Below are positions 1-64,000 of a stretch of DNA of 64,000 bases, piece by piece. The notes under the pieces were generated by a model. That model saw only the letters and a program-made list of their open reading frames with translations, did not search any database and was not told where the DNA came from. Each line of letters begins with the position of its first letter. Position 1 is the stretch's first letter. Position numbers and translations under genes: made by a program. Source of the DNA: CBDFMG01 sp965221205 [NCBI: bacterium] (lineage in GTDB: Bacteria; SM23-31); assembly GCA_965221205.1 (NCBI GenBank), contig OZ244870.1, positions 3,224,001-3,288,000 of the forward strand. Direction: 5' to 3'.

Positions 1-1
1 A

Positions 2-772
2 GGTGATGCTTATCTTGGTATCAATGAATTCAATCTTGCACTTCAAGCGTTTACTGAGGCTCTCAGATTAAAGCCTGACTGGGCTGAAGTTAAGTCGCGT
101 ATGCCCAAGGTGCGGTTCCAACAAGGTCAGGACCTTGAAAAGAAAGGATTTGAAAAAGAAGCCCTCGCTGTATATGAACGTTTAAAGAAGAGTAATCCCG
201 ATTTTCTACCTGTATATGAAACACTGGTAGCAATCTATGAAAAGAACGGTGATACATCCAATGCGCTGCAGGCTTACGAAGTATTAGCACAACAGGACAA
301 CCGTTCTAAACTCAGCAATACAGCAGCGGAAAAAGTCTCTTTCTTAACAACCCGTGCACAAGAATTTCTCGAGAGCGCAAGAAGTGACTATGATGCGGGA
401 CTATTTTACGAATCGTCTGAAAATTACAAACACTATCTTACAATAAAATCGGAGGATTGGGAAGCCCGGTATTTCCAGCATATCGCAGAAGGAAAGTACC
501 ATTTCAATCTCGGAACAGCCACTGCTATGTCAGCAGCAATTGAATCTTTTAACAATGCAGTGAACGTAAGACCGGATGATCCCGATTCCTATTATTTTCT
601 TGCACAAGCATACGAACAGCACGAAAAGCGCGATTATAGTAACTCTATTGCTTACTATTTAAAGGTTTTTGAACTTGTTCCCGGAACAGAATTAGGGAAG
701 GAAAGTGAGATCAAAATAAATGAGTTAAAGAAAAAACAGGAAGTATTGGAGAGGTTTTTTCAGAAGAAATAA
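2..772 (+). CDS. TPR-repeat protein, 5' end outside window
   Basis: The reading frame is open from base 2, well before the first internal ATG at 101, so the window cuts the gene and only the last 256 residues are seen. Several tetratricopeptide-like helical pairs are visible: one at the very start (LGINEFNLALQAFTEAL), one around AIYEKNGDTSNALQAYEVL, and one near the C-terminus (YYFLAQAYEQHEKRDYSNS). The tail is a lysine- and glutamate-rich helix ending QKK. TPR units usually make protein-binding scaffolds, often in envelope or outer-membrane assembly; the partner cannot be told. It converges on the broken HD-GYP gene with only 18 bases between stop codons. Confidence 0.8.
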   Translation, partial: GDAYLGINEFNLALQAFTEALRLKPDWAEVKSRMPKVRFQQGQDLEKKGFEKEALAVYERLKKSNPDFLPVYETLVAIYEKNGDTSNALQAYEVLAQQDNRSKLSNTAAEKVSFLTTRAQEFLESARSDYDAGLFYESSENYKHYLTIKSEDWEARYFQHIAEGKYHFNLGTATAMSAAIESFNNAVNVRPDDPDSYYFLAQAYEQHEKRDYSNSIAYYLKVFELVPGTELGKESEIKINELKKKQEVLERFFQKK

Positions 773-790
773 CACTTCACATTAAATTTT

Positions 791-2036
791 TCAGATCCGC
801 TTAGTGTCAAGATCGAGAAAATCGGTGACAACAATTCCGAGATCGTCCGGATCGTGATACCGAACAATTTTCATTCCTTCACTTTCGTATTTTGATGGAT
901 CTAATTCACATGCCGTACCGAGCTTTTGCTTCTGAGCATTCATAACCAGTAGCACATAAGGTTCGAAGAGGTTATCCCGATTCACTTCTTTCACTATACC
1001 AACCTGCCCTGTATTGAATTCTACAAGACTTCCAACCGGGAATATACCGATAACTTCAATAAATTTGTCAACATATTCTGCTCTGAATCCTGTTTCTGCA
1101 CGTGCTTTGATAAACGACAGTGCATGCGGCGGCGGCATACCCGGTTTGTAAACACGTGCACTGGTCAGCACATCAGACATCCACTACACCGGTCAGCATA
1201 CTTTCACATCAAGCAGTTCAGTCTCTTTTTTGCCGCATGGATAACCGGTTCCATCGATCCGTTCGTGGTGCTCATATGTCATCAGCTGAGCAACTTCAGG
1301 AATATCTCCCTGCTCTTTCAGTATCTCATATCCATACGTCGTGTGTTTCTGTATCTCAAGCCACTCTTCCAGTGTGAGTCTTCCCGGTTTATTCAGGATT
1401 TCATCGGGAACTTTCATCTTCTCGACATCGTGCAACATCCCTCCCAGACCGATCATTTCGACTTTCTCTTTCGAAAATCCGACCTCTTTTGCTAAGGCTA
1501 CGGCAAGAACCGTAACGTTAACGGAATGGGTAAATGTATATTCATCAAAACTTTTCAGTCGTGTCAAACTTAACATTGCGTCCTTATTCCGGAACACACT
1601 TTTTACCATATCATTGACCTGCTCTCTTGCAGGTTCAGCATCGAAACTTTTCCCAATCGCGGCCGCCTGGAGCATATTTTTCACATTATCAACAGCCGCT
1701 TGCTTAATTTCACGTGCTTTTTCCAGTTCCACTTCAAACGAGACAACAGAAGTCGCTCTTTTTCTCTTTAAGCTCATCGTCAAACGATTTGAACAGTTCA
1801 TCTTCTTCCGGTTCGGGTTCCGGCTTTTTCTTTGGGACTATTTTTTGTGCTTTGGCAGTATCAATAATAAGAAACTTGATATGATTACTTTTTAATTCTT
1901 TGAGCTTTTTTGAAGAATCTATCAGTACATTCTGAATAAAATCGACATCTGATGATTTCTTGTCCGATTTGTCGATAATTGCACGTTCAATAAACATCCC
2001 AGCTTTTAACTGTTCTCGTGAAATTCTGATTTTCAT
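791..2036 (-). pseudogene. HD-GYP cyclic-di-GMP phosphodiesterase with DUF3391 domain, broken
   Basis: Three consecutive pieces in two frames read as one protein. The first piece (from 2036) is a DUF3391 domain, MKIRISREQLKAGMFIE. The second holds the HD core (LHDVEKMKVPDEILNKPGRL) and the diagnostic HHERIDGTGYP motif. The third is the end of the HD-GYP fold (VLTSARVYKPG). A one-base A insertion near 1757-1765 (A-run in KEKK/KRAT) separates the first two pieces. Near 1160-1193 two in-frame stops occur; a third frame there reads MLTGVVDV, the expected strand, so compensating indels are likely. Intact relatives hydrolyse c-di-GMP and control biofilm or motility. As written the gene cannot make a full product. 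Confidence 0.8.
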
Positions 2037-2312
2037 CTAACAATGTCCTGTACTTTATTTTTCACCATGGGAAACCGGTTTAAGCATTTAAGTTAATAAC
2101 ACAAGTGCCCAGTTTAAATCAAAATAAAGTATATTCAATTTAAAACTACAACGCAATAAAATAATAGAGAGTATATTCTTTTTGAATGGACGTACGTTTT
2201 CCGGTTCTACACAGATGGTCGACGGATCAATAACCACCGACACCTGTATGTCAAAATACCATAATGTATTTTCATTGATTATGCAACAGGAGATCTTTTG
2301 TCAAGTATATAA

Positions 2313-2837
2313 TTATTGATCCTGAGGATTGAGCGAAAGACCAATTTCTGCCATGAGCGATTCATTCGTGGTTTGATCGTACATGCCAAGCAGTTTTTCT
2401 CTATTCCATACCATTTCGTCCCGTGAATAGGCAGCCCAATCATGAATTTTAGTCAATTCTATTGCATTCACGGGACACGCTTCTTCACACATTCCACAAT
2501 AAATACACTTGAGCATATCTATTTCAAAAATTTTTGGCATCCGTTCTCGGTCGGTCCATTCGGCAGGAGTTTCCTGAGGCTCGATAGTAATGCAATGCGC
2601 CGGACATGCAGTTGCACACATCTCACATGCAACACACTTAATTCTGCCTTTGTCATCTTTGTTTAACCGGTGAAAGCCTCTATAATGTGCAGGCCGGTCA
2701 CGCCGTTCTTCGGGATATTGAATCGTTACCCGCTTATGAGGCCGAACCAGATGCTTTAAGGTAACCCACATTCCTCGGAAAATTGCCGGAAAATAGAGTT
2801 TGTCTCCTAAGGTAAGATTCAAATCTTGACGAATCAT
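2313..2837 (-). CDS. nuoI: NADH-quinone oxidoreductase subunit I (NuoI)
   Basis: 174 residues, close to the family length. Two 8Fe-ferredoxin-type CxxCxxCxxxCP motifs are complete: Cys68/71/74/78 (CVACEMCATACP) and Cys111/114/117/121 (CIYCGMCEEACP). They bind the two tetranuclear clusters N6a and N6b that pass electrons towards NuoB in the peripheral arm of complex I. It is the last gene of a likely minus-strand operon nuoB-iscS-A-type carrier-tpx-nuoI, 66 bases after tpx. No other nuo genes lie beside it apart from nuoB, so the rest of complex I must be elsewhere. All key residues are present. Confidence 0.96.
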   Translation of the reverse strand: MIRQDLNLTLGDKLYFPAIFRGMWVTLKHLVRPHKRVTIQYPEERRDRPAHYRGFHRLNKDDKGRIKCVACEMCATACPAHCITIEPQETPAEWTDRERMPKIFEIDMLKCIYCGMCEEACPVNAIELTKIHDWAAYSRDEMVWNREKLLGMYDQTTNESLMAEIGLSLNPQDQ

Positions 2838-2903
2838 GGTAATTTTATCCTTCTAATCAATGTGCTTATTGTAACAGGATCGACTCATTAGTATTGACCA
2901 TCA

Positions 2904-3404
2904 TTAACTGAGTGCTTTGAGAGCAGCTTCATAATTGGGTTCCTGTTTAATTTCAGGCACCTGCTCCGAGTAGATGACCTTTCCTTCAGGATTAATAATC
3001 ACTATTGCACGTGAAAACACTCCAGCAAGTGGTCCGTCAATAATTCTGACGCTATATTTTTCGCCAAAATCTTTATCCCGCAAATCAGAAAGTGTAACAA
3101 CATTATCGATACCCTCCGCTTCGCAGAATCGATTATGTGCGAACGGTAGATCGACAGAAATACAGAGTACGACTGTGTTATCGAGATTGCCTGCTTCGGC
3201 ATTAAATCTGCGTACAGAGGCTGCACATATTCCTGTATCGAGGCTTGGAAAAATATTCAACACAATGTTTTTACCGGAGAAATCCTTTATAGTCACATCG
3301 GACAAATCGTTCTTTGTAAGTAAAAAATCGGGTGCATTGGTACCATTTGCCGGTAAGCTGCCAGATGTATTTATTGCGTTACCACCTAGTGTAATTGCTG
3401 TCAT
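2904..3404 (-). CDS. tpx: Thiol peroxidase (Tpx, atypical 2-Cys peroxiredoxin)
   Basis: 166 residues, family length. The peroxidatic cysteine is Cys60 in [16 protein letters not shown] and the resolving cysteine is Cys94 in NRFCEAEGI, matching the spacing of E. coli Tpx (61/95). The enzyme reduces H2O2 and alkyl peroxides with thioredoxin as electron donor, in the cytoplasm. A thioredoxin reductase gene lies 5 kb upstream on the same strand. Its place between an Fe-S carrier and nuoI suggests protection of Fe-S assembly from peroxide (inference). Confidence 0.95.
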
Positions 3405-3459
3405 GGTTACTCCTCATTATTAGGTAATTGTAACAGAAACACTTCAGAATATCGATGTG

Positions 3460-3822
3460 TCATACTCCGAACGAAGCTCCGCATCCGCAGGTTTTAGTTG
3501 CATTCGGATTTGAAAATTGAAATCCTTTTCCATTCAGACCATCAGAAAAATCAAGAGTCATCCCCTGGAGATAAAGAAAGCTTTTTAAATCCACAAATAA
3601 CTTGATTTCATTATGTTCAAAAATCCGCTCCCCCTCTTGTGGTGCGGCAGCAAATTCCATCGTGTATAACAATCCGGAACAGCCACCTCCTTTTACTCCT
3701 ACTTTTAATCCGCTTTCAGATGAAGCATTTTCCAGTTCCATAATGCGCTTAACTTCATTCACCGCTTTGTCGGTAACTTGAATAGGGTTATCAATTTCCG
3801 ATTTTGTTTGTACGTCACTCAT
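3460..3822 (-). CDS. A-type iron-sulfur carrier (IscA/ErpA/HesB family)
   Basis: 120 residues. The three invariant cysteines of A-type carriers are present: Cys48 in GGGCSGLLY and the C-terminal CGCG pair (Cys112, Cys114). The family receives Fe-S clusters from the scaffold and hands them to apo-proteins. The gene follows iscS on the same strand after about 130 bases and precedes tpx by 55 bases, so the three are probably co-transcribed. IscA, ErpA and SufA cannot be told apart from the sequence, so no symbol is given. Confidence 0.93.
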   Translation of the reverse strand: MSDVQTKSEIDNPIQVTDKAVNEVKRIMELENASSESGLKVGVKGGGCSGLLYTMEFAAAPQEGERIFEHNEIKLFVDLKSFLYLQGMTLDFSDGLNGKGFQFSNPNATKTCGCGASFGV

Positions 3823-3952
3823 ATAATGAGCTTCCTCTTTTATAATTTTATACTATATATGTGTATTAACAAAAAACCAATCTACAGCTTTAACAATTTT
3901 TCAGGCTGCGATGTTTCTTTTATTTTCATATATCAGAGTGATATGTCTTATT

Positions 3953-5134
3953 TTATGCCATTTTCGGTTCTGTGTAAATCGGAGACAACTCCCGCAGTTG
4001 TTTTACGTTCCGAACCACTTCTTCAGCAACATAATCGACTTCTTCTTCTTTTGTGAACCGGTGGAGTCCGAAACGGACCGTATTAAATGCCCGTTCTTCT
4101 CCGAATCCTAACGCCATAAGCACCTCTGATGGTCCCGGATTTTTCGAGGTACAGGCTGAGCCGGCAGAGAGAGCAATATTCCGTAACCCAAGTAGAAGTG
4201 ACTGTCCCTCAACACCTTCAAATGCCAGACTTAGATTATGAGGAAGACGTTGACGCTGATGCCCGTTCATGCGGACGTCCTCAAGCGTCTCAGTTATCGA
4301 ATAATAAAGTTTGTCTCGCAAGTTTTTGAGCCGTATTGATTCCTTCTGCATTTCCCGTCTGCACACCGCACATGCTTCTCCCATTCCAACAATGCCGGGG
4401 ACATTGAGTGTTCCTGAACGCATTCCCCGTTCATGGCCGCCGCCTTCAAGGATCGGTTTTACTTTTACACGGGGATTTTTCTTTCGTACATAGAGCGCTC
4501 CGATCCCTTTCGGACCATACATTTTATGAGCACTGATCGACGCCAGATCAATGTTCATCGATTCAACATCAAAAGGAATTTTTCCAACAGCCTGCACTGC
4601 ATCCGTGTGCAGAAAAATACCGGATTCCCTCGTAATTTTTCCGATTTCTTCCAAAGGATATGTGGTTCCGATCTCGTTGTTCGCCGCCATAATAGATACC
4701 AAAACGGTCTTTTTTGTGATCGCTTTCCTGATATCGTCGGGATTGACACATCCATACTGATCGACAGGGAGAACAGTCACATCACAATGGAGCAAATTCA
4801 GGGAATCACATGTGTCGAGTACCGATTTATGTTCTGTTTGCGCGGTAATAATATGATTGCCTTTTTCGGGATACATTTCCATTATACCACGCAATGCAAG
4901 GTTGTTAGATTCTGTTGCACCGCTTGTGAAGATGATTTCAGATGAATCGGCGTTCAGAAGGTTCGCAATCTGCAAACGTGCTCTCTCAACCGCTTTGTCA
5001 GCGGCCCATCCAAATGCATGAGAACTGCTGGCAGCATTGCCGAATTGGTCTTTAAAATACGGCAGCATTGCTTCAAACACTTGCGGATCTACCGGTGTCG
5101 TTGCATGACTATCCATATATATTGGCAATTGCAT
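3953..5134 (-). CDS. iscS: Cysteine desulfurase (IscS/NifS class)
   Basis: I chose the ATG at 5134 (MQLPIYMDSHATTPVDP), preceded by GGAG about 10 bases upstream, over an in-frame GTG at 5155. This gives 393 residues. The PLP lysine is Lys204 (SAHKMYGPKG) and the catalytic cysteine is Cys328 (SAGSACTSKN), close to the E. coli IscS positions (206, 328). It removes sulfur from cysteine to give alanine and an enzyme persulfide for Fe-S assembly. nuoB ends 27 bases upstream, so this is the second gene of the operon. No iscU scaffold gene is seen here. Confidence 0.95.
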   Translation of the reverse strand: MQLPIYMDSHATTPVDPQVFEAMLPYFKDQFGNAASSSHAFGWAADKAVERARLQIANLLNADSSEIIFTSGATESNNLALRGIMEMYPEKGNHIITAQTEHKSVLDTCDSLNLLHCDVTVLPVDQYGCVNPDDIRKAITKKTVLVSIMAANNEIGTTYPLEEIGKITRESGIFLHTDAVQAVGKIPFDVESMNIDLASISAHKMYGPKGIGALYVRKKNPRVKVKPILEGGGHERGMRSGTLNVPGIVGMGEACAVCRREMQKESIRLKNLRDKLYYSITETLEDVRMNGHQRQRLPHNLSLAFEGVEGQSLLLGLRNIALSAGSACTSKNPGPSEVLMALGFGEERAFNTVRFGLHRFTKEEEVDYVAEEVVRNVKQLRELSPIYTEPKMA

Positions 5135-5161
5135 TTCCCATTCACTCCGATACACGTCAAC

Positions 5162-5641
5162 CTAACCGCGATTCTTTACTGTATCACGTTGGACAATCTC
5201 CTGCAATTTCATCATCCCATCGATTACTGCTTCGGGACAGGGAGGACACCCGGGAATATATACATCGACTGGCAAAAATTGATCGATACCCTGAATCAAC
5301 GTATAGGTATTGAACACTCCTCCTGTTGATGCACAGGCACCCATTGACACACACCATTTTGGTTCAGGCATTTGCTGCCAGATACGAAGCAGTACCGGCA
5401 TCATTTTTATAGCCACTCTTCCGGCAACGATCATGACATCAGACTGGCGTGGAGAAAAACTCAACCTTTCCATTCCAAACCGCGCAAGATCATACCGAGA
5501 AGCAAGGGTTCCCATAAGCTCAATTGCGCAGCATGCTGTTCCAAACGGCATTGGCCACATTGAGTTTTTTCTTGACCAGTTTACTAATTTGTCTAGCTGC
5601 GTAGTGAGTATTCCATTGCCAAGTTTTGTCTCAAGCCCCAT
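5162..5641 (-). CDS. nuoB: NADH-quinone oxidoreductase subunit B (NuoB)
   Basis: 159 residues. Cysteine ligands of the terminal N2 [4Fe-4S] cluster are all present with canonical spacing: the adjacent pair Cys37/Cys38 ([11 protein letters not shown]), Cys103 (GACASTGG) and Cys132 (PGCPPCPE). N2 reduces quinone in complex I. The gene heads the likely nuoB-iscS-carrier-tpx-nuoI operon. About 230 bases without a gene lie upstream, enough for a promoter. Finding nuoB apart from nuoA and nuoCD is unusual and is noted as a finding. Confidence 0.96.
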
Positions 5642-5874
5642 AGCATAACTCTGTGTTAATACTGAATCTTTGCTTGTGAAACACTATAAATTCTGTATAA
5701 ACAACATTTTCAATAATTATTTCTAAATTACATATCTTATTGTAGAAAGATACAATCAATAGAACTAAAAGTCAAGCATTTCACAAGGTACTCGAAAGGC
5801 AAACCATACAACGCTATAATAGCATCTATGATTCTGAAAATTGAAAATCCCGAAATACTTGATGGTACTATGCA

Positions 5875-6810
5875 TCAATTAACATGACTTGCGGCATGGT
5901 ATGAACTGCGGACAAGAGGACCGGATTCAACATGACGAAATCCAATTGATTTTCCGAAGCGTTTAAATGCTAAAAACTCCTGCGGAGTGACATATCTCTC
6001 GATAGGAAGGTGATTTCTCGTCGGCTGCAGATACTGCCCGATTGTCATGATGTCGCACCCATGCTTATTCAGGTCCTGCATAACCTGCAAAACTTCGTCG
6101 TTATTTTCACCGATACCAACCATAATACCAGACTTCGTCAGTACTCCATATTCTTTTGCGTTTTTGATCACATCAAGAGATTGTTGATAGTGTGCCTGCG
6201 GCCGTACTGTTTTGTAGAGCCGTTGAACCGTTTCGGTATTGTGGTTGAGAATATCAGGTTTAGCATTGAGGACATTGTTTAGGCTTCCCCGGCACCCTTT
6301 GAAATCAGGTATCAGAACTTCAATTCTACAATCGGGAACAATTTTACGCACGGCATGAATGGTTTCGGCAAATATTAAACTCCCTCCGTCGGACAATTCA
6401 TCCCGGTTTACCGAGGTTATAACAGCATGTTCGAGCTGCAGTGTCTTCACAGCAACAGCAACCCGTTCTGGTTCACGTGTGTCCAAGCTTATGGGGTTTC
6501 CGGTTTTTACTGCACAGAATCCGCAGTTCCGTGTACAAATATCGCCGAGTATCATGAATGTCGCTGTCCGCTGTCCCCAGCATTCACCAATATTTGGACA
6601 GCGCGCACTCTCACACACAGTATGGAGCGCATGATTTTTAACCAAACCTTTAATTTCAGCATACTCTTTACTTGCCGACAAACGCACTTTGAGCCAGTCA
6701 GGTTTCCGCCCAATACCTGACTTCTTTATCTTTGGTTCAAAAGCAAATTTACTTTCTGTTTTTCGGACAGAATCACCTATAGTATTTTCTAATTGCTGTT
6801 TTTCACTCAT
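5875..6810 (-). CDS. lipA: Lipoyl synthase (LipA)
   Basis: 311 residues. The auxiliary cluster motif C-x4-C-x5-C is Cys66/71/77 ([12 protein letters not shown]) and the radical-SAM cluster motif is Cys92/96/99 (CTRNCGFC). The C-terminal RSSYHA region supplies the conserved serine ligand. It inserts two sulfurs into octanoyl groups on lipoyl domains. The start overlaps the stop of the E2 gene by four bases (ATGA), so it is translationally coupled to its own substrate protein. LipB, the octanoyl transferase, is encoded 8 kb upstream with the other dehydrogenase genes. Confidence 0.97.
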
Positions 6811-8222
6811 AGTAATTCTTCAAAATTTTCAAGGTATTCTGCTATCTTTGAGACAAACATCCCACCAGAAGCACCGTCAACAATTCGGTGATCAAATGAG
6901 AGCGATAGATAGACCATATCTCGTATTGCAATGGCACCACCGATAACTTCAGGACGTTTCTTTATCGCTCCGACTCCCAAAATAGCGACATTCGGTTGGT
7001 TGATAATCGGTGTGCCAATAACGTTGCCAAACGATCCGAAATTGGTAATCGTAATTGTTGAGTCAACTATTTCATCGGGCATTAGTTTCTTGTTTCGAGC
7101 ACGGGAGCTTACATCGTATACAGACCGGGCAAGGCCGACCAGTGTTTTTTCCTCGGCGTGCTTTACAGCCGGAACAATCAGTCCATATTCAAGAGCAACC
7201 GCAATTCCAATATTTATATGGCGTTTATAAATAATATTTGTTCCGTCAACCGATGCATTTATCTCAGGAAAATCTCCTATTGCAAGCACTAAAGCACGAG
7301 CAATAAATGCTGTGTAATTCAGCGAGAATCCTTCCCGTGATTTAAATGAAGGATTTTCCTGATCTCTGTACTGAACCAGTGACGTCACATCTGCTTCGGA
7401 GACAGCAGTCACATGGGGAGAAGTTTGGACACTTTTCAGCATGTGTTCGGCTATAATTGCTCTCATGGAGTCCATCGGTACTACAGATGTTCCATCAACA
7501 CCGAACTCAACTTTCGGCTTTTCACGTATGCTTGCAGCATCACGGGTCACGATTTGCTGTGAAGGAGTTGTAATATGAGCATCGGGAGGTATCACCTGAA
7601 CTCCCGGTTGTATTAGGGGAGAAGTAGCCGCACTTTGTCGTTTCAATTTGGAGATATTCTGGAGAATATCCCTTTTTGTTATTCTCCCTCCGATACCTGA
7701 CCCTTTCAAGGTTTCCAATGCTGAAAGAGGTATTTCCTCTTCATGTGCAATCCGAAGAACCAGTGGAGAATAAAAACGTTTTTTCCTGTTTTGATCATCC
7801 TTTTTTACTGAAATAGAATCTTGCCAAACTTCCATCAGCTCATCATCATGGTGTAACGGCTCAACCGGATCCGGCTGAATAAGTGGAGGCATAGGGGCTT
7901 TAACACGTTGTTTCGGAACTATTTGAGGCTCCTGATCCTGTTCCGGAGACTCTTTTAATCCCGAATGAAAAAGGTCTATTTTTTCTTCCGTTTCAACATA
8001 GGCAAGAACAGAATCGATTAATGCAGATTCACCTTCCTGTACCTTTATTTCGGTTATAACACCCGATATAGGAGATGGAATCTCAGAATCAACTTTATCC
8101 GTACTTATTTCATAAAGGACTTCGTCTTTTTCAACTCTGTCTCCCGGTTTTTTAAACCAGTGCAGCAAAATCCCTTCGGAAATACTTTCTCCCATCTGAG
8201 GTAGCACGATTTCAAATTTCAT
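6807..8222 (-). CDS. 2-oxoacid dehydrogenase E2 (dihydrolipoamide acyltransferase)
   Basis: 471 residues in three parts. Residues 1-80 are one lipoyl domain with the modified lysine Lys43 in STDKVDSE. A proline-rich linker leads to a peripheral E3/E1-binding domain at about 148-185. The C-terminal catalytic domain carries the acyltransferase motif around His445 (SFDHRIVDG). It transfers the acyl group from E1 to CoA. E1-alpha, E1-beta and E3 are encoded 4.5 to 10 kb upstream on the same strand, and lipA overlaps downstream. The sequence does not settle pyruvate against branched-chain 2-oxoacid specificity, so no symbol is given. Confidence 0.94.
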
Positions 8223-8333
8223 TTTGGATTCCTGTTTATGTAACTCGCAGGCAATTATATTTTTTCAGTTCATCAAATATGCATGTATCGATATCAAAGA
8301 ATTTTCAACAATCCGGGTTGTCACTTGAAAGAT

Positions 8334-9278
8334 TTAAGCTGTTCCATTACTTTCGAGATACCGCTCTGCTTCCATTGCCGCCATGCATCCGCTACCTGCG
8401 GCGGTAATAGCTTGTCTGAACACATGATCCTGCACATCACCGCTGGCAAAAACACCCGGAATGTTAGTGGCTGTGGAATCAGACTGTGTGATTAAATAGC
8501 CGTTTTCGTCCATGTCGAGCTGATCATTGAATACCTGAGAGTTGGGAACATGGCCAATAGCAGTAAATACACCCTGACAGGGATACTCTGTGACTTTATC
8601 TGTTTTGACATTGCGTATTTTAACTCCCCTGACTCCATTAGCTTGTGTGCCAAGAATTTCTTCTACAATAGAATCCCACATAAAGGATATTTTCTCATGA
8701 TTCAATGCACGTTCCTGCATAATTTTCGAAGCCCTCAGAGCATCTCGTCTGTGCACAATGGTAACCTTTGTGGCAAATTTCGTGAGAAAAATCGCTTCTT
8801 CCATCGCAGAATCACCGCCTCCTACTACGATTAATTCTTTTTCTTTGAAGAAAAAACCATCGCAGGTCGCACATGCAGAAACACCATAGCCCATCAGCTC
8901 TTTTTCCGATTCGATGCCGATCATACGGGCAGATGCACCCGATGCAATAACCAGTACATCACATTCGTATGTACTATTTTCACCTTTCAGAACAAAGGGT
9001 TGTTTCGATAGCTCTGCCTCAATGATTGTATCAAATACATATTCCGTACCGAACCGTATTGCTTGCTTCTTGAAATTCTCCACAAGTTCCGGCCCCATAA
9101 TGCCGTCAACAAATCCGGGATAATTCTCAACATCCGTTGTAATAGTGAGTTGGCCGCCTGGTCGTCCGCCTTCAATTACAAGAGTCTTAAGATCTGCACG
9201 GGAACTGTACAATGCTGCTGTCGATCCTGCCGGGCCCGATCCGAGTATGAGTACCTGTGTTTTCTGAATATCACCCAT
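8334..9278 (-). CDS. trxB: Thioredoxin reductase (TrxB)
   Basis: 314 residues. FAD-binding GSGPAGSTAA near the N-terminus, the redox-active CATC pair (Cys136, Cys139) followed by DGFF, the NADPH-binding GGGDSAMEEA, and the C-terminal FAD motif ASGDVQD are all present. It reduces thioredoxin with NADPH and so supplies electrons to peroxidases such as the Tpx encoded nearby. It sits between the aspartase-family gene and E2, about 111 bases before E2. Confidence 0.96.
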   Translation of the reverse strand: MGDIQKTQVLILGSGPAGSTAALYSSRADLKTLVIEGGRPGGQLTITTDVENYPGFVDGIMGPELVENFKKQAIRFGTEYVFDTIIEAELSKQPFVLKGENSTYECDVLVIASGASARMIGIESEKELMGYGVSACATCDGFFFKEKELIVVGGGDSAMEEAIFLTKFATKVTIVHRRDALRASKIMQERALNHEKISFMWDSIVEEILGTQANGVRGVKIRNVKTDKVTEYPCQGVFTAIGHVPNSQVFNDQLDMDENGYLITQSDSTATNIPGVFASGDVQDHVFRQAITAAGSGCMAAMEAERYLESNGTA

Positions 9279-9367
9279 AATTCTTTTTATTCCTCTTTAA
9301 ATCGATTACAACATAGTATTATAACAGTATAGTGAAAAATTTTACTGCTACCAAACATCTGAACTTT

Positions 9368-10789
9368 TCAGTCTGTTTTACCCGGAATTCCAGGTTCCGT
9401 CACGGTCATGGTATCGAGAATACTATTAAGCTGATCTTGTGTCAATAGCTTCTTCTCAAGGATCAATTCTGGAATTGATCGACCAGTATTGACCGATTCT
9501 TTTGCAATTTGCGACGCATTGTCATAGCCGATATAGGTATTCAAAATTGTTGCCAGCCCGACACTCTTTTCAGCATATTCCTTGCACCGTTCCGGATTGG
9601 CTGTGATTCCGTCGACACATTTTGTTTTGAAAACTCGGAGTGAATTCGTCAGAATCTGCATACTCAACAGTACATTAAAAATCATGACAGGCATCATGAC
9701 ATTCAACTCCATTTGACCGGCCTGGACACCCATTGAAACAGTAGTGTCGTTTCCGATAACCTGATAGCAGACCATGTTCAACATCTCCGCCATAACCGGA
9801 TTGACTTTACCAGGCATAATTGATGATCCCGGTTGTACTGGAGGCAGGACTATCTCTGCAAATCCGGTTGTCGGTCCAGAACTCAAAAGTCGAAGGTCGT
9901 TAGCAATTCTCGTTAATTCGAGTGCCAGATTTTTGAGCGCTCCTGAAACCGTTGCAATGGGAAGATGGCTCTGCATCGCTTCCCGCAAATCAGGAGCTGT
10001 GGTATATTCAAGTCCTGTCTCCCGGGAAATCTCTTCAGTAATTCTCTTTGGATAGTCCGGATGGACATTTAATCCTGTTCCGGCTGCACTTCCGCCAATT
10101 CCAAGTTCGGTAATCATCTTTTCTGCCGCTTCTATCTGCTTCTTCGCCTTGTTAATAGTGATAGAGTATGCTGTAAACTCCTGACCGAGCCTGACGGGAA
10201 CAGCGTCCTGAAGATGGGTACGTCCCGATTTCAGGATAGAGTCAAATTCTTTCCCCTTCTTTGCAAAAGACTCGGAAAGGTCTTCAAGTACCGGATAAAG
10301 TTCTTGTAGATCCATTCGAGCTGCAATCCGCATCGATGTCGGAAAGGTATCGTTTGTTGACTGCCCCATATTAACGTGGTCATTCGGATGAACATAATGG
10401 TTTCCCAGCTCTTTCCCCAATTTTTCACAAGCAAGATTAGCAAGGACTTCATTAGAGTTCATGTTGAATGATGTCCCGGCTCCTGCCTGAAAAACATCTA
10501 CCACAAAATGATCATGATATTTTCCGCCAAGAATGTCATCTGCTGCAGCAACGATAGCATCTGCTTTATCTTCATCCAGTAAGCCGAGTGACTTATTCGT
10601 TAAAGCGGCAGATTTTTTTAACAGAACAAACGCCTTAATCAGTGTCGTCGATTCATTTATACCGCTTATAGGAAAATTCTCAACAGCCCGCTGCACCTGT
10701 GCACCGTACAGTGCATTTTCTGGCACTTTGACTTCCCCCATCGAGTCGCGCTCTATACGCCAGCCGTTCGTGTTTTGTTCGCTCATCAT
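9368..10789 (-). CDS. aspA: Fumarase/aspartase superfamily lyase, probably aspartate ammonia-lyase
   Basis: 473 residues, full length. The superfamily signature GSSIMPGKVNP is intact, as are HPNDHVNMGQSTND and SGRTHLQDAVP. Aspartase-leaning features are QAGAGTSFNMN (fumarases usually have QTGSGTS), AGQMELNVM and the TEPGIPGK end. Fumarase-leaning features are MGEVKVP near the start and IGYDNA. I favour aspartate = fumarate + ammonia, but class II fumarase is possible, and a dead aconitase lies directly upstream (38 bases). The first ATG has AAGGA about 6 bases upstream. Confidence 0.8.
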   Translation of the reverse strand: MMSEQNTNGWRIERDSMGEVKVPENALYGAQVQRAVENFPISGINESTTLIKAFVLLKKSAALTNKSLGLLDEDKADAIVAAADDILGGKYHDHFVVDVFQAGAGTSFNMNSNEVLANLACEKLGKELGNHYVHPNDHVNMGQSTNDTFPTSMRIAARMDLQELYPVLEDLSESFAKKGKEFDSILKSGRTHLQDAVPVRLGQEFTAYSITINKAKKQIEAAEKMITELGIGGSAAGTGLNVHPDYPKRITEEISRETGLEYTTAPDLREAMQSHLPIATVSGALKNLALELTRIANDLRLLSSGPTTGFAEIVLPPVQPGSSIMPGKVNPVMAEMLNMVCYQVIGNDTTVSMGVQAGQMELNVMMPVMIFNVLLSMQILTNSLRVFKTKCVDGITANPERCKEYAEKSVGLATILNTYIGYDNASQIAKESVNTGRSIPELILEKKLLTQDQLNSILDTMTVTEPGIPGKTD

Positions 10790-12230
10790 TTGATTCCTTC
10801 ATTGAGAACTTCTTTTATCGGTATAGTTTATTTTCCAATTTTCGATTTTATATGCGGCAGAAGACCTCCAGCTTTTAATACTTTCTGTTGATAGGTTTGC
10901 CCAATGAATTCTGGCAAAGCTCTTGGTAATGACTGATTTGACGCCAAGAAACATTGGAGCCATCGCTGCATGCTCTCGTGAAGAACCTTGTCCATAAATT
11001 ATTCCCACCGACGATGATGCTTGCACCGACCTCTTTTGCACGCTGCGCAAATGTTGTATCTAACCGTGAATAGGTGAATTCTGAAATAGCCGGAACATTT
11101 GATCGAAATGGGAGAATATCGCTGCCGGCCGGTAATATATCATCCGTAGAGATATTATCACTTGTCTTCAGAATGATTTCTGCTACAATTTCATCGTTTA
11201 TCGGATTATTTATCGGAATGGGGTTGATATTCAGGCCGCGTATTACTTCTACACTATTACGGTCTTCAGGAGGAGCTATGAGAAAATTGTCATTCACAAA
11301 ATAGGTGCTTACTTCAGGTTTTAGATCAAAATGTATATCTGAACCATTTGGGTCAAACACTTCGCCTTTAAGAGCGATTGCTGACGCAACAAACGGATTA
11401 CAAAGGTAGACATTTGCATCCACCGTACCGCTTCTGCCTTTGAAATTACGGTTAAACAACCTGATCGATATTCCTTCGGACGGTGGTGCTTGACCCATAC
11501 CTACACATGGACCGCATGCCGATTCAAGAATCCGGACACCGGCAGCAATCATATTAGTGAGGTCACCATGCTGTCCCATCATTTCATACACCTGCTTTGT
11601 ACCGGGAGTTACCGTCATACTGACATGCGGGGCAACCACTTTATCGTGGAGGAGTGTTCCGATACCCGACATCACCTGATAGGATGAATTGGTACAGCTT
11701 CCGACACAGACCTGATCTACCTTGAGTCCTGCGATTTCTTTTATTTTCACGACATTGTCGGGACTGTGCGGCTACGCAACAAACAGTTCAAGTTCGTTGA
11801 TGTCTATCGTAATTTCTTCGTCATATTCAGCTCCGTCATCTGCACTGAATGGTATCCAGCATTTCTCTCTCCCCTGCTCTTTCATGTAAAATTTAGTCCG
11901 CTCATCACTCGGAAACAGCGATGTAGTAGCGCCAAGTTCAGCACTCATATTAGTAATCGTTGCGCGTTCCGGGAGGCTAAGATCTTTAACATCGGGACCT
12001 GAGTGTTCAAAAATTTTTCCAACACCACCCTTGACACTCAACTGCCGTAGTAGCTCGAGAATAATAACCATCGATGCTACCCAAGGACGGTTCAGTTTGC
12101 CCGTCAGGTTTACCCTGACTATTTCGGGCATCATCAGTTCAAAAGGCTCTCCCGCCATCGTCGTTGCAATATCGATTCCGCCGATACCATATGGACACCA
12201 TACCGAGACCACCGCGGGTCGGTGTATGGC

Positions 12231-12236
12231 TGTTGT
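12231..12236. repeat. 3-bp tandem duplication in aconitase substrate motif
   Basis: TGT-TGT on the plus strand (ACA-ACA on the coding strand). It turns GAC-AGC into GAC-AAC-AGC and so inserts an Asn into SDSHTPT, one of the most conserved aconitase motifs. Confidence 0.55.
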
Positions 12237-12526
12237 CGGAACCAAGAAGAATTTTACCTGGAATCCCAAACCTTTCGAGGTGCACCTGATGGCAAATACC
12301 GTTTCCCGGTCTGGAGTAGTATGCTCCATATTTCGCCGCAGATGTTTGAAGAAATTTATGATCGCCTGCACTGCGAAAATTGATCTGGAGCATGTTATGA
12401 TCGACATAAGAAACAGCTACTTCAGTTTTTACCTTCGGCAGTCCTATAGCTTCAAGCTTGAGAAATGCCATCGTTCCGGTCGCATCCTGCGTCAACACTT
12501 GGTCAACTTTTACGGAAAGAGGCTCA

Positions 12527-12542
12527 TCCGGTGTTCCGGTGT
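12527..12542. repeat. 8-bp exact tandem duplication in aconitase gene
   Basis: Two adjacent copies of TCCGGTGT (plus strand). Removing one copy restores the family-consistent frame ...LTPDEPLSVKVDQ across the break. Confidence 0.85.
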
Positions 12543-12804
12543 TAATGTCCCTGAAACCAAATGAGTATCAAATATTTTCTGCACTAAATTCTTACTCATG
12601 ATACCGCCACTTCAAATCATACATATTTTTTCAACTAGATTCTTGTCTAAACTAATATTTAAATCATCAAAGAGATTGCAAATCCCCCGAGAAATCAAAA
12701 AATGTACTATAATGATAGTAATGTAAACTAATTGCCCTTTAAAAGTTTTTCCATTCATACGCTTCAATTTTAAGTATAAACTGTCGGCAATCATTAAAAC
12801 AATT

Positions 12805-13782
12805 TCAATAATAAATTAACTCCCGGAGTGCTGATGAAATTTTCTTAGCACTAGGAAGATAGTATTTTTCAAGAGGCGGACTGAACGGGACCGGTATATC
12901 AAGTCCTGTTAATCGCCTGACCGGAGCATCAAGATGTTCAAATGCCTCTTCAGCAACAAGAGCTGCAAGCTCACCACCTACACCACCGGTAAGCGATTCC
13001 TCATGAACAATAAGGACTTTACCCGTTTTTTTCGTTGATTTCACAATCAGATCGCGGTCAAATGGCATGACCGTCCGTAAATCGATAACTTCTATAGAAA
13101 TTCCGTCCTGCACCAGATGTGAAGCTGCTTCGAGTGCCATATGGACTGTCGACCCATAAGTAACGAGTGTTGCATCTTCACCAACCCGTCTGACAATTCC
13201 CTTCCCAATTGGAACCGTATAGTCTTCTTCCGGCAGCGCTTCTTTCACTCTCCGGTAAAGATATTTATGTTCCATAAAGAGTACAGGATTATTATCCCTG
13301 ATTGCCGCTTTTAACAGACCCTTTGCATCGTAGGGTGTAGCCGGAGCAACTATTTTCAGACCCGGGACACGGAAAAACCAGGACTCATTATTCTGCGAAT
13401 GGAAAGGCCCCCCATGAACTCCCCCACCGCAAGGGCACCGGAGCACCAGTGGTACCGGTATACCATGAATATAGTGATATTTCGCAATGTTATTGACAAG
13501 CTGATTAAAACAACTGCTCAGAAAATCGGCAAATTGAAGTTCGGCTACAGGCCGGAGCCCCATGAGTGCAGCCCCCATCGAGAGTCCCATCATGGCAGAT
13601 TCGGAAATCGGTGTCTCAACAATTCTTTCTACTCCAAATTCTTCAACGAAACCTTTCGTTATCCCAAATGCACCGCCATATACGCCGATATCCATTCCGA
13701 CACAGCACACAGTGCTATCCTTCTGCATTTCTTCACGCAGTCCATCGCTGATCGCATCTTTATATGTTGTTACATCTGTCAT
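12805..13782 (-). CDS. 2-oxoacid dehydrogenase E1 component, beta subunit
   Basis: 325 residues, normal for an E1-beta. Transketolase-like pyrimidine-binding part (ETPISESAMMGLSMGAAL) and C-terminal transketolase domain (VIDLRTVMPFDRDLI, VHEESLTGGVGGE, RLTGLDIPVPF) are complete. It forms the alpha2-beta2 thiamine-diphosphate enzyme with the E1-alpha encoded 30 bases upstream. Substrate may be pyruvate or branched-chain 2-oxoacids; sequence alone does not decide. About 200 bases separate it from the dead aconitase downstream. Confidence 0.94.
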   Translation of the reverse strand: MTDVTTYKDAISDGLREEMQKDSTVCCVGMDIGVYGGAFGITKGFVEEFGVERIVETPISESAMMGLSMGAALMGLRPVAELQFADFLSSCFNQLVNNIAKYHYIHGIPVPLVLRCPCGGGVHGGPFHSQNNESWFFRVPGLKIVAPATPYDAKGLLKAAIRDNNPVLFMEHKYLYRRVKEALPEEDYTVPIGKGIVRRVGEDATLVTYGSTVHMALEAASHLVQDGISIEVIDLRTVMPFDRDLIVKSTKKTGKVLIVHEESLTGGVGGELAALVAEEAFEHLDAPVRRLTGLDIPVPFSPPLEKYYLPSAKKISSALRELIYY

Positions 13783-13812
13783 CTGCTTTATATAAACAAT
13801 ATGGAAGTTGGA

Positions 13813-14916
13813 TTAAGCATACACACCATCAATTGCTTCTATTCCATCTGGAAAGGGGCTTTCCTCGGCAAACTTTACTGCTTCTTCTATTTCCAAATTG
13901 ATATTATTCTGGGTTTCTATAAGATGTTGTGAATTAATATACTTCTTTTTTTTCAAATGCATTTGAAACGTTTTGATCGGATCTTTATCCGCCCACTTCT
14001 CAAATCCATTATCAATGGCGTTTTTACTATTGCCATCATTATAAATAGGTACGCAATTCGTTCGCGCTTCGATTAATATCGGGCCTTTCCCATTTTTTAC
14101 CACCAGAACAGCTTTTCTTATCGTCCTGTACACTTGCAGAATATCATTTCCGTTTATCAAGGAACCTTCAATACCGTATCCTGCTGCTCTGTCAATCAGA
14201 TTAGCACATGCATATTGTCTATCACTTGGTGTTGAGTAGGCAATCTGATTGTTTTCTATTATCACAATAAGCGGCAATTTCATTACCGAAGCGAGGTTTA
14301 ATCCTTCATGAAAATCTCCTGCACTGGTTCCCCCATCACCAATAAAAGTTAAAGCACACGAATTTTCGTTTTTTAACCGTCCAGCCAGAGCAGTCCCCGC
14401 CGCAACGGGAATCATGGCGCTTAAGTGACTTATCATACCGAAAATCCGGTGATTCGCATCGCTCATATGCATATTCGCATCGCGCCCACGGGTAGGACCG
14501 TTTTTTCTCCCCAGATACTGACAGAAAACCTGACGCAGACTCATTCCCCTTACAAAATAAGCACCAAGATCTCTGAATAACGGAAAAATTATGTCGTTTT
14601 CATCGAGAGCCGAAGCACCACCAACCGGTATTGCCTCCATCCCTCTCCCGGAAAAAACTCCACCGACAATTTTGCCTTCTTTATATAGCTCATAAATCCG
14701 CTCTTCGGCGCTCCTCTGCTGCATCATATTGTACAACATCTGTAAGAGAAGTTTTTTGTCAGGTTCTTTGAATCGTTTCCGCTTTTGTTCTGATTTATTA
14801 TTCACTGAACCTTTAGTTACGTTAGTGCCGGTATTGCCAAAGGGGACTGAACTCTTCGGTTGTTGTGTCTTTTTTGATATTTTTCGGGTGGTTTGTACCA
14901 TTATTCCTTTGGCCAC
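13813..14916 (-). CDS. 2-oxoacid dehydrogenase E1 component, alpha subunit
   Basis: 367 residues. After a basic, low-complexity N-terminus the ThDP-binding motif runs from GDGGTSAGDF to IIENNQIA, with the phosphorylation-loop-like region RGRDANMHMSD present. It decarboxylates the 2-oxoacid and acylates the lipoyl group of E2. lipB ends two bases upstream and E1-beta starts 30 bases downstream, so lpd-lipB-E1a-E1b form one transcription unit. The exact start is uncertain because of the extended basic N-terminus. Confidence 0.94.
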   Translation of the reverse strand: MAKGIMVQTTRKISKKTQQPKSSVPFGNTGTNVTKGSVNNKSEQKRKRFKEPDKKLLLQMLYNMMQQRSAEERIYELYKEGKIVGGVFSGRGMEAIPVGGASALDENDIIFPLFRDLGAYFVRGMSLRQVFCQYLGRKNGPTRGRDANMHMSDANHRIFGMISHLSAMIPVAAGTALAGRLKNENSCALTFIGDGGTSAGDFHEGLNLASVMKLPLIVIIENNQIAYSTPSDRQYACANLIDRAAGYGIEGSLINGNDILQVYRTIRKAVLVVKNGKGPILIEARTNCVPIYNDGNSKNAIDNGFEKWADKDPIKTFQMHLKKKKYINSQHLIETQNNINLEIEEAVKFAEESPFPDGIEAIDGVYA

Positions 14917-14918
14917 TC

Positions 14919-15593
14919 TTACTGATTCAAAGATACCTGAACCGATTCGTTATTAGGAACAAATAGTTTCCTGAATTTTGATTCAACAATCGATGCAACA
15001 TCTTCGAGCCGGTATTCTATCTTTGTCAAATCTTTTATTGACGTTGTAACGCAACCGTCTATTCCGCAGGGAGTAATCATGTTAAAATAATTTAAATCGG
15101 TTTTCACATTCAATGCAAATCCATGATAAGTAACCCATTTGGTAACCTTGACGCCAATCGATGCGATTTTTTTACTACCAACCCAAACTCCTGTTAATCC
15201 TTCTCGGCGAACTGCGGAAATCGTAAACTCAGAAAGTGACTGTATAATAACTTCTTCAAGGTTTCGAAGATACTTATGGAGATCGGTGTAATAATCGGTG
15301 AGTTTCAATACAGGATACCCAACAAGCTGGCCGGGTCCGTGAAATGTTATATCTCCTCCACGGTCAATACGGATAACAGGAATTTTGTTGACGTGAGTAC
15401 CGTCAAAAGCACCTCTGATGTTGCTCTCACTTCCCGATTTCCCAATCGTAAACACAGGATCGTGTTCGACAAAAAGCAGTGTGTCGGAAATATTACATTT
15501 TAGTCTTTCACCAGCCAACTGCTGCTGATATTCCCATGTGGAGTGATATTCCTGTTTTCCGAGAAAACGGACATCAAGAGTCGAATTGTTCAT
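14919..15593 (-). CDS. lipB: Octanoyl-[acyl carrier protein]:protein octanoyltransferase (LipB)
   Basis: 224 residues. Signature RGGDITFHGPGQLVGYPVLKL-type stretch is present, as are the catalytic lysine in SIGVKVTKWVTYHG and the catalytic cysteine in PCGIDGCVTTS. It moves octanoate from ACP onto lipoyl domains, after which LipA inserts the sulfurs. Location inside the dehydrogenase operon matches this role. Confidence 0.96.
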   Translation of the reverse strand: MNNSTLDVRFLGKQEYHSTWEYQQQLAGERLKCNISDTLLFVEHDPVFTIGKSGSESNIRGAFDGTHVNKIPVIRIDRGGDITFHGPGQLVGYPVLKLTDYYTDLHKYLRNLEEVIIQSLSEFTISAVRREGLTGVWVGSKKIASIGVKVTKWVTYHGFALNVKTDLNYFNMITPCGIDGCVTTSIKDLTKIEYRLEDVASIVESKFRKLFVPNNESVQVSLNQ

Positions 15594-15632
15594 TATGGTA
15601 ATAAAATTGAAAAATCTGTTAAAGCATTTGAG

Positions 15633-17027
15633 CTAAGCATGTATTGCTTCACCATACGCCTGACCAGCGGCCTCCATAACACTCTCAGCCATTGTCGGAT
15701 GAGCATGAACTGTTTTCAGGATTTCTTCATAGGTTGCTTCAAGTGTTTTTGCTACTCCTAATTCAGCAATCAATTCAGAAGCATTTGATCCGATTATATG
15801 CGCGCCGAGCAATTCACCATATTTAGCATCGAAAATCAGTTTCACCATCCCGTCACTTTCAGCAGCAGCAACAGCTTTACCGTTAGCTTTTAATTGATAT
15901 TTCCCAATTTTCAGCTCATAACCTGCGCGTTTTGCTTGTTCTTCCGTTAATCCAATACTAGCAACCTGCGGTTGGCAGTAGGTACATCGTGGAATTGAAT
16001 CATAGTCGACAAGTGCGTCCGAGTATCCTGCAATATACTCTGCACAGGCTATCCCTTCGGCAGATGCTGTATGCGCCAGAAGCGAACCGCCTATACAATC
16101 TCCTATGGCATACACACCGGATATCGATGTTTCGAAATGTTCGTCTACCTCAATAAAACCGTTTTCTTTTTCCACTCCTAACTTATCAAGTCCAATTGAT
16201 TCTGTGTTTGGTTCCACACCAACTGCTATGAGCAGACGGGCACTTTTGATTTTCGATTCCTTACCCCCGGAACTTACCATTACTTCAGTACCATTTGCTG
16301 ACTTTTTTGTCCGTTCGACTTTTGAGCCCGTGTGGATGGTAATACCAAGCTTTTTAAGTGAACGTGTCAAATGCCTGCTTATTTCTGCGTCTTCATTCGG
16401 CAGCAATTGAGGCATCATCTCAACAATTGTAACATTCGAGCCAAAACTGGAATAAAAATAGGCGAATTCGACACCGATTGCACCGCCACCGATTATGGTC
16501 AACGATTCGGGTATAATTTCCGGTACAAGCGCTTCTTTACTAGAAATAATAATCTTTCCATCAATGGCAATCTCCGGCAGTGAGCGCGGATGTCCTCCGG
16601 TTGCCACAATGATATGTTTTGCCGTAATTTGATCCGTTTTTTTGCCGTTATTCCTGATCTGAACGGTTTTATTGTCTTTTAACGCCCCCATACCGGAAAA
16701 GCATTGAATCTGATTATGTTTCATAAGATATTCAACGCCATTCGACATCTGATCGGCAACCGACCTGCTTCGTTCGATAATTTTTGAAAGATCGAAACTC
16801 AGATTGTCAAGACTGTATCCATAGTCGCTGCCCTTTTTGAACAGATTGTAAATCTCTGCATTTTTCAACAGCGCTTTCGACGGGATGCACCCCCAATTCA
16901 AACAAACTCCACCCAATTTCTCCCGCTCTACCAAAGCAGTTGATAAACCAAGCTGCGAGGCCCGTATAGCTGCAACATACCCACCGGGACCACCACCGAT
17001 AACAACAATATCAAACGATTTATTCAT
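15633..17027 (-). CDS. lpd: Dihydrolipoyl dehydrogenase (E3)
   Basis: 464 residues. FAD motif GGGPGGYVAA, redox disulfide Cys42/Cys47 in VCLNWGCIPSK, NAD motif GGGAIGVEFA and the C-terminal catalytic HAHPTMAES are all intact. It reoxidises dihydrolipoamide on E2 with NAD+. It begins the compact lpd-lipB-E1a-E1b run (39 bases to lipB), 104 bases after nadA. Confidence 0.97.
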   Translation of the reverse strand: MNKSFDIVVIGGGPGGYVAAIRASQLGLSTALVEREKLGGVCLNWGCIPSKALLKNAEIYNLFKKGSDYGYSLDNLSFDLSKIIERSRSVADQMSNGVEYLMKHNQIQCFSGMGALKDNKTVQIRNNGKKTDQITAKHIIVATGGHPRSLPEIAIDGKIIISSKEALVPEIIPESLTIIGGGAIGVEFAYFYSSFGSNVTIVEMMPQLLPNEDAEISRHLTRSLKKLGITIHTGSKVERTKKSANGTEVMVSSGGKESKIKSARLLIAVGVEPNTESIGLDKLGVEKENGFIEVDEHFETSISGVYAIGDCIGGSLLAHTASAEGIACAEYIAGYSDALVDYDSIPRCTYCQPQVASIGLTEEQAKRAGYELKIGKYQLKANGKAVAAAESDGMVKLIFDAKYGELLGAHIIGSNASELIAELGVAKTLEATYEEILKTVHAHPTMAESVMEAAGQAYGEAIHA

Positions 17028-17131
17028 GATGTACCACCCTAGATGAGAAGAGCGGTCCGTGCAATCAAACCAATTAGACTAATATTGAATTGTAATTTTG
17101 GAAAATTAAAGATTATGTAACACCGGAATCA

Positions 17132-18220
17132 TCAACCGGTAATTTCCATCATCCTCTTTAATGCCACACGTGCATTGACTGCAACATTATCCGGTACCGT
17201 GATTTGGTTGACAACATATCCATTATACAGTGCGTTCAGGGATTCCAATAAGTGTTCCGGATCAATCCGGTACATGGTTGCACACTGGCAGGCATAAGTA
17301 GATAACGGAATAATAAATTTATCCGGATGTTCGTTCTTTAGACGATTCACCAGATGGTTTTCTGTTCCGATTGCCCACTTTGATCCGTATGGAGCGTTTT
17401 GAATCGTCTTGATTATATACGATGTCGAACCACAGAAATCTGCCTTCTGAGCAACCTCGAACATACATTCGGGATGAACGAGAATATTGATATCCGGATA
17501 CTTCTCCCGGAAAAGATCTATATATTGTGGACGAAAATTCATATGAACACTACAGAAACCGTGCCAGAGGATTATTTTAGCTCGTGCATATTTATCCGGT
17601 TTCGCACCCCCACCGAAGAGCAGCGGATTATAGAGCACCATGTTTTCGATGGGGATACCCATCTTGTAGGCAGTATTCCGTCCGAGGTGCTGGTCCGGAA
17701 GAAAGAGTACTTTATCACCTCGCTTCAAAGCCCACACCAAAACTTCTTTTGCATTTGATGACGTACACACCGTGCCACCATGCTTTCCACAAAACGATTT
17801 GATGGCCGCAGTCGAATTGACGTAAGTAATCGGAATGATTTTGTCTTGTGTAGTAACAGTTAACTCATCCCAGCACTCCTCAAGTTGATCTATATTTGCC
17901 ATATCTGCCATTGAACACCCGGCTTTCAAGTCAGGCAGTATGATTTTTTGAGACTTCTTCGTTAAAATATCGGCAGTTTCTGCCATAAAATGGACACCGC
18001 AAAACACAATGTTCTCTGCATCAGATTCTGCAGCAGCATATGCAAGCCCTAATGAATCTCCGGTTCTGTCGGCAAATTGCACAATGTTATCCCGTTGATA
18101 ATGGTGGCAAAGCAGCATTACTTTGTCACCGAGTTTTTTTCTGACCTCAGCTATCTGGCAAACCAGATTATCGTCTGTTTCTATCAGAGGATGTTCCAGG
18201 ACATCAACAGAAATACTCAT
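17132..18220 (-). CDS. nadA: Quinolinate synthase (NadA)
   Basis: 362 residues. The three cysteines that hold the [4Fe-4S] cluster can be placed in the conserved CGVHFMAE, HPECMFEV and ACQCATM regions. It condenses iminoaspartate with dihydroxyacetone phosphate in NAD synthesis. nadB and nadC are not nearby. As an Fe-S enzyme lying beside a dead IscR-like gene it may once have been under Fe-S-responsive control (inference). Confidence 0.95.
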   Translation of the reverse strand: MSISVDVLEHPLIETDDNLVCQIAEVRKKLGDKVMLLCHHYQRDNIVQFADRTGDSLGLAYAAAESDAENIVFCGVHFMAETADILTKKSQKIILPDLKAGCSMADMANIDQLEECWDELTVTTQDKIIPITYVNSTAAIKSFCGKHGGTVCTSSNAKEVLVWALKRGDKVLFLPDQHLGRNTAYKMGIPIENMVLYNPLLFGGGAKPDKYARAKIILWHGFCSVHMNFRPQYIDLFREKYPDINILVHPECMFEVAQKADFCGSTSYIIKTIQNAPYGSKWAIGTENHLVNRLKNEHPDKFIIPLSTYACQCATMYRIDPEHLLESLNALYNGYVVNQITVPDNVAVNARVALKRMMEITG

Positions 18221-18296
18221 ATGTTATCCCTTTACATTTATATTTATTTTTAAAACTACTTTTTTACGAGAATACTTGAAAAATTATGGTTTAACT

Positions 18297-18715
18297 CTAA
18301 AATTCTCTATCAAAGTCATTGAGCGATATACTATGAAAATAATTTGTTATATCTTTTTGAATCCGCTTCATGACACCTTCAAGATCGCAAATACCTTTTT
18401 GATCACAACGTAAACCCCGTTCAGTAGCACAATCGATATTATAAATCCGATCTTCGGTGGCACTTATGATATATGATATCGCCGAGAGTTATCATACCTC
18501 GTTCCCGCATCAACTTATAACCGCCGTGTTTTCCCTTTTGAGACTGGACAATCCCCTTTCTCACAAGTTTTTGCAGTATCTTCGCAATAACTTCGTGGGG
18601 AATATTAAACTAATCAGCGATTGTCCGGGCACTGCAACTCTCTCCGTTATTCACGGCAGCAACATATTTTCATCGCCATAATTCCGTATTCGCTTCTTTT
18701 AGTTAACCAGAGCAT
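18297..18715 (-). pseudogene. Rrf2-family (IscR-like) Fe-S-sensing repressor, inactivated
   Basis: Reassembled across breaks the protein reads MLWLTKRSEYGIMAMKYVAA, then a winged-helix part (GIVQSQKGKHGGYKL), then the cluster-binding loop CATERGLRCDQKGICDL, ending SLNDFDREF: about 138 residues, the normal Rrf2 length. Lesions: an extra A near the start (MKYVAA), a TAG where IADQFNIPHEV is expected, and an exact 7-bp tandem duplication at 18466-18479 in LGDIIS. The three cysteines mark it as an Fe-S-sensing member such as IscR. Isc-type genes lie 13 kb away on the same strand. Confidence 0.85.
18466..18479. repeat. 7-bp exact tandem duplication in IscR-like pseudogene
   Basis: Two adjacent ATGATAT units (plus strand). 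Removing one restores LGDIISAT...IYNIDCATERGLRC, which matches the Rrf2 pattern. Confidence 0.85.
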
Positions 18716-18932
18716 ACTTTTTTCTCTAATGCCGTATATTTTGGTTGTATATAATGTACGAAAATTATTAGTATGTGTCAAGGAGATATAACTCATCTAT
18801 TTCAGCCTCTTTCAAATTCTATGATTCGTATGAATGATAGTACAATATGTTAAAAAATAAGAGTGTAATATTAATGTGCGAAATAGTACAATAATTGTCC
18901 AGTTTAGTTATTTATTATATGGGGAGGTTGTT

Positions 18933-19157
18933 GTGACCGCAGAAGAACACCAGATCGGCGGTCTCGGATTCAGAGTCAGTTCTGCTATTCTTGATTCACC
19001 AGAGTTTTAAAGCAATACACTCCTGTTCGGTATGGCTGGTGTGAACGACCGGTTTGGGGATACCGATGCACAGTGGGAACTCGTCAAAGAGTTCGAAGTG
19101 GCAACCGAACACATTGCTGCAAAGTCTAAAGAGTTGTTCGATATGAAGAACTCTTGA
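18933..19157 (+). pseudogene. Unrecognised coding remnant with one in-frame stop
   Basis: A GTG with GGGGAGG eight bases upstream opens a frame of 25 codons (VTAEEHQIGGLGF...) closed by TAA at 19008. The same frame then stays open for another 48 codons (NTLLFGMAGVNDRFGDT..., WELVKEFEVATEHIAAKSKEL). The continuous frame and amphipathic C-terminal helix suggest one small gene broken by a nonsense mutation or the tail of a larger deleted one. The family is not recognised. The rest of 18716-19290 is AT-rich with no other coding signal. Confidence 0.35.
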
Positions 19158-19290
19158 ACAGCAAAATTCAGTCGTCATATTACAAATGTCTTGATTTTTA
19201 TTGAGCACATTTTACATTTGTGTTCTGTTGAGTGCAAGATGCATTCATATCGAGGCATATTTTACCTAACAGGAAAATAATATACAAGGT

Positions 19291-20142
19291 ATGAAACTGA
19301 CAACGATAAAGATTGACAATTCTGAACGAGTAGGAATCGTAACATCAGATGGAATCGTTTTGATTCGTGCAATGAACAGTGCGTACAATACCGATTTTCC
19401 AACAACATTTTTTGAACTCATAAACAGTCAATTTATCCCTGAAATTCAGAAACGTTTTGAAGAAAACCCGCTCCTTCATTCGCATTCAGTATCGGATGTC
19501 TCCTTTGCTCCCCCGTACCGGAGACCGGGAAAGATATGGGGCATCGGGCTCAATTACCGGGATCATGCTGATGATCTTGGTGAGTCATTACCGCAACAGC
19601 CGGCAAGTTTTATGAAACCGGCAACAACGGTTATCGGATATGGAGACGCGATTAGAATTCCCGCTGGATCACACGGAGTTACTGCTGAAGCGGAACTGGG
19701 TGTCATTATGGGCCGGACATGTAAGAATATTGCACCGGAAGAAGCACTGGACTACATTTTCGGTTATACGTGCATCATCGATATGACCGAAGAGGATATT
19801 CTCAAGCAGAATCCGCGATACTTAACGAGGGCAAAGAGTTTCGATACGTTTTTCAGTTTTGGCCCCGCGGTGATCACTAAGGATGAGGTACCGGAGGTAA
19901 GTGAGCTTATTATCCGAACAGTTGTCAATGGGGATATCCGTGCGGAAAATACTGTGTCCAATATGACATTTGATCCGTTTGAGATTGTCAGTTTTCATTC
20001 CAATGTAATGACACTCGAACCGGGTGACGTATTTTCGACAGGAACACCCGGTCGGTGGCACATTAAAACAGGGGATGTTGTACGGTGTGAAATTTCTGGA
20101 TTTCATCCACTCGAATGCCCTGTTGCAGCAGACGGGATGTAA
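19291..20142 (+). CDS. Fumarylacetoacetate hydrolase (FAH) family protein
   Basis: 283 residues. The N-terminal ~70 residues are a small cap; the catalytic FAH fold follows (IWGIGLNYRDHADD, metal-binding EAELGVIMGR, DMTEEDIL, ending FSTGTPGRW and GDVVRCEISG). Members hydrolyse or decarboxylate acylpyruvates and 2-hydroxyhepta-diene-dioates or act as fumarylpyruvate or oxaloacetate decarboxylase. The exact substrate cannot be read from the sequence. It stands alone and converges on the dead serine hydrolase. Confidence 0.88.
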   Translation: MKLTTIKIDNSERVGIVTSDGIVLIRAMNSAYNTDFPTTFFELINSQFIPEIQKRFEENPLLHSHSVSDVSFAPPYRRPGKIWGIGLNYRDHADDLGESLPQQPASFMKPATTVIGYGDAIRIPAGSHGVTAEAELGVIMGRTCKNIAPEEALDYIFGYTCIIDMTEEDILKQNPRYLTRAKSFDTFFSFGPAVITKDEVPEVSELIIRTVVNGDIRAENTVSNMTFDPFEIVSFHSNVMTLEPGDVFSTGTPGRWHIKTGDVVRCEISGFHPLECPVAADGM

Positions 20143-20171
20143 AAAACTTCACCAGCTTAGCCAACCAACTT

Positions 20172-21580
20172 TCAGTTTAGCATTTTATCGAACCGGATAT
20201 TTCTCACCCTATTTTTTGTCACCTCAAATCCGCCGACAAGTCCTCTTTCATCCTGAGTAAATTCAAGTCGATATGTCTCAAATTCATAATAGGTTCGACA
20301 TATTCAAGTGGAATCGGACCGCAGTCTTGGAGCGTTGAGAATCAGTTTCCCCTTTTCGCGGCCAATTTCATAGATAACATCAAGCTCTTCACTGTAGTAT
20401 TTTCCTGAAAAGGCAGCAATCTCCGTTTCCGACAGGATTCGGAGATAGCAGGTTGTTCTGTAGAAGAGGGTTCCGGTTCGGTTATATAGTCGGCGAGTAC
20501 AATATCGGTTACTTTATTTGCAAGCCGCCCCGGACTTCCATCACTTACATTCGTTAAAACCACAATCATAACATTCTGATCGGGAAGCATTATAAAACGA
20601 GCTCTGTACCCGGCATCAGAACCACCATGACCGATCGAATAAATGCCCTTATATATACTATGCGCAATGCCAAATGCATAGGGTAATTCCTCTCCGCTGT
20701 TCAGAACGCCGCCTGTCAGCAAGAGGTCAATTACTCCCTGTCCACCAATCTGTTTATGTCTGAAATTATCGGCCCAGAGCACAAGATCTTCAACCGTTGT
20801 AAGCAGAGATGTTGCCCCGTAGATGTCGAATACCGGAATGCTGATATTCAACGATCCGTTTTCATTGTGGAGATATGTCTGTGTCCGGTTTTTGACAATT
20901 TCTGAATGATCAACATGAAAATCGGTGTTCTCCATCCCAAAGAGTTTAAAAATATTGTCGGCAGTAAAATCTCTGAATGACTTCCCGGAAACTCTTTCGA
21001 CAATAGAGGTGAGCAGTGTATACCCGGTATTGCTGTAGAGATATTCATCATTCGGTTTAAAATTGAGCGATTTCTGCCGCTTTACAAATTCAAGCACATC
21101 TCCCTGCGCTCTGACATCATCATCCCGCTATCTCCCAAGAAAAAACAGGTCCCATTGGTCACAAAGTCCACTCGTATGGTGCACAAGGTGTCAAATAGTG
21201 ATAGTTTCCCAAAAATCAGGCACTTCAGGTATATACTTCCGTACGTCACATCATCGGGAGAGAGTTTCCCCTGCAGATGGAGCAGCACAATAGAAAATGC
21301 GATAAACTCTTTGGACACCGATGCAACATGAAATATTGACGACGGGGTAATGGGAATAGTATGCTCCAAATCCCTGTTTATAGAGCATATTCCCGTTTTG
21401 GGTCACGGAAAGAGCCGCGCCAAGTGTGCTATTGGTAAAGTGTGAAAAAGCAGCGTCGATTCCCCGAATTTGTTTCTTGGTTAATTCCGGCTGATAACCA
21501 AAAACATCCGTTGCGGTTTCAAAAAACATACCTGTGAAACAAACCGCTAACCATAAAAGTCATACTTTTCGTTGTGCCAT
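20172..21580 (-). pseudogene. Serine hydrolase of the beta-lactamase/PBP-like (class C) family, inactivated
   Basis: Reassembled, the protein has a signal-like start MAQRKV-LLWLAVCFTG, the SxxK nucleophile in VASVSKEF, the YxN motif in LYSNTGY, the HxG-like GHGGSDAGYR, and a C-terminal lipocalin-like domain (SGKYYSEELDVIYEIG...FTQDERGLVGGFEV). Lesions include in-frame TGA after MAQRKV, a deletion before EHTIPITPSS, TGA for Arg in TITIRHLVHHTSGL, TAG for Trp in LGRWRDDDV, an indel near 20430 and a stop in the C-terminal domain. At least five independent hits in one gene show old decay. Intact relatives are periplasmic peptidases or esterases. Confidence 0.85.
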
Positions 21581-21681
21581 TATTCCGGCCCTTTCTTCAA
21601 CACATCTGCTCTATATGCTTCCTTCTTGTAATTATAAAAATTTTCATGGTATTGTAAGGATATTTTTGTACCTTTGCAACC

Positions 21682-22347
21682 ATGAAAAAAGAAGATGAAA
21701 CACTTAATCAAAAACTTATTCTCGTCTTTGCAAACGGGACAGTACCCGGCAGGAAATTCCTCAAGAGCTATCTAGAACTTGCAGAGATGATTGTGTGTGC
21801 CGACGGAGGCGCAAATAAAATTGTTGATCTCGACATCAAACCTGATATAATTGTCGGTGATCTCGATTCTGTGACTAAGTCAACATTGAATACATTCGAT
21901 GATGTGACGCTTGTACGACGGCCCGAGCAGAATGCAACCGATTTACAGAAAACATTGGAATATATCGAGTCAAGAGGTAATACAGATTATAAAATTCATA
22001 TATTCGGGGCAACAGGAGACAGGATAGATCATTTTCTCGGCAATTTGTCAATGTTGAAAAAATTCCACGGCAGGCTTTCTCTTGATTTAATCGATGAACA
22101 ATGTTCTATAAGATATATTGATAGTATTTGCACTGTGCATGGTGTTCTCGGTCAGTCACTTTCCCTCTTTCCTTTGTCAGGAACAGTGTTCGGACTAACG
22201 ACCACAGGATTGAAATATAATCTTACGGATGAGGAACTGGAACAGAATACACACGGCATATCAAATGAATTCTCAGAATCTGATGCTGCTATCTCAATTA
22301 AGGATGGAGGGCTCATTATCATTCAACACCACCAACCCCTGAAATAA
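21682..22347 (+). CDS. thiN: Thiamine pyrophosphokinase
   Basis: 221 residues. The N-terminal catalytic domain has CADGGANKI and DIIVGDLDSVT, the nucleotide and metal site of the family, followed by NATDLQKTLE and GATGDRIDHFLGN. The C-terminal thiamine-binding beta domain ends in a run typical of the family. It phosphorylates thiamine to ThDP, the cofactor of the E1 components encoded upstream. A sodium/solute symporter begins 100 bases downstream on the same strand; a role in thiamine uptake is possible but not shown. Confidence 0.93.
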   Translation: MKKEDETLNQKLILVFANGTVPGRKFLKSYLELAEMIVCADGGANKIVDLDIKPDIIVGDLDSVTKSTLNTFDDVTLVRRPEQNATDLQKTLEYIESRGNTDYKIHIFGATGDRIDHFLGNLSMLKKFHGRLSLDLIDEQCSIRYIDSICTVHGVLGQSLSLFPLSGTVFGLTTTGLKYNLTDEELEQNTHGISNEFSESDAAISIKDGGLIIIQHHQPLK

Positions 22348-22448
22348 CTTCAGAGCGATTCGATAATTACTCTATATGTTATGTTCCTATTTATTAAATT
22401 ACGAAGTAAAACTTTTGTAATTCACAATTTTAATCAACCGGACAATGA

Positions 22449-23882
22449 ATGCAGCTTTCATTATCATTTCCTGATATAGTAATCTTAAGCGCGTATGTTC
22501 TTATCACTTTTGGTCTTGGTATAATCTCTGTCCGGAAACAGGGCACATCAACAGATGATTTTGTCCTCGCCGGCAGGAAGTTAACACTTCCGGCCTTCGT
22601 GGCAACCCTTGTCGCCACTTGGTATGGAGGAATTCTCGGCGTCGGTGAGTTTACGTACAGCTATGGCATCGTCAATCTCATTACACAGGGGCTGTTTTTC
22701 TATATTTTTGCAACTGTGTTTGCTGTTTTCTTAGCACATCGGATTCAGAAACTCAACATTCTTACCATTCCAGACAGACTGGAGCAGGTATACGGAAAGA
22801 GGATAGCTGTTACAGGAGCACTTTTCATTTTTATTATGATTATTCCCGCACCCTATATCCTTATTTTAGGAATAATGCTGCAGATGGTGTTCGGTTTTAG
22901 CCTTATGACAGGTCTTCTGATTGGTGCTTCGGTTTCAACACTTTACCTGCTTATCGGCGGTTTTAGAGCGGTAATCCGAACCGATATATTACAATTCATT
23001 CTTATGTTCACCGGATTCATCATTCTGGTGCCGGTCGCTATTATACAGCTCGGTGGAATTGATTTCTTGACTGAAAATCTTCCCGCTTCCCATTTTTCTC
23101 CATCGGGTGGACTTGGAACCGGGTATATTCTCGTCTGGGGTTTTATTGCGTTATGGACGCTGATTGATCCCGGTTTTTATCAGCGGTGCCTTGCTACTAA
23201 AAGTCCTTCTACAGCCCGGAATGGGCTTTTAACATCGGTCGGGTGTTGGATCGTGTTTGATATTTTGACGTGCACTGCAGGACTCTATGCGCGCGCATCT
23301 TTACCCAACATCGAACCGATAATGGCCTACCCGCTGCTTGCCGACAGTTTGCTTCCGTCAGGTATAAAAGGGCTCTTTTTTGCCGGGCTGCTGGCAACGG
23401 TTATGTCGACACTCGACAGTTTTACATTTCTCTCTGCATTGACACTTGGAAACGATTTCTTTGTACGACTGAAACAGCGTTCGCAATCAGAGCTCTCAAA
23501 CCGCATACCTTTCTACACCCGAATTGGAATCATCATTTCGGCGAGCGCCGGTGTCCTTATCGCATGGCATACACGATCGGTCATTGACATCTGGTACACA
23601 CTCGGAACAATCGGGATACCAGCACTGCTCATTCCGGTTCTCAGCAGTTTTTCTCAGCGATTTGTCTTAATAAAATCATTAGCACTACTGTCATTGATTA
23701 CAGCCGGTGCAACTTCGACAATCTGGCTCATTTCCGGATATTTAAATCCAATTGACGGTTATCCCGGGTATCCGTTTGGCATTGAACCAATGTATTCGGG
23801 TTTAGCTGTTTCTTCCATGATTTTTATAATAAATATGACTGTAAAAGACTATATCAATCCATCGAAAACGGAAATTGGTTGA
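22449..23882 (+). CDS. Sodium:solute symporter (SSS family)
   Basis: 477 residues, almost entirely hydrophobic segments (about 13 predicted membrane helices). Family features include the DDFVLAGRKL segment after helix 1, the unwound-helix region ATWYGGILGVGEF, and AGLLATVMSTLDSF with the Na+-site serines. It imports a small solute with Na+ across the inner membrane. Substrate unknown: the family covers sugars, proline, pantothenate, urea and more. The thiamine pyrophosphokinase gene is 100 bases upstream. Confidence 0.93.
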   Translation: MQLSLSFPDIVILSAYVLITFGLGIISVRKQGTSTDDFVLAGRKLTLPAFVATLVATWYGGILGVGEFTYSYGIVNLITQGLFFYIFATVFAVFLAHRIQKLNILTIPDRLEQVYGKRIAVTGALFIFIMIIPAPYILILGIMLQMVFGFSLMTGLLIGASVSTLYLLIGGFRAVIRTDILQFILMFTGFIILVPVAIIQLGGIDFLTENLPASHFSPSGGLGTGYILVWGFIALWTLIDPGFYQRCLATKSPSTARNGLLTSVGCWIVFDILTCTAGLYARASLPNIEPIMAYPLLADSLLPSGIKGLFFAGLLATVMSTLDSFTFLSALTLGNDFFVRLKQRSQSELSNRIPFYTRIGIIISASAGVLIAWHTRSVIDIWYTLGTIGIPALLIPVLSSFSQRFVLIKSLALLSLITAGATSTIWLISGYLNPIDGYPGYPFGIEPMYSGLAVSSMIFIINMTVKDYINPSKTEIG

Positions 23883-23943
23883 TTTATTATTAAATACTTT
23901 TCTACTTCGATTGTATTACATATTTATTTCATTTATCGTACTA

Positions 23944-23975
23944 TTGAATCGAGTTGATTGAATCGAGTTGATTGA
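23944..23975. repeat. 14-bp exact tandem duplication, intergenic
   Basis: Two adjacent copies of ATTGAATCGAGTTG followed by ATTG of a third, between the symporter and the beta-propeller gene. It belongs to the same class of short duplications that break several genes in this window. Confidence 0.85.
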
Positions 23976-24051
23976 TAAAAGTATGAATCTGATTTTTAGA
24001 ATTACAATCTCGATAGTTCGTTTTGAATCATTAAAAAGGTGATGTGTCGTT

Positions 24052-25119
24052 ATGATTAGTAAAAAACAGAATTTTCTCATTGTGTTTTTCCTTATCAGTA
24101 TTACCGTTATTTCGTGCTCCCAACAGCAGCAGATGGAACAAACTTCCTCCATGACGGATGGGACACTCGCTGTTTTAAACAAATCGGATGATACTGCAAC
24201 ACTCATATCACTGCAAACCAGAGAAGTCATTGCAACAATTCAGACAGGAACCGGACCCCATGAAGGTACTGTTTCACCCGACGGAAAAACACTTGTGGTC
24301 TCCGATTACGGTACTAGAAACCCCTCCACTCTGACTGTTATCGACTTAACAAGCAAAGAAGTCACCAGTACTATTGAGCTCGGTAATAACGTCGGACCTC
24401 ATGGAATTGTTTACTTTCCCGATGGTAAACGGGTACTTGTTTCCACTGAGGAAAGTATGACCCTTGCCGTCGTCAATATTGTAACCGGCATAGTTGAGCA
24501 ATCGATTACAACTGGTAACAATACCTGTCACATGGTCAGCGTTACTCCTTCCGGTGAGCGGGCGTTTGCGTCCAGTATTGGAAAGGGGACCATATTGGCA
24601 ATAGATCTTGTTTCTGGTAATGTGATCAAAACAATTGCAACCGGAGACGGTGCTGAAGGATTCGATATTTCGCCAGACGGCGGTGAAGTTTGGGTTGGAA
24701 ACCGTGCTGCTAATACAGTCTCTATCATCGATACGGAATCACTCGAGATTGTAGCAGAATTAAAATCCGAATCGTTCCCGATCCGTGTGAAATTTACCGC
24801 TGATGGACAATACGTGCTCGTTTCAAATATGACATCAAACGAAGTTGCTGTATTCGACGCGGTATCACGAGCTGAAATCCGCCGTATTCCGATGGTTGAA
24901 GAAGAGGTTGCCGACACTGAAGGAAGAGTTTTTGAAGATGCAGCGGGTGCCGCTCCAATCGGCATCCTGGTTCATCCGGACAATCAGCGTGTTTTCATCG
25001 CCAATACCCGTGCCGATGTAGTCTCGGTCATCGATTTGCATCAATGGAAAGTTGTAACCCGGCTGCAATCGGGACGCGAACCAGACGGCATGGCTTATTC
25101 AAGTATAACGTTTGAATAA
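24052..25119 (+). CDS. YVTN/YncE-like beta-propeller lipoprotein
   Basis: 355 residues. The N-terminus is a lipoprotein signal (FFLISITVISC, cysteine at the lipobox, then QQQQ). The rest is a series of about seven ~40-residue blades of the form TVSPDGKTLVVSDYG...TVIDLTSKEV, typical of YncE/cytochrome-d1-like propellers. Such proteins are outer-envelope factors, often next to TonB receptors for metals. The FecA-like receptor 300 bases downstream fits this. Ligand unknown. Confidence 0.88.
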   Translation: MISKKQNFLIVFFLISITVISCSQQQQMEQTSSMTDGTLAVLNKSDDTATLISLQTREVIATIQTGTGPHEGTVSPDGKTLVVSDYGTRNPSTLTVIDLTSKEVTSTIELGNNVGPHGIVYFPDGKRVLVSTEESMTLAVVNIVTGIVEQSITTGNNTCHMVSVTPSGERAFASSIGKGTILAIDLVSGNVIKTIATGDGAEGFDISPDGGEVWVGNRAANTVSIIDTESLEIVAELKSESFPIRVKFTADGQYVLVSNMTSNEVAVFDAVSRAEIRRIPMVEEEVADTEGRVFEDAAGAAPIGILVHPDNQRVFIANTRADVVSVIDLHQWKVVTRLQSGREPDGMAYSSITFE

Positions 25120-25268
25120 CGCATTTTTTCGATACGTACCTTTGTGCTCCTACATCCTATTCTCATTAGAAAAGCCAGCAAGAATTAGTGCAGGTTCTTA
25201 AATTATTCCCAAAACGCCAAGTCATACCATATTTTTCACTAATTTAAAACATAATATCAAAGATTGTA

Positions 25269-25299
25269 TTGACTTTTATGTGCTTATATATTATATTTG
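25269..25299 (+). promoter_or_regulatory. Candidate promoter for TonB receptor gene
   Basis: TTGACT at 25269-25274 is followed by TATATTTG at 25292-25299. The latter fits both a -10 box (TATATT, 17-base spacer) and the Bacteroidota-type TAnnTTTG element. The 300-base gap 25120-25419 is very AT-rich around it and otherwise empty. The gene starts about 120 bases downstream, behind AAGGAG. Confidence 0.4.
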
Positions 25300-25419
25300 T
25301 AATATAAATATAAATATTATTTTATTATTATAATATATATAAGCTATACATTCTTTAGCTGAAGTGCCCTCTGCCAACAATGAATCTCTGAAGGTACACA
25401 AATATACAAGGAGTCCCCA

Positions 25420-27895
25420 ATGAAAAAATTACTCTTAACCACAGTCCTGATTTTGGGCATCATTGCTGGTGCATCAGGACTGTACGCACAGGAATTCGGT
25501 TCAATTTTCGGCACAGCCACTGACTCTGAAACAGGCTATCCGTTAGTAGGGGCAAATATTACTATTGAAGGAACGTCGATCGGTACTGCAACACTTCAAG
25601 ACGGTAATTTTGCGCTACAATCTGTTCCAATCGGCGCTTATATACTTGTATGTACCTACATTGGTTACACAGAACTCCGCAAAACCATAACAGTCATTTC
25701 GGATTACAGATCTGAGGTTAATTTCATTTTGCTGCCCGATGTTTTCCAGAGTCTCGAAGTAATTGTTGCGCGGGAAATGCTTCCCGGCGGTACGGGTAGA
25801 ATTACCGGGATACCCGGTTCCGCACACTTTATAGGCAAGGATGAATTAGGGAAACATAATAATATAGATATCCACCGTGTTCTTAAAGCGATTCCCGGAA
25901 TCAATATTCAGGAAGAAGACGGGTATGGTCTCCGCCCTAACATTGGCATGCGTGGAACCGGGGTCGAGCGGAGTCAGAAAATCAGTCTGATGGAGGATGG
26001 TGTTTTGATAGCGCCCGCTCCTTACTCTGCTCCGGCAGCTTACTATTTTCCGACAGTCAGCCGGATGGAATCGATCGAAGTCAGGAAGGGATCAAGCCAG
26101 ATTAAGCATGGGCCATTTACTACCGGAGGTGCGCTGAATCTCATTTCAACACGCATTCCTGTTTCATTGATCGGAAATTTTCGTCTGAATGGCGGCGGAC
26201 ATGGACAGAATGGTATCTATGCTGCTGCCGGAAATTCATACAAATTTATTGGATTTGTTACAGAGTATAACCAACATAGGAGTAACGGGTTTAAAAATCT
26301 TAACATAGGCGGCAACACCGGTTTTGAAAAAGAAGACTATCTCATCAAATTCCGCCTCAACACTTCTCGGAATGCCCGGTTTTACCAATCTTTTACAGTG
26401 AAACTCAGTCAGACGGATGAAGTGTCGAACGAGACCTATCTTGGACTGACAGATGATGATTTTGCGGCAAATCCGTTAAGACGGTATACAGCATCGCAAA
26501 AAGATGTGATGAACTCAAAACATCAGCAGGTGAGTGCAACACATTTGTTTATGCTGAATGATAAAATAGACGTTACCACGACGATGTACAGAAACGAATT
26601 TGATCGGAATTGGTACAAGCTCGATCGAGTCCGCGCTACCGCTGACGGTTCACGCTCAAAAATTGGCGCAATTCTTTCCAATCCGACGGCTTATACTCAG
26701 GAATATGCAATTATCACCGGCACATCATCCAATAATGATAATGCACTTGAACTCAAAGCAAATAACAGATCATACCTCTCAACAGGTGTACAGTCTATTG
26801 TCGGTATTCAATTAGGAAATCGAGATAATACGCTCCACCAGATAGAACTTGGTGCTCGGTATCATGAAGATGAAGTTGACCGATTTCAATGGGTCGATTT
26901 ATACCGGATGAACAGCAGTGCCATGAATCTTACAGAACATGGAATACCGGGAACAGAAAGCAACAGGTTCAGTACAGCGGAAGCTTTTGCATATTTTGCT
27001 CAGTACAGAGTAAACAGAGGCAAATTCACTGCTGTTCCGGGAATTAGATATGAGACGATGAAGCTCGACCGCACTGATTACGGCAAAACCGATCCCGAAA
27101 GGACAGGCAGCAGTGCTTCATATCGGGAAAACAATATTTCTATCTGGATACCCGGTATCGGTCTCGAATACGATGTTAATGCAGATATTAGCGTGTTTAC
27201 TGGCATACACAGAGGCTTTTCTCCTCCGGGGTCAAAAGACGGCACCGATCCTGAAACAAGTATCAACTACGAACTGGGTGCAAGCATATCAAACAAAAAT
27301 CTTGGCACACAAATCGTCGTCTTCTATAATGATTATGACAACCTCCTCGGTTCAGATCTGGCCGGTGCGGGGGGGGTCAGGCTCAGGAGATTTACTGAAT
27401 GGCGGCCATGTTGAAGTCAAAGGAGTGGAATATTCCGCCCGGTATGATTTGAATGCTTTAACTTCGGTGCAACACTACTCATTCCCGGTTACTGCAGCGT
27501 ATACATTCACTGACGCTCAGTTTAAAAACAGTTTTGACAGCGATTACGAACCGTGGGGAACGGTAACAACAGGTGATGAACTCCCCTATCTTCCGCGGCA
27601 TCAGTTTTCTTTCAGTGGAGGAATTACTTCTCAGATGTGGCAGCTTGATGTGATCGGTAAATATAACGGAAAAGTACGAACCGTTGCTGGGCAAGGAACA
27701 ATCTTCGCAAAGCAAAGCGTCAATTCCCATTTTACACTGGATGCGAATTTAGAATACACATTAACTAGTAACAACAGGTTCTATGCCGGTGTCAAAAATG
27801 CATTTGATACTGTCTATATTGTTTCCCGCAGGCCAGCCGGTGTTCGCCCCGGTTTACCGAGAACATTTCTGATCGGTTTGAAAACAGATTTTTAG
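25420..27895 (+). CDS. TonB-dependent outer-membrane receptor (FecA-like), split at a G8 tract
   Basis: Signal peptide (LLLTTVLILGIIAGASGLYAQ-like), a carboxypeptidase-regulatory-like domain (about residues 28-110), a plug domain (IPGSAHFIGKDEL..., GMRGTGVERSQKISLMEDG, RKGSSQIKHGPFTTGGALN) and a beta barrel. Frame 1 stops at 27414; the last ~170 residues, ending in Phe (IGLKTDF), continue in another frame. The break is at eight G residues, 27369-27376: with seven the frame reads AGAGGSGSGDLLNGG straight through. Relatives import iron citrate or other siderophores. The split may be phase variation, mutation or read error. Confidence 0.9.
27369..27376. repeat. Poly-G (G8) tract at receptor frameshift
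   Basis: Eight consecutive G; seven (or ten) would put the two halves of the TonB receptor in frame. Homopolymeric G tracts are classical slipped-strand switches in surface proteins. Confidence 0.8.
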
Positions 27896-28014
27896 TTCTC
27901 TGGCAGATAATGTTCCGTCATTACGTTGACTATGGAACTTCCTTTTATTCTAATTTGTTATGCTACAATCATACTTACTATCTCTTCTCATTTTGGAATA
28001 AAAGGAACTCCTAT

Positions 28015-29081
28015 ATGGTTCTGCCTCTCTCCATTATTCTTTTATTGACAATTTGGTTTTTAGCGTATTCAAACGGAGCAAACGACAATTTCAAGGGCGT
28101 TGCAACTCTTTTCAGAAGTGACACACTCAACTACAAAAGGGCAATCTGGTGGGCAACAGAAACAACATCTGCCGGTTCGATTGTTTCATTTTTTTACTTC
28201 TGCGCTTGTGAAGAATTTTTCCGGAAAAGGGCTTGTTTCTGATATAGTTGCAAGTTCGCCCGAATTTCTAACGGCAGTTGGAATAGGAGCAGATCTGACC
28301 GTTTTTCTTGCGGCCTTGACCGGATTTCCCATATCGACAACACATAGTCTGACCGGTGCACTTACCTTATCGACATTTCTCTACGGAATATTTCATCGTA
28401 TTAGGACAAAGATAGGATTTGAAAAGGAACTTTGTGTTTGTGTCGGCGAAAAGAAGCAATTAATACCGGTTGCTGCGCTTTCCGGTCCCCGCCGTACGCA
28501 CTTCAGTCACAACAGCCTGTCGCACTACCTGAGATTGCTGTTGATGCACCCGAAAATTGCATTGAGCGCTATAAGGGTAGGTATTTTGGTATTCAACTCC
28601 AAAGCCTTGTCGACAGTACTCATTTTATTAGCTCTGGAATTGTCAGTTTTGCACGCGGTCCGAATGACACACCGAAAATTGTCGCATTCCTTGTCCTTTT
28701 CAGTTGATTTGGAATTGAGTACGGAATGGCAGCGGTGGCTATCGGAATGGCGTTAAGCGGCCTTCTTAATGCTCAAAAAGTTGCCGAAACGATGAGCAAA
28801 GGAGCAAAGATTGCACCGATCAGCCATACTCAGGGTTTTACTGCTAATATTGTAACTGGTTTTCTTGTTGTTATTGCAAGCAGATTCGGTGTGCCGGTCT
28901 CAACTACTCATGTTTCAGTCTGGTCCATTTTCGGCATCGGTCTCTCTTCAGGAAGTGCAAACATGCGCGTTGTGAAAATATTGTACTTTCATGGATTTTA
29001 ACGCTGCCGGTTGCAGCATTACTCAGTGGAATGATGTATTGGTTTTTATCTCTATTTAATCTGCAAACATCTGCAAAATAA
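28015..29081 (+). pseudogene. Inorganic phosphate transporter (PiT family), inactivated
   Basis: The start (MVLPLSIILLLTIWFLAYSNGANDNFKGVATL, read in parts) and two copies of the PiT signature are clear: GANDNFKGVATL with GFPISTTHSLTGAL, then ARGPNDTPKI with GVPVSTTHVSV. The pieces lie in several frames. An extra T in a T7 run near 28190 breaks the first part, a second shift lies near 28480, and a lost A near 28975 breaks the last helix (SWILTLPVAALLSGMMYW). The segment after TGALT is also shorter than in relatives. Intact proteins take up phosphate with H+ or Na+. Confidence 0.85.
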
Positions 29082-29175
29082 CTACCTTCCTTGTTCTGCC
29101 AAAAAGTCCTTCCTTTTTAATAGAACAAACCTTATATTTTTAAATATAATAATTTCGTGAATCCGGAGCTTATTA

Positions 29176-30237
29176 GTGACACGAAGTGAAGACAGTTTAT
29201 TTATTCGAACATGTAAACGGCAGCCTGTTGAGCGTACGCCTGTTTGGATTATGCGGCAAGCGGGCAGATATTTACCAGAATATCGGCAGGTGAGAGCGCA
29301 AACCGATTTTCTTACCATGTGTAAAACGCCCGAGCTTGCCGCTGAGATAACACTTCAGCCGGTCGACCTTATCGGCGTCGATGCCGCTATCATATTTTCT
29401 GATATACTAGTCATCCCCGAAGCAATGGGAATGGAACTGACATTTACCGAAGGTATTGGACCAGTCCTCGCCGATCCGATTCGCAATGCCAACGATGCCG
29501 GGAGGCTTCAATCGGTTGACCCACTTGATGAACTCCGGTATGTGATGGATGCGATCAGCACTGTCAAGCACGAATTGAACGGCCGTGTTCCGGTTATCGG
29601 TTTCAGCGGTTCTCCCTGGACGCTCCTGTGCTATATGGTCGAAGGGGGAGGATCGAAAAATTTCGGACAGGTTAAAAAGCTGATATACAACAATCCCGGC
29701 TTAGCGCAGGATCTGCTGTCCCGCCTCGCAAAAATTGTGGGTGATTACCTCAGTGCACAGCTGGAAGCAGGAGCCGATGCACTTCAGATTTTCGATTCAT
29801 GGGGAGGTATACTTGCGCCGGATGAATTCAAGGAATTTTCGCTTAAATTCATGATCGAAGCCTTACATTATGTAAAACGAGATGGACAGCCGGTTATCAT
29901 TTTTGCAAAAGGTGTACACCACAGTTTTGATGAACTTTCAGCATCGGGAGCCGATGTGATCGGTCTCGATTGGATGATCGATATCGGCAACATCCGCCAG
30001 CAAATTGGCAGCCGGGTCGCACTCCAAGGTAATCTCGACCCCTGTGTATTATATGCACATCCAGACGTCATTAAACACGAAGTTGTCCGGGTACTCGATT
30101 CATATGGAAGCAGTGGTGGTCATATTTTCAATCTGGGTCATGGAATTCTTCCGGATATCAACCCTGACCATACTCGGGTGCTTGTCAACACTGTCAAAGA
30201 AGAAAGCATTCAGTATCACCAAGGTGTGACAGCATAA
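29176..30237 (+). CDS. hemE: Uroporphyrinogen decarboxylase
   Basis: 353 residues from a GTG with GGAG about nine bases upstream. The signature PVWIMRQAGRYLPEYR and the second motif GFSGSPWTLLCYMVEGGGS are complete, and the catalytic aspartate is in IIFSDILVIPEAMG. It converts uroporphyrinogen III to coproporphyrinogen III. It opens a compact plus-strand haem operon (28 bases to hemN, 49 to hemH, 25 to hemG). Confidence 0.97.
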   Translation: MTRSEDSLFIRTCKRQPVERTPVWIMRQAGRYLPEYRQVRAQTDFLTMCKTPELAAEITLQPVDLIGVDAAIIFSDILVIPEAMGMELTFTEGIGPVLADPIRNANDAGRLQSVDPLDELRYVMDAISTVKHELNGRVPVIGFSGSPWTLLCYMVEGGGSKNFGQVKKLIYNNPGLAQDLLSRLAKIVGDYLSAQLEAGADALQIFDSWGGILAPDEFKEFSLKFMIEALHYVKRDGQPVIIFAKGVHHSFDELSASGADVIGLDWMIDIGNIRQQIGSRVALQGNLDPCVLYAHPDVIKHEVVRVLDSYGSSGGHIFNLGHGILPDINPDHTRVLVNTVKEESIQYHQGVTA

Positions 30238-30265
30238 CAATCTTTAAAATGTGTGACAAAATTCG

Positions 30266-31642
30266 ATGTATCACGTAGATATAGATAAACTTAAAAAATA
30301 CGACAGGCCTGGACCACGGTACACAAGTTACCCGACCGCACCGCAGTTTAATGAGGCCTTCACCGACGCCGATCTTATGCAGGAGATTGAGCGGACAAAC
30401 AGCGGTGAAAGTGCACCGAACCTTTCCCTTTATTTTCATCTCCCATTTTGCGACACCCTTTGCTATTTCTGCGGATGTAATATGATAGTCACTCAGAACC
30501 GGGACAGGATTACACAATACTGCGATTACCTGAAACGCGAAATTGATATCTACGGCGGATTAATTCGGGATAACCGTATGGTCGAACAGCTCCACTGGGG
30601 AGGCGGCACACCAACTCATCTGAATCCCGATGAAATTGCCGACCTCATTTCGCATATCAACAGCCACTTTGACTATACCGATAATGCCGAAATTGGGTGC
30701 GAAATTGATCCGAGACTGCTCTCCCGTGCACACCTTGAGGCTTTGCGGAATGGCGGCTTCAACCGGATCAGCATGGGTGTGCAGGATTTTGACGAAAAGG
30801 TGCAGAAAACGATCAATAGAATTCAGCCCGAAGACATGACCCGTCAAGTGTGTGATTGGGTGCGTGAACTCGGTTTTTTGAGCATGAATATTGATCTGAT
30901 TTACGGACTCCCTTTTCAGAGGCTCGAATCGTTTGAAAAAACGGTGGATAGAGTAATCGACATTTCACCGGAACGAATTGCGGTATTTAACTATGCCCAC
31001 GTACCGTGGATGAAAAAGCACCAAACTGTCATTAATGAGGATGATCTACCGCTACCCGCATCAAAGTTGGAAATTCTGAGGATGACGATCGAAAAACTGA
31101 CAAACTCGGGATATGTGTTTATCGGTATGGACCACTTTGCGAAACCCAATGATGAGCTTGCGGTTGCCCTTAGCGAAAAAAAACTATACCGGAATTTTCA
31201 GGGATACAGCACCCATGCAGGGGCCGATCTCTACGCAATGGGTATCACGAGTATCAGCCAGTTTCCGAATGCATATTCCCAAAATCACAAAAAGGAAAAA
31301 GATTACTTCGCAGATATTGAAAGAAAAAAACTTCCAGTTGCACGGGGTTTCAAACTGGATGAAGATGACATCATCAGAAGGAAAGTAGTCATGAATTTAA
31401 TGTGCCATTTTGAGCTGCGATATGCCGATATTGAAGAGGAGTTCGGGATTGCATTCCACAACTATTTTGCGTGGGGATTAGAAAATCTGAAAGAGATGGC
31501 CAATGACGAACTTGTGGAGATTCACGATGGCGGAATAATTGTCACAGAAACAGGAAAACTCCTCATACGAAACATTTCCATGAACTTTGATGGCTATATT
31601 GAGCGTAAAGTCGATTCAACACAGTATTCCAGAACGGTTTAA
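30266..31642 (+). CDS. hemN: Oxygen-independent coproporphyrinogen III oxidase (HemN)
   Basis: 458 residues. Radical-SAM motif CDTLCYFCGC carries the CxxxCxxC ligands and a further cysteine as in true HemN. The N-terminal RYTSYPTAPQF stretch, HWGGGTPTHL and the YFAWGLENL C-terminal part are also HemN-like. It oxidatively decarboxylates coproporphyrinogen III without O2. Haem synthesis here thus combines an anaerobic step with a HemY-type oxidase encoded downstream. Confidence 0.95.
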   Translation: MYHVDIDKLKKYDRPGPRYTSYPTAPQFNEAFTDADLMQEIERTNSGESAPNLSLYFHLPFCDTLCYFCGCNMIVTQNRDRITQYCDYLKREIDIYGGLIRDNRMVEQLHWGGGTPTHLNPDEIADLISHINSHFDYTDNAEIGCEIDPRLLSRAHLEALRNGGFNRISMGVQDFDEKVQKTINRIQPEDMTRQVCDWVRELGFLSMNIDLIYGLPFQRLESFEKTVDRVIDISPERIAVFNYAHVPWMKKHQTVINEDDLPLPASKLEILRMTIEKLTNSGYVFIGMDHFAKPNDELAVALSEKKLYRNFQGYSTHAGADLYAMGITSISQFPNAYSQNHKKEKDYFADIERKKLPVARGFKLDEDDIIRRKVVMNLMCHFELRYADIEEEFGIAFHNYFAWGLENLKEMANDELVEIHDGGIIVTETGKLLIRNISMNFDGYIERKVDSTQYSRTV

Positions 31643-31691
31643 TTACCCATCATACAACTTTTTCAATTAACATTCAAACTCAATTATATAT

Positions 31692-32657
31692 ATGCCACGA
31701 AAAGCTGTAGTATTGCTCAATCTGGGCGGACCCGACTCCATGGATGCAGTCCAGCCCTTTTTATTTAACTTGTTCAACGATCCGTTTATCATATCAATCC
31801 CACTGGGATTTCTGGTTCAGAAACCGATTGCCCGATACATAGCGAAGAAACGGTCACCGAGTGTCCGTGAACAGTACGCGAAAATCGGCGGTAAATCACC
31901 CCTCATGTATTGGACAGAAAAGCAGCGTTCGATGCTTGAAAACAGGCTGCGAGAACAGGATACAACGGTTGATGTGTTCACAGCAATGCGCTATTGGAAG
32001 CCGTTTACCAAAGAGGCAGTCGACAGGATTAAGCAGACCGAATATTCGCAGATCATCCTTTTGCCCCTCTATCCACACTACTGCCGTGCAACAACCGGAT
32101 CATCGCTAGCAGAGTGGGATAAGATCTATACCAATGACACGGCGGAAGTGGTTACTATTAATGATTATTTCAAACATTCCGGTTATATTGCAGCGGTCAA
32201 TCAGAGGATTGATGAGGCACTCAAAAAGTTTCCCGAGCAAATCAGAAAAGATGTTCATCTCCTGTTCAGCGCACACGGAATACCGGTCAAATTTGTTAAG
32301 GCAGGTGATCCGTATAAAGGGCACATTGAAGAGACGGTCAAAGCTGTCGTGGAATTCCGTAAGCGTGATCTTAACCATTCACTCTGTTACCAGAGCAAAG
32401 TCGGCCCGGAAAAGTGGCTTGAACCTGCAACAGATGACATGATCAGGGATTTGTCTAACTCAGGCAAAAAACACCTTCTTGTTATACCGATCAGTTTCGT
32501 GTCGGACCATATCGAAACACTGTTTGAACTTGACATCGAGTACCGTCATGTTGCCGATAAGGTGAGAATCGAAAACTATATCGTGATGAAAGGGTTGAAT
32601 GATTCTGAACTATTTGTTTCGGCACTTTTCGATATGACAACTCAGAAATTATCCTGA
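31692..32657 (+). CDS. hemH: Ferrochelatase
   Basis: 321 residues. LLNLGGPDSMDAVQPFLFNL at the start is the family hallmark; the catalytic histidine lies in LLFSAHGIPVKFV and the second conserved acidic residue in FVSDHIETLFELDIEY. It inserts Fe2+ into protoporphyrin IX (or coproporphyrin III in the alternative pathway). Third gene of the haem operon. Confidence 0.96.
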   Translation: MPRKAVVLLNLGGPDSMDAVQPFLFNLFNDPFIISIPLGFLVQKPIARYIAKKRSPSVREQYAKIGGKSPLMYWTEKQRSMLENRLREQDTTVDVFTAMRYWKPFTKEAVDRIKQTEYSQIILLPLYPHYCRATTGSSLAEWDKIYTNDTAEVVTINDYFKHSGYIAAVNQRIDEALKKFPEQIRKDVHLLFSAHGIPVKFVKAGDPYKGHIEETVKAVVEFRKRDLNHSLCYQSKVGPEKWLEPATDDMIRDLSNSGKKHLLVIPISFVSDHIETLFELDIEYRHVADKVRIENYIVMKGLNDSELFVSALFDMTTQKLS

Positions 32658-32682
32658 TAATACATATCAAATCAGAAGAAGC

Positions 32683-34077
32683 GTGAAGAAAAAAGCTGTA
32701 ATTCTTGGTGCAGGTATTTCCGGTCTGGCTACCGCTTATTGGTTAGCCAAAGAGGGAATCGATTGCACTGTCCTTGAAAAAGCCGACGATGTCGGCGGAA
32801 CAATGGATTCTGTATTTTATGAGTCCAACCTTTTTGATCGAGGCCCCAACAGTGGGCTTGAGACGACACCACTTATCCGGACTCTTGCCGAAGAGACGGG
32901 CATTGCTAATCAGTTGATTTATGCTAATGAACATAGCAATAAGCGGTATATCCTCAGAGATCAACAACTCTATGCACTTCCGATGAATCTGGTCTCGTTT
33001 CTGAAGACCGGACTTTTTTCTCCTTTTGCAAAAATAAGATTACTTGCTGAACCGTTTATCGGGAAATCCGAAAACGGATTTAAACAGAGTATCGCCGAAT
33101 TTGTCCGGCGCCGACTCGGAAGCGAGTTTCTCGACTATGCAATTAATCCCTTTGTTGCAGGTGTGTTTGCCGGTGATCCGGAAAAACTGAGTATCAAATC
33201 GGCATTTCCGAAACTTTACCGACTGGAAGAGGAATACGGTGGCCTGATTAAGGGGATGATTAAAGGAGCAAAAGAGCAGAAGAAAAATCCCGAAACGTCA
33301 AAACAGTCTGCGAAAATGTTCTCGTTCAAAAACGGGATGCAAATACTGCCGAAAGCGATTGCAGAAAAATTATCCGGCACTATTCTCCTGAATGCAAATG
33401 CTCAGTCGGTCGAAAGAAAAAGCGACCAACTCTCAGTTATATTCTCCTATGAAAATGAATCAAAGCAACTCGATACAGATGTTGTGGTTTCAACTATTCC
33501 GGCATATTCTGCCTCAGGTATATTTCAAAAGCTTGATATTTCTCTATCAAATCGTTTGAATTCCATTTACTATCCGCCTGTTATTGTCATGTATTGCGGT
33601 TATCGACGGGAAGCAGTCGGGAGAGATTTGGACGGATTCGGATTTCTGATACCAGAAAAGGAACGCAAGCATTATCTTGGTGCAATCTGGAGTTCCACGC
33701 TGTTTCCCAACAGAGCTGACGAGCACCATGTATCATTCACGCTTTTTATCGGGGGAGCACGCTCACCGGAACTCTGTGATTTGGACAACGATGAACTCCG
33801 CAGGAAAGTGTTTGAAGAGTTCCACGAGATTATGAAGATTTCCGAATCTCCCGTGTATATACATCAGAAAAAATGGGAAAAAGCCATCCCCCAATATGAA
33901 TTAGGTCACAACGAACACGATATCTATTTTCAGGAATATGAAAATAACACTCCCGGAATTTTCCTCGGTGGAAATTACAGAGGCGGTATTTCAGTCGGAG
34001 ATTGTATCAAAAATTCGGCGCTTCTCGCAGATCGTGTAAAGGAATTTCTTACAAGGGCACAAATTAAAGGATTATAG
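32683..34077 (+). CDS. hemG: Protoporphyrinogen/coproporphyrinogen oxidase (HemY type)
   Basis: 464 residues from a GTG start. Dinucleotide-binding motif AVILGAGISGLATAYWL is followed by EKADDVGGTMDSV and, at the C-terminus, PGIFLGGNYRGGISVGDCI, the FAD-binding end of HemY-type oxidases. It uses O2, so the host is at least partly aerobic. Its stop TAG (34075-34077) overlaps the GTG of the next gene by one base, so the COX4-cytochrome gene belongs to the haem operon. Confidence 0.93.
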   Translation: MKKKAVILGAGISGLATAYWLAKEGIDCTVLEKADDVGGTMDSVFYESNLFDRGPNSGLETTPLIRTLAEETGIANQLIYANEHSNKRYILRDQQLYALPMNLVSFLKTGLFSPFAKIRLLAEPFIGKSENGFKQSIAEFVRRRLGSEFLDYAINPFVAGVFAGDPEKLSIKSAFPKLYRLEEEYGGLIKGMIKGAKEQKKNPETSKQSAKMFSFKNGMQILPKAIAEKLSGTILLNANAQSVERKSDQLSVIFSYENESKQLDTDVVVSTIPAYSASGIFQKLDISLSNRLNSIYYPPVIVMYCGYRREAVGRDLDGFGFLIPEKERKHYLGAIWSSTLFPNRADEHHVSFTLFIGGARSPELCDLDNDELRRKVFEEFHEIMKISESPVYIHQKKWEKAIPQYELGHNEHDIYFQEYENNTPGIFLGGNYRGGISVGDCIKNSALLADRVKEFLTRAQIKGL

Positions 34078-34919
34078 TGAAGAATACACACCATGTTATT
34101 CCTCTGAAGGTCTATCTGACTGTCGGCACTGCCCTGCTCCTTTTGACTATTATCACTGTCAGCGCTTCGTATATCGATCTTGGAAAATTTAATGTTTTCA
34201 TTGCGCTTTTCATTGCTACTATCAAAGCGCTTCTCGTTGCATTTTTCTTTATGCACCTTTATTACGACAACAAGCTTTATTTCTTTATTTTTGCATCATC
34301 CGTGTTTTTTCTTACTGTACTCATATCTATTACGATGTTTGACACGCTCCGCAGAGGGGATATATATGAATTCAGAGAAAATCCTATTACGGAACAGGCT
34401 GTAATTTATTCGAATTCAGAGTCCACCGGCTACTCAAGCGCAAATTCCGAGGAATTTTTAGTCGGGAGAGCTGTGTTCGAGACATCGTGTATGGAATGTC
34501 ACTCGATCATCGGACAAAACGGAATTAGTGCACCGTTTTCTGGACTTGATGAGGAGTTTATCTTCGAATTTATCGACCGGATCGATTACACGCGTTGGAT
34601 AATGTCACCATTCGATGGCACGGAAGGCGAGCGGCGGGAGCTTGCACGCTACCTTCACAGCAAGACCGACCAATCGGTGACACTGAAAACAGGCAAGGAA
34701 ATCTTCGACAAGCGGTGCGGCTACTGCCATACGATTAACGGTGATACTCAGCCGATTTACGATTCATTTTACGGTGCAACGTATGAGGATATAATTGACC
34801 TCGTTGTTTTTCTACCCGACCAAATCTGGTTTATGGTACCTTGGTTAGGCTCAGATGAGGAACTGAACAAACTTGCAGAATACATTCAATCTTGGTATGC
34901 GGAAGAAAACAGTAATTAG
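34077..34919 (+). CDS. COX subunit IV-like membrane domain fused to two cytochrome c domains
   Basis: 280 residues from GTG. Residues 1-95 hold three helices (about 11-32, 38-62, 67-88) with the pattern of cytochrome c oxidase subunit IV, including IKALLVAFFFMHLYYDN. A linker follows, then two c-type haem sites: Cys138/Cys141/His142 (CMECH) with Met in WIMSPFD, and Cys214/Cys217/His218 (CGYCH) with Met in FMVPWLG. The fusion would put a dihaem electron carrier next to the oxidase core. Its catalytic subunits (CoxA, CoxB, CoxC) are not in this window. Coupled to hemG by a one-base overlap. Confidence 0.85.
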   Translation: MKNTHHVIPLKVYLTVGTALLLLTIITVSASYIDLGKFNVFIALFIATIKALLVAFFFMHLYYDNKLYFFIFASSVFFLTVLISITMFDTLRRGDIYEFRENPITEQAVIYSNSESTGYSSANSEEFLVGRAVFETSCMECHSIIGQNGISAPFSGLDEEFIFEFIDRIDYTRWIMSPFDGTEGERRELARYLHSKTDQSVTLKTGKEIFDKRCGYCHTINGDTQPIYDSFYGATYEDIIDLVVFLPDQIWFMVPWLGSDEELNKLAEYIQSWYAEENSN

Positions 34920-34935
34920 AAAGGTTTTAAAAATC

Positions 34936-35877
34936 ATGAATGGACAATCAGCACTTACAGCTATAGATTTACCCGAGTCGCTCGGAGCGCTTAAAGTCCT
35001 ACTTCTCTGCCTCTTCATGCTGCACCTGATACCCGTCAACCTCTTGATGGGCGGGTCACTGTTTCTTGGTATCAGCAGCTTGGCGGGCAGAAAAAATGAG
35101 CATCTGGCATTCTTGGGCAAAACGCTTACAGAACGCATGCCGTTTATTGTTAAGCTGACAATCATTATGGCAATTGTATCGGTTGCGATTGTGAAACTAT
35201 TGTACAGTTCTGCTGTTTCAGTCACCGGACTCCTTGCTTCAAAACCCGTTCTCACCGTTCTTGTATTGCTCATTGTGGGACTGTACGGCACTTTTTTTCT
35301 GCAGGGTCGGCTCGAAAACAGGGATAAATCGAGCATACCGTTTGCCTGGCTCATTGCCGGAATCTTTATAGTTGTAGGAATTATCTATTCGTGGAATTTG
35401 GGCATTTTTCTCAGGCCTGAAGTCTGGCAGGCTTATAGCAGTGGCACGATGAGCGGTTTCCCCGGCTGGTCGAATCCTGTATTTTATCCGGCGTTTCTCC
35501 ATGTTCTGCTGGGATCACTTGCCGTAGCCGGATTATGGCTAGCAAATATTGGTGTCCGGCCAACATCGAAATCACAGGAGTGGCGTAGTTGGGCAGTCGA
35601 TTTCGGCGGAAAAATGTTCAACCACGCAACTTTCATAAATATGGCAATCGGTATCTGGTTTATTATTGCACTTCCGGGCGATGACATGCGGAAATTTGTT
35701 GGGGCAAATCCGATGGCAACGCATTCCTTCATTCTGGCTTTCATCCTGACGGGAGCGGCACTATTCGCCGTTTTTAAAGCACGTAACTCCGAGCAGAAAA
35801 AAGGCCCAGTCACAGTTGGAACCATCATGCTCTTGATCGTGTTCATCCTCATGGGACTAATGCGACAGCAGTTTTGA
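34936..35877 (+). CDS. Uncharacterised polytopic membrane protein, haem-operon partner
   Basis: The ATG at 34936 (MNGQSALTAIDLPESLGALK) is chosen, because the in-frame start at 34873 lies inside the previous gene. 313 residues with about eight hydrophobic helices. Histidines stand inside helices (MLHLIPVNLLMGG, PAFLHVLLGSLAV, MFNHATFINMAIG, NPMATHSFILA), a pattern that could bind b-type haem, somewhat like cytochrome bd subunit I, though I cannot assign a family. It starts 16 bases after the COX4-dihaem fusion and probably acts with it. Confidence 0.75.
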   Translation: MNGQSALTAIDLPESLGALKVLLLCLFMLHLIPVNLLMGGSLFLGISSLAGRKNEHLAFLGKTLTERMPFIVKLTIIMAIVSVAIVKLLYSSAVSVTGLLASKPVLTVLVLLIVGLYGTFFLQGRLENRDKSSIPFAWLIAGIFIVVGIIYSWNLGIFLRPEVWQAYSSGTMSGFPGWSNPVFYPAFLHVLLGSLAVAGLWLANIGVRPTSKSQEWRSWAVDFGGKMFNHATFINMAIGIWFIIALPGDDMRKFVGANPMATHSFILAFILTGAALFAVFKARNSEQKKGPVTVGTIMLLIVFILMGLMRQQF

Positions 35878-36327
35878 AAATTCCGAAAATTTTATAATGT
35901 TGCCAATACGAATACAAAATAGTTTGAATATTTCATGATACTTCCCCATGATGGTAAGGATGAAATTGTCGGTTGTTATGATTAGTGAAAATTCTGCACA
36001 GTGCATTACAGCAAGAACACATATAGAAATCCGGTAGAAATCGGTTTTCATGGCACATGATTACGGTTCACTCCCGCGTATAACTGTGAGTGATATATGT
36101 AACTGAATAATTGAAACCCAACCCCGAAAAACCTTTGTTATCCGATGGCATAAAGTCAACTAATTCACTTCATCAGCCTTGCTTTTGTCATTATACCTCT
36201 TATCCTGAGATTGCAGTTCATATAGGAAGAGTATTGTGTAAAACAGAAAATCGCAGTATATTATGTAGTTGAAAGACCCTCTGGTTTTCACCCATTATTA
36301 ATACGTACGACGCACTCGGAGCAAACC
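35878..36327. other. Intergenic stretch, no gene seen
   Basis: About 450 bases between the membrane protein and the YgfZ-like gene. Only short AT-rich open frames without ribosome sites occur, and no strong hairpin was found. Promoters for the downstream gene should lie here. Confidence 0.5.
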
Positions 36328-37401
36328 ATGAACAGGCAGTCTATTCAGAAAAAAAACAGCGAAAATAATCAAGAGAGAGGTTTCTATACCTCCCTTGAAC
36401 AGGAGTATGACGCACTGTGTAGTGGTGTGGGGTACCGTGAAGTTACCACACAGGGAATTATCGAGTTTATCGGAGCGGATACACTTGATTTTCTCCACAG
36501 AATTACGACAAACGATGTCACAAACCTCGCCCTCGGAAAAGTCCGGAGAACGATTGTAACCAACGAGAACGGACGAATCATTGACCGCCTTACCCTGCTG
36601 TATTTTCGAAAATCTCTCATTGCCCTTTGCAGCAAAGTGTATCAGGAAAAACTAGCTGATTGGCTCAAGAAATATATAATTATGGATGATGTCACAGCAG
36701 AAATCAACACCGACAGCTACACCGTTCTTGAGATGATCGGTCCGGAATCCATACGTTTATTACAATCACTGAATAATGGGTTTTTATCACTGCCTGAGAC
36801 GATGAATAGTATCGATCTTTCTATAGGTCCCATTCAATGTACTTTAGTTGCATTAGAACCGATTGCGGAGAAGCCAAGAACTCTGCTTCTAACCGATAAT
36901 GCACAACGGCACCAATTACTTGAATATATCGAAACGCATTGTGCAGAATTTAACGCCCGGCGAATCGGAGCAAGCGCATATTCAGCATTCCGCATTATTA
37001 ATGGCATCCCCAATGCACCGAATGAACTTAATGACTTGTTTAATCCTCATGAAGCAGGAATTATTGAGGATGTAAGCTTTGCGAAAGGGTGCTATATTGG
37101 ACAGGAAGTCATTGCCCGTCTCGATACGTATTCCAAAGTGCAGAAACATCTGTGCGGCGTTGTCATTTCGTCCGATCGAGTTCCCGGCACACCATGCAAA
37201 CTAATCACGTCTGATCGTAAAACTGCCGGTGACCTCACATCCGCTGCATTTTCTCCCCTGCTCAAGCAGTTGATCGGTCTGGCTTATGTTAAGAAACAGT
37301 ATAACCAGGAAGGGCTGCAGCTTTTTGCACTGAGTGCTGCTGACACATCATATGAAGTACAGGTAACCGGACTGCCGATATCAATTCATACAAAATCATG
37401 A
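36328..37401 (+). CDS. ygfZ: Folate-binding YgfZ/GcvT-like protein
   Basis: 357 residues. The YgfZ signature K-G-C-Y-I-G-Q-E is present in FAKGCYIGQEVIARLDT, with its conserved redox cysteine, and the N-terminal half has the GcvT-like folate fold (IEFIGADTLDFLHRITTNDV). YgfZ proteins help repair or assembly of certain Fe-S enzymes (for example MiaB) with folate. That fits a window rich in Fe-S genes. The gene stands alone. Confidence 0.88.
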   Translation: MNRQSIQKKNSENNQERGFYTSLEQEYDALCSGVGYREVTTQGIIEFIGADTLDFLHRITTNDVTNLALGKVRRTIVTNENGRIIDRLTLLYFRKSLIALCSKVYQEKLADWLKKYIIMDDVTAEINTDSYTVLEMIGPESIRLLQSLNNGFLSLPETMNSIDLSIGPIQCTLVALEPIAEKPRTLLLTDNAQRHQLLEYIETHCAEFNARRIGASAYSAFRIINGIPNAPNELNDLFNPHEAGIIEDVSFAKGCYIGQEVIARLDTYSKVQKHLCGVVISSDRVPGTPCKLITSDRKTAGDLTSAAFSPLLKQLIGLAYVKKQYNQEGLQLFALSAADTSYEVQVTGLPISIHTKS

Positions 37402-37633
37402 CCACTCCCTTTTATATTTTCACATTCTCTCATTCACCGTATAATTGATACTATGAACAGCGTGAACCAATCACCGCACTATTCGGTTTAAGTACTACAG
37501 GCGACATCTAATATTATTTCGTTTAGCACGTTTGTATTTTCACAAAGGAGTTCTGATTATTTCATGCTACATTCACTGCTATCAACTGATCGGACATGTG
37601 TCCAGCCACATTTGATGATATTGCTGAGTCGTT

Positions 37634-38038
37634 ATGGATACAATAAATAAACCGACCCTGATTTTCGACGGACAATGTAATTTATGCAACGGAATAGTAC
37701 GGTTTTTTGAGGGCAACAGCAGAGTAAAGCTTCACTTTTTAGCCGCCGAATCGAAACCGGCACAGAAAATACTCAATCGCTTTCGAATACGAGAAGTGAG
37801 TCCACGATTTGTGATTCTCGTCGAAGATGATACAATCTATATAAAATCTGCCGCAATAATCCGAATCGGGCGCTTTTTACATGAACCTTATTCACTTGTC
37901 ACTCTATTAGATCTTCTGCCTCAATCATTTTGTGACTCCATTTATGACATAATTGCCCTGAATCGGTATGCATGGTTCGGAAAGCAGGATTCGTGTGCAA
38001 TAACGAATTCAACAACCGAGAGTGGACATAAATCGTAG
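37634..38038 (+). CDS. DUF393 / DCC-family thiol-disulfide protein
   Basis: 134 residues. LIFDGQCNLCNGIVRFFEGN gives the DGxCxLC motif near the N-terminus that names the DCC family. The rest (FVILVEDDTIYIKSAAIIRIGR, ALNRYAWFGKQDSC) fits the family length. These are predicted thioredoxin-like oxidoreductases of unknown partner. Upstream 37402-37633 shows no gene. Confidence 0.88.
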   Translation: MDTINKPTLIFDGQCNLCNGIVRFFEGNSRVKLHFLAAESKPAQKILNRFRIREVSPRFVILVEDDTIYIKSAAIIRIGRFLHEPYSLVTLLDLLPQSFCDSIYDIIALNRYAWFGKQDSCAITNSTTESGHKS

Positions 38039-38191
38039 ACTCCTCATTTAATAGTATATGAAGACAAATGCAACAATAATTGAAACCATACCTTAAGCAA
38101 CCCATTTCACCATTGACAATACTTCAAAATATGTGTAATTTTGGATGCTTTTAGATATATAACTGTAATCTAAAATAATTTGCACAAAAAT

Positions 38192-39115
38192 ATGCAAAAA
38201 AATATATCGCTTCATTCAACAAAAACAGAGAAAATATTATTGACGAGTGGTCGTCACTTGTCCATAAATCAACAAAACATTATAAAGGGCTTTCGTTAAA
38301 GGAAACAAGGGGGAAAATTGCTGATCACCTCCATGCGATTCTTAATGTTCTGGAGACGTAGCTTGCATTTCTCCACGGCCAAACCGCCATTCTTCGTCAG
38401 CTTGACCGAATGCATGGCGAGGAAAAACTTTTTTGTCTTGATTGCAGAGAAATTACCGATCTGTTTATAAAAACTCAGGTGCGCTACTCAAATATATTTA
38501 AAGAAAAACAACTCGAGTAGAAAACAGACACCTTCCTTCGGGAGTTAGAGTTGAAATATCTCAGTCTTTCTTCCTTGACAGACAGCACCCTCGACGCGGT
38601 GATTGGACTCGATGAGTATTTTAATATTCGCTCATGGAACAAAGGTGCTGAGGTAATGTATCAGTACAAGGTAAATGAAATTATCACAGTAAACCCATTG
38701 AAGTATTGATGCCGGAAGAACACCGTGACGAAGAAGAATTCTACAATATTGAAATGATATTGAGACGGAAAGGATAAAAAACACAATATCATCGGCTTTT
38801 CGTCCCTCCATCACGACTTGACTGAAAAAATCCAACTTGAGTAAGAAATTCGCTCTCAGGAGCAGTGTTTATCGTCAATTGTCGACCATTCGGCTGATGC
38901 TATTGTTGGCCCTCTGATCTGAATGACAAAATCGTATCGCTGTCGGGAGACATTTTCAGATGCTGCTTCCGCCGGAAGCGATCAAATCCGGCGAGCTCAA
39001 AAAAATCGATGAAGAGTTGAAGAAAGAGGATCAATAAGGAATTATGAAGCGGAGCGGATAGCCAAAAACGGTAAGCGTATAATTACTTCCCTCACGCGCC
39101 GCTCTTTATAGTCCG
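38192..39115 (+). pseudogene. Multi-PAS sensor histidine kinase, decayed N-terminal part
   Basis: Fragments in several frames read as an N-terminal helical sensor (NKNRENIIDEWSSLVHKS, KETRGKIADHLHAILNVLE then TAG), a linker, a PAS domain (AVIGLDEYFNIRSWNKGAEV...PIEVLMPEEHRDEEEF) and part of a second PAS (SSIVDHSADAIVG...LLPPEAIKSGELKKIDEELK). At least five stops or frameshifts occur and no kinase domain follows. This is a relic of a two-component sensor. The decayed state marks the left border of an accessory island. Confidence 0.75.
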
Positions 39116-39235
39116 TGATGAAAATAAGCTGCCCTCAGAGTGCAGGGACCCATTTAATTGCGTCCTAACTTTGACCCCGCCTGATTGGTTGCGGGGAGAA
39201 CTAACGCAGATAAAAAAGAAAAGAGAGAGGGATTT

Positions 39236-39543
39236 GTCCAGCCATCAAGCAGAAGAAAACCCCCTACTCACAAGAGATTAATTTGCCCGATTGATTAACA
39301 ATATGAGACTTTCTCAGAAACAATTTGCCAACCGCTTGAGTATCACAGTGCCCAAATGGTAAACTATATCTTAAGAGAACAAAAAAAATGACCCGCAAAA
39401 TACCGGAGAAAGTAAGAGGAAAATTTGGGATTTCTTACCTGTATAGTGTCAACCAAAAGGAATTCTCTCAGCTTAAGGATTATGAAACTTATCGCAGACG
39501 CTTGAGTGAATTGTTGACACTGATAATGTCAAGAGATAAATAG
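39236..39543 (+). pseudogene. XRE-type helix-turn-helix regulator, broken
   Basis: Two frames join into one HTH protein: INNMRLSQKQFANRLSIT (helix 2 and turn) shifts at about 39352 into MVNYILREQKKMTRKIPEKV and runs on to LTLIMSRDK, with TAG at 39541-39543. The frameshift lies in the recognition-helix region. A stop also precedes FARLINNM. XRE regulators often control restriction-modification or phage genes, and a methylase gene starts 200 bases downstream. Confidence 0.55.
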
Positions 39544-39740
39544 TGTGCTCAGTGTATAGATATGAGATAGTTAACAGAGTGGGTAAAAGAATATTGGTCT
39601 ATGAGAGGGTTCGGTTTAGTTGACACTTTGGTTGACATTGAAGATATAATTTATATAGCCTATAAAAAAAGCGGAGAGACATGCCCGCGCGGAATCAATG
39701 ATCGAATACGGCGATGGCTGTACGTTTCCTGGAGATGAAA

Positions 39741-40692
39741 ATGCCGAACAAAAATAACAGTATATCTAAAGCATCATTGCTGCCCTTAGTTATACAAGAG
39801 GGCGATGAAAACTTTGACCGCAAACTATCAATCGATCATATGAGAACATGCAAATACCCTCCAACGCATATTAATTGCTCCACAGCGAAAGAATGGATCA
39901 AATGTCAATTGGGTGTTTGGAAATTCATGTACGAACCACGCGATATCAGAGATAAAAACCAACATCCAGCAACTTTTCCAATATCACTATCCAAAAGGAT
40001 AATTGAACTTTTTACACATGAGTACACATGAGGGAGAATTGGTTCTTGATCCCTTTGTTGGAAGTGGCACAACTTCGGTTGCTTGTAGTGATTTGAATCG
40101 CAATGGAGTTGGTTTCGATCTACAAGAAAATTATATAAGACTTTGCGAATCCCGCCTTTCTGAGCAGGCACATCTTTTTTCTGCAGCACAACAAATTGCC
40201 ATTCAAGATGATGCGAGGAACATATCCCACTATTTAGAACCAGAAACAGTTAGTCTAATATGGACATCACCACCGTATGCCAACTTATTAAATAGAAAGA
40301 GAAAGAATAAATCAAGGCGCGATAGGAAAAATGAACAGTTTGGCCGAATTGAACAATATTCACAAGACCCTCGGGATTTGGGCACTATGGAACTTGATGA
40401 ATATGCTGAAAAAATGGGCGATATATTCGAGAAGCTACTTCCTTTATTGCGCATAAAATCTCATTGTGTCATTAATGTACCAGATATGTGGTGGGAAAAT
40501 AAAAGAATAACAATCCATGTTTCACTTATTGAAGAGCTAAGGAAACGCTGATTTGAATTACGCAACGTAATAATTTGGGACAGAACAAACATAGTAAATA
40601 AAATAGGTATTTTTGGATGGCCAAGTAATTACATTACAATGGGTGTTACTTTTGAATATTTACTTGACTTTTGGAGGCCGCCTAAAAAATGA
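39741..40692 (+). pseudogene. DNA methyltransferase of MvaI/BcnI-type R-M system (SPPY class), inactivated
   Basis: Start ATG at 39741 with GGAG upstream. FPISLSKRIIELFTHEGELVLDPFVGSGTT carries the AdoMet motif DPFVGSGTT, and SLIWTSPPYANLLN carries the SPPY catalytic motif of N4-cytosine (or related) methylases. Two lesions: an exact 10-bp tandem duplication at 40013-40032 shifts frame between the two, and TGA replaces Gly in LRKRGFELRN near 40549. The gene ends PPKK with TGA overlapping the ATG of the restriction gene (ATGA). Without the methylase the partner nuclease would be lethal, but that is broken too. Confidence 0.88.
40013..40032. repeat. 10-bp exact tandem duplication in methyltransferase gene
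   Basis: Two adjacent copies of TACACATGAG. Removing one restores ELFTHEGELVLDPFVGSG in a single frame. Confidence 0.92.
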
Positions 40693-41520
40693 GACTTTAT
40701 TCAAAAGAAGAACTAATCGTAACTTTTCATGAGATATTTAATCAAGGGCGGCATAAAAGCGTTAAATTAACAAGAAATACGCGAAACGATGGGGCTGTGG
40801 GGAATACTTTGGAAAATTTATTGGGAATCGTAGAAAATAACCTTCCTATCCCGAATACCCAAGAATGGGAACTTAAAGGACAGCGCGAACACACATCATC
40901 TTTAATAACTCTAAAACACATGGAACCATCGCCTACCTACCGCTGTCAGAATTGTGTCTAATATTCTTCTCCCCTTCTATGGCTGGAAACACAAACAAGC
41001 AGGAGCCAGATATCCTAACGGTGAATTGAGCTTTCGTTCCACTACCAGCGCAACTTCATATACTAATCGTGGTTTTCGGATAATATTAGATCGTAAACTG
41101 AGCAAGGTGCGTCTTGTTTTCAAGGCATCTGAAGCAGATACGAATAATCCAGAAATTCGTAACTGGCTTAATTCCGTTGAAACAAGAGTCGGTCTTGGCC
41201 CTCTTAATCCGGAACCTTATTGGGGATTCGAAGACCTTAGATACGCAATAGGTTCAAAAATAAGAAATTGCTTTTACATCGTTGCACAAACGAAAGTTAT
41301 CGCTTCACACGAATATTTTCTTTTTAAGGAATTGTATGTTCTTTCCGGCTTCTCGTTTGATAACTTTCTTCGTTGCATTGAGAATGGCAATATTTTTATA
41401 GATTTTGATGCACGCACCGGCCATAATCACGGCATTAAGTTTCGATTAAAACAAAGCTGTTGGGACGCACTCTTCTCAAGCGTTAAAAAAGCAATTACAG
41501 AACAAAAATTACAAATCTAA
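40689..41520 (+). pseudogene. MvaI/BcnI-family restriction endonuclease, frameshifted
   Basis: The first part (TRNTRNDGAVGNTLENLLGI, ENNLPIPNTQEWELKGQRE, SSLITLKHMEPSP) is the family core with the acidic/ELK catalytic region; the second part (SNILLPFYGWKHKQAGARYP to AITEQKLQI) completes it. The frames are separated by one 4-bp tandem duplication (CCTA twice, 40932-40939). Deleting one copy gives EPSPTAVRIVSNILLPFYGW. MvaI/BcnI enzymes cut CCNGG-like sites. It is coupled to the methylase by ATGA. The R and M genes are both dead. Confidence 0.88.
40932..40939. repeat. 4-bp tandem duplication in restriction gene
   Basis: CCTA-CCTA. Removing one unit joins the two halves of the endonuclease in one frame. 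Confidence 0.8.
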
Positions 41521-41770
41521 ATGACGGTACCTATAGTTGGGACAGTCCATTTAAAATATCGCATATTTCTCCTCTGACTTTATATATGCTTGGAAATTCT
41601 TGAATAATATGTTATAGTATACAGCGTAACAACATACACAAAGGGGTTGTCATGAACAATCAGATAACTCATTTAGACCCTGTTGGACTTTTATTACTAT
41701 GTCTCAAGAAAGGACGCATCAGTTCGTAGTGCTTTCGTCCTGTCCGCCGGATACTTGCTGTCCTTACCCG

Positions 41771-41794
41771 CCAGTTGACATACCAGTTGACATA
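41771..41794. repeat. 12-bp exact tandem duplication (in frame)
   Basis: Two adjacent CCAGTTGACATA units encoding PVDIPVDI in the TIR partner gene. Confidence 0.9.
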
Positions 41795-41829
41795 AAAGAA
41801 CCTGAATACGTGTTGTCTTGTGGGAAAAA

Positions 41830-41843
41830 CTGGCGCCTGGCGC
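41830..41843. repeat. 7-bp exact tandem duplication, frame-breaking
   Basis: Two adjacent CTGGCGC units. Removing one joins CGKNWRIEIDMKD in one open frame. Confidence 0.88.
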
Positions 41844-42160
41844 ATTGAAATCGACATGAAGGACACTGCTAATGTCAATCTGATCGAGAGGTGTTTTAGC
41901 AACCCGAGTGGGAATGGTGCAGAGAATGGTACACTGGTTCTGGATAATGACCGGTACCTTCTGTGTGTGAAACATCCCAATTTTGGCCCCTCCAGAGCCA
42001 CTCACTATATTAACTTAACTCCAGACGAGTCAGTAGAAGTAGTAGAATGGCCAAAGAGGCCAGTTGCGACCTTCCGGAAATGGTCTCTTGCGGTGCACAT
42101 GGGCGGCGACGATCCTTTCCAGACTTTGATGTCTTTGCCTGTGGAGACGGAAGAGTAAAG

Positions 42161-42900
42161 ATGCCGGTGAAAATATTCTTTTCGTATTCACATAAGGATG
42201 AAGCCTTCCGCGATAAGCTAGACGTTCAACTCTCAACGCTAAAGTACGAAGGTCTCATTGAAACTTGGCACGATCGGTGTATCACAGCAGGGTCGCCTCT
42301 TGACCAAAGAATCAATGCAAGGCTTGAAGAGGCGGATATCATTCTGCTACTTGTAAGCCCGGATTTCCTTGCTTCCCAATACTGTTATGGTCTCGAAGTA
42401 ACTCGTGCGCTTAAGCGCTCCGAGTCAGGTAATGTCCGCGTTATCCCGGTCATCCTGCGACCCTGTGTGATTGGCATCACACGCCGTTCAAAAATTTGCT
42501 TGCTACACCTTGTGATGGCAAAGCGGTTACAAAATGGTCCGACCAAGACGATGTATTTCAGGATATTGTGACCTCTATACGGAATGCGATTAAAGACATG
42601 ACTGGCGTCCAGTCTTTGTCCACTACTACTGCTTTTCCCTCTGAGGTCCCGTTAAATGAGGCATCAGGTTCTAGCAATCTTCACCTGCGCAAGATTTTCA
42701 CCAAGTTGGATAAAGACTCTTTTCTTGAAGAGAGTTTTGAGTACATCGTCCGATTTTTCGATAAATCGCTTGACGAATTGGCCGTGCGCAATCCCGGAAT
42801 CCAATGTCGATTCAGGGGGCATGCTCATCAAGCCGCTTCAACAGTAGTACCTACACGGATATGCGTTGTTGGTGTGTTTCCAAGTTCATCAACCAACTAA
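42161..42900 (+). pseudogene. TIR-domain protein, frameshifted
   Basis: MPVKIFFSYSHKDEAFRDKL starts a bacterial TIR domain; WHDRCITAG, ADIILLLVSPDFLASQYC and the glutamate in CYGLEV (position of the NADase catalytic Glu) are kept. A TG repeat at 42474-42479 (three units, two expected) breaks the frame in ILRPCDWHHTPFKNLLATP. The downstream frame continues through a linker to SSNLHLRKIFTKLDKDSF and SLDELAVRNPGI, a conserved C-terminal module. A further frame problem lies near 42815. TIR proteins are often NAD-consuming antiphage effectors. The 3' end abuts the IS1595 remnant. Confidence 0.85.
42474..42479. repeat. TG dinucleotide duplication in TIR gene
   Basis: TGTGTG where TGTG restores PCDWHHTPF, the usual TIR sequence at this position. 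Confidence 0.75.
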
Positions 42901-43323
42901 GACCGGAATTCATCAGTCATTATTATAGAGTCTTTGTCAACATTTTCACGGATAATAGATTTCAGGTTCTTTGCAGTAACCTTGTCCACAACAGTAGACC
43001 TAACACGCCCAATAAGCGTAAATACCGGATTTTCTTCACACAGAGCCACGAGAACCCCCCCCCACGCTTACCCTTTCCTTTACCCCCTACATAGGTTTCG
43101 TCTACTTCTATAATACCATTTAACTTTTCAGCCGATTCGATTTCATCATTCATGGCAAACCTAATTCTATGAGTAAGGAACCACGCAGTTTTATAAATGA
43201 TGCTGAGCATCTGGTGCAACTGATGAGCGGAAATTCCTTTTTTGGAAGAGCGCATTCAGGAAATCTACGATATTATTTCGCAAATCGGCAAACAAGAACT
43301 TCTGAGCTGAATCGGTTTTTCAT
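42897..43323 (-). mobile_element. IS1595-family (ISXO2-like) transposase remnant
   Basis: On the minus strand the pieces read MKNRFSSEVLVCRFA, then SSKKGISAHQLHQMLSI, KTAWFLTHRIRFAMND, IIEVDETYVGGKGKGKRG (DDE-type start) and, in another frame, ALCEENPVFTLIGRVRST and NVDKDSIIMTDEFRS. The N-terminal third is largely deleted and a C9 tract at 43055-43063 (plus strand) shifts the frame in the middle. The 3' end is missing, cut at the TIR gene end. No terminal inverted repeats were found. A dead insertion sequence at the right border of the decayed island. Confidence 0.8.
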
Positions 43324-43438
43324 TAATTCTCCACTTTTATCATCAGAAAATTACCTTGCTTTTTTTCTCTAAAAAGTGTACCAATAAAGGCAATTAATCA
43401 AGCACTCCATATCCTAATAATTATTATATTTCAAAATT

Positions 43439-45166
43439 GTGAACAATAAGACTGCAGCAAAAATTCTTGAAGAATTAGGGATAATGATCGAACTAAGCGG
43501 TGGTAATCCATTTAGTGCTCGTGCACATTATAATAGCGCAAGAATTATTGAGTCGTTACCCAAACCAATTGAATCTCTCGTAAACTCCAATGGGATTGGC
43601 GAAATAAAGGGGATCGGTAAAGGTCTCTCTGATAAAATTAAGGAATTGGTGACTACCGGTCACATTCAGGATTATACGCAGCTTAAGTCCGATCTTCCCG
43701 ATGGGCTTTTTGATATTCTCCGGATTCCCGGTCTAGGCCCAAAAAAAGTCCGTGTTTTGTATAAAACACTCGGCATAACCGATCTCTGTGAGCTTGAAAA
43801 TGCTTGCACTGAAAACCGCATAGCAACTCTTGAAAGATTCGGGAGAAAGACGCAGGAAAATATAATTTCGGGAATAGGGTTTTTGCGAATAGCTCAGGAA
43901 CAACACCTGTATCACCATGCTCAAGCACATGCAGACCAATTAATTACTGAACTCAAGAAACTTCCTGCTATTATCAGGATTGAAATTGCCGGAAGCCTGA
44001 GACGCCATAAAGAGACAATAAAAGATATTGATATCATCGCAAGTACACATAATGAAGGCCGTGATGCGGTAATGGAGTATTTTACCAAGTTGCCGAATGT
44101 TTCTGAGATAATCGGAAGAGGGCAGACAAAATCATCTGTCCGGCTGGAATCGGGAATCAGTGCAGATCTCCGGCTTGTTACGGATGTTGAATATCCCTTT
44201 GCACTGCACCATTTTACCGGTTCGAAGGAGCATAATACCACAATGCGTGCCCGAGCAAAAACATATGGCCTAAAAATGAACGAATACGGCCTGTTCAAAA
44301 ATGATACATCACTCAAATGCATCAGTGAAGAAGATATATTTTCAGCGCTGGAGCTTTCATATATAGAACCTGAAATGCGGGAAAATCTTGGCGAAATCAA
44401 TGCAGCGGCAGAGAACAAACTTCCCGGTCTTGTCACACCACAGGATATTAAGGGGATTCTCCATGTTCATACCACTTACAGTGACGGCGTGAATTCCATT
44501 GAAGAAATGGTTATTGCGTGTATGGAACGAGGATACAGTTATCTTGGTATTTGTGACCATAGTGTTTCTGCATTTTACGCGAATGGGCTTTCAGAAGAGC
44601 GGGTCAAAAAGCAGCATGATGAGATCGACAGACTTAACGAGAATTACAATGATTTTGTTATATTGAAAGGAATAGAATCCGATATTCTCATCGACGGTTC
44701 CCTCGATTATTCTGATTCAGTACTAGAATCGTTCGATTTCGTTGTTGCATCCATCCATTCAAAACTCAAAATGACCGAAGACGAGGCGGCACAACGCCTT
44801 GAAAATGCGGTTAAAAATCCGTTTGCAACTATTTTAGGACATCCAACAGGAAGGTTACTGCTATCCCGTGAAGGTTATCCACTCTCTCTGCACGCAATAA
44901 TTGAAACAGCACAGAAATACAATACTATTATTGAAATCAATGCAAGTCCGCACAGATTAGATCTTGACTGGCGGTACGGTAAATACGCCAAAGAGAAAAT
45001 AGTAAAAATTGCAGTAAATCCTGATGCTCACTCTACTCAGGGTCTTGACGACATTGTATACGGAATCGGTATTGCCCGAAAAGGGTGGCTAGAGGCTGAT
45101 GATATCGTCAATACAATGACCGCCGATGAAATATCGCGCTACTTCAAAACTTTAAAAGAGCAGTAA
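43439..45166 (+). CDS. polX: PolX: family X DNA polymerase with C-terminal PHP domain
   Basis: 575 residues from a GTG. The N-terminal part is Pol-beta-like: helix-hairpin-helix GIGEIKGIGKGLSDKI and IPGLGPKKVRVLYKTL, then the nucleotidyl-transferase motif EIAGSLRRHKETIKDIDII with the catalytic aspartates. From about residue 340 a PHP domain follows (LHVHTTYSDGVNSIEE, GHPTGRLL, NASPHRLDLDWR, NPDAHST), which gives 3'-5' exonuclease and AP-end cleaning in relatives. It fills gaps in base-excision repair. nth follows 63 bases downstream. It is intact, directly beside the scarred region. Confidence 0.96.
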   Translation: MNNKTAAKILEELGIMIELSGGNPFSARAHYNSARIIESLPKPIESLVNSNGIGEIKGIGKGLSDKIKELVTTGHIQDYTQLKSDLPDGLFDILRIPGLGPKKVRVLYKTLGITDLCELENACTENRIATLERFGRKTQENIISGIGFLRIAQEQHLYHHAQAHADQLITELKKLPAIIRIEIAGSLRRHKETIKDIDIIASTHNEGRDAVMEYFTKLPNVSEIIGRGQTKSSVRLESGISADLRLVTDVEYPFALHHFTGSKEHNTTMRARAKTYGLKMNEYGLFKNDTSLKCISEEDIFSALELSYIEPEMRENLGEINAAAENKLPGLVTPQDIKGILHVHTTYSDGVNSIEEMVIACMERGYSYLGICDHSVSAFYANGLSEERVKKQHDEIDRLNENYNDFVILKGIESDILIDGSLDYSDSVLESFDFVVASIHSKLKMTEDEAAQRLENAVKNPFATILGHPTGRLLLSREGYPLSLHAIIETAQKYNTIIEINASPHRLDLDWRYGKYAKEKIVKIAVNPDAHSTQGLDDIVYGIGIARKGWLEADDIVNTMTADEISRYFKTLKEQ

Positions 45167-45229
45167 TTCGATATATTTTGAGCAATGATCACGTTAGAAC
45201 TGCTTCCAATTTGTCAAAGGAGATATACA

Positions 45230-45886
45230 ATGCTGGATAGGAATCAGGAAGATACAATTAACAGATGCAAAAAAGTTATTGAACAACTGACGCACGACTT
45301 TCCTGATGCAAAATGTTCACTCAATTTTTCAAATCCGCTTGAACTCTTAATTGCAACCATTCTTTCTGCTCAATGTACAGATGCCCGCGTGAATAAGGTA
45401 ACACCAGCATTGTTTGAAAAATACAGAACACCGCAAGACTTCGTCGCAGTTGCACAGGAGGAACTCGGTGAAGATATCCGTTCAACCGGTTTTTTTAATA
45501 ACAAAGCAAAAAGTATTCAAAGGTGCTGTGCTGCTCTCATTGAAAAACATAAAGAAGCGGTCCCGAAAACAATGGAAGAGTTGGTAAAACTGCCGGGAAT
45601 TGGAAGAAAAACTGCAAATGTTCTTCTTGGAAATGTTTTTGGAATTCCGGGAATTACTGTCGACACTCATGTAAAACGGCTTTCATCCCGACTCGGCTTT
45701 TCCGACAAGAGTAATCCTGATAAAATTGAACTGGACCTCAACGAAATCGTACCGCAATCAGAATGGACTCATTTTTCACATTTGCTGATCGATCATGGAA
45801 GAAAAACATGTCAGGCCAGGAAACCGATCTGTGCTCAGTGTACTATAAAAGAGTTGTGCCCTTCGCGAGAAAACACAAATGATTAA
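45230..45886 (+). CDS. nth: Endonuclease III (Nth)
   Basis: Start ATG 45230 is preceded by AAGGAGATATACA, a strong ribosome site, so the 15 extra codons from 45185 are not used. 218 residues. Helix-hairpin-helix KLPGIGRKTANV with the catalytic lysine, the catalytic aspartate in VDTHVKRLSSRLG, and the Fe-S ligands C-x6-C-x2-C-x5-C (CQARKPICAQCTIKELC) are present. It removes oxidised pyrimidines and nicks abasic sites; PolX upstream could fill the resulting gap. Confidence 0.96.
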   Translation: MLDRNQEDTINRCKKVIEQLTHDFPDAKCSLNFSNPLELLIATILSAQCTDARVNKVTPALFEKYRTPQDFVAVAQEELGEDIRSTGFFNNKAKSIQRCCAALIEKHKEAVPKTMEELVKLPGIGRKTANVLLGNVFGIPGITVDTHVKRLSSRLGFSDKSNPDKIELDLNEIVPQSEWTHFSHLLIDHGRKTCQARKPICAQCTIKELCPSRENTND

Positions 45887-46311
45887 CGATTCATGTTATA
45901 AGCCTTCGTAATCACTCCATGATGACAACTTCAATTTTTCACCCCCAAAAGAGTTAATACGCTCATTGACTAAACCAAGAAAAGTCAATTTCTCTCGATT
46001 TTCTGAATTTTTTTCTGCATAATGAGTGGAGGTCACCACCCGAAGAATTCATTCTGATATTACGTTTTATCAACATATCCCATACTAAATTATTGCAACA
46101 ATAGAAATGGTGGTTTCGGAAGAAATACTCGGCTATTTCTTCTGCCGATTATAATAAATATCTGAACAATATCTCTCCCTCTTTCTTCACACCCGGAAAC
46201 TTTCCCCTTTTTCTCCCTTTTTTCACATTCAACATTCTAATTATCCTGTGTTTTCAACTGCTTCAATATCATCAGTAATTTCCTGAAGTGGTTGTAACAA
46301 TATTAGACAAT
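45887..46311. other. Intergenic stretch, nothing recognised
   Basis: About 425 bases between nth and the first remnant. No open frame with a ribosome site and no clear repeat. A pyrimidine-rich block lies near 46170-46230. Confidence 0.4.
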
Positions 46312-46517
46312 ATGAATATAGCAGTACGGCTTGGTTCACCAGAACTGAACCATCTGGTTATTATTGAAAGGAGAGGAAATACAGTCCGCGGAAGTTGCAC
46401 ATACATCGCGTCCTCCACGAACCACCTCTAAGCATTGAAGTCTACTATTTTGAGGAAAACCGGGATTGTGAACGGATTTTTATCATTACTGAAATTGAAG
46501 AGAGATTGATTTCTTAA
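46312..46517 (+). pseudogene. Short unrecognised coding remnant
   Basis: Two short frames show coding-like composition: MNIAVRLGSPELNHLVIIE from 46312, and in another frame KLHIHRVLHEPPLSIEVYYF to ITEIEERLIS with TAA at about 46515. The C-terminal part looks like the end of a small globular protein. No family could be named. Confidence 0.25.
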
Positions 46518-46529
46518 AGATTGGGGTCC

Positions 46530-47633
46530 TCAGTTTTTCAATTTTTCCCTTCCTTGAACGTTAAACCGTTTTATAGTTGCAAGTAACTTGCAGCGTTCAA
46601 AAAACATCTTCTTTGTTTCTGCAAGTTCATCCTGCATTTGATTTACTTTTATTTCCATCCGGGCTTTATCTACATTCAATTCCGATAATTCAATTGAGTG
46701 ATCATCCTGTTGCAAAACGTTGAATTTTGCGTACCAGTCTGTTAAGTTCTTTCTTCTGCTCGAGAATCTGTTTTAATCTGCCCGACATTATAAACTGCTC
46801 TTCATTTGCGTCGCTTGCTTCCATTTCGGCAATATAAGCTTTAAAGTTTTTAAGCTTGTTATAACGATATTTAACCATTCCCATCTTATACAATATTGAA
46901 CGCAGTTGATCAAGCTCAAAAGTTTTACAAGATATTTATCTATTCGAAGTTGTTTTGCGCGCTTTATCGAGTAAAGATCAAGCTTTACTCCCGTCATCAT
47001 AACAACTGGCAGGCCTGCCATTTTGGGAAATTCTTGCTTTAGGACCTCAGAAAGCACAATATCAAAATCGTGACCCTCACAAAGCATTTTTGCTTCATCA
47101 ACACTCTCCGCAACACCAACATAATCAACATGCATTTCGAGAAACTCCTGCAACAGAATCCGGATCGTTTCTTCACCATCCACAACAATTACCGACAAAT
47201 TTTTAAGTGCCTCCCGCTCACTGATTTTCCCTCTGTCGAGTCCATTCCTTTTGTTATTTGAAAAAAACCGCTCAACAGTGCTTTGTAAATCTGGTACGCG
47301 TAGCGTTTTGACGAGCAGTTCCGTCATTTCAAATTTTTCGATCGTTTCTTTGACTTCGCGAGTTATTTTATCTGTGAAGAGAATAAGGGGCAATTTTCGG
47401 TATTTAAGCATTTTTCTTATTTACTCGATCAGAACATACCCGTCATCATCTTGCATATCAAGATTGATCACCATTGTGTCAATCTTTTGCTGCATCAACA
47501 AATCGACAGCAAGTTTTACTTCGTATGCAATTTCGACTTGATACCCACCGGATACAAGACCGCTTCCATATTGGTCGAGCATTTGCAGATCATTATCAAC
47601 AATAAGCACAGATTCAGCCATATTCCGTTTCAA
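46530..47633 (-). pseudogene. Double receiver-domain response regulator with coiled-coil tail, broken
   Basis: From 47633: first REC domain (SVLIVDNDLQMLDQ, LDMQDDDGYVLIE) interrupted by an in-frame TAA at about 47421, the same frame then continuing (KLPLILFTDKITREVKETIE). A second REC domain follows (LSVIVVDGEETIRILLQEFL, LPVVMMTGVKLDLYS). A one-base loss near 46905 shifts to a frame reading DQLRSILYKMGMVKYRYN, and another shift near 46735 leads to a long helical tail (QMQDELAETKKMFFERCKLL). Such proteins link histidine kinases to other outputs. Three lesions make a full product unlikely. Confidence 0.75.
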
Positions 47634-47959
47634 CCTTACCTATATATGACGTATACTTTTACCATTTTTAGTCAAACACCAATAATAATCAATGGGCAAT
47701 CCCTATGCCAAAATTAATCAACACTGCATCTATTCATTACAATCTGAACATAAAATACAATAGGAAATTACATTAGCATTTGAAATTAAATCACTTACAG
47801 CACTCTGTAATGAGTATTTAAAATCATTTACGAACTGATTTTACTTGAATAATAATTCATTATTTTCCATATTATGTTTCAAAACAATACTATTATTGTG
47901 CAATTTCGAACACCATTTTATGCTCTTTTGCACATCTCACTGTTTTACAAATAAGAGTT
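47634..47959. other. AT-rich divergent intergenic region
   Basis: 326 bases between the start of the split receiver gene (minus) and arsC (plus). It should hold promoters for both. No distinct operator or hairpin beyond a weak AATAAT/ATTATT palindrome near 47850. Confidence 0.4.
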
Positions 47960-48397
47960 ATGACTAAAAAACGTATTATTGTTATTTGCACAGCTAATTC
48001 TGCACGAAGTCAGATGTCAGAAGGATTTTTCAGACACTATGGGGAAAATTTTCTGGAGATTTTCAGCGCCGGCATTCACCCGTCATATGTCCATCACGTA
48101 GCGATCGATGTGATGCTGGAAAAAGGAATTAATATTAAAGATCATACATCGGACAGCATCAATAAATATTATAATGATTCATTTGATTATGTAATCACGG
48201 TGTGTGACTCTGCCCAAGAGAGATGTCCGATGTTTCCTAATACCGCACATCAAATTCACATAGGTTTTGCGGATCCGAGTTCAGGTGCTGATGATGAAGA
48301 CTCACTCTACGACGGATTCAGATCTATCAGGGATCAGATTGAAGAATGTGTCATCGAGTTTCTGAAAGACAAAGGATGGTATCAGCCATCCCGTTAA
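47960..48397 (+). CDS. arsC: Arsenate reductase, thioredoxin-coupled (low-Mr phosphatase fold)
   Basis: 145 residues. The P-loop CTANSARS starts at Cys10 and the relay cysteines are Cys82 and Cys89 (VCDSAQERC), identical in position to S. aureus ArsC. The DPSS stretch supplies the general acid. It reduces arsenate to arsenite with electrons from thioredoxin. No ars efflux pump or ArsR is nearby, so it may be a stand-alone detoxification gene. Confidence 0.92.
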   Translation: MTKKRIIVICTANSARSQMSEGFFRHYGENFLEIFSAGIHPSYVHHVAIDVMLEKGINIKDHTSDSINKYYNDSFDYVITVCDSAQERCPMFPNTAHQIHIGFADPSSGADDEDSLYDGFRSIRDQIEECVIEFLKDKGWYQPSR

Positions 48398-48418
48398 TAA
48401 GCTGCTTCTTGTGTTGCC

Positions 48419-49255
48419 ATGCCCGTAGTCAGTGTTATAATTCCAACATTCAACCGGTTACCATTGTTACAAGAAGCGGTTGCCTCCGTACTCAATCAGA
48501 CATTTTCAGACTTTGAACTGCTCATTATCGATGACGGTTCAACCGACGGAACACGTAACCATTTCGATAAATCCCATCCCACGATACACTACATCTATCA
48601 GGAACACTCAGGTGTGAGTGCTGCCCGTAACAGAGGAATTGCCGAAGCACAGGGTGATTTTATTGCATTTCTCGATTCTGATGATTATTGGACAACGGAT
48701 AAACTTGCCAAACATGTCGGTTTCATGCAGTCAAATTCTAAAATTTTAATTAGCCAAACCGAAGAGAAATGGATCAGATTTAACAAACAAGTAAATCCGA
48801 AGATAAAACACAAAAAACCGTCCGGTGATATTTTCAATAGGTCTCTTGAGCTTTGTGTCGTGAGTCCATCCTCAGTGATGATGAGAAGGGGATTCTTTGA
48901 TACTATTGGTCTGTTTGATGAACAGATGCCTGCCTGCGAAGATTATGACTTGTGGCTGCGTACGGCATACCGGCTTGATGTTCCCCTTATCTCTGAAGAG
49001 CTTACCGTAAAGCGAGGCGGACATGAAGATCAGCTTTCCCGGCAGGTCTGGGGACTTGATAGATTCAGAGTTTATGCGCTTCAGAAACTCCTCATGGAAC
49101 CACTGACATCATCCCAACAGCAGAAAACACGTCAGGAACTGCAAAAAAAGTGTGCCGTTCTTCTGACCGGTGCACGAAAACGCCAAAACTATATTTTTGC
49201 AGTTCGCATAATACTGACACGCTTATATCCAGGAATGTCGTGGGGAATTATTTAA
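48419..49255 (+). CDS. Glycosyltransferase family 2
   Basis: 278 residues. GT-A fold markers: VSVIIPTFNRLPLLQEAVAS at the start, ELLIIDDGSTDGT, the DxD-type LDSDDYW, and MPACEDYDLWLRTAY acceptor region. It transfers a sugar from a nucleotide donor to a growing glycan or lipid. It follows arsC by 21 bases and converges on the WbqC-like gene four bases later, so it may share in surface polysaccharide synthesis. Confidence 0.9.
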   Translation: MPVVSVIIPTFNRLPLLQEAVASVLNQTFSDFELLIIDDGSTDGTRNHFDKSHPTIHYIYQEHSGVSAARNRGIAEAQGDFIAFLDSDDYWTTDKLAKHVGFMQSNSKILISQTEEKWIRFNKQVNPKIKHKKPSGDIFNRSLELCVVSPSSVMMRRGFFDTIGLFDEQMPACEDYDLWLRTAYRLDVPLISEELTVKRGGHEDQLSRQVWGLDRFRVYALQKLLMEPLTSSQQQKTRQELQKKCAVLLTGARKRQNYIFAVRIILTRLYPGMSWGII

Positions 49256-49259
49256 CGAT

Positions 49260-49967
49260 TTATTCCATCAAAGCACATTCCGCTGCAGACTGGAGTTGGA
49301 GAAACGTACCGAATCTTCCAAGGTTGAAAAGCGGATCGAGTATTGAAATTCCGGGAATGAATGGATAGAAATGCCCTCTTCCTAGTGGCGAATTGTATCG
49401 ATATGATACAATGGGCAGGAATTTATGTGTTGTGAAATATTCGGTGAATGGCATTGAACCATGCTCCTCCAACACTAAAGGCGTATCTCCAGCTGCCTGA
49501 ATCATCTCATCTAACTGCATCTCGTTACAAACTGAATTGTGCAATTCTGAAGTTCGTTGCAACCGGCAGGTAATCTGCAGCAGTGACGATATAAGGATAA
49601 TGAATGCACAATTCAAATCAGTTACAGATTTCCATGACTGTTCGACACAATCTTTGATATCGAAGAAGCTCTCTTCAAAATAGGAAGCACTTTTATAAGA
49701 ATGATGTATCTGTTTGAGGAATTTTTTCTGCCAGAATATTGTATCAATCGGTTCAATATCCCTGAGAACCCTTTCCTGCTTCCTGCTTTTGTTGACCGGA
49801 ACTTCCACATATTCTTTACGGTTTTGACGAATAATATGCGTTCTGTTAATGTTGCTTTTCTTTTTGTCCAATAGAGTATCGAGCATAATGCAGACATCAG
49901 CTTTGTAAAGGCTGTCAAAATATGCCAGATCAGGCAAAAACTCGGGTATCCGGATAGTGACAAGCAT
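49260..49967 (-). CDS. WbqC-like family protein
   Basis: Start taken at ATG 49967 (MLVTIRIPEFLPDLAYF), which aligns with the usual WbqC N-terminus; a TTG at 49985 is also in frame. 235 residues. IRIPEFLPDLAYFDSL, ADVCIMLDTLLDKK and NINRTHIIRQN match the family pattern of a conserved N-terminal histidine/asparagine region. WbqC proteins occur in O-antigen and glycolipid clusters and are thought to be cysteine-protease-like transferases of unknown reaction. It converges with a GT2 gene. Confidence 0.8.
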   Translation of the reverse strand: MLVTIRIPEFLPDLAYFDSLYKADVCIMLDTLLDKKKSNINRTHIIRQNRKEYVEVPVNKSRKQERVLRDIEPIDTIFWQKKFLKQIHHSYKSASYFEESFFDIKDCVEQSWKSVTDLNCAFIILISSLLQITCRLQRTSELHNSVCNEMQLDEMIQAAGDTPLVLEEHGSMPFTEYFTTHKFLPIVSYRYNSPLGRGHFYPFIPGISILDPLFNLGRFGTFLQLQSAAECALME

Positions 49968-50090
49968 AAAAAGGTGAGAATTCAATTTTCCTGTTCAAAT
50001 TAATTATATCGCCGGTGGCGAGCAAGATACATAAATTGTGGCATTTCAGCAAGGAGATTGATATATGCTTTTTTGAAATTTCACATAACA

Positions 50091-50116
50091 AAGAGTCCCG
50101 TAAATGCGGGACTCTT
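50091..50116 (-). terminator. Rho-independent terminator-like hairpin
   Basis: AAGAGTCCCG and CGGGACTCTT form a perfect 10-bp stem with a 6-base loop. On the minus strand it is followed by TGTTATGTG, a weak U-tract. It lies 125 bases after the cadherin-like gene and before the WbqC gene, so it probably ends the former. Confidence 0.6.
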
Positions 50117-50146
50117 AAACTCGTTTAGATTACAAGGAGCTTTAGT

Positions 50147-50167
50147 ATGAAAACAAAAGACAGTTAA
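50147..50167 (+). other. Six-codon ORF with strong ribosome site, likely gene-start relic
   Basis: AAGGAGCTTTAGT leads to an ATG reading MKTKDS then TAA. A leader and start this good on six codons suggests the beginning of a deleted secreted-protein gene, or a leader peptide. Confidence 0.3.
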
Positions 50168-51168
50168 TTATTGTAAATTCAAATAAAAAGGTTGACGTAT
50201 ACGAACCAGTTCTGTAATCGTCTGTTCCAACAGAAATTAATTATTTAATAAACGTCATCCGTTTTATATCGGTAAACGCTCCCGCTTGAAGCTTCATAAA
50301 GTAAAGATCTGATGACACTAACTGCCCAGTATTGTTCTTCCCATCCCATATAATTGAATTCTCACCAGCGGGCATGGTCGTATCAATGAGATGTCTCACT
50401 TCCTGACCGAGAGCGTTATATATTTTCAAAGAGACGTGTACAGGACGCGGCAGATTGAATTGAATCGTCGTTGTCGGATTAAATGGATTAGGATAGTTCT
50501 GTTCCAAAATGAAATTATCTGGAATAGTTAACTCTTCATCTTTCATACTATCAACACTGGTAATCAGCTCTTCAGTATTGCTCGCAATTGCCCAAAGAGC
50601 AAAGTGATCGGTCGTCACCGTTATTGTATTATTATCCGTATTGACGGTGCTTGGAAGCACATGCCAGATAAATCCACGTGCATCGAGTGAATCGTATACG
50701 CTCACGACAAGGCTGTCTTCATTGAGACCGAACCCGGTCACTAATGTTTCATCATATCCAAACGTTAACTCTGCTTCACTATTGTGCACGTCGAGGTTTA
50801 TGTCAATATAATGCACGGCATTTGTGAACGCAGGCACCGTTGGAAATTCCTCCGCAATATTTGAAGTCGAGATCTGTTTGACCGAAATGATCTGATTCGC
50901 AACCTCGCCGCCTGTAAAGGCAATCGACAGTGAAACACTATTCGAAAAATCCAGTGATATGCTCGATCTATCCGCCGGGATAGGAATATCGTTCTGTATA
51001 TCGGGATCGGCCATGACAACCACATCTTTTGCGATAACTGCAATCGATGTAGTGAGTGTATCAGCCGCTCCAACTGCATCTTCTGCACTGATCGAAACGG
51101 CAATATCAGACCAGACATCGGAAACACCGGGAGTCCCTCCGACAGCGCCGTTCTCACCGACCGTCATC

Positions 51169-51306
51169 CAGTCGGGGCCCGAAACTTTTGCAAAGGTAAT
51201 ACTATCGCCAACATCCGGGTCGATCGCTTTCACTGTGTCGTCATACGCCACGCCTTCGGTCGCATCAGCAAGCAATACTGTTGTGATGGCCGGTGCATCG
51301 TTGACG
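51169..51306. repeat. Cadherin-like DNA repeat, intact copy
   Basis: 138 bases, highly similar to 51451-51590, about 282 bases apart. This copy lacks the 2-bp duplication and so serves as the in-sequence reference for the broken one. Confidence 0.8.
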
Positions 51307-51450
51307 TTGATGACGGTAATCGTCGTGTTCAGCGTATCCGATCTCTGCGGGATACCGTTGTCTGTGACGACCAACGTGACCACACTCTCGCCGACATCGC
51401 TGTTCTGCGGTGTGCCGGAAAGAGCGCCGGTGCGGGAACCAACCGTCACC

Positions 51451-51590
51451 CAGTCGGGGCCCGATACTTTTGCAAAGGTAATTCTATCGCCAACATCTGG
51501 GTCGGTCGCTTTCACTGTGTCGTTATATGCCACGTTTTCGGTCGCATCGGCAAGCGATACTGTGTTGTGATGACCGGCGCATCGTTGACG
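51451..51590. repeat. Cadherin-like DNA repeat, copy with 2-bp duplication
   Basis: 140 bases, two longer than the copy at 51169-51306. The extra TG at 51561-51564 (TGTG against TG) is what breaks the frame. Confidence 0.8.
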
Positions 51591-52008
51591 TCGGTTTCAA
51601 TACTGTACTCAATTGATAGCGACTGCCGCGTTTTTTCTATGTCAAACGTCTTAGTGACGCTGAAAGCATACCCCCTGATCCTGCCATCAACAGTCCCGAT
51701 AAACGTTCTCAACTCTCCCGTCCCCTCATACAGATCGATAGTGATGGAACCGGAAACGCAGGTGGTGCTTCCCTCGATTGTCACAGATCTGATGATAATA
51801 TCGCCGCCGATGTTGATCGTACCGTAAGACCACTCCCATCCTACAATCTCGCATTCCCCGACATGATCGTGATCGTCATCCGCCACAGCGGAACCGAACC
51901 ACAACAAAAAAATGGCGATCGTTAATGTGAAAATTCGCATATTCTTTTCCTGATTTTAAGTAAGTTTTTAAGTCAAAAATCAATTAAATCCCTTTCAGCC
52001 TGTTCCAT

Positions 52009-52053
52009 TCAATACGGTTTTTCAGGAATATTAAACATCTTTTTTCTTGGCAT
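52009..52053 (-). other. 14-codon upstream ORF with strong ribosome site
   Basis: AAGGAGGAGAGGT precedes ATG at 52053; the frame reads MPRKKMFNIPEKPY and stops. It lies about 70 bases before the cadherin-like gene start on the same strand. It may be a leader peptide or the relic of a small gene. The rest of 51941-52371 shows nothing. Confidence 0.3.
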
Positions 52054-52371
52054 TTATTTTACCTCTCCTCCTTGTTGCTTCTATTCAATATACAAACAAA
52101 TTGCACTGAGTTCCTTAGCTTTTTTGTCAACATATTATATTGGGTCTGCAGAGATTCCTTGCACGTCTGTAGAAGATTTGGTGATCATTCAAATTGTTTT
52201 TTCGGTATCTCGCCCACAATTCGGGGGGTTTCCGGCATTTTCATAAGCGTGCTCCATTTACGCAATTCATGATAGAATATTTTGCTTGCTATGCTATGAT
52301 TTTACCGATATATTCCCGTGGGTTTAGTTTTATTGCAGTATTGGTAAATTAGGGTTTATTTAAAAACGGGG

Positions 52372-54115
52372 ATGACTGTGAACAATTCCGTCCGTGGTTT
52401 GTTCAGGTATACTATTGTTATATCTATATTTACACCCTTTTCTCTCCTTTCTATTTCTATAAATTATGTTCCAGTATTTGCTCAGACATCTGAAGAAGAC
52501 TGGAATTCATTTACTTTGCAGCGGGTTAATCTCAGAGAGACGCCTTCCATACGCAGCACTATACTGACTGTTTTAGATGAAGAAATTGTTGTAACCACTA
52601 TTGAAGAAGTACCCCAATGGTTGCGTGTTACTACCACTGAAAACGATACAGGGTGGATATTCAGCGATTATGTTGTTCCGAGTGCTTTATTGGGCCGGCT
52701 TCCCGGAGTTACATCTGCTCTCTTTCAATCAGGAATGACGGGAACGGTATTGGTGCAATCCGCTGCTCAGGATGCAGGACCAGAATTTACCCGTGATCTG
52801 AAACCGGAATATATAAATCTTGAGGATCTTGAGGATAGTGAAAGCAACGATTCAGGCCGGTGCATCCGGATTTTTTATCTTTCTTTTAGTGTTATCTCTT
52901 GCAGGAAATGCAGCGTTGGCATACTGGCTTCGGTCACTCAAAAAAGCCAGTTCAATTCTTTCGGATCCGAGCAAGTTACAAGATGAATTTCAACTAATGA
53001 AAAAAGAAAATATCGATCTCAAAAATCAACTGCAATATGCTCAGGTTAATTTTTCAAAATCTAATAAATCGGTTGAACGGAAGGAAAAAGACCTTCATGT
53101 TCACCGGGAACTCCATATTCAGGAGATGTCGGACATCAAAACAAAACTTGTATCGCTTGAGAACACCCACAATCAGAGTGCTCTCGCGTTAAAAGGTAAA
53201 GATGAACAAATTGAGAATCTGACCAAAAAAAATATTGATTTACAGGGAGAGTTTGAAAATGTCCACAGAAAGCTGAACCAATCGAGTGACAACACCAAGC
53301 AACAAGCTCTAAAATACACCTTGGAGAATAAAGCTCACAAAGAAACACTATTCGAAAAAGAAAAAGTCATACATAATCAGAAGTTGAAACTTGAAGAATT
53401 TGATACTGCAAAGACGAAAGCAATCAAGGAAATCCGGGAAAAAACGGATGCCTTACAGAGCGACAACCAATCTTTGAATCAAAAAATTGGTATCCTTGAA
53501 AAGGAGATTGCTGAGAAAGAAAAATCATTCCTCAGTAAAATCAAGAAAGAAAAAAGTACTGCTGAAGCTGCATTTGAAAAAAAATTACATGAGCGTATTG
53601 AACGTGAAAAAGCAGATGCGGAAAACCATTATAAGAGCACAATAGATACCATAAATGACAAAGCCCGGAGCACACAGGATTCTCTGAGAAATCAAATGAA
53701 ACAGCTGCAGGAGAAACTATCTATAACTGAGACACAACTTGCAGAAGAGAGGAAACAGCGTGAAGAGCTTGAGATACAAGGCTCTGCACCCGCTCAAAAA
53801 AAAGCAATTTTGGAAGATCTGCAGAATGAATATAATGCTCTCCTAAATGTCTATGAGGAATCTCAGCAGAATCTCAAGCGTTCAGAAACAGAAAAACAAG
53901 ATAAGCCAGTTCAGAAACAAAAACCTGCTCAAAAAACAATTGAACACGAATCTTTACCAATAACACAACCGGAAAATACACCTGTTCAATCTTCCGAGAC
54001 ACCGGAAGAAAGTCCTGTCATAGAATCGAAACCTGTGGTTGAACCTAACGCTGATGATGATCTGGGTGCATACGCACGGAGTTTTTCAAAAAAATCAGTA
54101 AAATATCGTAACTAA
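52372..54115 (+). pseudogene. SH3-domain, membrane-helix and coiled-coil protein in two frames
   Basis: Frame 1 (from 52372) has a signal or membrane anchor, then an SH3b domain (LQRVNLRETPSIRSTILTVL, WLRVTTTENDTGWIFSDYVV), and reads to about 52850. Frame 2 (from about 52820) has a membrane helix (GFFIFLLVLSLAGNAALAYW), a coiled coil of some 290 residues and a proline/glutamate-rich tail ending KSVKYRN. Together they match the SH3-TM-coiled-coil layout of known envelope proteins, so one gene with a frameshift near 52840 is most likely. Two overlapping genes (TTG start at 52820) are possible. A 9-bp tandem repeat lies at the join. Confidence 0.7.
52817..52834. repeat. 9-bp exact tandem duplication at the join of two frames
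   Basis: ATCTTGAGG twice, encoding LEDLED in frame 1. It does not by itself change the frame. Confidence 0.7.
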
Positions 54116-54258
54116 TTGCTTTATCCGGTACCCAAGAGCAACATAGTTCATGGACAGCAAACACAACAATAACGATTCGGTCATTCCATGCCAGACAGTC
54201 TGAATTATTTGGCAGCAATGCTTCCCATTATACCGGAAATAAGCATTTTCATTTAACC

Positions 54259-54549
54259 ATGCGGCATGATCGCCATGCGACTCAAGAATCATCCGATGGA
54301 AAATCAATGGATGAAATTTCCAATATCAGTGAGACTAATCCTATTCTGAAATCGGTCAAAATTGAACTGCAAAAACTGATCGAATATAACCTTTCGGGTC
54401 ATACACATCACTTATCATATGAAATAATATCTGCGACAGACCGCAGTAAAACTGTCAAACCTGTGCAGCATGAGACGAAAGAGTGGAATAAAAGCATGGT
54501 GCACACAGGCCTCGGAAAACAAAAAAAGCTGCAAATGTTGAATCTTTAG
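54259..54549 (+). CDS. Hypothetical protein
   Basis: 96 codons from ATG, without a good ribosome site. The frame is open further upstream to 54116, so the real start may lie before. The sequence is polar (HATQESSDGKSMDEISNISE) with no recognised domain. It may form one gene with the ORF at 54552 through a frameshift. Confidence 0.3.
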   Translation: MRHDRHATQESSDGKSMDEISNISETNPILKSVKIELQKLIEYNLSGHTHHLSYEIISATDRSKTVKPVQHETKEWNKSMVHTGLGKQKKLQMLNL

Positions 54550-54551
54550 AG

Positions 54552-54833
54552 ATGAGATCAGATAGAATTCCAGGCGACATACTTCAACGTTCCTATTCCA
54601 ATCCAAATTTCTTTTCATCAGCACATTCCGAAAAACATACTTCACAAAACCTTCAGGAAAACAATCTTGATACTCCTGCAATAGAATCACCTACTCGCCT
54701 TCTCAATAAAGCAACACACGCTTTAACAATCTCACATAACCAACCAGGCTGTAATGTCAATCAACCTGCGAAAGAAGATGAGCCGGAAATTTTCCAGAAA
54801 CATCACGAAATAACAAACAGATTATCCTTTTAA
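54552..54833 (+). CDS. Hypothetical protein
   Basis: 93 codons starting two bases after the stop of the preceding ORF, in another frame. Ser/Asn/His-rich and polar, no domain seen. It could be the downstream half of the same broken gene. The region 54834-55125 has no further gene. Confidence 0.25.
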   Translation: MRSDRIPGDILQRSYSNPNFFSSAHSEKHTSQNLQENNLDTPAIESPTRLLNKATHALTISHNQPGCNVNQPAKEDEPEIFQKHHEITNRLSF

Positions 54834-55125
54834 ATAATTAATAGATTTCAATATTCTCGCAACATCCATGACGTCTGTGATATTTCCTTTTGGATCTGTT
54901 TCCACAATTTTACACTATTTATTTTGAAACCAGCATGATAAATACTGCAATAACCTTAATGACTGTCTGCATGATTCGCGCACGTTATGGTATATTAGCA
55001 GGAGCATTTATAACAAACCAAATTAGATTGCATTTTTTTTGTTTTATTTGTAAACTTATATTTTGTTTTGAAGTCTGTAATGCAATTAATGTGCTAGATT
55101 CTTCGTGCCGACGGATATCCGAATT

Positions 55126-56757
55126 ATGAAAATCCTACTAAGAGCATTGACGCGGATATTTCAAGTTGTTGTTGTCATTGTTTGCATGAATACCAGCCTT
55201 GGATTCGCGTATCAAAATCAATCTCCTCCCGCTCTCAAATGGGGAGACCTTGCTCAATCATTTCCATCACTTCATCCTGTTGTACATGGATCATCAAATG
55301 AACAGATTCTCCAACGTCTGATTTTCGGTGCACCGCTCTTTTATTACGATCCCTATGAACAATCACTGATTCCAGGAATTGTAGAATATTGGGGTGAAGT
55401 TTCACCCGACCCAAGAATATGGATTCTCAGCGTCCGGGACGGTATAACTTTTCAAGATGGATCGTCACTCAAACCTGAAGATATTGCATTCAGTATATTA
55501 TTTTATAAACAGTATACAAGAGAACAAAATCTTCCTTATAATCCTCATCTTGAAAAACTCAACGACATAAGGATTATAGGCACACGGCACGTCCAGATTC
55601 ATCTACAGAACACAATTGAAGATCTCCCGTTTTTGTTGAGCGACATACCGGTTTTATCCCGCACATACTACGAGGAGGAAACAATTGAGCAGACTATCAG
55701 TAATATTGCAGAAAAAAAACCGATGGGTATTGGGCCATACCGTGTCGGGCAGTTTAGTAATGGATCAATCATAACACTTGAGCGGTATTTTGATCATTAT
55801 AATGGGCCTGCAGAATTTGCTGAAATTGAGCTGCACCTATACGAATCGACAAACCAGTTAAAATCTGACTTCATTACGGAGGAACTTGATTTTATCCGGA
55901 TAATTAATAACGGTGACCTGAGAGAAATCAGCAGTACCGACACATCATTTCAAATTATTTCTACTCCTGCATTTCCAAATACTACCTATACACTCAACCT
56001 CAATGATGGATATTCTGATTTAACGGCACATCCTGTCCGTGAAGCAATTCTTAAGTCATTAAACAAACACCGATATACTCTATCAAGTGAACAGTTCAAC
56101 ATCCGATCAATTTCATACGGCCCATTACCGAATACCTCTCCTGCATTCTTTGAGAATTTGGAACGAGTCTATTATAATCCACTCGCGGCACGAAGTGATC
56201 TTGAAAGAAGCGGATGGCGCGACTCGAATGGTGATGGAATTGTTGAAAGAAATAGGAATGATTTTATAATGGAATTGATTTATCCGAACAACGATACATA
56301 CATCGAGAATTTGATTCAATATATTCGTGTTGATCTCAGTGAGATTGGTGTGGCAATTGAAGCACAGCCGTTGCCACAAATAGAATTATTGGAACGAATC
56401 AGCCAAGGAAACTACCAAATATCACTTGATTTTTTTCACCACTACCCTCAAGATATTATCAGGAGTTTTGCAGACTATTTTCTCTTTTTCGAAAGTACGT
56501 TTCACAGAAATCAACTCGGATTAAATAATCCCGAAACTATCCGCCAACTTCGGAGAGCGATACGGCTGCCGAGGCAGGATGAAGCTACGGCAATATTTCA
56601 CCGTATTCAGGATTTGTACAGAAGAGCTGCAACCGGGACCGTGTTGACATATCAGCATCATAATTATTATGCTATCAACCGTAAAAATGTAACTCAATTT
56701 ACAACCGGCGGCAGGTTGAATGAGTTGTCAGAGTGGGCACCTCGTAACATTCCGTAA
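55126..56757 (+). CDS. Extracellular solute-binding protein, family 5 (peptide/nickel type)
   Basis: The ATG at 55126 (MKILLRALTRIFQVVVVIVC) begins a signal peptide; a GTG at 55105 would add seven residues. 543 residues, family length. SBP_bac_5 features: PGIVEYWGEVSPDPRIWILS, VRDGITFQDGSSLKPEDIAF, KKPMGIGPYRV and a two-lobe fold. No permease or ATPase genes follow. Instead a sensor kinase starts six bases downstream, so this may be a sensory ligand-binding protein. Confidence 0.88.
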   Translation: MKILLRALTRIFQVVVVIVCMNTSLGFAYQNQSPPALKWGDLAQSFPSLHPVVHGSSNEQILQRLIFGAPLFYYDPYEQSLIPGIVEYWGEVSPDPRIWILSVRDGITFQDGSSLKPEDIAFSILFYKQYTREQNLPYNPHLEKLNDIRIIGTRHVQIHLQNTIEDLPFLLSDIPVLSRTYYEEETIEQTISNIAEKKPMGIGPYRVGQFSNGSIITLERYFDHYNGPAEFAEIELHLYESTNQLKSDFITEELDFIRIINNGDLREISSTDTSFQIISTPAFPNTTYTLNLNDGYSDLTAHPVREAILKSLNKHRYTLSSEQFNIRSISYGPLPNTSPAFFENLERVYYNPLAARSDLERSGWRDSNGDGIVERNRNDFIMELIYPNNDTYIENLIQYIRVDLSEIGVAIEAQPLPQIELLERISQGNYQISLDFFHHYPQDIIRSFADYFLFFESTFHRNQLGLNNPETIRQLRRAIRLPRQDEATAIFHRIQDLYRRAATGTVLTYQHHNYYAINRKNVTQFTTGGRLNELSEWAPRNIP

Positions 56758-56763
56758 AATAAT

Positions 56764-58578
56764 ATGCTGGAAATTATCAAAAATATACTATGCAACAAAA
56801 TATTTAATCGGATTGCATCGCAATTCATCTTGTCTTATATTGTCTTTGCGACAATAGCTATTGCGTCAGTCGGGTTTTTTCTGCTGAATGAAACCGAAGA
56901 GTTTATTCGACTGTCAACGCAGGAAAAACAGCTTGAAATTGCCAAACGTTCTGCTTCTCAGATTACATATTTTGTCGAAAACACATTTAATTCTCTTACA
57001 TTTGCTACTGAAATCCAGGATGTCTACCTGATGCAGCCGTTCAATCAGGAAAAAATTCTGGACATGTTGAAAATTAACAATGATTTTTACCGGAAACTAT
57101 ATATTACTGATTCAACACAAGCCGTCACTGCTACTACCGATTTTGCAGCTCAGGATACGATACTGCAAAACCCGCCGGTTGAATTAGACAGAAACCGGTT
57201 AAGTCGAAACATAGTACCGGTAGAAATCATAGAAAACCGTCCGGTGATCACTGTTTCAATTCCTATTCTGCAGTATGAAAACTTTGTTGGCACTTTAGCT
57301 GCGGAAGTAGATGTAAGTTTTATTTGGGACCTTGTTGACAGCCTCTCGGCTCAACTGACAGGTGGTCAGGTTTATATCGTTTCAAGCCGGGGGGAAATCA
57401 TTGCACACCCTAACCGCCGTCTTGTATATAGCAATGAAAATCTTTCATCGTTTCCTTTTGTTCAGAATCTTCTAAATGGACAAAACGGCACAGACTTTTA
57501 TAATGACCCATTTATTGAAAACACCCGGTTGATTTGTGCATATATCCCGGTTCCGGAACTTTATTGGGGAGTTGTCGTTGCTCAGGACGAAGCAGTAGCG
57601 CTTGCTGTTTCAAGAGAAATTTTAACCCGGCTAATTTTTATAATAATCGGCAGTATTATTCTTGCATCTGTTCTGGGAATAGTTATCACCAGAAATCTCG
57701 TTCAACCATTGAAAAGCTTGGTTGAGGGTGTACAGAATGTATCGAAAGGCGCGCTCCACAGCCGTATCACTATACCGCGTACGGATGAGCTTGCTACGCT
57801 TGCAAAAGAATTTAATATAATGACCGAAAACCTCGAGAAAACCCAGAGTAAACTCCAAATGGCTGAACAGCTCGCTACAGTAAGTAAGTTTGCATCTGTA
57901 ATCGCACATGAGATTCGCAATCCGTTTAACTCGATAGTCATTAATATTCAGGTCCTCAAGAGAGGCATGGAGAAAAAGGAAAATAAAGAACGGCTTGAAC
58001 AGTATCTTGAAATAATAGATTCGGAAATCAAGAGGATTGACGATTTAATTGAAAATTACCTCAACATTTCCCGGCCGCAAGAGTTTAAACCGGAATCAAT
58101 CGATATCGATGTTCTGTTGGATGAATTAATTCTGGCAAATCACGCAAAAGCCGTAAAACAGCACATTAAAGTCGAGCGAAAATCGGAATTGGAATCTCCG
58201 AATATTGTGGGTGACCAGGACAAGTTGAAACAGGCATTTTTGAATATTATTCTTAACTCTTTTCAGGCAATGTTAGATGGAGGAAAACTTAAAATTTCCG
58301 TTACAGATACCCAGCATAACTGGCGAAAACAAACATATGTAAAAGTTATATTTGAAGATTCCGGTGTTGGCATAGACTCGAGTAATATTCCGAATGTATT
58401 TGACTATTTTTACACATCCAAAACAAAGGGCACCGGCCTGGGATTGCCGGTCACAAAACAGATTATCGAAATGCATTATGGAAGTATCGATATTATCAGC
58501 ACGCCGAGTCACGGAACAACCGTCATAATTAATCTTCCAAAAGAAATTGAAACAAATGACGAAAGGATAGATTCATAA
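56764..58578 (+). CDS. Sensor histidine kinase with dCache-like sensor and HAMP domain
   Basis: 604 residues. Membrane helix at about 18-40, an extracytoplasmic double-Cache-like domain (about 40-275), a second helix (LIFIIIGSIILASVLGIVIT), HAMP (NLVQPLKSLVEGVQNVS), then HisKA with the phospho-acceptor in SVIAHEIRNPFNSIV and HATPase_c (NIILNSFQAML, EDSGVGID, KGTGLGLPVTKQI). It starts six bases after the solute-binding protein. No response regulator is adjacent. All catalytic boxes are intact. Confidence 0.93.
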   Translation: MLEIIKNILCNKIFNRIASQFILSYIVFATIAIASVGFFLLNETEEFIRLSTQEKQLEIAKRSASQITYFVENTFNSLTFATEIQDVYLMQPFNQEKILDMLKINNDFYRKLYITDSTQAVTATTDFAAQDTILQNPPVELDRNRLSRNIVPVEIIENRPVITVSIPILQYENFVGTLAAEVDVSFIWDLVDSLSAQLTGGQVYIVSSRGEIIAHPNRRLVYSNENLSSFPFVQNLLNGQNGTDFYNDPFIENTRLICAYIPVPELYWGVVVAQDEAVALAVSREILTRLIFIIIGSIILASVLGIVITRNLVQPLKSLVEGVQNVSKGALHSRITIPRTDELATLAKEFNIMTENLEKTQSKLQMAEQLATVSKFASVIAHEIRNPFNSIVINIQVLKRGMEKKENKERLEQYLEIIDSEIKRIDDLIENYLNISRPQEFKPESIDIDVLLDELILANHAKAVKQHIKVERKSELESPNIVGDQDKLKQAFLNIILNSFQAMLDGGKLKISVTDTQHNWRKQTYVKVIFEDSGVGIDSSNIPNVFDYFYTSKTKGTGLGLPVTKQIIEMHYGSIDIISTPSHGTTVIINLPKEIETNDERIDS

Positions 58579-58659
58579 GATTCTTCTGTCATCAATACGG
58601 TTTTGCAACATTATATAGTAGTATTCGTACAAGAATAGTAATAGGTACTGGAGTAAAGT

Positions 58660-59607
58660 ATGGAACATGATTTGATAAACGATGCACTGTTAAAGGATTC
58701 TTTTCATGTAAAGAAAATACTCTTCCCAACTGATTTTTCAGTTTGTTCGGAAGCTCCCCGGCAGTTTTCTTTATCATTTGCCGAACAGTATAAAGCTGAG
58801 TTGTCCGCTATTCATATAATGAAAAACACAGCGGTGGGATTACCTGCTTTATTTGATAACATTTCTGTGACATTGCTGAATGAACAGATTAATGGGAATA
58901 TTAAAAATTATATGGACAAACTGTTTTCGGATGATGATCGAAAACATGTATCTATTTCTGAAGTTGTGAAGCAGGGCAATATCGTTGAATCAATTAACGA
59001 ACATGCGAGGGATATCCGTGCAGATCTCATTGTTATGGGTACACATGGCAGGCAAGGAATTGACCATGCTATAATGGGTAGTGTTACAGAAAAAATCGTG
59101 CGAACTGCTCCCTGCCCTGTTGTTACACTGCGCGAGAATCCGAAAAGAAAGAAAACAAAAAACATTCTCTTTACAACCGATTTTTCCGAATATTCATTTC
59201 TCGCATTACCCTTTGCGTTGAACATAGCAAGAAAGTTTAAAGCAAAACTGTATCAAGTATATGTTGTCGAACCGTTTGTAAACGATCCTGCTAATCCTAA
59301 CAACCATTTCCCGGATGACAGACTATTTGAAAAGGTTGAAAACAGTGCGTATGATCTATTTAACACGTTAAACAAAGAATCTGAAAACAGCGGTATCGAA
59401 ATCAATCAAGAAGTTATTACTGGATTTGCACCTCACGCAGATATTGTAGAGTACGTAAAAAAACAGGCCATTGACCTGATCGTTATAGCAACACATGGAC
59501 ATTCCGGCATAAAACACATGCTGCTTGGCAGTACAACCGCACGAATTGTACGGTATGCACCTTGTCCAGTACTCAGCATTAAACCACTCGTCCCCATGCA
59601 CGGATAA
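58660..59607 (+). CDS. Universal stress protein with tandem UspA domains
   Basis: 315 residues. Two UspA domains, each beginning KILFPTDFS or NILFTTDFS and ending with the ATP-binding loop G-x2-G-x9-GS (THGRQGIDHAIMGSVTEKIV and THGHSGIKHMLLGSTTARIV) and APCPVV/L. Tandem Usp proteins respond to starvation, redox or respiratory stress. It stands alone, upstream of the LOG-family relic. Confidence 0.93.
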   Translation: MEHDLINDALLKDSFHVKKILFPTDFSVCSEAPRQFSLSFAEQYKAELSAIHIMKNTAVGLPALFDNISVTLLNEQINGNIKNYMDKLFSDDDRKHVSISEVVKQGNIVESINEHARDIRADLIVMGTHGRQGIDHAIMGSVTEKIVRTAPCPVVTLRENPKRKKTKNILFTTDFSEYSFLALPFALNIARKFKAKLYQVYVVEPFVNDPANPNNHFPDDRLFEKVENSAYDLFNTLNKESENSGIEINQEVITGFAPHADIVEYVKKQAIDLIVIATHGHSGIKHMLLGSTTARIVRYAPCPVLSIKPLVPMHG

Positions 59608-59673
59608 CCGAACTAAATCAAAGCACATAACTATAAACGGACTGTTAACCGAAGATTACGCTACAGGAAAAAC

Positions 59674-60186
59674 GTGAAAATGGAACACACACTCGACGAA
59701 GCATTTGACCACATCTACAAACTTGATGACGTTTGGAGAGTTTTCAGAATCATATCTGAATTTGTTGAAGGATTTGAAGATTTAAATAATCTTCCACCGT
59801 CAGTCACCGTATAGGGTTCGGCGCGCACACAGGAATCAGGCTCCTACTATCAAAAAGCATGCGAACTTGGAAAACTACTTGTACGTGAAAAGTTTTGCGT
59901 CATTACAGGCGGGGACGACGGAATTATGGAAGGAGCAAACCGGGGTGTATTCGAGGCGGACGGCATTTTCGTTGCCTGCAATACTGAGTTACCATTCGAA
60001 CAGGTACCGAACAAATACATCAATACATCGGAATTCTGGAAAGGGGCTATGGACTGGATAGAAAACTCACTGCTGAAAGCTGAAAGCATATCTCCGGAAG
60101 ATACAAACCTGCTCACAATCGAGGATGACATGGAAAATGTTGTCCGGATAATTCAGAATTTTCACAAAAATAATAAAGGCCTGTAG
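59674..60186 (+). pseudogene. LOG-family (TIGR00730-like) nucleotide phosphoribohydrolase, inactivated
   Basis: Reads MKMEHTLDEAFDHIYKLDD... and SEFVEGFEDLNNLPPSVTV then TAG in place of an aromatic residue before GSARTQESGSYYQKA. TGGDDGIMEGANRGVFEA and LPFEQVPNKYINTS follow, but then the frame jumps directly to EFWKGAMDWIENSLL. About 50-60 residues with the PGGxGTxxE catalytic motif are missing, in frame. Relatives release the base from cytokinin or AMP-like nucleotides. Stop plus loss of the active site makes this a clear pseudogene. Confidence 0.85.
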
Positions 60187-60222
60187 ACTCCGTTATTTTA
60201 CCTGATTTTTATTACAAAATAC

Positions 60223-60470
60223 TTGCTTAAAAAACCTATACTATGTACATTGGTGTTTGTGTTTTGTACCAATTCTTTCGCAAGAAAATCAAACCGGATA
60301 GCATACCTGATTATTGAAAGTTTTCGTGGCGCTTGAGAGTTGGGTATCGAATATCCGAAAAAGACGAAAATGAGACCTCAGTACCTACTCCCCTCAGAAA
60401 TCAATCGTTATCCGTCGGGAAAATCTCAGGACCTCGCCGGTATGGGCTGGGCTTCAAATTACTCCGGCTC
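60223..60470 (+). pseudogene. 5' relic of a secreted protein cut by an insertion sequence
   Basis: LCTLVFVFCTNSFARKSNRI looks like a signal peptide; the frame continues over a TGA (SFRGA-stop-ELGIEYPKK) into MRPQYLLPSEINRYPSGKSQ and DLAGMGWASNYSG. It then meets the IS3-like end at 60471. The family is not recognised. Confidence 0.35.
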
Positions 60471-61123
60471 TAACTTAGTGGGTGGTACCACTCGTGGGGG
60501 TAGGTCAGTGTTAACTTAACAATGACGGTTCGTGTATTCGGCTGCGACCTGCGTACCGGGATCATGTCTGGAGTTATGACTTCATGCAAGCACGAACCCG
60601 AGAGGGAAGGAGCTATCGTTTGTTAACAATATTAGATGAATACAGTCGGGAGTGTCAGGCAATTGTGGTAGGCAGGAGGCTGACTCACAATGACGTCATA
60701 GAACATCTTGCAACACTGTTCGTGCAGCGAGGAGTTCCGGTTCACCTGAGAAGTGATAATGGCACAGAGTTCACTGCTCAAGCGGTCCGGACATGGCTCA
60801 TGCGCCTAGGAGTAAAAACATTGTATATTGAACCAGGCAGTCCATGGGAGAACGGGTATATTGAGTCGTTCAATGGCAAACTGCGTGATGAAGTGCTCAA
60901 CCGGGAAATCTTCGATACCTTACACGAAGCAAAAGTGCTTGTGGAACGCTGGCGAAATGAGTATAATCATAAGAGACCGCATAGTGCCCCTTGGATACCG
61001 GCCACCAGCCCCCGAGGCCGTTATACCACCGGATTCGGTCTCAAGGCCAATGGATAATACAACAATGAATATATCAATGAATTGACTAACTTAAAAAGTG
61101 GCCCAAACAATTGGGGCAGGTCA
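60471..61123 (+). mobile_element. IS3-family insertion sequence remnant
   Basis: The right end GTGGCCCAAACAATTGGGGC-AGGTCA (61098-61123) is IS3-like, and a similar sequence (GTGGTACCACTCGTGGGGGT-AGGTCA, ending 60507) sits to the left in the same orientation. That suggests remains of two copies, with the left part of the second deleted. Between them is the C-terminal half of an IS3 transposase only. Confidence 0.7.
60521..61085 (+). pseudogene. IS3-family transposase (OrfB), C-terminal part, frameshifted
   Basis: NDGSCIRLRPAYRDHVWSYD leads into the DDE integrase core: LTILDEYSREC, LRSDNGTEF, EPGSPWENGYIESFNGKLRD (read in parts). Near 60985 an extra C shifts the frame; the other frame continues GYRPPAPEAVIPPDS, the usual end. 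The N-terminal half and OrfA are missing, so it cannot move itself. Confidence 0.85.
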
Positions 61124-61155
61124 ATATTGTAACAGAGGTTGATGAGTATTTATAA
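61123..61155 (+). pseudogene. Short C-terminal relic (NIVTEVDEYL) after the IS end
   Basis: Ten codons and a stop directly after the IS right end. It resembles the end of the frame at 61580-61696 (YIITAVDEYT), so a paralogous gene was cut by the insertion. Confidence 0.35.
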
Positions 61156-61171
61156 TTGAAGGAGATTAATC

Positions 61172-61330
61172 ATGGTCTCAACTAAAAAACAGATCAAATT
61201 ATTAGAATCAGAATCAATTCCGAAGTCATCAAATGAAGAGGAGGTTGTTATGGCTCTTGAAATTAAGCCCAGTATAGTTGACAAATTGCCAACTATGGTT
61301 AATTCAGCTTTAAATAAGTATGTCAACTGA
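61172..61330 (+). CDS. Small uncharacterised protein (52 aa)
   Basis: ATG preceded by GAAGGAGATTAATC, a strong ribosome site. Reads MVSTKKQIKLLESESIPKSS to PTMVNSALNKYVN. No domain recognised. Its leader and first codons resemble those of the gene at 62566 (MASIKKIFK), as if both came from one duplicated 5' end. The stop overlaps the ATG of the next gene. Confidence 0.55.
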   Translation: MVSTKKQIKLLESESIPKSSNEEEVVMALEIKPSIVDKLPTMVNSALNKYVN

Positions 61331-61586
61331 AGAACAAATGATGTTCCAGGAACAGTATGAGAAAAAATCAAGAAGCACTGGATTAATGATATTTCTTGCA
61401 ATTATTTTCCCTATACAATTATTTCTACTTGAGAAAATTGGACTTGGTATTGCGTTCTTATTTACGGGTGGCGGATTGTGGATATGGTGGATTATCGAAT
61501 GGTTTTTAACTCCAAAGAGAGTCAGAGAATATAACGGAGATGTAGCAACGAAAATTCTTACAGATATGAAATTAATTAAGAGTTAA
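61320..61586 (+). CDS. Small membrane protein, TM2-domain-like
   Basis: 88 residues with two membrane helices (LMIFLAIIFPIQLFLLEKIG and IAFLFTGGGLWIWWIIEWFL), separated by a short turn, followed by a charged tail (TPKRVREYNGDVATKILTD). The W-x2-D/E-like layout after the second helix recalls TM2 proteins. Function unknown. It starts inside the last codons of the preceding small gene (TATG). Confidence 0.6.
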   Translation: MSTEEQMMFQEQYEKKSRSTGLMIFLAIIFPIQLFLLEKIGLGIAFLFTGGGLWIWWIIEWFLTPKRVREYNGDVATKILTDMKLIKS

Positions 61587-61696
61587 AATTACAAAATCCA
61601 AAAAAGCCGCCATTTGAAATAACAGGATATTATCTTAAACCGCGGAATGGGATTACAAGAGTTTATATTATAACCGCAGTTGATGAGTATACTTAA
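61580..61696 (+). pseudogene. C-terminal gene relic ending VDEYT
   Basis: A frame open from 61580 without a start codon reads PKKPPFEITGYYLKPRNG and ITRVYIITAVDEYT to TAA. It looks like the last third of a protein whose relative ends at 61155. The family is not recognised. Confidence 0.35.
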
Positions 61697-61708
61697 ATTG
61701 GAGAATAC

Positions 61709-62446
61709 ATGCTGAATATCCCTAAAAAGGTATCCAAACGAATAAGTACAAATTTCAATAAATATGTAAAGATTCTTGAACTTGCCAAACAGAAAGATGT
61801 CAATGAAAGCGATACTGTAAAAGTTATCAGAGATATTCTTTGTGATGTTTTTGGATATGATAAGTACCTCGACATCACGAGCGAATACGAAGTAAAAGGG
61901 AAATATTGTGATATTGCGATTAAAGTCAAAGATTTTTTGTATTTTTTAATCGAATGCAAAGCAATTGGAATTACCCTGAAAGAGAGTCATCTAAATCAAG
62001 CACTGTTTTACTCCGAACGACTTGGAATTGATTGGGCTATTCTTACAAATGGAATACGCTGGAAAGTTTATAAAATTCATTTTGGCAAACCAATGTCTTA
62101 TCAATTATTGTTTGAATTCGATTTTTTAAAAGATTTCATCTCTGATGAAAGCTTCCAAGAAAAACTGTATGTACTCAGTAAAGAAGCGCTCTACAAGAGT
62201 GCTATTGCTACATATCATGAAGAAAAGAGTATTGTCAATAAATTTACAATTGCTGCTTTATTACAAAGAGACAATGCCCTTAATTTACTCAGAAGGGATT
62301 TACGGTCTATTTCTAAAGGTATACGCGTTGAAAACGATCAAATTTTAGATATCATAAAAAATGATGTGCTTAAACGCGATTTATTTGATTGTAATGAGGC
62401 AAAAGAAGCAGAGAGAAAAAGAATAAATCAGCAAAAAATTAAATAA
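61709..62446 (+). CDS. HsdR-N-like (type I restriction enzyme R subunit N-terminal) nuclease-fold protein
   Basis: 245 residues. The central part has the PD-(D/E)xK arrangement of HSDR_N domains: SDTVKVIRDILCDVFGYD, DITSEYEVKGKYCDIAIKV (Asp) and FLIECKAIGITL (ExK), then LNQALFYSERLGIDWAILTN. No helicase follows, so this is a stand-alone member as often found near mobile DNA. The C-terminal ~90 residues are helical and basic (KEAERKRINQQKIK). Function unknown, perhaps DNA cleavage or defence. Confidence 0.8.
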   Translation: MLNIPKKVSKRISTNFNKYVKILELAKQKDVNESDTVKVIRDILCDVFGYDKYLDITSEYEVKGKYCDIAIKVKDFLYFLIECKAIGITLKESHLNQALFYSERLGIDWAILTNGIRWKVYKIHFGKPMSYQLLFEFDFLKDFISDESFQEKLYVLSKEALYKSAIATYHEEKSIVNKFTIAALLQRDNALNLLRRDLRSISKGIRVENDQILDIIKNDVLKRDLFDCNEAKEAERKRINQQKIK

Positions 62447-62565
62447 ATACTAAATCCGGACAATTCCAATTACGAAATTTCCATCCATGATATAAGAGAA
62501 TTTGCATATCATCATAGAGTAGTTCGGTCTTCGAAAGTATATTGATATCATAAAGGAGGTTAATT

Positions 62566-63402
62566 ATGGCATCAATTAAAAAAATATTTAAAATATCGCT
62601 ATTAGTATTTGGAATATTTATAACACTGTTATTCATTATCGGTATCTTTGGAGTGGAAAAGGAAAACAAGGAAAATGCCGAATATTTTTCACTAAACAAA
62701 ACTTCCATTATAAGCGATATTCAGGCAAATATTGATGAAGGGAATTTTGACGTTGCTCGTGATAGCTCTGAAAAATACTTAGTTTCGAATGATGAAGATT
62801 TACAAGAAATCCATAATTTAATCACTCAAAAAGTGAAGCAGGAATTAATTGCTAAGAACAAAAATCGAGAACAAGAATTACTTGCAGAGGTGAAAAGCAT
62901 TCCGACATCCGAGTACCGGAAAAATCGAGATATCTATAAAGAATTGGTTTCTCTAAACTCAAACAATGATGAATATCAGGAGAAACTTGGATTGTATGAG
63001 AAGCAACTTAGAGAAGATGAAATTGAAAAAGCACGACCATCTCTCGATAGTATAACTTTTGGAACAATAAGAGATTACTATAACAATTCAACCGAAGCAC
63101 GATGGGATATCTATAAGGTACAACAAAAAGGGAAAAGAATTGAATGGACTGGATGGGTTGATGATGTCGAGAAAGACATGTTTGGAGATTACTATACAGT
63201 TATTATTGATATGGATTCTCCTGAAGATATTTTAAGTATTTATGACTTAACATTAAATAATATATCCGAAACCACTGCTCTTAAATTTACCAAACTTCAA
63301 AAGATTAAATTTAATGGAATCATTGAATCCATGGATGATATATTGGGAACAGTACATGTGGCAATAGAACCAGTTTTTGAAATTACATATTACCGCGAAT
63401 AA
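62566..63402 (+). CDS. Uncharacterised membrane-anchored protein with C-terminal OB-like domain
   Basis: 278 residues behind AAAGGAGGTTAATT. One membrane helix (SLLVFGIFITLLFIIGIFGV), a helical stretch to about residue 150, then a beta-rich end (IEWTGWVDDVEKDMFGDYYT, IKFNGIIESMDDILGTVHVA) that resembles tRNA_anti-like/OB folds in predicted anchored proteins. No family named with certainty. Lies in a run of small accessory genes. Confidence 0.7.
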   Translation: MASIKKIFKISLLVFGIFITLLFIIGIFGVEKENKENAEYFSLNKTSIISDIQANIDEGNFDVARDSSEKYLVSNDEDLQEIHNLITQKVKQELIAKNKNREQELLAEVKSIPTSEYRKNRDIYKELVSLNSNNDEYQEKLGLYEKQLREDEIEKARPSLDSITFGTIRDYYNNSTEARWDIYKVQQKGKRIEWTGWVDDVEKDMFGDYYTVIIDMDSPEDILSIYDLTLNNISETTALKFTKLQKIKFNGIIESMDDILGTVHVAIEPVFEITYYRE

Positions 63403-63419
63403 TAATTAGATACGTCACA

Positions 63420-63815
63420 ATGAAGGTCCGCAAACTACATACTAATAATGAACCACCTTATGATCCAATCTATGTAAAACCGGATGATGCCGGTGTTTCT
63501 GCAATAATTGATATCCCAGCAATGATTGAAACAATATGTGATGAATTAGCAGAGGCAGTAAAAACATATATAAAAATATCAAAATATGAATATGTACGGG
63601 ATTATCATAAAGATGAAGCAGTTGAACGAGCATTACATTATTTAAGCAGAATTACCAGAATACTAAAATATCATGCTATTTTTGAAGACCTTGAGGTACT
63701 TGCGCTTCTGAAAAAACATAAGCGTCAATGGGATATATATTTGAAGGAGATTGAGGAAGAGAGGGAGGCGGATAGGGAAACAATGCAAAATGTAATTGAA
63801 AAACCAATGCCATGA
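63420..63815 (+). CDS. Hypothetical protein
   Basis: 131 residues from ATG. Mostly helical, acidic and basic residues mixed (ETICDELAEAVKTYIKIS, KKHKRQWDIYLKEIEEERE). No domain recognised. Its stop overlaps the start of the next gene (ATGA), so the two are coupled. Confidence 0.6.
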   Translation: MKVRKLHTNNEPPYDPIYVKPDDAGVSAIIDIPAMIETICDELAEAVKTYIKISKYEYVRDYHKDEAVERALHYLSRITRILKYHAIFEDLEVLALLKKHKRQWDIYLKEIEEEREADRETMQNVIEKPMP

Positions 63816-64000
63816 AAGACAAATTAGGTATCAGAAAGCAAAAGATCTCTTTTTCTTGCCCTCAATGTGGTGAGAAGTTCACAAAAACTATCGCTTGGCT
63901 TGAGGACAACAATAATTTCGTTTGTCCTAATTGCAGTCTCAAAATCAACACCAAAGACTTTAACGTCACCAATATCATTGACAAAAGTATTGAAGACCTC
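63812..64000 (+). CDS. Zinc-ribbon protein, 3' end outside window
   Basis: ATG at 63812 inside the ATGA of the preceding stop. 63 residues are seen: FSCPQCGEKFTKTIAWL and NNFVCPNCSLKINT make a CxxC...CxxC zinc ribbon near the N-terminus. The rest runs out of the window. Function unknown; ribbon proteins of this kind often bind nucleic acid or partner proteins. Confidence 0.6.
   Translation, partial: MKDKLGIRKQKISFSCPQCGEKFTKTIAWLEDNNNFVCPNCSLKINTKDFNVTNIIDKSIEDL

Follow-up and report, generated by a model that had tools for sequence, protein, structure and literature searches.

The window, by which we mean the whole 64,000-nucleotide stretch of DNA that was analyzed, contains a set of broken genes in which exact short tandem duplications recur. 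In the collections, the host's nearest relatives belong to a Bacteroidota-like group and are only distantly related to it. We searched for close relatives of the window and found none; the best match to its aconitase reaches 56%. This aconitase pseudogene (10892..12608, minus strand) was recognized from pieces of the Pfam Aconitase family and by homologue alignment, in which 328 of 567 aligned residues agree with a five-homologue consensus. It carries an 8-bp exact tandem duplication (12527..12543, minus strand), recovered by exact scan and by alignment to intact homologues as a frameshifting insertion, and a 3-bp tandem insertion placed in frame by alignment (12231..12236, minus strand). Its further lesions are a stop codon, one-base shifts, a 123-bp deletion, and the loss of the C-terminus.

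An IscR/Rrf2-family regulator pseudogene (18315..18715, minus strand) matches the Pfam Rrf2 profile on two pieces. Profile positions 15 to 78 precede a 7-bp exact tandem duplication (18465..18479, minus strand), and positions 80 to 129 come after it. The exact scan recovered this duplication, and the alignment and the profile identify it as frameshifting. The alignment adds two other lesions in the same gene, a +1 shift at 18667 and a TAG codon at 18612.

Further along lies a DNA methylase pseudogene (39963..40690, plus strand; Pfam N6_N4_Mtase) with an in-frame TGA at 40549-40551. Exact scan and alignment place a 10-bp exact tandem duplication at its frameshift (40013..40032, plus strand). 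The alignment has one insertion here, in the right frame, which the aligner sizes at 16 nt. The adjoining MvaI/BcnI-type restriction endonuclease (40689..41520, plus strand), identified by a match to R.MvaI and with a homologue on an Acinetobacter plasmid, is also frameshifted. A 4-bp tandem duplication (40932..40941, plus strand) is a possible frameshift site; the case is weak because 0.27 such duplications are expected by chance per 100 bp and because the alignment accounts for the frame changes differently, with 1 nt lost at 40938 and 14 nt inserted at 40967. The gene upstream of the TIR gene, its putative partner (41653..42160, plus strand), contains 12-bp (41771-41794) and 7-bp (41830-41843) exact tandem duplications; homologue searches and a profile search returned no homologue of it. 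In the TIR-domain protein pseudogene itself (42158..42854, plus strand), alignment to a homologue reveals a 2-bp (TG) duplication at about 42467. Scans of viral contigs for the restriction endonuclease and the TIR gene, a phage search, and a near-match search of plasmids yielded nothing useful.

Other broken or duplicated genes complete the set. A PiT phosphate transporter pseudogene (28033..29048, plus strand) has three frame changes, a TGA at 28705, and about 99 bp missing; it shares 180 of 330 residues with its L048 homologue. Its 8-bp exact tandem duplication (28794..28809, plus strand) gives a net gain of 6 nt, in frame relative to the homologue, and may be due to chance. A cadherin-like gene (51310..51592, minus strand) has a CA duplication at about 51563, detected by DNA alignment of two internal repeats, that is, against the gene's own next repeat. 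The gene at 59725..60177 (plus strand), which we take to be of the LOG family, has a TAG at 59812 and a 171-bp in-frame deletion; an 8-bp tandem duplication (60014-60029) adjoins the deletion junction and was counted as a tandem unit, not as an insertion. The window also harbors an open-frame gene for a family-X DNA polymerase with a PHP domain (PolX; 43439..45166, plus strand), a candidate actor, together with an endonuclease III-like gene and, by profile match, an integrase-core transposase fragment (60584-61057).

All ten duplications listed in the original prediction are present in the sequence. The exact scan recovered the units of 8, 7, 10, 12, and 7 bp, as well as a 14-bp intergenic unit in 2.4 exact copies (23943..23975, no strand assigned), while the 3-bp, 4-bp, TG, and CA duplications were found by alignment or reading. 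Additional exact units of 8 bp at 34275, 9 bp at 52817, and 7 bp at 5835, 6562, 49773, and 60072 were likewise counted as tandem units and not as insertions. The motif GTTGACA of the 12-bp unit does not mark a special repeat, as 16 scattered copies of it occur.

Duplications exceed chance. Under an order-3 Markov model, the whole window has 8 units of at least 8 bp versus 1.48 expected (Poisson, P = 1.5e-4) and 3 of at least 10 bp versus 0.07 expected (P = 5.4e-5); both probabilities are post hoc, because the window was chosen for these duplications. We divided the window into 29 coding sequences taken as intact (30.5 kb) and the DNA outside them (33.5 kb). Outside, there are 12 units of at least 7 bp versus 3.27 expected, and 7 of at least 8 bp versus 0.92; inside, the corresponding counts are 2 versus 2.9 and 1 versus 0.62. 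The excess is therefore confined to DNA outside coding sequences taken as intact, where selection would be relaxed. It does not extend to all unit sizes, with 172 units of 4 bp versus 201 and 50 units of 5 bp versus 58 in the exact scan. Approximate repeats are not a peculiarity of the window either: counts at score 34 are 13 versus 5.7 in the window and 109 versus 71 in controls, and at score 40 they are 6 versus 2.1 and 47 versus 23. Across six of the exact duplications, bases matching beyond the two units average 0.67, compared with 0.69 expected if no homology were required, so no long pre-existing repeat at the junction is needed. This holds with the 14-bp intergenic unit left out; its 5 extra bases lift the mean to 1.3.

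Twelve frameshift sites could be placed against homologues in six genes, a count that leaves out the TonB, serine hydrolase, and cadherin-like genes. Three of these sites fall at a duplication of at least 7 bp and nine do not; the expected number of coincidences is 0.067 from chance duplications, or 0.25 given the 12 duplications outside coding sequences. The inserted bases exactly copy adjacent bases in the 8-, 7-, and 10-bp insertions, in two 2-bp insertions, and in one 3-bp insertion. Three other in-frame insertions, one in aconitase (3 nt, at 12092) and two in PiT (6 nt at 28729 and 9 nt at 28513), have no adjacent copy by eye and may be ordinary divergence. Insertions of 4 to 14 bp proposed by the aligner in TonB were rejected as duplications, given poor placement at 35% identity. 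One- and two-base shifts are often indistinguishable from deletions because the homologues are only 35 to 60% identical.

These observations support three points: the duplications exist, they outnumber chance expectation in decayed DNA, and at least three of them, of 7 to 10 bp, are themselves the frameshifting change. They bear less kindly on the proposal that duplications are a recurring cause of gene death. The broken genes bear other damage as well, including stop codons, one-base shifts, and large deletions: aconitase, the IscR-like regulator, and the methylase each have a stop codon too, the first two have one-base shifts, and aconitase has its 123-bp deletion. With these lesions coexisting, the duplications may have come early or late in the decay, and a causal role is unsupported. 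The accompanying claim, that the protein is recovered whenever one copy is taken out, stands for the 8- and 3-bp units of aconitase, the 7-bp unit of the IscR-like regulator, the TIR 2-bp unit, and the cadherin-like CA. It stands in part for the methylase, given the 16-nt sizing of an insertion at the 10-bp unit, and weakly for the 4-bp unit of the restriction endonuclease. Restoration was judged from alignments.

Nor is it supported that the signature is special to this group. We compared the window with eleven control sets totaling 1.2 Mb. Its density of units of at least 8 bp (12.5 per 100 kb) exceeds that of nine sets, while two are denser (G149, 20; G181, 23), one of them with its duplications in an extreme cluster. 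Pooled non-ORF control DNA is also in excess, at 19 versus 7.4 with ORFs of at least 100 amino acids masked and 30 versus 7.6 with a threshold of 150. Ordinary intergenic DNA in several controls shows little excess.

We consider it probable that dispensable genes are decaying neutrally here and that short insertions arise as copies of adjacent bases, probably by polymerase re-copying. Such insertions would copy a single neighboring base in homopolymers, a pair of bases in dinucleotides, and 7 to 10 bp (perhaps also 4 and 12 bp) at other sites. The longer units most likely form when a DNA polymerase re-copies a few bases beside an end that has stalled or been nicked. This requires no pre-existing repeat, and with selection on the DNA lifted, the copies would persist. 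We infer both the polymerase step and the neutrality of decay. Against this reading stand the nine frameshift sites away from longer duplications, the three in-frame insertions that have no adjacent copy, the higher junction match once the 14-bp unit is included, the small excess in ordinary intergenic DNA of several controls, and a sample of E. coli strains, described below, that has no insertion of 4 to 20 bp. An assembly or sequencing artefact is improbable. Several one-base homopolymer changes would resemble sequencing errors if taken alone, but two conserved genes aligned as controls and read in the same way have no frameshift or stop codon, many long Pfam-supported ORFs are open in the window, and the broken genes include substitutions that create stop codons. 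The clean controls, together with the stops, shifts, and deletions in the broken genes, therefore point to gene decay and not to random sequencing error.

Local mis-copying during replication or repair accounts for the duplications better than transposon footprints or Ku end joining do, because unit lengths are variable, microhomology is hardly required if at all, and a search of 18 distant relatives found no Ku. Flush excision of transposons, leaving two adjacent target-site copies, would account for the exact two-copy form, and a transposase fragment is at hand. However, the lengths of 7, 7, 8, 10, 12, and 14 bp, as originally argued, speak against a single transposon's target duplication; several element families, all excised without a trace, would be needed, and no transposon is required for the insertions of one, two, and three bases that these genes also carry. 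We regard this route as very unlikely. Classical Ku/LigD end joining, filling in staggered breaks, would yield exact duplications of variable length without microhomology, matching the six duplications, but a profile search for Ku (PF02735), on which this classical route depends, found none in 18 genomes, all at best distant relatives of the window; the profile matched one of 14 control genomes, Bacillus subtilis. This is the least credible of the explanations. A lineage-specific, insertion-biased mutation process, such as an error-prone PolX or a repair defect, might make microhomology-free duplications unusually often. Three placeable frameshifting insertions of 7 to 10 bp are exact local duplications, compared with 3 deletions and no insertions of 4 to 20 bp among eight E. 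coli strains (about 45 kb, less in two; 20 distinct indels, comprising 15 deletions, 3 insertions, and 2 unclear), and genes for PolX and an endonuclease III-like protein are present. Yet the events are few and come from genes examined because they were noticed, two control sets have more duplications per kb, the role of PolX is that of a candidate, and deletions of 4 to 14 bp are an alternative reading of some frame changes (restriction endonuclease, 40932-40938; serine hydrolase, 21354-21361; TonB, 27565-27574). We thus consider insertion bias unlikely, and equally doubtful its bolder form, in which a Ku-less lineage copies 4 to 15 bp beside breaks without microhomology often enough to make this a leading route of gene loss and the G149 island is a stronger form elsewhere.

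Bacteria are usually reported to have a deletion bias, and an insertion bias holding genome-wide would contradict this; one could then test which polymerase duplicates a few bases when no repeat is available for slippage. As it stands, the window offers a clean lesion set, in which local duplication is one source of short insertions in bacterial gene decay too. Among the matches listed in a search of open-licence literature, which is no proof of absence, there was no paper on short tandem duplications causing bacterial pseudogenes. Danneels et al. in 2018 reportedly described indel patterns in bacterial pseudogenes with an emphasis on deletions. Their decaying bacterial genes are said to share deletions in multiples of three with the three large internal deletions here, whereas here insertions stand out, in small numbers.

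The G149 island resembles the window in having exact short tandem duplications (14, 15, and 17 bp) in lower-GC, ORF-poor DNA. Its sharp unit-length peaks and recurring units, however, are absent from the window. We rejected the reading of these units as target-site copies, since direct repeats separated by 300 to 3500 bp, counted at unit lengths of 14, 15, and 17 bp (15, 4, and 3 repeats, respectively), form no peak by eye. Tandem duplications, simple or complex, make up about 80 to 90% of the short insertions in flies and primates (PMC2374710). Insertions there and in the window alike copy their neighbors exactly and at variable lengths, although theirs are eukaryotic divergence data with many events and ours a handful of bacterial pseudogenes compared with distant homologues. 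Exact local copies are often how short insertions look in decaying, unused DNA, and the window is a worked example of this, not a new kind of system.

We find that the window contains the exact direct duplications of 2-14 bp listed in the original prediction, and an exact scan recovers all six claimed cases of at least 7 bp. The scan detects 14 tandem duplications with a unit of at least 7 bp and 8 with a unit of at least 8 bp, against 5.9 and 1.48, respectively, expected from composition-matched order-3 Markov sequences. The window was split into 29 CDSs that we took to be intact (30.5 kb in total, with a Pfam match for 28) and the remaining 33.5 kb, where a few ORFs later matched Pfam as well. 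Outside the CDSs there are 12 duplications versus 3.27 expected (at least 7 bp) and 7 versus 0.92 (at least 8 bp); the corresponding values inside them are 2 versus 2.9 and 1 versus 0.62. The excess is confined to DNA outside the CDSs taken as intact, although the small Poisson values are not clean tests, because we chose the CDSs and the window was picked for duplications already noticed.

Lesions were placed by frame-aware alignment of the unmended DNA with proteins from other genomes, allowing insertions, deletions, and stops. In the aconitase pseudogene (10892-12608, minus strand; identical at 328 of 567 residues to the consensus of five homologues), an insertion of 8 bases coincides with the 8-bp duplication. 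This gene also has single-base insertions at 12189 and 10997, a TAG at 11774, a 123-bp deletion (11819), an absent C-terminus, and two in-frame 3-bp insertions, only one of which is a local duplication. The Rrf2/IscR gene (18315-18715, minus strand), whose halves match Rrf2 positions 15-78 and 80-129, carries a +1 change, a TAG, and a 7-base insertion located at the 7-bp duplication. The methylase (39963-40690, plus strand) has a single insertion at its 10-bp duplication, sized at 16 by the alignment with the same effect on frame as 10, and a TGA downstream. A +2 change falls at a TG repeat in the TIR pseudogene (42158-42854, plus strand), and in a DNA alignment the cadherin-like gene (51310-51592, minus strand) has an additional CA relative to its own next repeat. 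In the restriction endonuclease (40689-41520, plus strand), which matches R.MvaI (homologue at 35% identity), the reading frame shifts close to a 4-bp duplication; the alignment, however, puts the changes elsewhere, and 0.27 such duplications are expected per 100 bp by chance. Homologue searches found none for the gene before the TIR gene (41653-42160, plus strand), so its 7- and 12-bp duplications are read from reading frames only. Together, 39963-42854 is a dead defence cluster, comprising an MvaI/BcnI-type restriction enzyme and methylase, then a TIR protein with its upstream partner; in our reading of the methylase, DPFVGSGTT precedes TSPPY.

Among 12 homologue-placed frameshift sites in six genes, three coincide with a duplication of at least 7 bp (0.067 expected from chance duplications; 0.25 given the 12 duplications outside CDSs). 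The other nine do not: many are one-base changes, several of them in homopolymers, and some could equally be deletions. This count leaves out the cadherin-like gene, the TonB receptor, and a serine hydrolase, the last two having homologues too distant to size indels. An eight-G run lies at a frame change in the TonB receptor pseudogene (27368-27380).

Two conserved genes aligned by the same method, ferrochelatase and the E1 alpha subunit, have no frameshifts or stops, whereas sequencing error striking at random should have hit them too. The broken genes carry stop-codon substitutions alongside indels. Large internal deletions occur in three of them: aconitase, PiT (28033-29048, plus strand; ~99 bp missing as two adjacent gaps, 28364-28382), and a gene we take to be of the LOG family (59725-60177, plus strand; 171 bp at 60028). 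All three deletions are multiples of three. Work by Danneels in 2018 is said to have described deletions in multiples of three among bacterial pseudogene indels. An 8-bp exact duplication (60014-60029) adjoins the LOG-family deletion junction, as if both came from one event. Any of the lesions in a broken gene may have come first, and the duplications are no more than a possible cause of gene death.

For the longer units, slippage on pre-existing repeats finds no support: over six duplications (8, 7, 10, 4, 7, and 12 bp), bases matching beyond both units average 0.67, close to the 0.69 expected without a homology requirement (1.3 when the 14-bp unit, with 5 extra bases, is included). In the one- and two-base cases, the pattern resembles ordinary slippage. 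Ku end joining is another potential source, but a search of 18 genomes, of which none is close to that of the window, detected no Ku. Units of such varied length argue against the footprints of a single transposon. The likeliest remaining step would be a polymerase re-copying a few bases at a stalled or nicked end. A PolX gene in the window, with an open frame and a catalytic motif that we presume complete, is a candidate actor only. This PolX has a PHP domain; immediately after it comes an endonuclease III-like gene, also with an open frame (43439-45886).

In 400 kb from six other genomes, duplications of at least 8 bp number 16 versus 16.8 expected, and those of at least 10 bp 1 versus about 1.3. 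The window thus seemed set apart, but a wider 1.2 Mb in eleven groups altered that. With ORFs of at least 100 aa masked, non-ORF DNA has 19 versus 7.4 expected in the controls and 4 versus 0.4 in the window (ORF DNA: 69 versus 43.7 and 4 versus 1.2). With ORFs of at least 150 aa masked, the values are 30 versus 7.6 and 5 versus 0.5 (ORF DNA: 58 versus 35.2 and 3 versus 1.3). The window exceeds nine control sets and falls below two, the GC-rich genomes G149 and G181 (20 and 23 duplications per 100 kb, versus 12.5). A lower-GC, partly ORF-poor island of G149 (G149:C1:215001-400000) has 38 exact duplications of at least 10 bp in 185 kb, with unit peaks at 14 bp (7), 15 bp (15), and 17 bp (8) and none at 13 or 16 bp. 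Twelve of the 38 lie within 300-310 kb, and several places share some units; direct repeats of 14, 15, and 17 bp spaced 300-3500 bp apart show no peak by eye.

The exact 2-14 bp duplications are real; the proposed signature of gene death is neither demonstrably special to the lineage, given the denser G149 and G181, nor demonstrably causal. A comparison of eight E. coli strains over ~45 kb (a shorter stretch for two of them) yields 20 distinct indels. Of these, 15 are deletions, 3 are insertions, and 2 are unclear; none is an insertion of 4-20 bp. This contrast with the window, drawn from small numbers, is the sole feature that might exceed the ordinary. In flies and primates, simple or complex tandem duplications make up about 80-90% of short insertions (PMC2374710). 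The window is a real, well-supported example of short insertions in decaying bacterial genes arising as local duplications.
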